This document shows positions 1-64,000 of a stretch of 64,000 nucleotides of DNA, piece by piece; within the stretch, counting starts at the first letter, position 1; every line of letters begins with the position of its first letter. The DNA comes from Rhynchonema sp. JSB1_4 (lineage: Eukaryota; Nematoda; Chromadorea; Monhysterida; Xyalidae). The notes below the pieces were generated by a model, which saw only the letters and a program-made list of their open reading frames with translations, ran no database searches and was not told the DNA's origin. Location of the stretch: assembly GCA_030248065.1 (NCBI GenBank), contig JASAMV010004933.1, positions 37,064 through 101,063 of the forward strand, in the 5' to 3' direction. A program made the position numbers and the translations under genes.

Positions 1-1229
1 AAAGTAGCCACAGCACTGCTCCGAACAAGGAACAACACTGCCCGGAATAGAGCCCTCCCCGGAATAGAGCCCTCAAAAGGGGTGCTAATGTTATTCGTTT
101 GGTGATAAAATGCGCCTCCTATTGATGAATGGACTCGAATAAATTCTGATAGACTCGTGATTCACATCACATGCGGGAACCCTTCTATTTAGGTTTTTAC
201 GGTATGGACTGAATGAAATGCAGAGCCCCGAGAAGAGGCGAGGTGACGCTGAAGTGTGAAATGTATTTTCATTTTCCGTTACTGCACTGTTGTCGGCACT
301 TTCTCGTGGCTGGCATAAAAAAGTGGCAAACAAACAAAGAGACCAAAGAAACCCACTCAATAATCAAACAAAGAAAATCGACGAGACAACAAAAAAATCA
401 GCCGGCCGATCGAACTCCTTGCGAAAGACCGGACGACGAGACTGTACTTTAGCGCGGATTGGCGGAGGGCGACCACAGCCGGTTGTCGGTGGTCGTCTGA
501 TAAGTAGAAACCATCGTCAGTGCTCAGAAGCACACGTTAAGTTAACAAACGCAGTCGCTTTCTGCTGAGATATCAAGCACAGTTGTGCATGCATCGTAGA
601 TGCTTAAAATTACAGCCGAAGAAAAATGTGCACAAAAACGGCTTGATTTTTCGGATTGTTTCGTTTATGATTTATCGCACACTGAGTTTCATACAATGTC
701 TTGTATCACGTTGAATGCACAAATGTCTAAATATAAAACGATGCAAATATCAGAGCCAAAATCCTCCCTTGCTTTGCACACGACGGCTTCAAACTTTTTT
801 TCGTTTTTCTCCTCCTGCAAAACTTTGTGGGCCTCGTGAAACATCACAAAGCAACGAATTGAAAATCCAATTCCAAAATCTAGATTTCCCATGTCTAGTC
901 TTTATTTCCTGAAAAAATGGCCCCAAACAATTGAGGTCAACATTCAATTGTAGAGTCGCTTTAAGGTCGATAGAGTGATTGGTCCTGTCCGGTCCTGTCA
1001 CGTATTTTTTCGGGTAAAGGTCATTTCGAGGTTTACTGATGGCAAACATCAACTGCAATGAGACAGCTGAGAACAGACGAGTAACACTGGTGGATGAAAC
1101 CAAGTATCATCAGTGATTCTCGAAAACACTCTACATTCGAAAAAGCACGTGTCCAAGACCTGGTCGATTACCAACAACGTTGTCCGACACCGGCAACAAT
1201 GTGACAAAAACCAAACAAACAAAAAATAC
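1..1229. other. Probable POLG intron, no exon recognised
   Basis: Downstream (left) of the last visible POLG exon. No segment on the minus strand resembles the polymerase domain, and nothing on the plus strand is recognisable. Positions 45-80 hold two copies of a short GGAATAGAGCCCTC motif. It is most simply a long intron. Confidence 0.5.
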
Positions 1230-4200
1230 CCACATTCTCCTCCTTTCCGCCTCGTCCATGGCTCGCCAATCAGCCAATCGTTTATCAGCCAGCTGTCCAA
1301 TCAGCGTTCGAGCTGTTCGATCGTGACTGGCTTTCTTCTCATCGGCACGGGCGCGGAATCGCGTCCAATTCTGGGTGACCGGCAGATAGCTCGTGCCCAG
1401 TTCGAGCATGCCAAAGTGCGTAATTGGATGTGGGAATCTGGGTGGGACAAGACGATAGATTATAGAATAGTTGACTGACGCCATGTGTGCTGCTGTGTTC
1501 TGTGAAACGACTTGCGTCAACTACTGTGCACAGAACCTGTTTAGTTTCGCCGATGAGGAAAGAAAGGACGCCTGTGTTGATGGCAGTTGTAGACGCATCA
1601 CAGCAAGAAGAGCTGTTCTCGAGGTTGTCCCAAAGCAAACAAAAGCACCAACTTTTTGCAGAACTCGGGCCACAACCGTTTATGCACATCCAGCGTTGCT
1701 TGAACGTCATCCGCACAATAGCGCATCAGTGACTGGAATAAAAGGCGGAATCGGAACTTCGGCAAGACCGCTAATTCAGGAAAATTCATGGCTTTCAAGT
1801 CCATATAAATGTTCAAACCGTAACACATACGATAAGTACCTGAAACTCCCAAATGACATCGTGTATGGACCCGGCTTCGAATACTTTACGTTGTTGCTTT
1901 TCCAATCTCTGTAGATCTGAACAGTAGAATCTGTGCACGGCATCCAGTGAATTTGGACATGTGCGACTCAGCCACGCGTCAAACCAGTCGGGCAACGCGG
2001 CTTGCTGTCAACATGTTTCATTCTTTTAATAAATTCCTCACCACTTTTATTAACAGTCTAGTCTCGCTGTGGTGAACTTCATTTGAGCAACTTCCTACTA
2101 CATTGTGACCGATAATATGCTCCTTCAAATCGTTCTATCTGGACCTCTACGTTGCTTCTAACATTCAGGAAGTGGCCTAAAACGCTAATACCAGTTGATC
2201 ACGTAACTGTAAACAGGGATGATGGGGTAACCTACTAGTCGGGGTTCAGTTGGGAATACATGCTTGTCGTTCATTACAGCTACTTTTCACACAGTTTACA
2301 TTCAAAACACCTAAAGACCAACATTAGCGTCCGGCCGTGTCCACTTGTTGTACTCGATGTGTTGTTCGGCAGTCATTCCACGCACACAAATGTGCATCGA
2401 CATAGTGTCCCAGAAACGGGTGCTGTCGCGCTGGAAATAGGACAGATTGTATTTGACACAACCGTCACGCAGAGACAAAACAAACACATGGACAAAACGA
2501 CACCACATAAGAACTCCCGAATCCACCTTCAACACAAATTGTTCCCTGATGCGTGCCCTGTCAAACGCAACATGATGCCCGATGACCACTCGTTCCCGGT
2601 CCCGGTCACCAAACGGAATGAGATTCGCCGGATAGAGACCATCGGTCGGGTAGAAATGCAACGAATCGGGGTTTAGCAGACGCTCGGAACACCACGAATA
2701 CCTGTGACAGTTGGATGAAGAAAGCGAAAAGTGCACACCACGTCATTCCTTTGCATGAAGCACACTTGAGGTTTAAAGTCGAGAATAGGGTTAGAGGTCG
2801 GGGGGGGCGGGGGGGGGGGGGTACCCGACACCCGAAATCTAGTTTTTGAAAAACCCAACACCAGTTTTGGACCAAAAAAGGAAAACTTTTGCTCATTTGC
2901 ATCACTAGTGCTCTTTTTTGGCTCAAGTTACTGAATTCTGAATTTACTGAATTTTTTCACTGAATTACTGAATACTGAATTTTTTCACGCGAAATAAACA
3001 CCAAAATGTCACATTCCGCGTCTTCGGAGACATTTGGTTCGAAGAAAGTTTTCTCTCAAAATTTTTCTCTCAGCAAAACTGATGTTTTGAACCGCAAGTG
3101 TCGGGTGTCGGGTCCCAAAAAAACCCCAAAAAATCTCTCTAACCCTAGTCGAGAATTAAGTGACAATGCAAACCCAACGCCCCAAGCACCCACCAAGCAC
3201 TCGGTCCCAGCACCACAGCCATGACGGGTGCAGTGCGATGATCGGACATGCACACTTCGATGTCGAATATCAACACATCGTCGTTGGGCCATTTCACTGA
3301 TTCACTACGCCCGTCCACGTGGTACCTACACTTTTAGAACAATTGGCACCTCTGATTTTCAGCAGCTATGAGTTGCTCACACGCAGCTGAGCACTATTTA
3401 CGCTAATTTTGGAAGTTGTTAATCTCAAACCCCACACTGGCTTCCATCACATGCCAGTCCGAATGACTTTCGAACAAACACACACGACACAAACCAACTT
3501 TGTCCATCCGGGTCTCAGCACAAATTTATCGGGACATTTCGGCCATTCCGTCTGCGCACTGGCAGCCACTTGCAACAGTTCCGTGTAGGGAGCACTCTTG
3601 GTGCGCGCAACATCAGTCAAATGCTCGGTTATGTTGGGCGCATTTCTCAGCAGCTCGCTTAGACCATAGGTTGGTGATGTTGAAGTACTGGCTGTAGTCG
3701 AGGATGAATGAGAAGCTCCGAATAGCAACCGACGGTCGAGATCGGCAATGCCACGCAATTTGGATGTGGCTGATTGTTGTTGTTGTACAACTGAAAGGAG
3801 TCGTGGGGTAGATAAACATCAATTTCGTTTGGAAACTTGCCACAGGTTTATGCCACAACATGAGCATCGCTGATCACATTTGTATAAAATAGTTTGCAGT
3901 TAGTAACATACAAAACGGACGACTAATTCTGTGCTTCAGTAAGCTGTCTGCACACCCAGTGTCACACATTTGTACCGCAAAAATCCTCGGTCCCGACAAT
4001 GCCACTATAAAAGAGGTACACAACAGCCAAACAAAAGTAGCTTTCCATCAAGCCGATTGCTGACTGTTTGCACAGTTGATGTTCACGCCAAGCAATCGTG
4101 GTGCTTCAAAAATGTTTCATGGTTCGCATAAAAGCTGCAGAAAACAAAAACAACGCTGCCAGAAAACAACGCCAATTCATTGCAGAAACAAGGACACTAA

Positions 4201-4423
4201 CATACTGTACATCTACCACACCTGAACTCCTCCGTCGACCTCTTTTCCTGGCATCAGCAGTGTTGTCTGCTTTCGAAGCCCGCTCATCAGTTCCCACGGT
4301 CGAGCATTGAAGCCAGATAACGGGCCGCAATAATTGTCGACTTGTGTGCCCTGTCCGCAGCTGACCACAATACTGATGGTGCGCAATTAGGACACGCACG
4401 TTGCGTCGCATCGTCACTGCCAC
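1230..4423 (-). CDS. POLG: Mitochondrial DNA polymerase gamma catalytic subunit, N-terminal part (exons 1-8, runs off window)
   Basis: Replicates and proofreads mitochondrial DNA in the matrix. Inferred coding exons: 4222-4423, 3495-3790, 3194-3330, 2527-2701, 2323-2430, 1840-2004, 1653-1732 and about 1230-1437; splice phases agree from exon to exon, giving about 457 residues. Exon 1 starts at MAVTMRRNVRVLI; its first 40 residues are rich in Arg and lack acidic residues, as in a mitochondrial presequence (inference; the least certain exon). The proofreading domain is intact: motif I FDIEV (exon 3), motif II HHVAFDRA (exon 4), motif III YCADDV (exon 7). Other family landmarks are WYSWCSERL across the exon 3/4 junction, WDTMSMH (exon 5) and GMLELGTSYLPVTQNW (exon 8). 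The polymerase domain should lie to the left of position 1. Intron 3 carries a hAT-like element. The last donor is uncertain by a few bases. Confidence 0.93.
2786..3147. mobile_element. hAT-like non-autonomous element, TAGGGTTAGAG family (copy 1)
   Basis: A 362-bp insertion in POLG intron 3. The ends TAGGGTTAGAGGTC and CTCTCTAACCCTA are inverted repeats. It is flanked by exact 8-bp duplications GTCGAGAA at 2778-2785 and 3148-3155. Sub-terminal GACACCCGACA motifs and an interior ACCAAAATGTCACATT segment recur in the copies at 6788, 34796 and 63799. An 8-bp duplication with TAGGG termini fits the hAT superfamily. No coding capacity. Confidence 0.9.
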
Positions 4424-6036
4424 CAGGCACTGAAGTGTTGGTTGGTATCAAACTTGGGTGATTAAGATTGGGTCGGGTCTGCCCGGCTCATTCGACTATC
4501 TGCAGTTTCAGGACACCTCGAGATTTACGTAAAAGTTGTTTCTTACCTGGCCAGAAACAAGTTGTTCGCTGGCCGAAGTTTGATGACGGGAACAGGAGTA
4601 AATCTCGAAATAGGCCTCATTTCAAAAAGCCGCACGGCGAAGGCAGACCTAAAGTCTGTTTGAAATCGCAAATGGTCAAGCTCCACACAAATTTGCGCCC
4701 GCCGCCACTAGGACTCTCAGAAAACACATGTGTGTGGCTCATGGTAACCACATAACATTTCGAAACAGCATCTCGCCAGCCCACCAACAACAGAAAGGAT
4801 ATTTTATCGACAGAAAATCATCGTGTCTGATTCTGCGAATGATCATTTTTACGAAACAAAATCGATTAAAGTGCAGATGGGTAATGTTAATGTCCAAACA
4901 CAGAGTATATGTGATAATCAATCAATCAAAATATTGCGCAGATGACGAAAATAATTAGATATCAAAACACAAGCCATAAAAACGGTAATAAGTTGCACCG
5001 CACAAAACGAAACACACAATGCAGCAATGCCATATCGAAGAAAGCCAGCAGCTATGTACAGTATATTGGAACAAAATCACAAGCACATACCAAACTTGAT
5101 GATCGGATCAAACTTGCCTTGGTCTGGTAACGTATAAACAAGTGCAACACCCAATTTCGACCAGCGTTATCGGAAGACAGCCCATAAAAAGAATTATCAA
5201 CGCAAATCGAAACTGGTGGCACCCGTAAATCTAAAAAGTTACTGCATAAAAACAGGAGATACGTCCGATTCGATCACCCAGTTTGACACTGCTCTCATAT
5301 ACTTCCATACACTAGAACACATGCAAAGCAGTCAGTTGCACTGATCTTGGTAACCAGACCGTTCTCTGCGAACTCTGGGTACACAAAAAGGTCAGACCCA
5401 AGACCGCAGCAACTGACCTGACCCCCACCCTATGCAGCTAAAATTTCTAAATGCCTCAGGAAAAAATCGCGAGCGTCCGCGTTTAGCAGGCCAGAAAAAT
5501 ATAACAGCAGCTAGTAATGTGAGCATTATAGAGGGCACAAAAATATACAAATGAAATGTATAATATGTAATACGAAGCAATGCAGAGCGTGGTTTTGTAA
5601 GACAATGGAGTTTACAAGGCGACAATAACGTACATAGTTATTATGTAGCAATGATATTCAAAAAAGCATCGTCCGGTTACATCAAATACGGATACCATCA
5701 AGGTGAGAAGAAGCGAAATGGCATAAAATGTCGAACGTTTCTGACTACAAATTATCCAAATTCGATCACAATAATTCCATTATTCCACTGCAAAACATCC
5801 AAACTTAGTTGTTGCGAATTCAGAAACTAATGTCTTATTCAGCTTAGTGTCCGCCTGAATTGTATAACAACCTGAAAAATACAGCTCCATTTTTATAAAT
5901 CCCGCCAGTCACACGCTGTAATGCATCAGAATAAACGCCCCAAATTTACCAAATGCCTCTCATCATCATAACATTAATATCCACAATTGTGACGAAAATC
6001 ATAAAATCAATGAAAATAAACCAATCGATCGGTCGA
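4424..6036. other. Intergenic region between POLG and the BTB-domain gene
   Basis: Spans from the inferred POLG start to the stop codon of the next gene; both genes are on the minus strand. The POLG promoter and the 3' untranslated region of the BTB gene must lie here. No conserved exon, RNA gene or repeat with clear ends was seen. Confidence 0.5.
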
Positions 6037-18482
<12,446 letters not shown>

Positions 18483-19009
18483 GGAGTAGTGCGACCAGCA
18501 GCGCTCATCACACACAACCACGCAAATGAGCGGATGGTAGATTGGGGGTGGTTTGGATTGGCGGATGCGTGGTGCGCATTCAATTATTGCTTGGTCTTCT
18601 GCAAGAAAAACAGTTGGTTCTTTTATGTCGGGTTGTGAAATGATACGACAAAGCGAAACAACTGAACACATGTGATTCACGCAAAACAAGCATTCGCCAG
18701 ATCTAAATGCATCTTTTCGGGAAAGGGTAAGTAAATATTCGCGCGGGCAAATATTTCCTAACTTTAACAGCGGCAATTACGCTTAAAAAGCTGTATTCTG
18801 TTGTGTACGCAAGCTTAAACAACGTTTGACACAACAACACAGCCTTACCATACCACTAATCTGTGCGTGGTACGGTCGACGGTGAAGGTTGGGTGGGGGT
18901 GGGGTTCTATTAATGGGGGGTTCTATTTTTAATTTCGAGCCATTTGGGTGGTGTTCAATTAATGGGGGATTCTATTTCCGACAATACGGTAATCAGCCCT
19001 CCTGGGTTG
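18483..19009. other. Upstream region of the BTB-domain gene
   Basis: Lies immediately 5' of the inferred first coding exon and should include the promoter and 5' untranslated sequence. No TATA box or other element is convincing. The right part (18880-19009) is G-rich, with two GGGGG(G)TTCTATT-like repeats, and abuts a transposon stack. Confidence 0.4.
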
Positions 19010-19101
19010 CAGTGTTGGAGGTTGGGGGGGGTTTGGGGGGTAGCCCCCCCAGTACAGTAGGTATCCCCCTATTTTCACCCCGGTACAGTAGGTATCCCCC
19101 C

Positions 19102-19919
19102 CAGTGTAGTTCCTGGGGGAGGGCGGTCCCCCCCCCCCGGGCACGTCTGTTTCCCCTCCATGGTACGTACGCCTGCCCCACTGTTCCCCCTCCGGGTACG
19201 TCTGCTCCCCCAATTTTTACCTAAAATAGGCAAATTTTGGCCTAAAATAGGCATTTTTAGGCATAAACTAAGTGATTTTTAGGTCAATGTCGTCAAAAAT
19301 CGCCAAAATACCTTTTTTATTGAGATTTTTTTCCTAAAAGGGGCAAAAATGAGCCACATTTCCGACCTCAAAAAATGACTTTTCTCCAAATTTGGGTCCT
19401 ACCCAGTGTAGTTCCTGGGGGGGAGGGGGGTCCCCCCGTAAGGTACACTAACCGCCGCGACCAAGGTACACTAGTACACTAACCGCCGCGCCAGGTACAC
19501 TAACCGCCTCAATTTTTGCCCAAAATAGGCATTTTAGGCCTAAAATGGGCATTTTTAGGCCAAAAATGGGTAATTTTTGGGTCGATGTTGTCGAAAGTTG
19601 CCAAAATACCCTTTTTATGGAGAATTTTTTCCAAAAAAAGGTCAAAAATCGGTCAAATTTTCTACCTCAAACAGTGACTTTTTCCTGAATTTGGGTCTCC
19701 CCCCCCCCTTCCCCCGTCCAGGTAGGTACACTAACCGCTGCACGAAAAAAAGGGGTAGGTACACTACTAACCGCCGTGCCGGACCAGGAACTACACTGGT
19801 CCTACCCCTACCCCCCTTCCGGGTCCCTCCCCCCCAGGTGGGTACGTCTGTTCCCCCTCCGAAAGAAGGGGGTACCGCCTGTTCCCCCTCCGGAACAGGA
19901 ACTACACTGCCCCCCCCCG
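19102..19919. mobile_element. hAT-like element, CAGTGTAGTTCCTGG family (outer of two)
   Basis: Starts CAGTGTAGTTCCTGG and ends CAGGAACTACACTG, inserted in a C run of the 19010 element, so the duplication cannot be read exactly. Sub-terminal GGGTACGTCTG repeats occur on both sides. Its centre is interrupted by a second, related element at 19404-19798. Confidence 0.8.
19404..19798. mobile_element. hAT-like element, CAGTGTAGTTCCTGG family (inner)
   Basis: A 395-bp element flanked by exact 8-bp duplications GTCCTACC (19396-19403 and 19799-19806). The termini are CAGTGTAGTTCCTGG and CCAGGAACTACACTG. Sub-terminal GGTACACTAACCGCC repeats appear three times at one end and twice at the other. The AT-rich middle is made of GGCCTAAAAT repeats. 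Same subfamily as 46610-46990 and 55829-56214. Confidence 0.92.
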
Positions 19920-20527
19920 ATTTTGTCCCAAAGACCCAAAAGTGCCAATTTTTGACCAAAATGGCCAAAATTAGTGTAAAATCAGTCGTTTTTACCTCAA
20001 ATTACCCAAAATTCGCGCGCTACGCGCGCAAATACTGACGCCAGAGATCGGAAACGGGCCGGGCCGCGATTTTGGAGTTGGTCGACCGAGCCGGGCCGGG
20101 CCGGGTCGGAGATTTGGGGGGACCGGGCCGGGCCGGGCCGGCATGCCTAAATTTGAACGAAATTACCATTTTTTGCACCAAAATTTTCAAAATTTTTGCG
20201 CTTCGCGCAATAACATTTCCTAGTTCTTGATCCTTTCAGTCATCGTTCTGAAGAAAGAAGCAGTAGCTACCCATACCCAGGCCTTTGCTTTGCAGCAATC
20301 AACCTACTGTACCACCAAAAAAGCCTGCCTGCAATCAACCTACCTACCTATTACTGTACCGACCGGCCGAGCTGGGGGGAGTCGTCCGGGAACAAAATTT
20401 TATGTCTACATATTGATGAGAATGTACTCTTAAGCGCTAATTTCGCGCGTCACGCGCGATTTTTCGCCTATATGGAGTGAAAAATACCGATTTTAAACCA
20501 TTTTGAGCCAAAAATTATACCTACTAC

Positions 20528-21384
20528 CATAGTAGTGGCTGGGGGGGGGGGTTTGGGGGGTTACCCCCCTCCAGTGTGGTGGCAGGCCAATCGACCCAAG
20601 ATACCCTAGGGGGGGGGGAAGGTTTCGGACTTACTCGAGATACCCCCCAGAGGCTACCCAAGATACCCCTATGGTCCGTCAAAAGGCGAAAAAAGGCCGT
20701 TTTTTGCATGCAATTTTACTGCAAAATTGGCCTAAAAATGGGTATTTTTTGACATTTTTGCCGAAAATTGGCCTAAAATGACCATTTTTGGGTGTTTGCG
20801 CGCGGAGCGCGCGATTTTTGGGGGTCCCGAGGTCGAAAAACACCTATTTTTGCCTTTGAAAACCATAAATCTACTTACTCGAGATACCCTTTGGGGTCGG
20901 CTCGAGATAGATACCCTTCCCCCCCCATCCCCCCCCTAAGGGTTGACTCGAGATAGATACCCCTTAGGGGGGGAATCCCCCCCATCCCCCCCCCAGCCAC
21001 TACAGTGCCCCCCTCTCAGTACTTACCTACCACAAAACCCGAGGGGGGTTGGGGGGGTTGAGTACTTACCTCTCACAACTCCAAATCATACCTCTCACAA
21101 GCAATTTTATACCTTTTTAAGGCAAAAATCGGTGTTTTTCGACCTCATTTTCGCAAAAATCGCGCGCTCCGCGCGCAAACCTACCCATAATACCTATTTT
21201 TAGGCGATTTTCGGCGAAAATTTTGAAAAAGTACTATTTTTAACTCAATTTTTGGCCAAAATTGTATCACAAAAACGGTGTTTTTTCGCCTTTTTGGGTG
21301 ACCAAAATCATACCTCTCACGCTTCCGGTCCCAACCCCGCATCATACTTACCTCCCACCCACACATGGGCCTGCCACTACACTG
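20528..21384. mobile_element. hAT-like element, CAGTGTAGTGGC family, with nested insertion
   Basis: Ends CATAGTAGTGGCTGG and GGCCTGCCACTACACTG, flanked by exact 8-bp duplications CCTACTAC (20520-20527 and 21385-21392). Long G/C runs lie next to the left end. The core has a GCGCGCTCCGCGCGC dyad (around 21163-21178) in AT-rich sequence. Contains the 20572-21007 element. Confidence 0.92.
20572..21007. mobile_element. hAT-like element, CAGTGTGGTGGCAGG family (uninterrupted copy)
   Basis: A 436-bp element with ends CAGTGTGGTGGCAGG and CCAGCCACTACAGTG, flanked by exact 8-bp duplications CCCCCCTC (20564-20571 and 21008-21015). Contains CTCGAGATA repeats and a GCGCGCGGAGCGCGCG dyad near 20797. It is the reference for the interrupted copies at 47609 and 53027. 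Confidence 0.9.
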
Positions 21385-21833
21385 CCTACTACTGTACCAA
21401 CCGGGGCGGCGACTTACGTACTGCTACTGCATCAGGATGGCGCGTCAATCTACCTACCTACCTGCCTTACCTACCTACCCTTCCCCCCAGCTGTACCAGT
21501 GAAAACAAGTATTCTGCAGAAAATTTTCGATTTTTTCAGCGTTTTGGACTTTTTTAGTTTTCAGCCCTTGAAAATTGGCTGACCGGGCCGGGCCGGGCCG
21601 ACCTCAAGCCAAAACGGGCCGGGCCGGGCCGGGCCGACCTGCAGCCCTCCACCGGGCCGGGCCGGGCCGGACTTTTCGCCGACCGGGCCGGGCCGGGCCG
21701 ACTTTACTCGGCAAGAGTTTCCGATCTCTGACTGACGCTGACTGAATTACGCGGAACGTGCGTATGGCCGGTGTGGCGTGCGTGAAGCACGAACTAGTGT
21801 TGGGGTCTGGTCCCAATGGGATGCAGCAATAAA

Positions 21834-22055
21834 TATAGTCCAACAACAGCTAATGCAGAATTTATGTCCACTGCGTTGCCTGATCCGCCAAGCAGATAAC
21901 GCGTGATACAACATTATAAACACACCCACGCAGCCAGCCAACACACACAAGCTGACTGCCTGTCTGTGCTTGTAATGTTGCATCACGCGTTATGTGCTTG
22001 GCGGATCAGGCAACGCAGTGGACATAAATTCTGCATTAGCTGTTGCTGGACTATA
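21834..22055. mobile_element. Fold-back MITE with TATAGT ends (copy 2)
   Basis: A 222-bp near-palindrome. It begins TATAGTCCAACAACAGC and ends GCTGTTGCTGGACTATA, with arms of about 75 bp including GGCGGATCAGGCAACGCAG. It sits inside a larger inverted repeat: GTCTGGTCCCAATGGGATGC near 21805 pairs with GCATCCAATTGGGACCAGA near 22376, so an older fold-back was its target. Confidence 0.75.
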
Positions 22056-22454
22056 GCAGTTGGGCACAACTGTTTCACGTCATCGACTATATCTCGAGTT
22101 TGTAATGTCTGTGATGTTTCACTTGGCCAAGGCTGGAGCCTAAGCCTAATCCTGGTTAGTCTAAACCGAAGCCTAACCCGACAGGCGGTCCCGTTCCCGT
22201 GTGGTGTTTCCCAAAAACAATATGGCTGCTGAATAAACATTGGAAGCATATGGTGTACCAATGAGCTTAGGCTTTGGCTCCAGCATGAGTCAAATGAAAC
22301 ATCGCAGGCCTGTAAAACAGCGAGGTAATCACTGACGTGAAACATTACGCGCGGTCGTTCCAATTCCGAAACAGCTGCATCCAATTGGGACCAGATCACT
22401 GGGAAGGAACGAACCGTCCCGCTGCCGATTCGGGTTTATCCGTTGCCCCCTGCA

Positions 22455-22661
22455 AAATAGGGGAATTGGGTCAGGTGGGGGAGAATTGGGTGCAAGGCAA
22501 AAATGCCTTGATTTGGTTGCTACGGGTGTGTCACACTACAGTGCGGTTGATGTTTCACGGGCAAGTAGGGGAACATTGGGTGCAGGTGGGGAAGAATTGG
22601 GTGCAACAAGGAGACTTGGGTGCAGGGGGAGAATTGGGTGCAAGGGACTGTCGGACTCTAG
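22455..22661. repeat. Short G-rich tandem repeat
   Basis: Several imperfect copies of GGGGAGAATTGGGTGCA with spacers of varying length. No reading frame of note. Confidence 0.6.
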
Positions 22662-23740
22662 TGTGATGGTTCCATACGACTGATTCACCTAGAAACCGCC
22701 TAGAAACCAGATAGCAATGTGTTCCTTTGAAGAAACCGCCTATGAACCGAAAAACAATGTGTTGCGAAGCAGAAACCGCCTAGAAACCGGACAGCTTTTC
22801 CTGTCCGGTTGTGCGATTTCCAGGCGGTTTTGCACCACAGGACGCTACTACTCAGGTTCCATGCAACTGATTAACCTAGAAACCGCCTAGAAACCGAATA
22901 GCAATGTGTTCCTTTGAAGAAACCGCCTGTAAACCGAAAAACAATGTGTTCCGACGGAGAAACCGACCAGAAGCCGGACAGCTTTTCCTGTCCGGTTGTG
23001 CGGTTTCTAGGCGGTTTTGCACCACAGGACGCTACTACTCAGGATTCATGCGACTGACTAACCTAGAAACCGTCTAGAAACCGGATAGCAATGTGTTCCT
23101 TCGAGGGAACCGGAAACCGAAAAACAATGTGTTCCGACGCAGAAACCGCCTACAAACCGGACAGCTTTTCCTGTCCGGTTGTGCGGTTTCTAGGCGGTTT
23201 TGCACCACAGGACGCAACTACTCAGGTTCCATGCGACTGATTAACCTAGAAACCGCCTAGAAACCGGATAGCAATATGTTCCTTTGAAGAAACCGCCAAT
23301 AAACCGAAAAACAATGTGTTCCGACGCAGAAACCGGACAGCTTTTCCTGTCCGGTTGTGCGGTTTCTGGGCGGTTTTGCACCACAGGACGCTACTACTCA
23401 GGTTCCATGCGACTGATTAACCTAGAAACCGCCTAGAAACCCAGAAACCGGATAGCAGGGGTTCCTTTGAAGAAACCGCCTAGAAACCGAAAAGCAATGT
23501 GTTCCGACGCAGAAACCGCCCAGAAACCGGACAGCTTTTCCTGTCCGGTTGTGCGCTTTCCAGGCGGTTTTGCACCGCAGGACGCTACGGCTCAGGTTCC
23601 ATGCGACTTATTAACGTAGAAACCGCCCAGAAACCGGATAGCAATGTGTTCCTTTGAAGAAACCACCCAGAAACCAGAAAACACTGTGTTCCGACGCAGA
23701 AACCGACTAGAAGCCGGACAGCTTTTCCTGACCGGTTGTA
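22662..23740. repeat. Tandem repeat of about 185 bp, six copies, each with a hairpin
   Basis: Units start near 22670, 22855, 23042, 23224, 23400 and 23596, each with a TTCATGCGACTGATTAACC-like phrase. Each unit contains repeated GAAACCG blocks. Most also carry a strong dyad: AAACCGCCTAGAAACCGG, then GGACAGCTTTTCCTGTCC, then CCGGTTGTGCGGTTTCTAGG. Unit length varies from about 176 to 196 bp. The last copy is cut short. Confidence 0.85.
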
Positions 23741-23759
23741 TAACAGTCGTAGGATGTCG

Positions 23760-24930
23760 ATCGACATTGACAGAGAGCAGATTACACTCTCTTTTTTGGT
23801 GAAGATCTGAAAAATTGTTATTCAATTTCAAGCGTGCCGTAGCTGGCGAATCTTTCTGAACAAACCACATTACCAAGCGCAAGCTGTCATTGCACATACA
23901 TTGCACAACATCAGTTTGATTTCTGTGTTGTTATCATGCCCATTGCTGGCGGTTGCGCGGTCGCTTGTAATTCGTTTTTTGCTTATGTGATAAAAGCGTG
24001 CTATTGCTAAATTAACTCATCTAGTCCTCGCCTATTAAACAATGTATACATACATGTGTATTATTTAGTGGGTTCGTGACCACGAGGCAATGCTTTAGTG
24101 CTCATACACCATGTACCAGCAAAAATATGGACACGACCAAGGAACGTACACCGGTGCACACAGTATTTATTCCTTGTGGTCTTGCACATTCGTTTGAAGA
24201 TACCACCCCTATCAGACTCAAATTTTCTCAGGAATCCAGTAACGCCAACATTTTACTGTTTCTCACTTTTACTTTGTGAGAACTTGGCTTCATGAACGAG
24301 CAGTCATCTGAACTACTGTATGTGTATGATTTCACCAAGAACAGAGTCTCAGTCTTACAAATCAGTGTTTTCTGTTTGTATGTGAGCAAAGAACAACAAA
24401 ACATCATCCTTTGGTGACTATTACCACAATCATATCCCCAAATCTATGAGTGATGCGCGCTGTTTTCGAAGCTTGAAGTAGGCATAACTGCGTGGTGTTT
24501 GGCTGCAAAACTTATTTTGCGGTCATCATCATCTGAACTGGCTAACAGATGTTTTCAGGGGCTTTTCGATATTTAGGTGTCCCTACTTTCTTTTAAGTTA
24601 CATCACGGTATTTTCAGAGGCTTTTCCGTGAATTAACGCCAACGCTAATTCTGCAAACTAAGTTTTCAAGAGCTTTTCTGTTTGGTTGGTTGGGCAATGA
24701 AAGTGTCTCAAATCTTGCATGCATGTGTACAGTAGCTAATTTCATCTGTTGCTTTTGTTGATAGGGCTTTTTTGTTTTGCCCTGTGGTGTGAATTGTCTG
24801 GAATAAATATAAGTTGAACAGTGCAACGGCCAAGTTTCCCGAGTCAGAACAACATTCGTCAAGATGGAGTAGAGTAGCATCTTGCTTGCTACAGTATACT
24901 GACAGTAACACACCTCCGCATGAAGACAAC
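23760..24930. other. Non-coding stretch without recognised features
   Basis: Between the tandem repeat and the LINE fragment. It is moderately AT-rich. No exon, RNA gene or element ends could be supported. Confidence 0.4.
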
Positions 24931-24962
24931 TTCGGCATAATGTTGCCATCCTCACAATCTAT

Positions 24963-26290
24963 TATTGCGTGTGTTACAAGACGATTTCAATGTTCCACCC
25001 GATTTATTGTTGTTGATTCAATCCTATTTGTCTGATCGAACCCAATGTGTGAATGTAAATGGTGTGTGTTCTGATTTCTTGTCTGTTCTCTCTGGTGTGC
25101 CGCAGGGCAGTGTATTAGGACCGTTATTGTTTATCGCATACGTCAACTCTGTTGCAAAACTGCATTTCTCTCCATGTTCTCGTATTATTCTCTATGCTGA
25201 TGATCTGGTACTGATTCACTTCATGTGTACACCTGACTGTGAAAAGCATTTGCAAGAGGATGTGAACTTGATTGTCGAGCACTTCTCCAAACACAAACTT
25301 CTCTCCATTAATTCTACCAAAACAAAACTTCAACAATTTGCTCGCTCAAGTTCATGTCCCGCTGTCCCTGCTATTGTGATTGATGAATGTCCGATTGATG
25401 TTGTCGATGCAAACAAATATCTGGGTGCTGTTATTGATTCCAAGTTTGATTTTGGTCTGCATACTACTGCCACGTCTGTGAAAGTGAAGAAAATTGCTGG
25501 TTCATTGTACCGTACCTTTCGTAATGATCTACCTGTGTCTGTCATGCGTTATCTGTATCAAACCTTGATTTGCTCTGTCATGTACTATTCGTGTGAGGTG
25601 ACCTATCCTATTCATGACTATTCACGTAATTTGTTGGAAAGAACACAAAAATCCATTATTCGCATGTTCTCTGGCAATTATGATCGGTCTGTGTCATATT
25701 CGCAGTTGTGTTCAATGTTTGGTGTTGATTATGTGGGTGTCACTGTCATGAAACGTCGTCTGAGATTGATGCATTCTTATGTTCTTGGTATTCGTGCTGC
25801 TCCTGTTGACTCTATTTCGTTCATTTCTGATTCCAATTCTCGCTCCAGTTCTCGTCTTAATCATTCTCGTGCCATTTGTATCCCACGTGCTAAAACTCAT
25901 ATTCTCGCTACCAGTGCTATTGTTATCATGTCCCATCTTTACAATGCTTTACCTGATTTTGCTGTTTTCCTGCGAATGGGCACATTCAAAGGAGTCATTC
26001 GTTCGCAAAGCTTGATTGTTGAATTGTTGTACAAATTGCGATTGCTGCCAGTGAAATTTATTCCGTCCGTGTGTGAAATGTAATTGACCGATCATGCTGT
26101 GTTTCTGTGTTTTCTGTGTTTTTTGCTCCTTATCATCATCTACATCTCTCGATCCGTAACTATCCACTGGCCCACTAAACACTTGTAATTATTTATGGTC
26201 TCGTCGTTACTGTCCAGCTTATGCGTGTTGTTGACGTTACCATGTTGCTTCTGATGCAATAAAAAACTTGAACTGAACTTGAACTTGATG
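24963..26290 (+). mobile_element. 5'-truncated CR1/L2-type LINE (reverse transcriptase C-terminal part)
   Basis: One open frame runs from 24965 to 26083 (372 aa) and covers the second half of a LINE reverse transcriptase. Motifs are [14 protein letters not shown] (near residue 43), the catalytic YADDLVL (near residue 76) and a thumb region with KYLGAVID. After the stop, the 3' tail has AATAAAAAACTTGAAC followed by short TTGAAC repeats, as in CR1/L2/Rex elements. The 5' half and endonuclease are missing, so it is a dead insertion although the remaining frame is open. The left boundary is approximate. Confidence 0.85.
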
Positions 26291-26599
26291 CTCAACAGCG
26301 CTGACCACACAATATAAACGCTCATAATGCACATAACGTCAAATACAGATAGAAAACTTTGAATGGTCAAAATAGATGCAGGTACACAATATACATATGT
26401 ATACCCAAGATGCTTGTCCCATCGATGTCTCAAGAATATGTCGAGCAATCTGTTGCCCAAAATTGGGCCTGCGGTCAAAATGCAGAGCTCCAAAAAACAG
26501 CAAGGTCTCCTTTTGTAACATGCACTGGAGTGCGTTATGTCTGGCCACTAGCTGGACAAGGAATGCGGTTGCCGTGTGTGATATAGAACTTGTCAAACC

Positions 26600-26870
26600 A
26601 CATGCAAGTCATCAAATCCGGAAACCGGATGATTGTGAAAGCACTTTCCGGCTGCCGGAAAACGGAAACCGGAAAATAAAAACCGGATTCCGGAAACCGG
26701 ATTTCATTTTTTTGAGATTTGAATTCCGGAAACCGGATTCCGGAAACCGGATGATTGTGAAAGCGGCCTTATCCGGTGTTCCGTTTTTTCGTTTTCCCGG
26801 TTCATAAAATGTGTCTTCACAATGACACGTTTTCCCGTTTTCCGGTTTTCACGTTTTTTGCACAATGCGC
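26600..26870. repeat. CCGGAAACCGGAT repeat cluster
   Basis: Repeated (A)CCGGATT/CCGGAAACCGGAT motifs plus a TTGTGAAAGCGGCC phrase. A related TTGTGAAGACGGCC phrase ends the 28320-28505 cluster, suggesting two degenerate copies of one element. No clean ends. Confidence 0.5.
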
Positions 26871-26923
26871 AAAAACATTTTGGTGAGTTCAACTTGGTCA
26901 ACGTTTATGACAGGAGCACGTTG

Positions 26924-27166
26924 TATAGTAAATTTCCAAATTCGCTGCCGCACAGTAAAGTACGCCCCATAGTTAATGTCAGGTTCTAAACCCGAAAGTC
27001 AACTTGTGAAACATTCGGACAGCCAACTCACACGCAGCTTGCCAGCCAGCCAGGCAGCTGCGCGCAATGTTTCAGAACCGCGCATGGTTAGCGTTCGGGT
27101 TTATAACTTGACATTAACTATGTGGCGTACTTTACTGTGCGGCAGCGAATTTGGAAATTTACTATA
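26924..27166. mobile_element. Fold-back MITE with TATAGT ends (copy 3)
   Basis: A 243-bp element whose ends TATAGTAAATTTCCAAATTC and GAATTTGGAAATTTACTATA are perfect inverted repeats. They continue inward (GCTGCCGCACAGTAAAGTACGCC). The centre contains GCCAGCCAGCCAGGCAGCTG. The right terminus closely matches that of the 32947 copy. Confidence 0.85.
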
Positions 27167-27179
27167 GTAGTACAAGCAA

Positions 27180-27312
27180 CCAATTCCAAAACAAGATCAA
27201 AAAGAGCTAGACATGAGCAAAATTGTTACACAATTGCAACAAAAGAATATGAAGAGCCAGACATGAGCAAAATTGTTTCACAATTCCAAAACAACAAGAA
27301 TATAAAGAGCTA
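27180..27312. repeat. Short tandem repeat, unit about 55 bp
   Basis: About two and a half copies of a unit holding AGACATGAGCAAAATTGTT and CACAATT(C/G)(C)AACAA. AT-rich, non-coding. Confidence 0.6.
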
Positions 27313-27505
27313 GAAATATCAAAATTTATATCCCTGATTTATATGTGGACAGCCTAACATTCAGATCAATCCTCCAGAAATCTTCTGTTGAAGAGCAAAG
27401 CTAAGACAAGAAGCATGGCCTGAGCTAGAGGTAAAGTTACAATAGGGCACCAAACAGCCACTGCACTGCTAGACCAGCATCACCGAGAGCGGTGGGTGGC
27501 GAAAT

Positions 27506-27890
27506 CAGAGTTGGGCAAAAAAATTTTTTTTCAAGAAATCGTTTTTTTAAAAACGTTTTTTTAACGTTTTTAAACGCTCATGTTGGGAAGAAAACGTGGT
27601 TAAATGAAGTAATTCTATGTGTTCTGAGGGAAAATAAACGGGTTTCAACACTTTTTCTGGCGAGTTGTTAAGATCCCATATCAGACCCGCATCATGAGAC
27701 CAACTTTGGCCGGGGTCATCATTGAAAATCAAACTCCGTATATCGACGTATCTCGACAAAGTAAAAATTGGTCGAAAATTTTTTGAAAAAAATCGATTGA
27801 AAATCAAGGTACTTTCCATGAAAAATCAGAGAAAATCAAGGAAGTTCAGGATTTAAAAAAACGACCCAGACGTTTTTTTGCCCAACCCTG
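27506..27890. mobile_element. hAT-like MITE, CAGAGTTGGGCA family
   Basis: A 385-bp element with ends CAGAGTTGGGCAAAAAAA and TTTTTTTGCCCAACCCTG, close to the classical hAT terminal sequence. Exact 8-bp duplications GGCGAAAT flank it (27498-27505 and 27891-27898). No coding capacity. Confidence 0.92.
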
Positions 27891-27936
27891 GGCGAAATAG
27901 GAGGTGCCTGTTTGGACTTCCGAGCCTCATACACCA

Positions 27937-28233
27937 TCATCTGGCCTTCAAATATGCCCGCGTGTCAGCGTTCAACTCATCCAGATCACAGAACGACACC
28001 GACGCACTCTGCTGTTTCTCCCGATCCTTGTCCATCTTGTCCAGTAAACAACTTGCAGGAATATTGGTTACCATATGCTCTTTTGCACATCCCTCTTGTA
28101 AAGCAAGTACGGTTACCTTGGACACTTTCGATCCACGAGCATGCTTTAACTCGCTAAAAAGTGAACAAATAGTAAAGACACACAAGAAAGCTTGCACGAT
28201 GCTTGTTTGTCTGAAATGAATGCAAATATACAT
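27937..28233 (-). CDS. Possible exon of an unrecognised gene
   Basis: A 98-codon open frame with a balanced, coding-like composition in its middle (KEHMVTNIPASCLLDKMDKD). No family is recognised and no splice sites were confirmed. It lies between the glycerol kinase stop and the LINE fragment. It could equally be chance or part of an old transposon. Confidence 0.2.
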   Translation of the reverse strand: MYICIHFRQTSIVQAFLCVFTICSLFSELKHARGSKVSKVTVLALQEGCAKEHMVTNIPASCLLDKMDKDREKQQSASVSFCDLDELNADTRAYLKAR

Positions 28234-28319
28234 AATGAATATACTTGTTGTACATAATTGGCACGCTAAACAATCAAATTACTTCAATTGGACATGTCCT
28301 AGCATCTAATGCACGCGTC

Positions 28320-28505
28320 AAATGCACCAAAACCGGATCAAAATTAGAACCGGTTCTAATTGGTGTTTTCCGTTTTCCCGGTGCAAAATAATTAGGCCAA
28401 ACCGGGAAAACGGATCATTGTGAAAACACCAATCGTGAAAACGGGAAAACTTATCATTGTGAAGACACAAACCGTGAAACCGGGTCATTGTGAAGACGGC
28501 CTAAG
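28320..28505. repeat. AACCGG / TCATTGTGAAGAC repeat cluster
   Basis: Repeated AACCGG(GTT) and GGATCATTGTGAA phrases, ending in TTGTGAAGACGGCC. Related to the 26600-26870 cluster. Probably a decayed DNA transposon. Confidence 0.45.
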
Positions 28506-29612
28506 GAGGAATGACGATATACACACATGCTCGCTCACACCACTCATGACTGCGTCCCGCCGGTGCATTATATTTTGCATCAGTAGCCTCAGATAGAGAA
28601 ATTTTTCTTTTTGGCATCACAACAAAACCTTGGCTCCGTGTGGCTGTTGCACAAATGGACAAGACAAATAACGAAACTTGACAATACATAAATGCTCCCC
28701 GATGACAATAAATTAGACAAACCCCCCCAATAGCATTGCCCGAACACCGAATAAAGATCAAAACCAGACTAATACTGTCGGCAAGAGATACAAACAACGG
28801 AATACCACACACGGACGTGGGACGTCACGCAACATGTACGTTGTTCGAATAGCTAATTAATGCAAAAATTTTGAAACCAATAGTGAAAGATGACCATAAC
28901 AGCGAAACACAAACTATAATACTGTTTCCACAAGCAATAATACAATATAGCGGAATGAGCTGAGCAAAATAGCAACATTATACGGTCTAATAAGAACCAG
29001 TGATGTAATTATGCCGGCAGCAATAAGAATATTACGGTGGAAGAAAAGTCATCAATCATGGTACAACCGAACAAACACGGTTACATTTCCGAAGCTCGGG
29101 CATAAGTTCTCAACAATCGACAAAGTTCAATTCTTCTATAACACGATCACTGCAGATTACGTTACTGTGTGAGCCGCTTTGCACATGATGAGATACAGAC
29201 ACAAACAAGTAAGATATTTTACATGGCAAACTACGCCAACACGAGCCCGATTTCGGAGGTAGCGTGCTTGCAAAACGAACAGAAAAAGAAAATCCTCATA
29301 CACCACGTTGTATTCTACAACGTGCAAGATTTCCCAAATTAGCAGCCACGTACGAATCTTTCAGTAATTCGCCAGCTCCGAAATCGGGCTCGCGTTGGCG
29401 TAGTGTCGCTACACTTGCACAAAAGTTATCATGGCATCGCGAAATAGGCCTCGGAATAAAATATGGCGTTGTCAAGCACTAATCTAGTGGCATCGCGATA
29501 AAAGTACTAGGAAGCGCACAATGTTCGAAATCTGTTGCAGAACAAATTAGCTACCATGAACTGTTGACTTAGAACTTATCCACCACCACCAAATAAATCC
29601 TCATCATCCACT
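28506..29612. other. Region 3' of glycerol kinase with a small fold-back
   Basis: Holds the glycerol kinase 3' flank. The only structure is a short fold-back: 29231-29257 (CTACGCCAACACGAGCCCGA...) is the inverse of 29377-29403. A separate small palindrome lies near 29309-29332. No gene recognised. Confidence 0.5.
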
Positions 29613-32600
29613 CTACGCATCACACGCGTGTGCCACAGCTTTGCTCCATTGGGCCATGATCCTGTCACGTTCCTGTGAATAGTTGCCCACCGGTGTGAAC
29701 ACTTTTGTGTTCGAATCCTGTGTCTGCGCTTGCAATCCGCCAACGGTCCAAATTCCGGCACCTGAATGCAACCGAAACAAATTAACGATCCTTCGAGATC
29801 GAGATTGTTGTTGTAATGTCTATGTTGCACCGTGGTTTGTCGGTTAATTATAAGGTTTGTATGTCGTGTCCTGCTTTCACAGACGGGCGGTGCACCAAGA
29901 CATTGTAGTGCAAATGAAGGGAATTACTGGTACGCACCAATGGCAGCAGCAATCGCCGCCCCGAAAGCAGTGATCTCCGGCATTTCCTCTCTGATCACAG
30001 GCACGTCCAAAAGATCTGCCTGTTGTTGCATCAGCAAATTGTTCATCGTCATACCGCCATCAACCTGAAATATTTGCACAAAAATTTTGTTTGGATTGAA
30101 AAATTTTGATTCGGTCACCACGCCACATGACAGCAGTGGCAACTTCTACACAGATGTTTCACACTGCACCTGCACTGTAATAATGATGTGGGCATAACAG
30201 CGGTGTGAGTTTTGTTCGACTGCACTCCGAAATGTTTATTTTTCGATAATTCATTTGATTACACGTCCCCAGTCCCCACACAAGCAGCGCATAAAACCAC
30301 GCAATTGTACAAATGTATATAAAATTCAATCACTTGACAGATAAGAAACCAGTTTGCAGCGCAGTTTATTTCAAGCACAAATCAAAATACCCACGGGTCT
30401 GCGATATCCGTAATGATTGATGTGTTTACAATGCGCCATGCGCATTACCGCAAGCGCGCGTTATTTTAGTTCTTGGTGCAGCACACTAAAGGTTGTTCAG
30501 CTGATAACCAAGCAGTTCGATAACCAAGGTTATCGCGCAGATAAAGTTTTCAATGTGGTGCACTTTGCAAAAACAATCAGAGACACAAACAGTCATAGCA
30601 AGACGGTTTTTATGCCCGACACCCACCGCCAGTTGTTTCAACGGAGCATTCGCGTCCTTACCAACGGCTTGCACCATTTCGTACGTTTGACAGCACACGG
30701 CTTGCAGTGTAGCACGCGCAATGTGTGCTGCCGTGGTCGCACCTGACAAATAAATAAATGTGAGTACAAACACGATGGAATAAAGATGAAAATGTACAAA
30801 AAACACCGCCATCCAACAACGAACCCGAGATGCCTGTGATCACGCCTCGTGCGTTCGATTTCCAATGTGGCGCGTACAAACCACTGAAACACGGCACAAA
30901 CACACACGCACCCGCGTCAGGCACACTGGCTGCGAGCGCTTCACGACCTATCGATGGCGTTCGACTGTGTCGACCATGACCTCATCGTCGTCGAATTCAT
31001 GCGCGCGGGGCTTGACAACGTTCTCGTTAAATGGCTGGCCAATTACGTCCGAGGCAGACAGGCCAAAACGCTCTTCCGCGGGGTCCTGTCGTCCACCTGC
31101 ATCGTGCGCAGTGGGGTCCCACAAGGCTCAGTACTGTCTCCATGCCTCTTCAACTTTTACGTCCGCGACATCCCCACCAGTGTTGGAGGTACTCTGGAGG
31201 GGGGGATACCTACTGTACCGCGCTCGGAGAGGGGGGGATACCTACTGTACCAAAGCAGATGGCCTGGGGGGGGGGTTATGTACCTAGGGGGGGGGGGTTT
31301 GGGGGGTGGTTGGGGGGGGGTTAGGTTTTGGGGTGAAAATTTTCAATGTTTTTATTATGTGTGGAATCGTGTGAAAACGTAGTATTTGCGCGCGTAGCGC
31401 GCGAATTTTGGGTAATTTGAGGCAAAAACCACTGATTTTACACTAATTTTGGCCATTTTGGTCAAAAATTGGCACTTTTTGGGCACACTGGGGGGGATAC
31501 CTACTGTACCGGGGTGAAAATCGGGGGGGATACCTACTGTACCATGCCAAACATCGGGGGGATACCTACTGTACCAGGCGAGGGGGGATACCTACTGTAC
31601 TGGGGGCTGGGGGGGCTACCCCCCCCCCCCCCCCAAAACCCCCCCCACCTCCAACACTGATCCCCACCCCTCCGCCGTTCATCAAAGTCGTGTCCTACGC
31701 AGACGACTTCACCGTGCTAGCTAGTGGCAACGACCTTGAAGCGGTGTCCGCCCCACTCAACGACTACATCCAACATCTCTGCGGCTTCTTCGCCGGATGC
31801 GGCCTCTCAGTCTCCGAAACCAAGTCCACGTCCACAGTGTTGACATCAGGCCGCAAACCCGCGGTCAAATCCTTCACTCCACCCATATACATCAACGGCA
31901 CACGGCTTCCCAGCGACTCCTACCCGAAAATTCTGGGTGTCGTATTCGACCCAGGCATCAGATTCGAACGCCATTGCGAGTCAATTCGGTCGCGGGTACA
32001 ATCGCGCAACTCGATCCTGAAGGCGCTGGCAGGCACTAGCTGGGGACAAAGCAAGGAGACCCTCAATGTCACCTTCAATGCCATCAGCAAGTCTATAATA
32101 AACTACGCTGCGCCGGTATGGAAACCAACCGCGAACAAGAAGGGCATTGACCGCATCCAGCCAGCCCAAAATGCCGCGTTGAGGGTCATTTCCGGCTGTC
32201 ATCTGATGTCAAATACAGACCACCTTCACCAAGAGTGCAAACAGCTGACTGTCAACCGCCATCTCGACATGGTCAGCGCGCAATTCCTGGCAGCAGCGCA
32301 ACTTCGTGAACATCCCTGCCACGATACGACATCCGACCCTCACACGAAAGCCAAACGTCGACCTACTCTTCAGTCCAAATTCGCGGAAGCTGTACAACGC
32401 AACACCGTAATGACGAAGAAGAAGTACGACTACGGCAAAACGCTGAAAGCGATCCACACCGACTTCGTCTCCCAGGACAAGGCGGCACTCAGCGTCAATC
32501 GGGTCCTGGGCACCAAACCACCCGACATCAACCCAGAAGAAGAGTCGCTGGATCGGCGTACAAGATGCACCCTGGCGCAATTACGAAGTGGGCACTGCCG

Positions 32601-35600
32601 CATGCTGAACTCATATCGCAATCGCATCGACCCAAACATACAAAACGTGTGCCCTCGATGCTGCACCGAGCCTGACACGGTCGAACATCTGTTTCGTTGC
32701 AAAAGCCGACCCGTATCCACGAGCCCAATCGATCTGTGGCGTAACCCGATCAAATGCGCAGAAGACCTGTCGGACATCTTCAGTCAACAATGAGACCACG
32801 ACAAACGGACGTTGGCAAATAATCAATCAATCAATCAGCGCTTCAACGTCGGAGGCTTTCTGAAAACAATGGTCAATCCGTGAGAACATCGTTTTTTCAA
32901 TCGACGTGTGAACAGGTCTCAGCTACCTGCATTGGCACAAATCTGCTATAGTGAGTTTCTAATTTCGTTGCCTCATGCATTTTACAGACGCAGGAAAATT
33001 CCCGTTCGAAGTCGAAGCAGGCAACAAACTCAAGACGGTGACCCCTCAAGACACAGTCAACAAGCCACGCAGCTGGCTCGTGTGCGTTTCGAATGTTTCA
33101 GTCACACAAGCTGTGTGTGTCAGCTGCGCGGGGGGGGGGGGGTGACTGTGTGTTGAGCTTGTTGCCTGCTTCGACTTCGAACGGGAGTTTCCTGCGTCTG
33201 TAAGAATACATGAGGCAACGAAATTAGAAATTTACTATACCGTTACTGCCATCTCCAGAGAAGAACAAAACCACGCCAACCTTGATCACCCCCAAATTGT
33301 CCCTCAACCATCGCACAGAGGTGCCCCCAATCGATCCAGCGCCCTCCAATGCATAAAACATATCCGCATTTGCACCGAGTTGAAAAGCGACGGTCGTTAG
33401 CAGACCGGCAGATGAGATCACTGGTGCCGTGCCGGTGTTGTACAACATGAATGTGCCTGGCGAAGGAAAACAAAAAAGTGTTCCACTTGTTTCGTCTGTG
33501 TTCGAGTCGAAGATGACTGCTTGATGAGGTCAGAACATCCTAGCCAAAAAACATTTTGTCATGGGACGGAGTGTCACATGGATGGAAAGATAAGTCGATG
33601 GACTGAACAGAAAAGTCAATCTGTCGTGTACTATCCCGTCAATATGACAAGATAAAGCGAATAAATGACCGATAATCCAAACAATAAGCTTCTTTCAAGC
33701 ACGTTTCCCCATTCCATGACAGAGAGAATCACAAAAAAACCGCACCTGTGCCATAAGTGTTCTTCGCCTGTCCCTCGGAAAAACAAAAGTGACCGACCAG
33801 TGCCGCTTGCTGATCACCTGTGAAAGGAGAAAATGCAGTCTGCTTCGCTAATGAACCTGGATTGAAGCTGTGAGTACTGTATCAAGCAAAGACAATGTAT
33901 TCCAAACCTAAACAACCACAAATCGGTGTGCCCGTCAGTGCGCCGAGCTTGACATTCGCATAAACTTCGGCCGAACTTCGTACTTCGGGTAGAATGCTCA
34001 TCGGAACACCTGTGGAACACAATTTACGTACGCATTGTTGCATGCAACGGTTCATAGCTGTCGAATCATAATTATGTGCAGTGCATTATTGTGTGCGTGT
34101 GTCCATGTCACATCATGGCCGGCCATCTCGTGTATTCACACTGACGATGACCGGGCGCACGGCAGTCGTACAAGTTCCTGTTACCGATCAGCTCACGTGG
34201 GCTCCAGGCACTTTTTAAACCATATTTACTTGTCAGTGCCTAGGAGCAGTTTAGTCTTGAGGTTCACTACCGTTGGCTGGTTTTCCTTGTTGCTCTGGCC
34301 AGTAGAATTTTTAAGATTTACCAGCTAATCGCTAGTGGAACAATTGGAAGAGGAAAGCCGCCCCCCCCCAAATCAACGAACAACGTACCAAAGAACGCGC
34401 ACACATCTTTGTCCCATTGCTTCGTCTTCAGATTATACAACAAATACCTCGATGCATTCGTGACGTCAGTGACGTGTGCCGTGCGACCAGTGAGATGCCA
34501 GATCAGCCATGTGTCAACCGTGCCCGCTATAGCTGTGCCTGAACGGCATAAAACTATGTTGTTGATGTTCACTGGGTTGCCTGCCGCTGTTCAACGGCAC
34601 CTCCAGTGCCCTGGCTTTTTTATTGTGTTGTTGTTGTAGTTCACGTCATATTGCTGCCAAAAACAAATAAGCAGACCTGGGCGTGCGACACAAGTCACGT
34701 ACGCAAATATTGGTGCTGTTTCTTTTTATATTTGGCACCAGTATGCTTGAAGTAAAATACCAAACACCACACAACTGAAAAAATATTCTGCGCACTAGGG
34801 TTAGATGTCGGGGGGATGCCCGACACCCGACATCTGGAAGCACCCGACACCCGACATCTGAGGAAAAAGCCGACACCGACACCCGAACGTTGCAAAAGGA
34901 GTGTATAGCAGTGTTTTATTTAGCAATTTTTATAATGATAGAGTAGTCTAAAGCTGCATATATAGTTTCGGACCCTTTCACGAGACTATATATGTCACAA
35001 TGCATCCGGGTCCTCATCAGTCATGAGATGCATTGCGCCCTCCCTATTCTTGTAGAAGCGTGAAATTTGAAAAAAACGACATCTAGTTTTTTGAAAAAAC
35101 CCGACACCCGACACCTGTTTCTTCGACCAAAAAGAGCAAATTTTTGCTCATTTGCATCATTAGTGCAATATTTTGGCTCGTTACCGAATTCAAGTTACGG
35201 ATATAGCACGGAATTAGGCAACAGAAAACAAAGAAGACATCTTTTTTTTTTTTTTAATATTTTGTGGGAAAAAAAAATTCGCAACTCAGAATGAAACATA
35301 GCAGGTAGATTATGAAATTTCTATACCTTAGTTAAAATGGCTCAGCCTCTTTCATTTTTTCGAATGTTACCCGCGACACAAAACGCTGAAAAAATAGCCG
35401 ATGGCAGCAGAAGTTTCCAGACACCCGAGATGATCGCGTCCAAAAAAGCGCTGTTTAAACTCCTCCTAGAAACTGAATGAAGGACAATACATATATACGC
35501 GTTATCGCCTCGAGAGCCGATTTAAGCATATCTATGCGAGAAATGATGGTAGCAGTTAGTTTATCTCATACGTATCGAGTTCGATTTTCGCGCGCGCATC

Positions 35601-37389
35601 TCCTTCCGCGTTCTATCCTTTTCTTTTTTAGAAACGCAGTAGTATTAAGTTTAAACATCTAATTCAGAAAAACAAAGCTAGCTAAGCTAAGCAAAGCTAA
35701 GCGAAAAACTAGGAAGTATTTATTTTTTCATTTTAGTTTAACAGATAATTTTTTATTTTCAGAATCGTTAAATCAATCATATTATAGAGCGAAATACAGC
35801 AAAGAAAAATTCGCAACCATCTCAGTACTGCGCGCAACTTTCAGAATAATTAATAGAGTAATTCGAGCAGAGTATAATTCGTTAATGCGCGCCGCTTCAC
35901 CCGACAGTCGCGTTCATAAAACTGCGCCGCCGCCGCCGCGATTTTTTACAACTTTTATTTTTGCATTTGTTAGAAGCGCCGCAACACGACAGCGCGCGAT
36001 TTTTTACAATTTTCAAGAACTTTTTTAAATCATTTAAATCTTGAAAAACGTATTTTTATAAAAACAGCTTTTTTCAATCTTTTGCGACGCAATTCGCGCG
36101 CGACTATAAAACTGCGCGCTAGCGACAATGCGTAGCCGCCGTTTTTGCATCACAGTAGTATCCCCCCCGATTTCCCCCGCCCCCTTTTTCAGAAACAGAG
36201 CGCGTATGAGTATTTCTTTCATTCTAGTTTTCGAGACTATAAGACTAGTATCTACAGCGAGCTTCAATGCGCAATTAGTACAACCCCCAAATAGAGCCCC
36301 CAATACAGCCTCTAAATTAGTAAAAATAGAGCATCCTTGTTTTTAGTAATAGATTTTTTCCAAACAACTATCATTAACTTCTAAATAACAAAACGAACAT
36401 AAAAATTCCAAAGAAAAAGAACTCAAATAAAGCAATTCTTAAACACAAACAAAAACAACAACAAATTCAAAGACGAATAAAAACAACAACGAAAGCAGCA
36501 ATAAACAAAGAGGCAATAGACGAAAAACGAGAGATAGATTTAAAGTTTATACTAGCAATTTTTTGTTTTTTTAATTGAAGAGTTCTAGCAGTTTGTTGAG
36601 AGAAGTTTACCCCTAGCATATCCGCATCTTATTTTTTTCACCCAGTATCGTATCTACTTTTTTCCCAGTATCTGCACTAAATTTTTTCAAACCCGTAAAA
36701 ATCCCACTTTACCCAAAAATCTCAAAATCTTCTAGCACAAAATAACCCGAAAACTTCACACCCAATTTTCTCAATTTTCCTCAAAAAATACTTTTTAACA
36801 ACCCCCTAGTATCCGAGATTTTTTATTTTCAATTCCCTGTATCCGAGATTTTTCATTTTTATCGATTCGAAAATTTTATTTTTTATCCGTATCCTCTTAT
36901 TTCCCAACGACACATGTGTACCCGCAAATTTTATTCAGCCCATACTTCTTATTTCCGAAAAAAGCGTTTTTTTTCAAAATAACTAAAAAATCACTTTTCG
37001 AAGCTGAAAAATACTTTTTATTTTTTCCGAAATTTTCCAGACAATTTTTAAAAAAACATTTTTTAAAAAATTCCAATTTCCCAGTGAAATATTTTCAAAA
37101 CAACTTAAATACAAACATCAAAACAATTTTTTCAATCCAGATCATTTTTAGTCTTTTCAACCATCTAACCAACTAACTAGAAAAAGAAATAATTTTAAAA
37201 AACAAAAAAAAAAAAAAAAACCCACAAAAAAACAAATAAAAACAAAAAAAAAACGAAAAAACAAACCCCCACAAAAAAAAAAAAAACAACAAAAAAAAAA
37301 AACAAAAAAACCACAAAAAAAAAAACACACAAAAAACAACAAAAAAACCACAAAAAAAACAAAACCAAAAAACAAACAAAAAAAAAAAC

Positions 37390-37439
<50 letters not shown>

Positions 37440-40400
37440 AAACAAAAAAAAACCCCAAAAAAAAAAAAAAAAAAAACAAAACAACACAAAAACAAAATTC
37501 AAGCATTTTCACACGAAATAAACACCAAAATGTCACATTTTGCGTCTTTGGAAACATTTGGTTCAAAGAAAATTTTCTCTCTCAAAATTCTTTTCTCAGC
37601 AAAACTGATGTTTTGACCCGTCAGTGTCGGCTGTCGGGTCCCAAAAACCCATCTGGAGGTACCCGACACCCGACACCTACACTTTTTTGGCACCCGACAG
37701 CCGACCTCTCTCTAGCCCTACTGCGCACTTCAGCCCCGTACATTACCCATAGCTTCCAACAACTAGAGACCACATGGGAGCAGCACCATTTTTAGAAGTT
37801 TAAAAGCGAATGCGTCGCAGTTTGAAATCGGCAAAGAAATTGGTTGTTTTTTTCCAAAAATTATTTGCCAAAAACGCACCATCATCGACAGCTTTCCTCA
37901 CTTCAGGCACATTGTCGAGCAGCCATCGCAACTTCAGTGCGCTGAAGTACGGATTGATCGGCAGGCCACACGTGGAACGGAAATGGTCCACTGACTTGCT
38001 TGGGGTCTTCAACGCCTGAATGTGACATTTGGGTCGTGGTATTGGCAGAAGATAAGATCTGTTCCTCCAGCGCCGGGCGGCATTTCGGAAATCAAAAATC
38101 AAATGCGAGAAGTTCGCATCACTAATTAAACAAACTGCTTCGAATCAGGCAAAAAAGCACAGCGTTAGCACAAACCATTTCGTGAGCCAGTTCAGTGGTG
38201 CGAGCGTCCATCCATACAATCGCGTTATACAACGCTTTGCCCGTATTCTTGTCCCACACAATCGTAGTCTCTGCAATCAAATCGAAAAGCAATTCTTCTA
38301 TTTTTACAATTAATCACGCAAAGTCGCTCTAGCGTGAAGTGAGAAAGCTTCACATCACACATGATATACCTCGTTGGTTCGTAATTCCAATGCCTTTAAT
38401 CTGTGCTAACGTGTACCCTTCTTTCTTCAACGCTTCACACGTTGTCTCAATACATTTGGCAGTTGCCGATAGCATTTCGTCAGGGTACATCTCGGCCCAG
38501 CCTGAAATCTTACAATTCGTTGTTAAGTTAACGATACAAAAAATGAAAAACCTCAGGAATGCATCGTGACAAAAACTAACGAATGAACAGACCTTCTTTC
38601 GGGTGCATTAGCTTGCATTCGATTTGGTGCATTGCCACAACCTGTAATGAACTACCATCTGAAACAGCGTCAGTTTAACAGTTGTCACACGATATCTACA
38701 CCAAAGCACGGGCGTCACAGTCCCTCGATCAGCAAGGTTTGGATCGCGCGTACAGTATGTGGCCCAGCGCTCAGGTTCAGTATCTCTTCTTCGCTGCACG
38801 GTATTCCCCCCAATTCTTCCCAAATTTCAACCGAAAAATACCTTTTTTATCAAAAATGGCAAAAAGTCGGCTAAAATCGATAAAGCTACAAAAATCAGCG
38901 CACTTCGCCCATTTTTTACCCATTTTTCAACGATGTGGCCGGAAGCCTCCGCACATAAAATACAAAAAGTGAAAACAGCCTAGCCAACGCGAAAACAGTC
39001 TACTCAAACAATGGTCCGGTGCGCCTCCAGCACATACAACATTCAGCGCCCAAACCGGAAGGAAAGTAGCCAAACTAAAATGAAAACAGTCTACTCAAAC
39101 AATGGTCCGGTGCGCCTCCAGCACATACAACATTCAGCGCCCAAACCGGAAGGAAAGTAGCCAAACTAAAATGAAAACAGTCTACTCAAACAATGGTCCG
39201 GTGCGCCTCCAGCACATACAACATTCAGCGCCCAAACCGGAAGGAAAGTAGCCAAACTAAAATGAAAACAGTCTACTCAAACAATGGTCCGGTGCGCCTC
39301 CAGCACATACAACATTCAGCGCCCAAACCGGAAGGAAAGTAGCCAAACTAAAATGAAAACAGTCTACTCAAACAATGGTCCGGTGCGCCTCCAGCACATA
39401 CAACATTCAGCGCCCAAACCGGAAGGAAAGTAGCCAAACTAAAATGAAAACAGTCTACTCAAACAATGGTCCGGTGCGCCTCCAGCACATACAACATTCA
39501 GCGCCCAAACCGGAAGGAAAGTAGCCAAACTAAAATGAAAACAGTCTACTCAAACAATGGTCCGGTGCGCCTCCAGCACATACAACATTCAGCGCCCAAA
39601 CCGGAAGGAAAGTAGCCAAACTAAAGTGAAAACAGTCTACTCAAACAATGGTCCGGTGCGCCTCCAGCACATACAACATTCAGCGCCCAAACCGGAAGGA
39701 AAGTAGCCAAACTAAAGTGAAAACAGTCTACTCAAACAATGGTCCGGTGCGCCTCCAGCACATACAACATTCAGCGCCCAAACCGGAAGGAAAGTAGCCA
39801 AACTAAGGTGAAAACAGTCTACTCAAACAATGGTCCGGTGCGAACCCTCCAGCACATACAACATTCAGCGCCCAAACCGGAAGGAAAGTAGCCTAACTAA
39901 AGTGAAAACAGTCTACTCAAACAATGGTCCGGTGCGCCTCCAGCACATACAACATTCAGCGCCCAAACCGGAAGGAAAGTAGCCTAACTAAAGTGAAAAC
40001 AGTCTACTCAAACAATGGTCCGGTGCGCCTCCAGCACATACAACATTCAGCGCCCAAACCGGAAGGAAAGTAGCCTAACTAAAATGAAAACAGTCTACTC
40101 AAACAATGGTCGGTGCGCCTCCAGCACATACAACATTCAGCGCCCAAACCGGAAGGAAAGTAGCCCAAAGGAACTCTACTAGAACAATCACCGGTGCGTT
40201 ACAGCACACATCAGCGCCCAAACCAAAAGACTAACTAAAGTGAAAACAGTCTACTCAAACAATGGTCCGGTGCGCCTCCAGCACATACAACATTCAGCGC
40301 CCAAACCGGAAGGAAAGTAGCCTAACTAAAGTGAAAACAGTCTACTCAAACAATGGTCCGGTGCGCCTCCAGCACATACAACATTCAGCGCCCAAACCGG

Positions 40401-43400
40401 AAGGAAAGTAGCCAAACTAAGGTGAAAACAGTCTACTCAAACAATGGTCCTGTGCGCCTCCAGCACATACAACATTCAGCGCCCAAACCGGAAGGAAAGT
40501 AGCCTAACTAAAGTGAAAACAGTCCTCCCACGTTTTGTGCCCTCCACACATCAACAACTAGTGAAAGCTTGCTTTCAAGTGAAAAAGCAGTTCTTAACAA
40601 TGGTCCGGTGCGCCTCCAGCACATACAGACATTCAGCGCGGCCGCCCCCCCCAAACCGGAAGGAAAGTAGCCTAACTAAAGTGAAAACAGTCTACTCAAA
40701 CAATGGTCCGTGCGCCTCCAGCACATACAACATTCAGCGCCCAAACCGGAAGGAAAGTAGCCTAACTAAAGTGAAAACAGTCTACTCAAACAATGGTCCG
40801 GTGCGCCTCCAGCACATACAACATTCAGCGCCCAAACCGGAAGGAAAGTAGCCAAACTAAAGTGAAAACAGCAACAATGGTCCGGTGCGCCTCCAGCCCA
40901 TACAACATTTAGCGCCCAAACCGGGAAGGGAAGTAGCTAACAAAGTGAAACCAGTCTACTCAAACAATGGTCAAGTGCGCCTCCAGCACATACAACATTC
41001 AGCGCCCAAACCGGAAGGAAAGTAGCCTAACTAAAGTGAAAACAGTCTACTCAAACAATGGTCCAGTGCGCATCCAGCACATACAACATTCAGCGCCCAA
41101 ACCGGAAGGAAAGTAGCCTAACTAAAGTGAAAACAGTCTAAACAATGGTCCCATCGCCTCCGGCTACAACTCAGCGCCGAACCGGAAGGAAAGTAGCCTA
41201 CAAGAAACGTCTCAAACAATCGTCCGGTGCGCCTCCAGCACATACAACATTCAGCGCCCAAACCGGAAGGAAAGTAGCCAAACTCAAGTGAAAACAGTCT
41301 TACTAAACAATGGTCCAGTGCGCCTCCGGGAATAGTGAAAACAGTCTACTCAAACAACGGCCGTCCAGTCCACCTCCAGCACATACAACATTCAGCGCCC
41401 AAACCGGAAGGAAAGTAGCCTAACTAAAGTGAAAACAGTCTACTCAAACAATGGTCCGGTTGGCGCCTCCAGCACATACAAGAGTAAACACCCAAACGAA
41501 AAGAAAGTAGCCTAACTAAAGTGAAAACAGTCTACTCAAACAATTGGTCCAGGCGTCCAGCACATACAACATTCAGCGCCCAAACCGGAAGGAAAGTAGC
41601 CTAACTAAAGTGAAAACAGTCTACTCAAACAATGGTCCGGTGCGCCTCCAGCACACAACATTCAGCGCCCAAACCGGAAGGAAAGTAGCCTAACTAAAGT
41701 GAAAACAGTCTACTCAAACAATGGTCAGGTGCGCCTCCAGCACGCATACAACATTCAGCGCCCAAACCGGAAGGAAAGTAGCCAAACTAAAATGAAAACA
41801 GTCTACTCAAACAATGGTCCAGTGCGCCTCCAGCACATACAACATTCAGCGCCCAAACCGGAAGGAAAGTAGCCAAACTAAAAGTGAAAACAGTCTACTC
41901 AAACAATGGTCCGGTGCGCCTCCAGCACATACAACATTCAGCGCCCAAACCGGAAGGAAAATAGCCAAACTAAAATGAAAACAGTCTACTCAAACAATGG
42001 TCCGGTGCGCCTCCAGCACATACAACATTCCAGCGCCCAAACCGGAAGGAAAGTAGCCGAACTAAAATGAAAACAGTCTACTCAAACATGGTCCGGTGCG
42101 CCTCCAGCACATACAACATTCAGCGCCCAAACCGGAAGGAAAGTAGCCAAACTAAAGTGAAAACAGTCTACTCAAACAATGGTCCGGTGCGCCTCCAGCA
42201 CATACAACATTCAGCGCCCAAACCGGACGGAAAGTAGCCAAACTAAAGTGAAAACAGGTCTTCTCAAACAATGGTCCGGTGCGCCTCAAGCACATTCAAC
42301 ATTAAGCACCCAAACCGGAAGGAAAGACAAAATCCAAGACAAAAGTGAAAACAGTCTACTCAAACAATGGTCCGGTGCGCCTCCAAAGTGAAAACAGTCT
42401 ACTCAAACAACGGTCCGGTGCGCCTCCAGCACATACGAAAACAGTCTACTCAAACAATGGTCCGGTGCGCCTCCAGCACATACAACATTCAGCGCCCAAA
42501 CCGGAGGGAAAGTAGCCTAACTAAAGTGAAAACAGTCTACTCAAACAATGGTCCAGAGCGCATCCAGCACATACAACATTCAGCGCCCAAACCGGAAGGA
42601 AAGTAGCCTAACTAAAGTGAAAACAGTCTACTCAAACAATGGTCCGGTGCGCCTCCAGCACATACAACATTCAGCGCCCAAACCGGAAGGAAAGTAGCCT
42701 AACTAAAGTGAAAACAGTCTACTCAAACAATGGTCCGGTGCGCCTCCAGCACATACAACATTCAGCGCCCAAACCGGAAGGAAAGTAGCCAAACTAAGGT
42801 GAAAACAGTCTACTCAATGAATGGTCCGGTGCGCCTCCAGCACATACAACATTCAGCGCCCAAACAGGAAGGAAAGTAGCCTAACTAAAGTGAAAACAGT
42901 CTACTCAAACAATGGTCCAGTGCGCCTCCAGCACATACAACATTCAGCGCCCAAACCGGAAGGAAAGTAGCCTAACTAAAGTGAAAACAGTCTACTCAAA
43001 CAATGGTCCAGTGCGCCTCCAGCACATACAACAACTAAAGTGAAAACAGTCTACTCAAACAATGGTCCAGTGCGCCTCCAGCACATACAACATTCAGCGC
43101 CCAAACCGGAAGGAAAGTAGCCTAACTAAAGTGAAAACAGTCTACTCAAACAATGGTCCGGTGCGCCTCCAGCACATACAACATTCAGCGCCCAAACCGG
43201 AAGGAAAGTAGCCTAACTAAAGTGAAAACAGTCCACTCAAACAATGGTCCGTTGCGCCTCCAGCACATACAACATTCAGCGCCCAAACCGGAAGGAAAGT
43301 AGCCAAACTAAAGTGAAAACAGTCTACTCAAACAATGGTCCTGTGCGCCTCCAGCACATACAACATTCAGCGCCCAAACCGGAAGGAAAGTAGCCTAACT

Positions 43401-46400
43401 AAAGTGAAAACAGTCTACTCAAACAATGGTCCGGTGCGAAACCACCCACCACCTCCAGCCCATACAACATTCAGCGCCCAAACCGGAAGGAAAGTAGCCT
43501 AACTAAAGTGAAAACAGTCTACTCAAACAATGGTCCAGTGCGCCTCCAGCACATACAACATTCAGCGCCCAAACCGGCTCAAAGGAGTGGTCACTTGAGC
43601 GCCAAACGGAAGGGAAAGTAGCTGGCTGAAATTGAAAACAGCAAAAATGGTCCTCCCTCAGCACGTCAACATCAGCGCCCAAAGGGGAAGGAAAGTAGCT
43701 AGCTAAAGGAAAACCATGGCCCGGTGCGCCTCCAGCACATACAACTTCAGCGCCCAAACCGGAAGGAAAGTAGCCTAACAAATGAAAACAGTCTACTCAA
43801 ACAATGGTCCAGTGCGCCTCCAGCACATACAACATTCAGCGCCCAAACCGGAAGGAAAGTAGCCTAACTAAAGTGAAAACAGTCTACTCAAACAATGGTC
43901 CAGTGCGCCTCCAGCACATACAACATTCAGCGCCCAAACCGGAAGGAAAGTAGCCTAACTAAAGTGAAAACAGTCTACTCAAACAATGAAAGGTCAGGTG
44001 CGCCTCTCCAGCACATACAACATTCAGCGCCCAAACCGGAAGGAAAGTAGCCTAACTAAAGTGAAAACAGTCTACTCAAGCAATGGTCCGGTGCGCCTCC
44101 AGCACATACAACATTCAGCGCCCAAACCGGAAGGAAAGTAGCCTAACTAAAGTGAAAACAGTCTACTCAAACAATGGTCCAGTGCGCCTCCAGCACATAC
44201 AACATTCAGCGCCCAAACCGGAAGGAAAGTAGCCTAACTAAAGTGAAAACAGTCTACTCAAACAATGGTCCAGTGCGCCTCCAGCACATACAACATTCAG
44301 CGCCCAAACCGGAAGGAAAGTAGCCTAACTAAAGTGAAAACAGTCTACTCAAACAATGGTCCAGTGAGTCTACTCAAACAATGGTCCAGTGCGCCTCCAG
44401 CACATACAACATTCAGCGCCCAAACCGGAAGGAAAGTAGCCTAACTAAAGTGAAAACAGTCTCCTCAAACAATGGTCCGGTGCGCCTCCAGCACATACAA
44501 CATTCAGCGCCAAAACCGGAAGGAAAGTAGCCTAACTAAAGTGAAAACAGTCAAACAATGGTCCAGTCCGCCCCCAGCACATACAACATTCAGCGCCAAA
44601 ACCGGAAGGAAAGTAGCCTAACTAAAGTGAAAACAGTCTACTCAAAAAATGGTTGCGGGCCCCTCCAGCACATACAACATTCAGCGCCCAAACCGGAAGG
44701 AAAGTAGGCTAACTAAAGTGAAAACAGTCTACTCAAACAATGGTCCGGTGCGCCTCCAGCACATACAACATTCAGCGCCCAAACCGGAAGGAAAGTAGCC
44801 AAACTAAAGTGAAAACAGTCTACTCAAACAATGGTCCGGTGCGCCTCCAGCACATACAACATTCAGCGCCCAAACCGGAAGGAAAGTAGCCAAACTAAAG
44901 TGAAAACAGTCTACTCAAACAATGGTCCGGTGCGCCTCCAAAGTGAAAACAGTCTACTCAAACAACGGTCCGGTGCGCCTCCAGCACATACAACATTCAG
45001 CGCCCAAACCGGAAGGAAAGTAGCCTAACTAAAGTGAAAACAGTCTACTCAAACAATGGTCCGGTGCGCCTCCAGCACATACAACATTCAGCGCCCAAAC
45101 CGGAAGGAAAGTAGCCTAACTAAAGTGAAAACAGTCTACTCAAACAATGGTCCAGTGCGCCTCCAGCACATAGCCTAACTAAAGTGAAAACAGTCAACTC
45201 AAACAATAGTCCGGTGCGCCTCCAGCACATACAACATTCAGCGCCCAAACCGGAAGGAAAGTAGCCTAACTAAAGTGAAAACAGTCTACTCAAACAATGG
45301 TCCGGTGCGCCTCCAGCACATACAACATTCAGCGCCCAAACCGGAAGGAAAGTAGCCTAACTAAAGTGAAAACAGTCTACTCAAACAACGGTCCGGTGCG
45401 CCTCCAGCACATACAAAAAAAAGCGGCCAAACCGTAAGGAAAGTAGCCTAACTACAGAGAAACCAGGCTAATCAAACCATGGTCCGGTGCGCCTCCAGCA
45501 CATACAACATTCAGCGCCCACCCCGGAAGGAAAGTAGCCTAACTAAAGTGAAAACAGTCTACTCAAACAATGGTCCTGTGCGCCTCCAGCACATAGCCTA
45601 ACTACAGTGTAAACAGTCAACTCAAACAATCGTCCGGTGCGAATCCTAACTAAAGTGAAAACAGTCTACTCAAACAATGGTCCAGTGCGCCTCCAGCACA
45701 TAGCCTAACTAAAGTGAAAACAGTCAACTCAAACAATAGTCCGGTGCGCCTCCAGCACATACAACATTCAGCGCCCAAACCGGAAGGAAAGTAGGCTAAC
45801 TAAAGTGAAAACAGTCTACTCAAACAATGGTCCGGTGCGCATCCAGCACATACAACATTCAGCGCCCAAACCGGAAGGAAAGTAGCCAAAGTAAAGTGAA
45901 AACAGTCTACTCAAACAATGGTCTGGTGCGCCTGCAGCACATACAACATTGCGGGAAAGGAGCTCCCTCTCGCCGGCACGGTGTGTGCCCCCGCGCTCAG
46001 GTGCAGTATCTCCCCGTCTCGTCTCTGGTACGGCATCTGCCCCAATTTTTCCAAAATTTCACCCCAAAAGTACCCTTTTTGTCCAAGATGGCCAAAAATC
46101 GGCCAAAATGGACTAAAAGCGCAAAAAAAGTTGCCGCAGTACTGTAAAGTGCTGATCACTTACTTGCCGAATCCATCAGAAATTTTAGCATTTTTGACGA
46201 AGCCTTTCAGAGAAGGCACAATCCTCCAAATGTCCGGCCCGTCCCGAACCAAACGCCCAAAATCGCGGGCCGGCCCGATTGCGGTGACTGATGGGGAGTT
46301 TCTGTTTCTCATGCGATACGCGCACGCTCACGGCAAGTCTTTGTTTTTGGCACCGGTTTAAAACGCTGATCTAATCTCACTAACTTTTCGTGTCTTTGAT

Positions 46401-46474
46401 GAAAACACCAAGAATCGACTGCTGCCAGTGCCCTGGTCGATCGAACCGATCAGCTGGTCTTCCACGTCGGGCAT
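29613..46474 (-). CDS. GK: Glycerol kinase (13 exons, 505 aa), exon 10 interrupted by a LINE
   Basis: Phosphorylates glycerol with ATP to sn-glycerol-3-phosphate; FGGY family. Inferred exons: 46385-46474, 38593-38641, 38370-38501, 38176-38270, 37880-38015, 34389-34538, 33917-34009, 33746-33817, 33281-33456, exon 10 = 32846-32859 plus 30825-30943, 30627-30742, 29938-30064, 29613-29761. Every junction phase fits. Without the LINE the total is 1518 nt ending in TAG, the usual family length. Landmarks: [15 protein letters not shown] (N-terminal phosphate-binding), [19 protein letters not shown] signature [46 protein letters not shown], second FGGY signature starting GVITGISG, and VDGGMTMNN. The ATG at 46474 is preferred because homology begins within ten residues. 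The LINE splits the exon 10 codons for DVEAL, so this copy should not make full-length protein unless the insert is removed. Confidence 0.95.
30944..32836 (+). mobile_element. 5'-truncated LINE inserted in coding exon 10 of glycerol kinase
   Basis: Inserted opposite to the gene, with exact 9-bp duplications AGCGCTTCA at 30935-30943 and 32837-32845. The reverse transcriptase frame is open on both sides of a nested DNA transposon (30944-31169 and 31668-32793, same frame). Motifs: [24 protein letters not shown], the catalytic SYADDF and a C-terminal Cys/His cluster (CPRCC...HLFRC) typical of Jockey-like elements. Stop at 32791-32793. The 3' end is a short TCAA repeat, used as a tail. The N-terminal endonuclease is missing. 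Confidence 0.93.
31178..31659. mobile_element. hAT-like element, CAGTGTTGGAGG family, inside the LINE
   Basis: A 482-bp element with ends CAGTGTTGGAGGT and ACCTCCAACACTG, flanked by exact 8-bp duplications ATCCCCAC (31170-31177 and 31660-31667). It splits the LINE reverse transcriptase just before SYADD. Sub-terminal GATACCTACTGTACC units separated by G runs occur twice on the left and four times on the right. The core has the dyad GCGCGCGTAGCGCGCG (31388-31403). Confidence 0.95.
32947..33239. mobile_element. Fold-back MITE with TATAGT ends (copy 4)
   Basis: Lies in glycerol kinase intron 9. Its ends TATAGTGAGTTTCTAATTTC and GAAATTAGAAATTTACTATA pair, followed inward by CGTTGCCTCATG and GAAGTCGAAGCAGGCAACAA. 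The centre includes a G run at 33130-33141. About 120 bp per arm. Confidence 0.85.
34796..37720. mobile_element. Long hAT-like element, TAGGGTTAGAG family (2.9 kb)
   Basis: Sits in glycerol kinase intron 5. Ends TAGGGTTAGATGTCGGG and CTCTCTCTAGCCCTA, flanked by exact 8-bp duplications CTGCGCAC (34788-34795 and 37721-37728). Outer parts match the short 2786 copy (GACACCCGACA, TTTTGCTCATTTGCATCA, AAATAAACACCAAAATGTC). An interior of about 2.3 kb (35200-37500) is extra. It is strongly AT-rich and, from about 36340, nearly free of G on the plus strand, ending in an A/C-only tract. No transposase motif was recognised in it. Confidence 0.85.
37195..37497. repeat. A-rich low-complexity tract
   Basis: About 300 bp made almost only of A with scattered C, including an A run of roughly 45. 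It lies at the right edge of the interior of the 34796-37720 element. Frames of poly-Phe/Lys type across it are artefacts of composition. Confidence 0.9.
38642..38984. other. Left flank of minisatellite in glycerol kinase intron 1
   Basis: Contains GCGCTCAGGTTCAGTATCTC and an AT-rich tract with AAATACC TTTTTTATCAAAAATGGC-like sequence. A related stretch lies on the other side of the array at 45960-46140, in the same orientation. It may be the edge of an element that carries the array. Confidence 0.5.
38985..45950 (+). repeat. 91-bp minisatellite array, left copy (about 76 units)
   Basis: Head-to-tail units of 91 bp, each with CAATGGTCCGGTGCGCCTCC, AGCACATACAACATTCAGCG and CCCAAACCGGAAGGAAAGTAG. 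Spacing was measured at 39011, 39102 and 39193. The first seven or so units are essentially identical; later ones carry substitutions, deletions and partial units. 91 is not a multiple of three, so open frames in it are incidental. It fills most of glycerol kinase intron 1. Confidence 0.97.
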
Positions 46475-46609
46475 TTTGTTGTTTTGGATCGTCCGGGGCG
46501 GGTCGTACTTTTGTTGCAATCTTGGATGATCACTCCTGCGTCCTGCCCGATCCGTCAGTCGATTGATTTTCAATTAAGCGGACCGACACCAAAAAATTGT
46601 ACCTGAGGC

Positions 46610-46990
46610 CAGTGTAGTTCCTGGTACGGCGCGGCGGTTGGTGTACCCTCCCCGTTTTTCCGTGCGGCGGTTAGTGTACCTCCCTGGGGGGGAAGGGGAG
46701 AAGACCCAAATTCACAAAAAAGTCACTTTTTGAGGTAGAAAATTGACCGATTTTTGGCCCTTTTTGAAAAAATTCTCCATAAAAAGGGTATTCTGGCGAC
46801 TTTTGACAACATCGACCTAAAAATCACCCATTTTAGGCCTAAAATGTTCATTTTAGGCCTAAAATGCCTATTTTAGGGCAAAAATTGAGGCGGTTAGTGT
46901 ACCTGGCGCGGCGGTTAGTGTACTAGTGTACCTTGGTCGCGGCGGTTAGTGTGCCTTGAGGGGGGACCCCCTCCCCCAGGAACTACACTG
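46610..46990. mobile_element. hAT-like element, CAGTGTAGTTCCTGG family (left arm)
   Basis: 381 bp, flanked by exact 8-bp duplications CCTGAGGC (46602-46609 and 46991-46998). GCGGTTAGTGTACC repeats lie near both ends, with GGCCTAAAATG repeats in the middle. It lies just upstream of the glycerol kinase start codon, about 130 bp away. Counterpart at 55829-56214. Confidence 0.93.
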
Positions 46991-47938
46991 CCTGAGGCAA
47001 AACAAACAGCATGTTTGTGTTTGTTAACAAACAGCAGCAAAGCTAACAATACAAATCTGTAGTTCCTGCAGCGCAGTGTAGTGGCAGGCCCCTATGTGTG
47101 GGAGCCTGGGAGGTAAGTATGATGCGGGGTTGGGACCGGAAGCGTGAGAGGTATGATTTTGGTAACCCAAAAAGGCGAAAAAACACCGTTTTTGTGATAC
47201 AATTTTGGCCAAAAATTGAGTTAAAAATAGTACTTTTTCAAATTTTTCGCCGAAAATCGCCTAAAAATAGGTATTATGGGTGGGTTTGCGCGCGGAGCGC
47301 GCGATTTTTGGGAAAATAAGGTCGAAAAACACCGATTTTTGCCTTAAAAAGGCATAAAATTGCTTGTGAGAGGTATGATTTGGAGTTGTGAGAGGTAAGT
47401 ACTCAACCCCCCCCCCCCCAGTGTTGGAGGTGGGGGGGGGGGGGGGGTGTGGGGGGGGGTAGCCCCGGGGGGGGGGGGGGGGGGTGGCCCCCCCAGTACA
47501 GTAGGTATCCCCCCTCGCCTGGTACAGTAGGTATCCCCCCGATGTTTGGCATCGTACAGTAGGTATCCCCCCCGATTTTCACCCCGGTACAGTAGGTATC
47601 CCCCCCCCCAGTGTGGTGGCAGGCCAATCGACCCAAGATACCCTAGGGGGGGGGAAGGTTTTGGACTTACTCGAGATACCCCCAGAGGCTACCCAAGATA
47701 CCCCTATGGTCCGTCAAAAGGCGAAAAAAGGCCGTTGTTTGCATGCAATTTTACTCCAAATTTGGCCTAAAAATGGGTATTTTTTGACATTTTTGCCGAA
47801 AATTGGCCTAAAATGACCATTTTTGGGTGTCTGCGCGCGGAGCGCGCGATTTTTGGGGGTCCCGAGGTCGAAAAACACCTATTTTTGCCTTTGAAAACCA
47901 TAAATCTACTTACTCGAGATACCCTTTAGGGTCGGCTC

Positions 47939-49694
47939 TGGGGATCGGCGTCGGTGTCGGAAAAAAGTCGGTGTAGGTCCGACACTAATATTGTCGGTGT
48001 CGGTGTAGGGCCACAAAAGTGTCGGTTTTTTTCAGGTGTCGGTAGTGTCGGTCCCCAATTTTTCGGCAGCCAACTACTATTAGAAAAAAAATATATTTCG
48101 TACTGATTATGTTCTTTAGTTGTCCACAACATATAAAAAAGCGCCAAGCGCTGGTTTTGAACGACCAATTCCTCATACACGGTTCAGTTTCAATTCTGCA
48201 GCAGTGCAACACAACAAGAGAACAATTTTTTTGGAATCAGATTAAAGGGGAAATTGCACATTCCTAATCGCCTTTCAAACTCTACAAGTGTTAGACAGTT
48301 GTGTGGGCATCATGAAAGCCAATTACTTGGTACAAACTCTCAAACATGTACCCAGGAGAAGCAGTTCAAAGGGAACAATCGGGAAGAAAATTCGGCGCGG
48401 ACCGGCCGAATTTCCACCTGCGCATTCAGGCAAATTGCCTGATCAAAAAGCTGTCAAGGCGACAGAATGTTTCGCACGATTCTTGAAACTCACTAACTAT
48501 AGAATTTCGCTTTTCTTATATTTCGAATTTCGACGAATTGTTCCTGCGCGACCAGCAGTGCCTGAAACATTTAGCAGCACGCTGGACCAATTCGTGTTGA
48601 AATTCGAAATAAAAAGAAAGGCCAAATTCTATAGTTAGTGAGTTACAAAAAACATGCGAAACATTCTGTCGCCTTGAGAGCTTTTTGATCAGGCAATTTG
48701 CCTGAATGCGCAGGTAGGAATTCGGCCGGTCCCGCGCCGAATTTTATTCCAGTGGCTTGTCTTAAACGGAATCTCCCGGGTACATGTTTGAGAGCTTGTA
48801 CCAAATTATTTGACTTTTGTGATGCCCACATTGCTGTCTTAAAACTTGTAAAACCTGAACGGCGATTTGGAATGTGCAATTTCCCCTTTAAAGGAAAGAC
48901 ATGCGAACAGAATGAGAAATATCAATCACGAGTTATTTGCGAAGGACACCGATACATCATTATTCTCCATCACATCAGATACACTCAATTGTACAAGTAT
49001 TGACACGTGGGTAGCATACGAAATTGTGATGCTTGATCCTCTCGAATAGGCCAGTTTCTTGTCGCAAATTTTGCATTGGACCTGCGTTTCTTTGCCGCGC
49101 AGTCCGCCCGGACTAGCTTTGCAAAACCTAGACGGTTCTGAATCTCCATATCGGTCTCTTTTGACGCCCTTTTAGGCCTGCAAATATGCAAAAATGGTTG
49201 GGAATAGGTTTAGCTAACAAAATGAGGGGTTTCGGCGACGCTTTTTATAGTGGCCGATGCCTTTGTACCACTTCAAACATGAAAACACAAAATTCTGAAC
49301 AACAAAAGTTGCGCTCATGGTAAAAATCCGGTTCGTTCCAACGTTGAATGTTTCACTGAGAGTGAGAGGCGGACAGAACCTGTTTGTTCCTGCGACAAAG
49401 AGACAGACCTATCCTATCATACAAAGTTCATAATTGTTTTTTGTTTTGGTATTTGATCCCTCTTTTTTCAGGTGAGAAGTACACCAACACACCGGTTTTT
49501 GTCCAAAAAGGCATTTTAGGTCTAAAAATAAGTTTTTAGGGCTATAAAGGGCGAACTCGGTTTTACTGTCGGTGTCGGTCATTTTTTTCACTGTCGGTGT
49601 CGGTGTCGGCGTGCTTTTTCGCCGGTGTAGGTACTTTCCAAAAAAGTGTCGGTGTCGGTGTGGTGTCGGTCTACATGACCGACGCCGATCCCTA
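47939..49694. mobile_element. hAT element remnant with BED-type transposase fragment, innermost (left arm)
   Basis: 1756 bp with ends TGGGGATCGGCGTCGG and CCGACGCCGATCCCTA, and 8-bp duplications GTCGGCTC/GTCGGCTG. Multiple GTCGGTGTCGGT repeats sit near both ends. The minus strand at about 49000-49180 encodes the same N-terminal transposase fragment as 53664-53909, but with a one-base deletion that shifts the frame. A TTAA-flanked fold-back (48246-48887) sits in the middle. Confidence 0.88.
48246..48887. mobile_element. TTAA-flanked fold-back element (left arm)
   Basis: Ends AGGGGAAATTGCACATTCC and GGAATGTGCAATTTCCCCT with TTAA on both sides (48242-48245, 48888-48891). The arms, about 310 bp each, are inverted copies of one another (for example GCATTCAGGCAAATTGCCTG in both). 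TTAA target sites are typical of piggyBac-like elements; assignment is inferred. Confidence 0.8.
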
Positions 49695-50216
49695 GTCGGC
49701 TGGGGATAGATACCCTTCCCCCATCCCCCCTAAGGGTTGACTCGAGATAGATACCCCTTAGGGGGGGGGGAATCCCCCCCCCCATCCCCCCAGCCACTAC
49801 AGTGTCCCCCCCCGAGTTTGCCCACAAACTGCCAATTTTTGACCCAAATGGCCAAAAATAGTGTAAAATCAGTGGTTTGTGCCTCAAATTACCCAACATT
49901 CGCGCGCTACGCGCGCACATGCACGTTTTCACACGATTCCACACATAATAAACACATTAAAAGTTTCACCCCAAAACCTAACCCCCCCAGACCCCCCCAA
50001 ACCCCCCCTAGGTACATAACCCCCCCCAGGCCCTCGGCTCTGGTACAGTCGGTCACCCCCCCTCTCTGAGCGCGGTACAGTAGGTATCCCCCCCCCCCCT
50101 CCCGAGTACCTCAGACACTGCCCCCCAACCCCCCTCGGGTTTTGTGGTAGGTGAGTACTGAGGGAGGGTAACCCCCCAACCCCCCCCCCCCCAGCCACTC
50201 CCACTATGCTGCAGCG

Positions 50217-50540
50217 AAAAAATACAGCCCCCCCCTTGTATTTTAGATTTTACGGTAATCAGAAAAAGTCGGGCCGAAAAAAATCGGGGCCGGCCGATTT
50301 TTTTCAAAGTCGGGCCGGGCCGACTCAGGACCTCGTCGGGCCGGGCCGACTCGGACCTCGTCGGGCCGGCCGGGCGGGCCGGGCCGAGGTACCCGGCCCG
50401 ATTGGCGATTCCCACCTCTGCTGCTCCAAACAAGAAAATGCAAATAAGATTAACGTGCCAAATCCTTACAAACCACCGCGGTTTTTGATGAAAATTCAGA
50501 TTTTTTCGTAATTATTGGCAATGTCGGGACGGGCCGGGAA
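50217..50540. repeat. GGGCCGGGCC-rich segment with hAT-like terminus (left arm)
   Basis: Repeated GGGCCGGGCCGACT(C) units between two hAT-like elements. The phrase GGCGATTCCCACCTCTG near 50403-50419 is the inverse of CAGAGGTGGGAATCGCC, a hAT-like end, but no partner end or duplication was found. Mirror copy at 52291-52617. Confidence 0.6.
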
Positions 50541-51413
50541 CGGTGTAGTGGCAGGCCCATGTGTGGGAGGTAAGTATGATGCGGGGTTGGGACCGGAAGC
50601 GTGAGAGGTATGATTTTGGATTTGGTCACCCAAAAAGGCGAAAAAACACCGTTTTTGTACAATTTTTGGCCAGAAGTTGAGGTAAAAATAGTACTTATTC
50701 CAAATTTTTTCGCTGAAAATCGCCTAAAAATAGGTATTCTGGGTGGGTTTGCGCGGAGCGCGCGGGATTTTTGGGAAAATAAGTGGTAGAAAAACACCGA
50801 TTTTTGGCTTAAAAAGAACATGGAGAAATTGCTTGTGTGTGAGAGGTATGATTTGGAATTATGAGGAGGTAAGCATAGTAGTGGCTGGGGGGGGGTTGGG
50901 GGCGGGGGGCTCCCCCCTCTCAGTACTTACCTACCACAAAACTCAGAGAGGGGAGGGGGGGGTTGAGTACTTCAGTGTAGTACTTGGTCAGAGTGTTGAC
51001 GATAGATAGATTGGGACCCGAAATGTGTTGACGATAGATCGATGACCGAAGTCCGAAATCTGGGGGGGGTCGACCCAAACTTGTTGACGGTAGTTAGATG
51101 GTGGGGGGGGGGGGGCGCCAAAAATCAAGGTATAGTATAGTGTACTAAAGTAGGTAATAATGTGTAAATATTAATGAAAATGTACTTAGATGTACTAAAT
51201 ACCGCGCGTAGCGCGCGATTTTTTGCCTATTTGGGACAAAAAAATACCGATTTTGAGCCATTTTGAGGGCAGAAATACCCATTTTGGGGTCGAAATGTGT
51301 TAACAGATAAATGGGATTTCCAGAATTTGTTGACGATAGACTAGATTTCCCCATGAGTGTTGACGAACGATAGATGAAATCGAAAAGTCTTGACGATAGA
51401 TAGATGAATTTGG
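50541..51413. mobile_element. Half-copies of three nested hAT-like elements abutting the palindrome axis (left side)
   Basis: A CAGTGTAGTGGC-family element starts at 50541. A second member starts at 50874 (CATAGTAGTGGCTGG) after GAGGTAAG. Inside that, a CAGTGTAGTACTTGG element starts at 50973 after GAGTACTT. None has its other end on this side; each is mirrored instead at 52290, 51962 and 51865. The last element has repeated GTTGACGATAGATAGAT units. Confidence 0.85.
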
Positions 51414-51424
51414 GGGGACACCCA
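51414..51424. other. Axis of the giant inverted repeat (11-nt loop)
   Basis: GATGAATTTGG (51403-51413) and CCAAATTCATC (51425-51435) form the innermost stem, leaving a loop of about 11 nt. The midpoint, 51419, equals the midpoint of the mirrored element ends 50973 and 51865. Confidence 0.93.
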
Positions 51425-52290
51425 CCAAATTCATCTATCAATATCGTCAACACTTTTGAGTTTTCGCCTATCTATCGTCAACACTCATGGGGCAAATCTA
51501 TCTATCGTCAACAGATTCTGGGAACAATCGATCCCATCGTCAACACATTTCGACCCCAAAAATGGGTATTTTTGCCTCAAAATGGCTCAAAATCGGTATT
51601 TTTTGTCCCAAATAGGCAAAAAATCGCGCCCTACGCGCGGATTTAGTACATCTAAGTACATTTTCATTAATATTTACACATTATTACCTACTTAGTACAC
51701 TATACTATACCTTGATTTTTGGCGACCCCCCCCCCCACCATCTATCTATCGTCAACAAGTTTGGGTCGACCCCCCCAGATTTCGGACTTCGGTCATCTAT
51801 CTATCGTCAACACATTTCGGGTCCCAATCTATCTATCGTCAACACTCTGACCAAGTACTACACTGAAGTACTCAACCCCCCCCCTCGGGTTTTGTGGTAG
51901 GTAAGTACTAGAGAGGGGGGTAACCCCCCCCCCCCCCCCCACCCCCCCCAGCCACTACTATGCTTACCTCTCACAACTCCAAATCATACCTCTCACACAC
52001 AAGCAATTTTATGTCTTTTTAAGCCAAAAATCGGTGTTTTTCGACCTTATTTTCCCAAAAATCGCGCGCTCCGCGCGCAAACCCACCCATAATACCTATT
52101 TTTAGGCGATTTTCAGCGAAAAAATTTGGAATAAGTACTATTTTTACCTCAATTTTTGGCCAAAATTGTATCACAAAAACGGTGTTTTTTCGCCTTTTTG
52201 GGTGACCAAATCCAAAATCATACCTCTCACGCTTCCGGTCCCAACCCCGCATCATACTTACCTCCCACACATGGGCCTGCCACTACACTG
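51425..52290. mobile_element. Mirror halves of the three axis-proximal hAT-like elements (right side)
   Basis: Ends at 51865 (AGTACTACACTG, then AAGTACTC), 51962 (CCACTACTATG, then CTTACCTC) and 52290 (CCTGCCACTACACTG). The flanking octamers are reverse complements of those on the left side rather than direct copies. These are therefore mirror images and not the genuine second ends. Confidence 0.85.
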
Positions 52291-52617
52291 TTCCCGGCCC
52301 GTCCCGACATTGCCAATAATTACGAAAAAATCTGATTTTTCATCAAAAACCGCGGTGGTTTGTAAGGATTTGGCACGTTAATCTTATTTGCATTTTCTTG
52401 TTTGGAGCAGCAGAGGTGGGAATCGCCAATCGGGCCGGGTTACCTCGGCCCGGCCCGCCCGGCCCGGCCCGACGAGGTCCTGGAGTCGGCCCGGCCCGAC
52501 GAGGTCCTGGAGTCGGCCCGGCCCGACTTTGAAAAAAATCGGCCGGCCCCGATTTTTTTCGGCCCGACTTTTTCTGATTACCGTAAAATCTAAAATACAA
52601 GGGGGGCTGTATTTTTT
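52291..52617. repeat. GGGCCGGGCC-rich segment (right arm)
   Basis: Mirror of 50217-50540. Contains CAGAGGTGGGAATCGCC at about 52411, resembling a hAT terminus, followed by CGGCCCGGCCCG repeats. Confidence 0.6.
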
Positions 52618-53663
52618 CGCTGCAGCATAGTAGTGGCTGGGGGGGGGGTTGGGGGGGTTACCCCCCCTCTCAGTACTTACCTACCACAAAACCCGAGGGG
52701 TTGGGGGGGGGGCAGTGTTGGAGGGACTCTGGAGGGGGGGGATACCTACTGTACCGCGCTCAGAGAGGGGGGGGATACCTACTGTACCAGAGCCGATGGC
52801 CTGGGGGGGGGGTTATGTACCTAGGGGGGGTTGGGGGGGTTGGGGGTGTTAGGTTTTGGGGTGAAAATTTTTAATTTGTTTATTATGTGTGGAATCGTGT
52901 GAAAACGTGGTCATTGCGCGCGTCGCGCGCGAATGGTGGGTAATTTGAGGCACAAACCACTGAGTTTAGACTCATTTTGGCAGTTTTGGGCACAAATGGG
53001 CACTGTTTGGGCCAAATCGGGGGGGACACTGTAGTGGCTGGGGGGGGATGGGGGGGGATTCCCCCCCCCTAAGGGGTATCTATCTCGAGTCAACCCTTAG
53101 GGGGGGATGGGGGGGGAAGGGTATCTATCTCGAGCCGACTAGGGATCGGCGTCGGTCATGTAGACCTACACCGACACCGACACCGACACTTTTTTGGAAA
53201 GTACCGACACCGGCGAAAAAGCACGCCGACACCGACACCGACAGTGAAAAAATGACCGACACCGACAGTAAAACCGAGTTTGCCTTTTTTAGCCCTAAAA
53301 ACTTATTTTTAGACCTAAAATGCCTTTTTGGACAAAAACCGGTGTGTTGGTGTACTTCTCACCTGAAAAAAGAGGGATCAAATACCAAAACAAAAAACAA
53401 TTATGAACTTTGTATGATAGGATAGGTCTGTCTCTTTGTCGCAGGAACAAACAGGTTCTGTCCGCCTCTCACTCTCAGTGAAACATTCAACGTTGGAACG
53501 AACCGGATTTTTACCATGAGCGCAACTTTTGTTGTTCAGAATTTTGTGTTTTCATGTTTGAAGTGGTACAAAGGCATCGGCCACTATAAAAAGCGTCGCC
53601 GAAACCCCTCATTTTGTTAGCTAAACCTATTTCGAACCATTTTTGCATATTTGCAGGCCTAAA

Positions 53664-53909
53664 ATGGCGTCAAAAGAGACCGATATTGATATTCTGAACC
53701 GACTAGGTTTTGCAAAGCTAGTCCGGGCGGACTCGCGCGGCAAAGAAACGCAGGTCCAATGCAAAATTTGCGACAAGAAACTGGCCTATTCGAGAGGATC
53801 AAGCATCACAATTTCGTATGCTACCCACGTGTCAATACTTGTACAATTGAGTGTATCTGATGTGATGGAGAATAATGATGTATCGGTGTCCTTCGCAAAT
53901 AACTCGTGA
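53664..53909 (+). pseudogene. N-terminal fragment of a hAT transposase (BED-like zinc finger)
   Basis: 81 codons starting MASKETDIDILNRLGFAKLV. It includes the VQCKICDKKLAYSRGSS stretch, which matches the C-x2-C half of a BED zinc finger. The expected His pair is not seen: the sequence diverges after GSS and stops. The fold-back at 53948 follows at once. The left-arm copy is frameshifted. Confidence 0.65.
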
Positions 53910-53947
53910 TTGATATTTCTCATTCTGTTCGCATGTCTTTCCTTTAA

Positions 53948-54590
53948 AGGGGAAATTGCACATTCCTAATCGCCTTTCAGGTTTTACAAGTGTTTAGACA
54001 GCAATGTGGGCATCACAAAAGTCAAATAATTTGGTACAAGCTCTCAAACATGTACCCGGGAGATTCCGTTTAAGACAAGCCACTGGGAATAAAATTCGGC
54101 GCGGACCGGCCGAATTTCTACCTGCGCATTCAGGCAAATTGCCTGATCAAAAAGCTCTCAAGGCGACAGAATGTTTCGCATGTTTTTTGAAACTCACTAA
54201 CTATAGAATTTCGCCTTTCTTTATATTTCGAATTTCAACGAATTGTTCCAGCGTGTCTGCTAAATGTTTCATGCTCTGCTTGTCACGCTGGAACAATTCG
54301 TCGAAATTCGAAATATAAAGAAAAGCGAAATTCTATAGTTAGTGAGTTTCAAGAATCGTGCGAAACATTCTGTCGCCTTGACAGCTTTTTGATCAGGCAA
54401 TTTGCCTGAATGCGCAGGTGGAAATTCGGCCGGTCCGCGCCGAATTTTCTTCCCGATTGTTCCCTTTGAACTGCTTCTCCTGGGTACATGTTTGAGAGTT
54501 TGTACCAAGTAATTGGCTTTCATGATGCCCACACAACTGTCTAAACACTTGTAGAGTTTGAAAGGCGATTAGGAATGTGCAATTTCCCCT
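53948..54590. mobile_element. TTAA-flanked fold-back element (right arm)
   Basis: 643 bp, ends AGGGGAAATTGCACATTCC and GGAATGTGCAATTTCCCCT, TTAA at 53944-53947 and 54591-54594. Mirror of 48246-48887. Long arms with a short AT-rich turn near 54240-54300. Confidence 0.8.
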
Positions 54591-55828
54591 TTAATCTGAT
54601 TCCAAAAAAATTGTTCTCTTGTTGTGTTGCACTGCTGCAGAATTGAAACTGAACCGTGTATGAGGAATTGGTCGTTCAAAACCAGCGCTTGGCGCTTTTT
54701 TATATGTTGTGGACAACTAAAGAACATAATCAGTACGAAATATATTTTTTTTCTAATAGTAGTTGGCTGCCGAAAAATTGGGGACCGACACTACCGACAC
54801 CTGAAAAAAACCGACACTTTTGTGGACCGACACCGACACCGACATTAGTAGTGTCGGTACCTACACCGACTTTTTTCCGACACCGACGCCGATCCCTAGA
54901 GCCGACCCCAAAGGGTATCTCGAGTAAGTAGATTTATGGTTTTCAAAGGCAAAAATAGGTGTTTTTCGACCTCGGGACCCCCAAAAATCGCGCGCTCCGC
55001 GCGCAGACACCCAAAAATGGTCATTTTAGGCCAATTTTCGGCAAAAATGTCAAAAAATACCCATTTTTAGGCCAATTTTGCAGTAAAATTGCATGCAAAA
55101 AACGGCCTTTTTTCGCCTTTTGACGGACCATAGGGGTATCTTGGGTAGCCTCTGGGGGGTATCTCGAGTAAGTCCGAAACCTTCCCCCCCCCCTAGGGTA
55201 TCTTGGGTCGATTGGCCTGCCACCACACTGACTGTACCGGGGTGAAAATCGGGGGGATACCTACTGTACCATGCCAAACATCGGGGGGGATACCTACTGT
55301 ACCAGGCGAGGGGGGATACCTACTGTACTGGGGGGGCGACCCCCCCCCCCCCCCCCCCCCGGGGCTACCCCCCCCCCAACCCCCCCCCCCCCCCCACCTC
55401 CAACACTGGGGGGGGGGTTGAGTACTTACCTCTCACAACTCCAAATCATACCTCTCACAAGCAATTTTATGCCTTTTTAAGGCAAAAATCGGTGTTTTTC
55501 GACCTTATTTTCCCAAAAATCGCGCGCTCCGCGCGCAAACCCACCCATAATACCTATTTTTAGGCGATTTTCGGCGAAAATTTTGAAAAAGTACTATTTT
55601 TACCTCAATTTTTGGCCAAAATTGTATCACAAAAACGGTGTTTTTTCGCCTTTTTGGGTTACCAAAATCATACCTCTCACGCTTCCGGTCCCAACCCCGC
55701 ATCATACTTACCTCCCATCCCACACATGGGCCTGCCACTACACTGCGCTGCAGGAACTACAGATTTGTATTGTTAGCTTTGCTGCTGTTTGTTAACAAAC
55801 ACAAACATGCTGTTTGTTTTGCCTCAGG

Positions 55829-56214
55829 CAGTGTAGTTCCTGGGGGGGGAGGGGGGTCCCCCCTAAGGTACACTAACCGCCGCGACCAAGGTACACTAGT
55901 ACACTAACCGCCGCGCCAGGTACACTAACCGCCTCAATTTGTGCCTAAAATAGGCAATTTTAGGCCTAAAATGAACATTTTTAGGCCTAAAATGGGTGAT
56001 TTTTAGGTCGATATTGTCAAAAGTCGCCAGAATACCCTTTTTATGGAGAATTTTTTCAAAAAGGGCCAAAAATCGGTCAAATTTTCTACCTCAAAAAGTG
56101 ACTTTTTCGTGAATTTGGGTCTTCTCCCCTTCCCCCCCAGGGAGGTACACTAACCGCCGCACGGAAAAACGGGGTAGGTACACTAACCGCCGCGCCGTAC
56201 CAGGAACTACACTG
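55829..56214. mobile_element. hAT-like element, CAGTGTAGTTCCTGG family (right arm)
   Basis: 386 bp, exact 8-bp duplications GCCTCAGG (55821-55828 and 56215-56222). Mirror of 46610-46990. Lies about 130 bp before the second glycerol kinase start codon, so it may overlap promoter sequence. Confidence 0.93.
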
Positions 56215-56350
56215 GCCTCAGGTACAATTTTTTTGGTGTCGGTCCGCTTAATTGAAAATCAATCGACTGACGGATCGGGCAGGACGCAGGAGTGATCATC
56301 CAAGATTGCAACAAAAGTACGACCCGCCCCGGACGATCCAAAACAACAAA

Positions 56351-57176
56351 ATGCCCGACGTGGAAGACCAGCTGATCGGTTCGATCGACCAGGGCACTGG
56401 CAGCAGTCGATTCTTGGTGTTTTCATCAAAGACACGAAAAGTTAGTGAGATTAGATCAGCGTTTTAAACCGGTGCCAAAAACAAAGACTTGCCGTGAGCG
56501 TGCGCGTATCGCATGAGAAACAGAAACTCCCCATCAGTCACCGCAATCGGGCCGGCCCGCGATTTTGGGCTTTTCTGGTCGGGAGCGGGCCGGACATTTG
56601 GAGGATTGTGCCTTCTCTGAAAGGCTTCGTCAAAAATGCTAAAATTTCTGATGGATTCGGCAAGTAAGTGATTAACAATTCACAGAATTGCGGCAACTTT
56701 TTCTTGCGCTTTTAGTCCATTTTGGCCGATTTTTGGCCATCTTGGACAAAAAGGGTACTTTTGGGTGTGGTTTTGGAAAAATTGGGGCAGATGCCGTACC
56801 AGAGACGAGACGGGGAGATATGCAGTGAGCGCGGGGGCACACACCGTGCCGGCGAGAGGGAGCTCCTTTCCCGCAATGTTGTATGTGCTGCAGGCGCACC
56901 AGACCATTGTTTGAGTAGACTGTTTTATTTTACTTTGGCTACTTTCCTTCCGGTTTGGGCGCTGAATGTTGTATGTGCTGGATCTGCAACTTACCATTGT
57001 TTGAGTAGACTGTTTTCACTTTAGTTAGCCTACTTTCCTTCCGGTGTGGGCGCTGTATGTTGTTTGTGCTGGAGGCTCTCCTGACTTTTGTTTGTGATGA
57101 CTGTTTTGACTTTTTTTTTTCTATGTGCTGGAGGCGCACTGGACCATTGTTTGAGTAGACTGTTTTCACTTTAGTT

Positions 57177-57210
<34 letters not shown>

Positions 57211-57526
57211 TTAATTTCCCCGGAGGCGCACCGGACTATTGTTTGAGTTGACTGTTTTCACTTTAGTTAGGCATTTTTTTTTTTTTTTTTTTTTTTCCCC
57301 CCTTATGTGCTGGAGGCGCACTGGACCATTGTTTGAGTAGACTGTTTTCACTTTAGTTAGGCTACTTTCCTTCCGGTTTGGGCGCTGAATGTTGTTTGTG
57401 CTGGAGGCGCACCGGACCATCGTTCGAGTAGACTGTTTTATTCTAGTTAGGCTACTTTTCCTTCCGGTTTGGGCGCTGAATGTTGTATGTGCTGGAGGCG
57501 CACCGGACCGTCGCCTTTTTTCGTAT

Positions 57527-57560
<34 letters not shown>

Positions 57561-57669
57561 ATGCTTCTTCTTGGATTCCATTTTCCGGCCCCCACCCTCC
57601 TTCCGGTTCGGCGCTGAATGTTGTATGTGCTGGAGGCGCACGGGGACTCTTTTCCCCCCCCCCCTGCTC

Positions 57670-57711
<42 letters not shown>

Positions 57712-60700
57712 ATCGCTCCAGGAGACTGTTTTATTTTTAGTTAGGCTACTTTCCTTCCGGTTTGGGCGCTAAATGTTGTATGTGCTGGAGGCGCACGGGA
57801 CCATGTGTGAGTAGACTGTTTTCATTTTCATTTGGCTACTTTCCTTCCGGTTTGGGCGCTCAATGTTGTATGTGCTGGAGGCGCACGGACCATTGTTTGA
57901 GTAGACTGTTTTCATTTTAGTTTGGCTATTTTCCTTCCGGTTTGGGCGCTGAATGTTGTACTGTCTGGAGGCGACCGGACCATTGTTCGAGGAAACAGTC
58001 TTTCATTTTAGTTAGGCTACTTTCCTTCCGGTTTGGGCGCTGAATGTTGTATGTGCTGGAGGCGCACCGGACCATTGTTTGAGTACTGTTTTCATTTAGT
58101 AGGCTTTCTTCCTTCGGTTTGGGCGCTCAATGTTGTATGTGCTGGAGGCGCACCGGACCATTGTTTTAGTAGACTGTTTTCAGTTTGGTTAGGCTTTTCC
58201 TTCCGGTTTGGGCGCTGAATGTCTCTGTGTGCCTGGAGGCGCACGGACGATTGTTTGAATAGACTGTTTTCACTTTAGTTAGGCTACTTTCCTTCCGGTT
58301 TGGGCGCTGAATGTTGTATGTGCTGGATGCGCACTGGACGATTGTTTGAGTAGACTGCTTCACTTTTTAGTTAGGCTACTTTCCTTCCGGTTTGGGGGCG
58401 CTGAATGTTGTATGTGCTGGAGGCGCACCGGACCATTGTTTGAGTAGACTGTTTTCACTTAGTTAGGCTACTTTCCTTCCGTTTGGGCGCTGAATGTTGT
58501 ATGTGCTGGAGGCGCACCGGACCGTTGTTTCGTAGACTGTTTTCACTTGAGAGGCCGGGGGGCGACCGGGACCATTGTTTGAGTCACCAGACCTGTTTTC
58601 ACTTTTCTCTTAACTTTGGCTACTTTCCCTTCCAGTTTTGGGCGCTGAATGTTGTATGTGCTTGGAGGCGCACCGGACCATTGTTTGAGTAGACTGTTTT
58701 CACTTTAGTTAGGCTACTTTCCTTCCGGTTTGGGCGCTGAATGTTGTATGTGCTGGAGGCGCACTGGACAGTTGTTTGAGTAGACTGTTTTCACTTTAGT
58801 TAGGCTACTTTCCTTCCGGTTTGGGCGCTGAATGTTGTATGTGCTGGAGGCGCACTGGACCATTGTTTGAGTAGACTGTTTTCACTTTAGTTAGGCTACT
58901 TTTCCTTCCGGTTTGGGCGCTGAATGTTTTATGGGCTGGAGGCGCACCGGACAATTGTTTGATTAGACTGTTTTCACTTTAGAATTGCTACTTTCCTTCC
59001 GGATAGGGCGCTGAATGTTGTATGTGCTGGAGGCGCACAGGACCATTGTTTGAGTGGAGCTGTTTTCACTTTCATTTTCGAGTTGGCTCTCCTTCCGGTT
59101 TGGGCGCTGAATGTTGTATGTGCTGGAGGCGCAACGGACCATTGTTTGAGTGGACTGTTTCCGCTTTCATTAGGCTACTTTCCTTCCGGTTTGGGCGCCT
59201 TGAATGTTGTATGTGCTGGAGGCGCACGGACGATTGTTTGAGTAGACTGTTTTCACCTTTAGTTAGGCTACTTTCCTTCCGGTTTGGGCGCTGAATGTTG
59301 TATGTGCTGGAGGCGCACTGGACCATTGTTTGAGTAGACTGTTTTCACTTAAAGTTGTTGTATGTGCTGGAGGCGCACTGGACCATTGTTTGAGTAGACT
59401 GTTTTCACTTTTTTTTATTTTTTTATATTTTAATATAAAAAAAAAAAAAAAAAAAAAAAAACACAAATTTTTAGTTAGCTTACTTTCCTTTACCCGGTTT
59501 GGGCGCTGAATGTTGTATGTGCTGGAGGCGCACTGGACCATTGTTTGAGTAGACTGTTTTCACTTTTAGTTAGGCTACTTTCCTTCCTGTTTGGGCGCTG
59601 AATGTTGTATGTGCTGGAGGCGCACCGGACCATTGTTTGAGTAGACTGTTTTCACCTTAGTTTGGCTACTTTCCTTCCGGTTTGGGTCCTGAATGTTGTA
59701 TGTGCTGGAGGCGCACCGGACCATTGTTTTGCGTAGACTGTTTTCACTTTTAGTTAGCCTACTTTCCTCCGGTTTGGGCGCTGAATGTTGTATGTGCTTG
59801 GAGGCAAAAAAAAAGCGACCGGGACCATTGTTTGAGTAGACTGTTTTCACTTAGTTAGGCTACTTTTTCCTTCCTTTTTTTTGCTGGTTTGAGGCGCTCT
59901 TTTTTTTTTTTTGATTTAATTGTTGTATGTGCTGGAGGCGCACCGGACCATTGTTTGAGTAGACTGTTTTCACTTAAAAGGTTAGGCTACTTTCCTTCCG
60001 GTTTGGGCGCTGAATGTTGTATGTGCTGGATGCGCACTGGACCATTGTTTGAGTAGACTGTTTTCACTTTCAGTTAGGCTACTTTCCTTCCGGTTTGGGC
60101 GCTGAATGTTGTATGTGCTGGAGGCGCACGGACCATTGTTTGAGTAGACTGTTTTCACTTTAGTTAGGCTACTTTCCTTCCGGTTTGGGCGCTGAATGTT
60201 GTATGTGCTGGAGGCGCACCTGGACCATTGTCCGAGTAGACTCACTGGACCATTGTTTGAAGAGACCGTTTTCACTTTAGTTAGCTACTTTCCTTTCCGG
60301 TTTGGGCGCTGAATGTTGTATGTGCTGGAGGCGCACTGGACCATTGTTTGAGTAGACTGTTTTCTTTAGTTAGGCTACTTTCCTTCCGGTTTGGGCGCTG
60401 AATGTTATATGTGCTGGAGGCGCACTGGACCATTGTTTGAGTAGACTGTTTTCACTTTAGTTGAGGCTACTTTCCTTCCGGTTTGGGCGCTGAATGTTGT
60501 ATGTGCTGGAGGCGCACCGGACCATTGTTTGAGTAGACTGTTTTCACTTTGGAGGCGCACCGGACCATTGTTTGAGTAGACTGTCCGGTCTGGGCGCTGA
60601 ATGTTGTATGTGCTGGAGGCGCACCGGACCATTGTTTGACTGTTTTCACTTTTAGTTAGGCTGCTTTCCTTCCGGTTTGGGCGCTGAATGTTGTATGTGC

Positions 60701-63634
60701 TGGAGGCGCACCGGACCATTGTTTGAGTAGACTGTTTTCACTTTAGTTAGGCTGCTTTCCTTCCGGTTTGGGCGCTGAATGTTGTATGTGCTGGAGGCGC
60801 ACCAGACCATTGTTTGAGTAGACTGTTTTCGCTACTTTCCTTCCGGTTTGGGCGCTGAATGTTGTATGTGCTGGAGGCGCACCAGACCATTGTTTGAGTA
60901 GACTGTTTTCACTTTAGTTAGGCTACTTTCCTTCCGGTTTGGGCGCTGAATGTTGTATGTGCTGGCCCGGTTGTTTGGGTGGGGTGTTTTCGCTGTATGT
61001 GCTGGAGGCGCACCAGACCATTGTTTGAGTAGACTGTTTTCACTTTAGTTGGGCTACTTTCCTTCCGGTTTGGGCGCTGAATGTTGTATGTGCTGGAGGC
61101 GCACCGGACCATTGTTTGAGTAGACTGTTTTCACTTTAGTTAGGCTGCTTTCCTTCCGGTTTGGGCGCTGAATGTTGTATGTGCTGGAGGCGCACCGGAC
61201 CATTGTTTGAGTAGACTGTTTTCACTTTAATATTGTTGGGCTACTTTCCTTCCGGTTTGGGCGCTGAATGTTGTATGTGCTGGAGGCGCACCCGGCCATT
61301 GTTTGAGTAGACTGTTTTCACTTTATTATTCTACTTCCTTCCGGTTTGGGCGCTGACTTTTGTATGTGCTGGAGGCGCACCGGACCATTGTTTGAGTAGA
61401 CTGTTTTCACTTTAGTTAGGCTGCTTTCCTTCCGGTTTGGGCGCTGAATGTTGTATGTGCTGGAGGCGCACCGGACCATTGTTTGAGTAGACTGTTTTCA
61501 CTTTAGTTAGGCTGCTTTCCTTCCGGTTTGGGCGCTGAATGTTGTATGTGCTGGAGGCGCACCGGACCATTGTTTGAGTAGACTGTTTTCACTTTAGTTA
61601 GGCTGCTTTCCTTCCGGTTTGGGCGCTGAATGTTGTATGTGCTGGAGGCGCACCAGGCCATTGTTTGAGTTGACTGTTTTCACTTTAGTTATTGTTGTAT
61701 GTGCTGGAGGCGCACCGGACCATTGTTTGAGTAGACTGTTTTCACTTTAGTTAGGCTACTTTCCTTCCGGTTTGGGCGCTGAATGTTGTATGTGCTGGAG
61801 GCGCACCGAACCATTGTTTGAGTAGACTGTTTTCACTTTAGTTAGGCTACTTTCCTTCCGGTTTGGGCGCTGAGTGTTGTATGTGCTGGAGGCGCACCGG
61901 ACCATTGTTTGAGTAGACTGTTTTCACTTTAGTTAGGCTACTTTCCTTCCGGTTTGGGCGCTGAATGTTGTATGTGCTGGAGGCGCACCGGACCATTGTT
62001 TGAGTAGACTGTTTTCACTTTAGTTAGGCTACTTTCCTTCCGGTTTGGGCGCTGAATGTTGTATGTGCTGGAGGCGCACCAGACCATTGTTTGAGTAGAC
62101 TGTTTTCACTTTAGTTAGGCTACTTTCCTTCCGGTTTGGGCGCTGAATGTTGTATGTGCTGGAGGCGCACCAGACCATTGTTTGTGTAGACTGTTTTCAC
62201 TTTAGTTAGGCTACTTTCCTTCCGGTTTGGGCGCTGAATGTTGTATGTGCTGGAGGCGCACCGGACCATTGTTTGAGTATGACTGTTTTCACTTTAGTTA
62301 GGCTGCTTTCCTTCCGGTTTGGGCGCTGAATGTTGTATGTGCTGGAGGCGCACCGGACCATTGTTTGAGTAGACTGTTTCCGCGTTGGCTAGGCTGTTTT
62401 CACTTTTTGTATTTTATGTGCGGAGGCTTCCGGCCACACCGTTGAAAAATGGGTAAAAAGTGGGCGAAGTGCGCTGATTTTTGTTGCTTTATCGATTTTA
62501 GCCAACTTTTTGCCATTTTTGATAAAAAAGGTATTTTTCGGTTGAAATTTGGGAAGAATTGGGTGGAATACCGTGCAGCGAAGAAGAGATACTGAACCTG
62601 AGCACTGGGCCACATACTGTACGCGCGATCCAAACCTTGCTGATTTTTTTATTTATTTTTATTTGAGTTTTTGCACCTCCAGTGCCAGGTGAATGCAAAC
62701 GCCCGCAGGCAATGTGGCAAATCCTGTTAGAAAAACATGAAAATCTAACGTGAATTGAAATCTAGCTGATCGAGGGGCTGTGACGCCCGTGCTTTGGTGT
62801 AGGACCTACACTGTGGGTATCGTGTGACAACTGTTAAACTGACGCTGTTTCAGATGGTAGTTCATTACAGGTTGTGGCAATGCACCAAATCGAATGCAAA
62901 CTAATGCACCCGAAAGAAGGTCTGTTCATTCGTCAGTTTTTGTCACGGTGTAGTGCATTCCTGAGGTTTTTCATTTTTTGTATCGTTCACCTAACAACGA
63001 ATTGTAAGATTTCAGGCTGGGCCGAGATGTACCCTGACGAAATGCTATCGGCAACTGCCAAATGTATTGAGACAACGTGTGAAGCGTTGAAGAAAGAAGG
63101 ATACACGTTAGCACAGATTAAAGGCATTGGAATTACGAACCAACGAGGTATATCATGTGTGATATGAAGCTTTCTCACTTCACGCTAGAGCGACTTTGCG
63201 TGATTAATTGTAAAACCAGAAGAATTGCCTTTCGATTTGATTGCAGAGACTACGATTGTGTGGGACAAGAATACGGGTAAAGCGTTGTATAACGCGATTG
63301 TATGGATGGACGCACGCACCACTGAACTGGCTCATCAAATGGTTTGTGCTAACGTTGTGCTTTTGGGCCTCAATCGAAGCAGTTTGTTTAATGAGCGATG
63401 AGAACTTCTCGCATTTGATTTTTGGTTTCCGAAATGCCGCCCGGAGCCGGAACAGATCTTATCTTCTGCCAATACCACTACCCAAATATCACATTCAGGC
63501 GTTGAAGACACCAAGCAAGTCAGTGGACCATTTCCGTTCCACGTGTGGCCTGCCGATCAATCCGTACTTCAGCGCACTGAAGTTGCGATGGCTGCTCGAC
63601 AATGTGCCTGAAGTGAGGAAAGCTGTCGATGATG
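56351..63634 (+). CDS. GK: Glycerol kinase, second copy, exons 1-5 (continues past window)
   Basis: Inverted duplicate of the first five exons: 56351-56440, 62871-62919, 63016-63147, 63247-63341, 63499-63634. Reading frame and splice sites are preserved in all five. The differences seen are few and mostly silent, with one replacement (His-Glu-Met in the left copy, His-Gln-Met here). It encodes [20 protein letters not shown] onward to the FGGY signature [13 protein letters not shown]. Intron 1 again holds the 91-bp array. Whether exon 10 of this copy carries the LINE cannot be seen. The two starts face away from each other across the palindrome axis. Confidence 0.92.
56875..62405 (-). repeat. 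91-bp minisatellite array, right copy (about 60 units)
   Basis: The same unit as the left array on the opposite strand, with about 1.4 kb less sequence. Units between 57100 and 60000 are interrupted by long T, C or A runs (for example 57180-57208, about 57655-57709 and 59440-59461), absent from the left array. The distal part (60700-62350) is regular. Confidence 0.95.
62645..62770 (-). mobile_element. Small retroposon-like insertion present only in the right arm
   Basis: 126 bp absent from the matching left-arm position (near 38722). GCTGAT is repeated at both edges (62639-62644 and 62765-62770). Read on the minus strand it ends in AAATAAAAATAAATAAAAAA, an A-rich tail typical of target-primed retroposition. 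The body is not recognised. Confidence 0.6.
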
Positions 63635-63798
63635 GTGCGTTTTTGGCAAATATTTTTTTGGCAAAAACAAACAATTTCTTTGCCGATTTCAAACTGCGAC
63701 GCATTCGCTTTTAAACTTCTAAAAATGGTGCTGCTCCCATGTGGTCTCTAATTGCTGGAAGCTATGGGTAATGTTCGGGGCTGAACGCCTGTGCGCAG

Positions 63799-64000
63799 TA
63801 GGGCTAGAGAGATGTCGGCTGTTGGGTGCCAAAAAAGTGTAGGTGTCGGGTGTCGGGTACCTCCAGATGGGTTTTTGGGACCCGACAGCCGACACCCGAC
63901 ACTTGCGGGTCAAAACATCAGTTTTGCTGAGAAAAGAATTTTGAGAGAGGAAATTTTCTTCGAACCAAATGTTTCCAAGGACGCAAAATGTGACATTTTG
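63799..64000. mobile_element. hAT-like element, TAGGGTTAGAG family (right arm, cut by window end)
   Basis: Begins TAGGGCTAGAGAGATGTCGG after GTGCGCAG (63791-63798), the reverse complement of the duplication at 37721-37728. Mirror of the right end of the 34796-37720 element, so the palindrome continues past this point. Confidence 0.85.

Follow-up and report, generated by a model that had tools for sequence, protein, structure and literature searches.

A stretch of 64,000 nucleotides (the window) was found to contain a giant palindrome around position 51419, which we consider most likely to be a product of the assembly and not a real giant inverted duplication. Judged from the sequence, its two arms probably represent the two haplotypes of one heterozygous eukaryotic locus that were written head to head by the assembler. 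A preliminary description of this DNA had offered two mechanisms, fold-back duplication and the head-to-head joining of haplotypes, and the copy number together with the divergence pattern favored the second of these.

Geometry and axis of the palindrome

An inverted repeat of more than 25 kb had been proposed, and the head-to-head repeat is indeed present, with a left arm of 13.9 kb (37526..51419, + strand) and a right arm of 12.6 kb (51420..64000, − strand), giving 26.5 kb. The arms were delimited by self-BLASTN and an end-to-end alignment, which also bore out the single axis at 51419. In the self-BLASTN, the segment 45647-57177 was 95.0% identical to its own reverse complement and 37526-38740 was 93.7% identical to 64000-62758; in the end-to-end alignment, position 37526 paired with position 64000. 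The landmarks are mirrored up to the window end as described before, but the arms are not identical. They differ by a 126-bp indel at position 38727 and in the length of a 91-bp tandem array, which spans ~7.0 kb in the left arm (38967..45950, + strand; self-BLASTN) and ~5.5 kb in the right arm (56875..62405, − strand), where it is interrupted by homopolymer runs. Alignment of the arms within the arrays is unreliable, and array divergence was left out of the argument.

The arms, with 9259 (left) and 9838 (right) distinct 25-mers, had 3963 exact 25-mers in common, compared to 332 or 239, depending on orientation, in a 14-kb control stretch at 10-24 kb, which rules out chance similarity. The structure is also not simply the long inverted repeat of a single transposon, as the arms hold part of a gene and a tandem array, and as the stretches 37.8-38.7 kb and 46.0-46.5 kb found full-length matches only here; the remaining genome matches of the latter were all short. 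The palindrome extends to the end of the contig (contig position 101063, window position 64000). Its right outer end lies beyond the contig and only the left outer flank is visible. Directly outside the left arm there is an A-rich low-complexity tract (37197..37497, + strand), and the right arm ends 28 bp before the counterpart of this tract.

At the axis (51399..51439), a perfect stem (51399-51413 / 51425-51439) encloses a loop of 11 nt. This loop is the one described previously, whereas the stem measures 15 bp instead of 11 bp. The short inverted repeat expected of a real fold-back duplication is present, and it would be equally expected of a fold-back read. The axis DNA is not unique, as it sits at an internal G-run/C-run of an abundant interspersed element, for which at least 42 matches were obtained in the genome when 40 of the 1954 first-look candidates had been scored. 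With element boundaries taken from seven other contigs, the left copy extends over 50973..51427 (+ strand) and starts with CAGTGTAGTACTTGG, and the right copy extends over 51412..51866 (− strand), the two overlapping at the axis. CAGTGTAGTACTTGG was found at the element start in six and CCAAGTACTACCCTG at the element end in five of the seven copies from other contigs. Both copies at the axis are without the same terminal repeat, the left one being cut at the internal G-run/C-run.

In its size of ~0.5 kb, its abundance, and its short terminal inverted repeats the element resembles MITE-like non-autonomous terminal-inverted-repeat elements, from which it differs by internal repeated motifs and the G-run/C-run. 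It appears transposon-like. The fold predicted for one intact copy contained a G/C stem of 9 bp and had an energy of −10.4 kcal/mol; shuffled sequences averaged −6.3, 5 of 200 being at least as good, and the centroid structure retained a 3-bp stem only. It is plausible that the internal G-run/C-run of this abundant element is the short-inverted-repeat trigger.

Glycerol kinase and copy number in the assembly

The 5′ part of a glycerol kinase gene had been described as duplicated head to head. One copy was in fact found in each arm, and domain matches confirmed the identity of the gene. In the left arm, exon stretches at 38368-38526, 38176-38271, and 37875-38015 (37875..38526, − strand) matched PF00370, and the joined exon cores matched TIGR01311 and PDB entries, the best of which were glycerol kinases. 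This copy is continuous with single-copy downstream exon stretches outside the arm (34387-34527, 30778-30957, and 29936-30064; 29936..34527, − strand). The 5′ exon stretches of the second copy are located in the right arm (62994..63630, + strand; contig coordinates 100057-100209, 100309-100404, and 100577-100693), where the gene is truncated by the contig end. The assembly contains the 5′ part twice, both times on this contig, and the 3′ part once.

Both FGGY_N and FGGY_C domains were found, and glycerol kinase models matched best. TIGR01311 was the best of 10 models with 299.7 bits on the joined exon cores, a score below its curated cut-off of 590 for a query consisting only of the exon cores found. 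Among the best 120 of 6934 matches in a protein search, named animal glycerol kinases ranked highest, with identities of ~37-55% across the aligned part, and bacterial glycerol kinases came after them; the locus is taken to be probably that of an animal. All seven FGGY_N matches in the assembly fall on this contig. Three other contigs also had FGGY_C matches. In the loci around these, compared over ~1.5 kb to either side, no DNA similarity to this glycerol kinase was found; one of the three shared only dispersed repeats with the window.

A 901-base query from the arm (37.8-38.7 kb) gave two genome matches, both on this contig, and a query from the flank (34.2-35.9 kb) gave one full-length match among 53. 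The arm stretches tested are thus present in two copies on this contig, with no further copy elsewhere in the assembly, and for the flank left of 37.5 kb no second haplotype was found in the assembly. Near-identical pairs on separate contigs, which we infer to be alleles, do occur (C1465/C5537, 98.8%; C3046/C583, 97.5%; C3046/C768, 94-97%; C1465/C2090, 92.7%).

Four family searches yielded 71 contig entries by hand count (PF00118, 15; PF00270, 25; PF00227, 13; PF00004, 18; C2937 under two families). Four other contigs (C264, C2818, C1923, and C5208) carried the same gene segment twice, in all four cases inverted, which is weak evidence alone because it would occur by chance in 1 of 16 cases. 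Scoring covered 31 of 129 candidates for PF00270 and 19 of 116 for PF00004, so that the pair counts there are lower bounds. Two partly overlapping stretches of the same orientation on C5562 (AAA) were assumed to belong to a two-domain protein and not counted as a direct pair. C264 is inverted end to end around a 4.5-kb spacer, and C1923 also has a spacer, unlike the palindrome at 51419. In C5208, gaps are the only differences in two stretches close to the midpoint (18 gaps in 275 columns and 14 gaps in 206 columns), and a large part of the center fails to align between the arms. C2818 is bordered by unlike sequence on both sides, and its inner arms have diverged strongly; by its sequence it looks like a genuine old inverted duplication, and real inverted duplications therefore probably exist in this genome.

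Divergence between the arms

The arms are diverged, with 1.0-3.75% substitutions in 10 of 14 bins. The four outlying bins were the array (7.6%, alignment unreliable), 49600-50000 (9.1%), 50800-50972 (12.5%), and the final 120 bp leading up to the axis (23.5%; 28 of 119 sites). The bins 49600-50000 and 50800-50972 lie partly at G- and C-runs, and the rise is not limited to the axis. In the segment 37526-38730, 45 of 1201 sites carried substitutions (3.75%; 25 transitions and 20 transversions), and the arms differed by six indels, none of which was a 1-bp indel. Differences were found at 7 of 396 sites in exon stretches versus 38 of 803 remaining sites. According to our reading, five of the seven exon differences are synonymous, one is an E/Q exchange, and one lies at an exon edge. 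Both glycerol kinase copies are apparently under constraint.

Private changes of each arm were counted only for transposon stretches with outgroup copies. The outgroup copies were a non-random selection of high-scoring matches (seven loci from other contigs for the axis element). Disagreement among outgroups led to the removal of 22 of the 134 columns at 46.0 kb, 8 of the 655 at 48.2 kb, and 4 of the 455 in the axis element. Across the 1378 columns of three young transposon stretches between 48.1 and 49.6 kb (48100-48248 being polarized by a single outgroup), the right arm had no private change and five sites carried the same change in both arms. The left arm had 32 private changes (18 transversions, 9 indels, and 5 transitions), mostly clustered, which we interpret as consensus error. 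At 46001-46128, the right arm is the noisier one (six private changes versus none in the left arm), and polishing toward the family consensus could mimic a clean right arm; both points count against the misjoin reading. In the axis element, both arms depart privately from the element family (18 changes in the right and 27 in the left arm), and we read the divergence jump at the axis as a poor consensus there. Overall, the divergence looks allelic, and near-zero and ~5% divergence inside 13 kb fit recombining alleles.

Origin of the palindrome and its consequences

Several observations favor a misjoin of haplotypes: the tested arm stretches have two copies, both here, and the tested flank has one; two distinct versions exist that both appear constrained; and the divergence is uneven, allele-like, and jumps at the axis. 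In agreement with this reading, the assembly keeps near-identical pairs elsewhere and other contigs carry inverted gene pairs. The contig also stops 28 bp from the A-rich tract, at which the second copy should meet the flank again; the same contig end would result from a break at this tract or from the collapse of a real palindrome with identical distal parts. We propose that both haplotypes share a single path, by an assumed collapse, in the flank left of 37.5 kb, and that they would separate close to the A-rich tract and both reach the axis element. There, the fold-prone G-run/C-run might either end both paths or yield a fold-back read, and the contig would then return along the second haplotype, meet the already used flank, and stop. 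A misjoin mediated by a repeat would seldom connect a locus with its own allele, so that a fold-back read or a similar local bridge must be assumed as well; this and the assumed collapse of the flank count against the misjoin.

The genuine-looking inverted duplication on C2818 argues against a misjoin and for a real inverted duplication, in which a fork would have stalled, or the DNA broken, at the element's G-run/C-run, so that a strand folded back and copied itself. The short stem, the small loop, and the foldable G-run/C-run are as known for fold-back inverted duplication at a short inverted repeat; the junction lies at a sequence able to form the 9-bp snap-back hairpin, and the same end is missing from both element copies. 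Differences from that process are that the far end lies outside the contig, that the divergence is uneven, and that the contig stops in the second arm. The arms would have to be at least 12.6 kb long, with unique parts diverged up to ~5% and others homogenized by gene conversion, which would be needed for near-zero divergence at 48-49.6 kb beside ~5% at 37.5-38.7 kb. The constrained exons would imply a complete second gene, yet the assembly holds one 3′ half, and the raised divergence at the axis would be left unexplained. Long near-perfect palindromes are generally unstable, which also counts against this explanation. We regard a real inverted duplication as unlikely, if clearly conceivable, and its specific form, in which snap-back replication at the G-run/C-run hairpin of the abundant transposon-like element would have created a real giant palindrome, as more doubtful still.

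A palindromic read of one molecule (nanopore fold-back, missed adapter, or whole-genome-amplification chimera) that entered the contig would produce the same geometry and would suit the one-sided noise of the left arm at 48-49.6 kb. Such reads are documented in ONT and MDA data: fold-back reads, which reportedly can tangle assembly graphs, made up ~0.55-0.6% of ONT genomic reads and virtually none of the PacBio HiFi reads of the same study (PMC12870357). After MDA, about one third of mitochondrial reads were palindromic (PMC13265396). The arms of one molecule should match except for errors, whereas the arms here differ in ways that are not error-like: 3.75% substitutions without 1-bp indels, the 126-bp indel, and arrays of 7.0 versus 5.5 kb would be unexpected. 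One-molecule fold-back is thereby ruled out as the sole cause, and a library artifact of this kind is very improbable; in the haplotype misjoin, a fold-back read may have served as the bridge.

A comparable case is Adineta vaga, for which 25 same-scaffold homologous blocks are reported in the 2013 assembly (23 palindromes and 2 tandem; PMC5916493), and a single palindrome in a later assembly whose authors note its own low N50 (PMC7749112). The likeness is that homologous copies share a scaffold and mostly face each other head to head; the blocks there comprise several genes and were initially read as biology, whereas part of one gene is involved here and the turn lies at a transposon-like hairpin. 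The change between the two assemblies illustrates that such structures are open to over-reading.

If the palindrome were real, it would mean that large palindromes in a eukaryotic genome can arise from transposon hairpins. Should the element repeatedly trigger fold-back inversions, many gene-bearing palindromes, partly kept alike by gene conversion, would be expected; C264, C2818, C1923, and C5208 would be candidates, an axis within the element being shown only for the palindrome at 51419. If, as we favor, haplotypes were misjoined, the contig should be split near 51419, with the right arm taken as the other haplotype. Gene counts, duplication claims, and synteny derived from this assembly would then need the same check, given the four further contigs with inverted gene pairs.

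Geometry and gene content of the palindrome

The window corresponds to C3026:37064-101063 in an assembly of 203.9 Mb and 5747 contigs, and its position 64000 is the contig end. Self-comparison confirmed the inverted repeat claimed in the preliminary description, whose length of more than 25 kb was corrected to about 26.5 kb overall. In the end-to-end alignment, position 37526 paired with 64000 and the arms met at an axis at 51419/51420. The 11-nt loop described for the centre was found again, with a stem of 15 bp instead of 11 bp. The arms had 3963 exact 25-mers in common, compared to 332 (239 in the other orientation) in a 14-kb control stretch.

The reported doubling of the 5′ half of the glycerol kinase gene also held, as the same three 5′ exon stretches were found in both arms. 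Domain matches to FGGY_N/FGGY_C, all on the minus strand, were located in the left arm at 38368-38526, 38176-38271, and 37875-38015 and in the left flank, the sequence left of 37.5 kb, at 34387-34527, 30778-30957, and 29936-30064. The left copy thus exits the palindrome and is completed outside, and the right copy consists of the three stretches of the left arm followed by the contig end. The joined exon cores matched glycerol kinase best, both among NCBIfam models and among PDB chains, and named animal glycerol kinases ranked top among the protein matches listed (best 120 of 6934). All seven FGGY_N matches in the assembly lay on C3026, as did both matches of a 901-base arm query and both full-length matches of a 501-base arm query. 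For the left flank at 34.2-35.9 kb, 1 of 53 assembly matches was full length and the remainder were short. FGGY_C matches also lay on three other contigs, where the surrounding sequence (about 1.5 kb to either side) had no DNA similarity to the C3026 gene; one of these three loci had dispersed repeats, and nothing more, in common with the window.

The left flank also contains a tandem array at 22668-23739 (187-bp unit, 5.8 copies) and long reading frames at 24941-26083 and 30888-32793, which, judged by eye from their motifs, resemble non-LTR reverse transcriptases.

Divergence between the arms and the element at the axis

At 37526-38730 the arms differed by 45 substitutions at 1201 sites (25 transitions, 20 transversions) and by 6 indels, all longer than 1 bp. 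Differences affected 7 of 396 sites in the conserved glycerol kinase stretches and 38 of 803 in the remainder; we read five of the former as synonymous, one as an exchange of E to Q, and one as lying at an exon edge. At 47-49.6 kb, 8 transitions were found versus 32 transversions. Arm differences were polarised with transposon copies from other contigs as outgroups at 48100-48248 (149 columns), 48242-48892 (647), and 49020-49600 (582), yielding no private changes in the right arm, 32 in the left, and 5 common to both. The left-arm changes were largely clustered, which in our reading points to consensus error. Possibly the right arm was instead overwritten with the family consensus during polishing, but the changes common to both arms argue against this. 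The opposite pattern occurred at 46001-46128, with no private changes in the left arm, 6 in the right, and 12 in common. Divergence was raised at 49600-50000 (9.1%) and 50800-50972 (12.5%), some of it falling on G- and C-runs, and the 120 bp next to the axis showed differences at 28 of 119 sites. Homopolymer runs (T33, T31, C56, A25), which resemble sequence noise, interrupt a 91-bp array in the right arm at 57180-57709 and 59437-59461.

The final 450 bp of either arm belong to an abundant transposon-like element with at least 42 matches (40 of 1954 first-look candidates scored). This axis element (50973-51866; copies on many contigs) is about 0.5 kb long and is bounded by short terminal inverted repeats; inside it lie repeated TTGACGATAGATAG motifs and a G-run/C-run able to fold as a hairpin. 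Seven copies from other contigs were 97.7-99.6% alike; six start with CAGTGTAGTACTTGG and five end with CCAAGTACTACCCTG, the exceptions differing by 1-2 bases in each case. The CCAAGTACTACCCTG end stands beyond the internal G-run and C-run, and both window copies break off at these runs without it. Both also have three departures from the family in common, so that they probably descend from a single insertion. Private changes numbered 27 in the left and 18 in the right copy and lay mostly near the axis (per 100-base bin: left 1, 4, 4, 16, 2; right 1, 1, 1, 6, 9). The G-run/C-run of one intact copy had a predicted folding energy of -10.4 kcal/mol as single-stranded DNA (shuffle mean, -6.3; 5 of 200 shuffles folded as well), the centroid being a 3-bp stem only.

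Other paired loci in the assembly

At other loci the assembly seems to have retained both versions. Pairs of nearly identical sequence located on different contigs were C1465/C5537 (98.8%), C3046/C583 (97.5%), and C3046/C768 (94-97%), and C1465/C2090 formed a more distant one (92.7%); we take all four to be alleles. C3007 and C1819 (30 and 23 kb; loci L050 and L051), 98.3% alike over 3.3 kb, are possibly unmerged haplotypes.

Four family searches (71 contig entries) revealed a gene segment present twice on one contig in four cases, all inverted. C264 (22592 bp; L052-L056, L065, L066) has two head-to-head copies of a CCT chaperonin gene within an inverted repeat spanning the whole contig (2-799 with 22592-21795 at 99.5%) around a 4.5-kb spacer (9457-13941). 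C2818 (L064, L067, L068) carries an inverted DEAD-box gene pair in arms at 2813-10496 and 10705-18782. Most bins at about 4.7-7.8 kb were 96-100% alike in ungapped columns, 10-30% of aligned sites differed in the inner 7.8-10.5 kb (17-30% and 10-23% in two alignments), and no match was found between the outer flanks. Given the unlike flanks and diverged inner parts, this is probably a genuine old duplication with homogenised outer arms. On C1923 (L073-L075) a proteasome gene segment occurs twice, inverted, 37 kb apart and 98.7% alike, and no inverted repeat was found at the midpoint. C5208 (L076-L078) has an inverted AAA gene pair with gene regions 93.6% alike. Near its midpoint, two stretches differ by gaps alone (18 in 275 columns; 14 in 206); all missing bases in the first and the majority in the second fall on one side, as would be seen in unpolished reads. 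Two shorter stretches have 4 and 2 mismatches, and much in between was unalignable. Likely real and doubtful inverted pairs therefore both exist in this assembly.

Origin of the palindrome

The palindrome question in Adineta vaga has reportedly been settled by chromosome-level work on that species. Its 2013 assembly was reported to have homologous blocks head to head, and a re-analysis counted 23 palindromes plus 2 tandem pairs in it and none in A. ricciae (PMC5916493). A later A. vaga assembly is described as containing a single palindrome, its low N50 being conceded by the authors (PMC7749112). A survey of parthenogenetic genomes lists palindromes for several of them and states that artificial ones can arise from erroneous scaffolding (PMC7953838).

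The palindrome studied here is present as sequence, but as biology it is most likely unreal. The assembly has this locus otherwise as a single copy, and C3026 most likely carries it in two diverged versions, of which one is complete and the other stops at the point at which the flank would follow. The diverged versions, the contig end at the flank, the hairpin-prone junction, and the apparent retention of both versions at other loci together suggest that the contig follows one haplotype outward and returns along the other, the turning point being a hairpin-prone repeat with raised divergence. Our guess is that a fold-back read at the G-run/C-run bridged the haplotypes, since such reads have been described both for nanopore libraries of genomic DNA and for DNA subjected to whole-genome amplification (PMC12870357, PMC13265396). 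The occurrence of both near-zero and roughly 5% divergence inside 13 kb suits recombining alleles. A real inverted duplication, which we regard as unlikely though worth considering, would need gene conversion to produce it.
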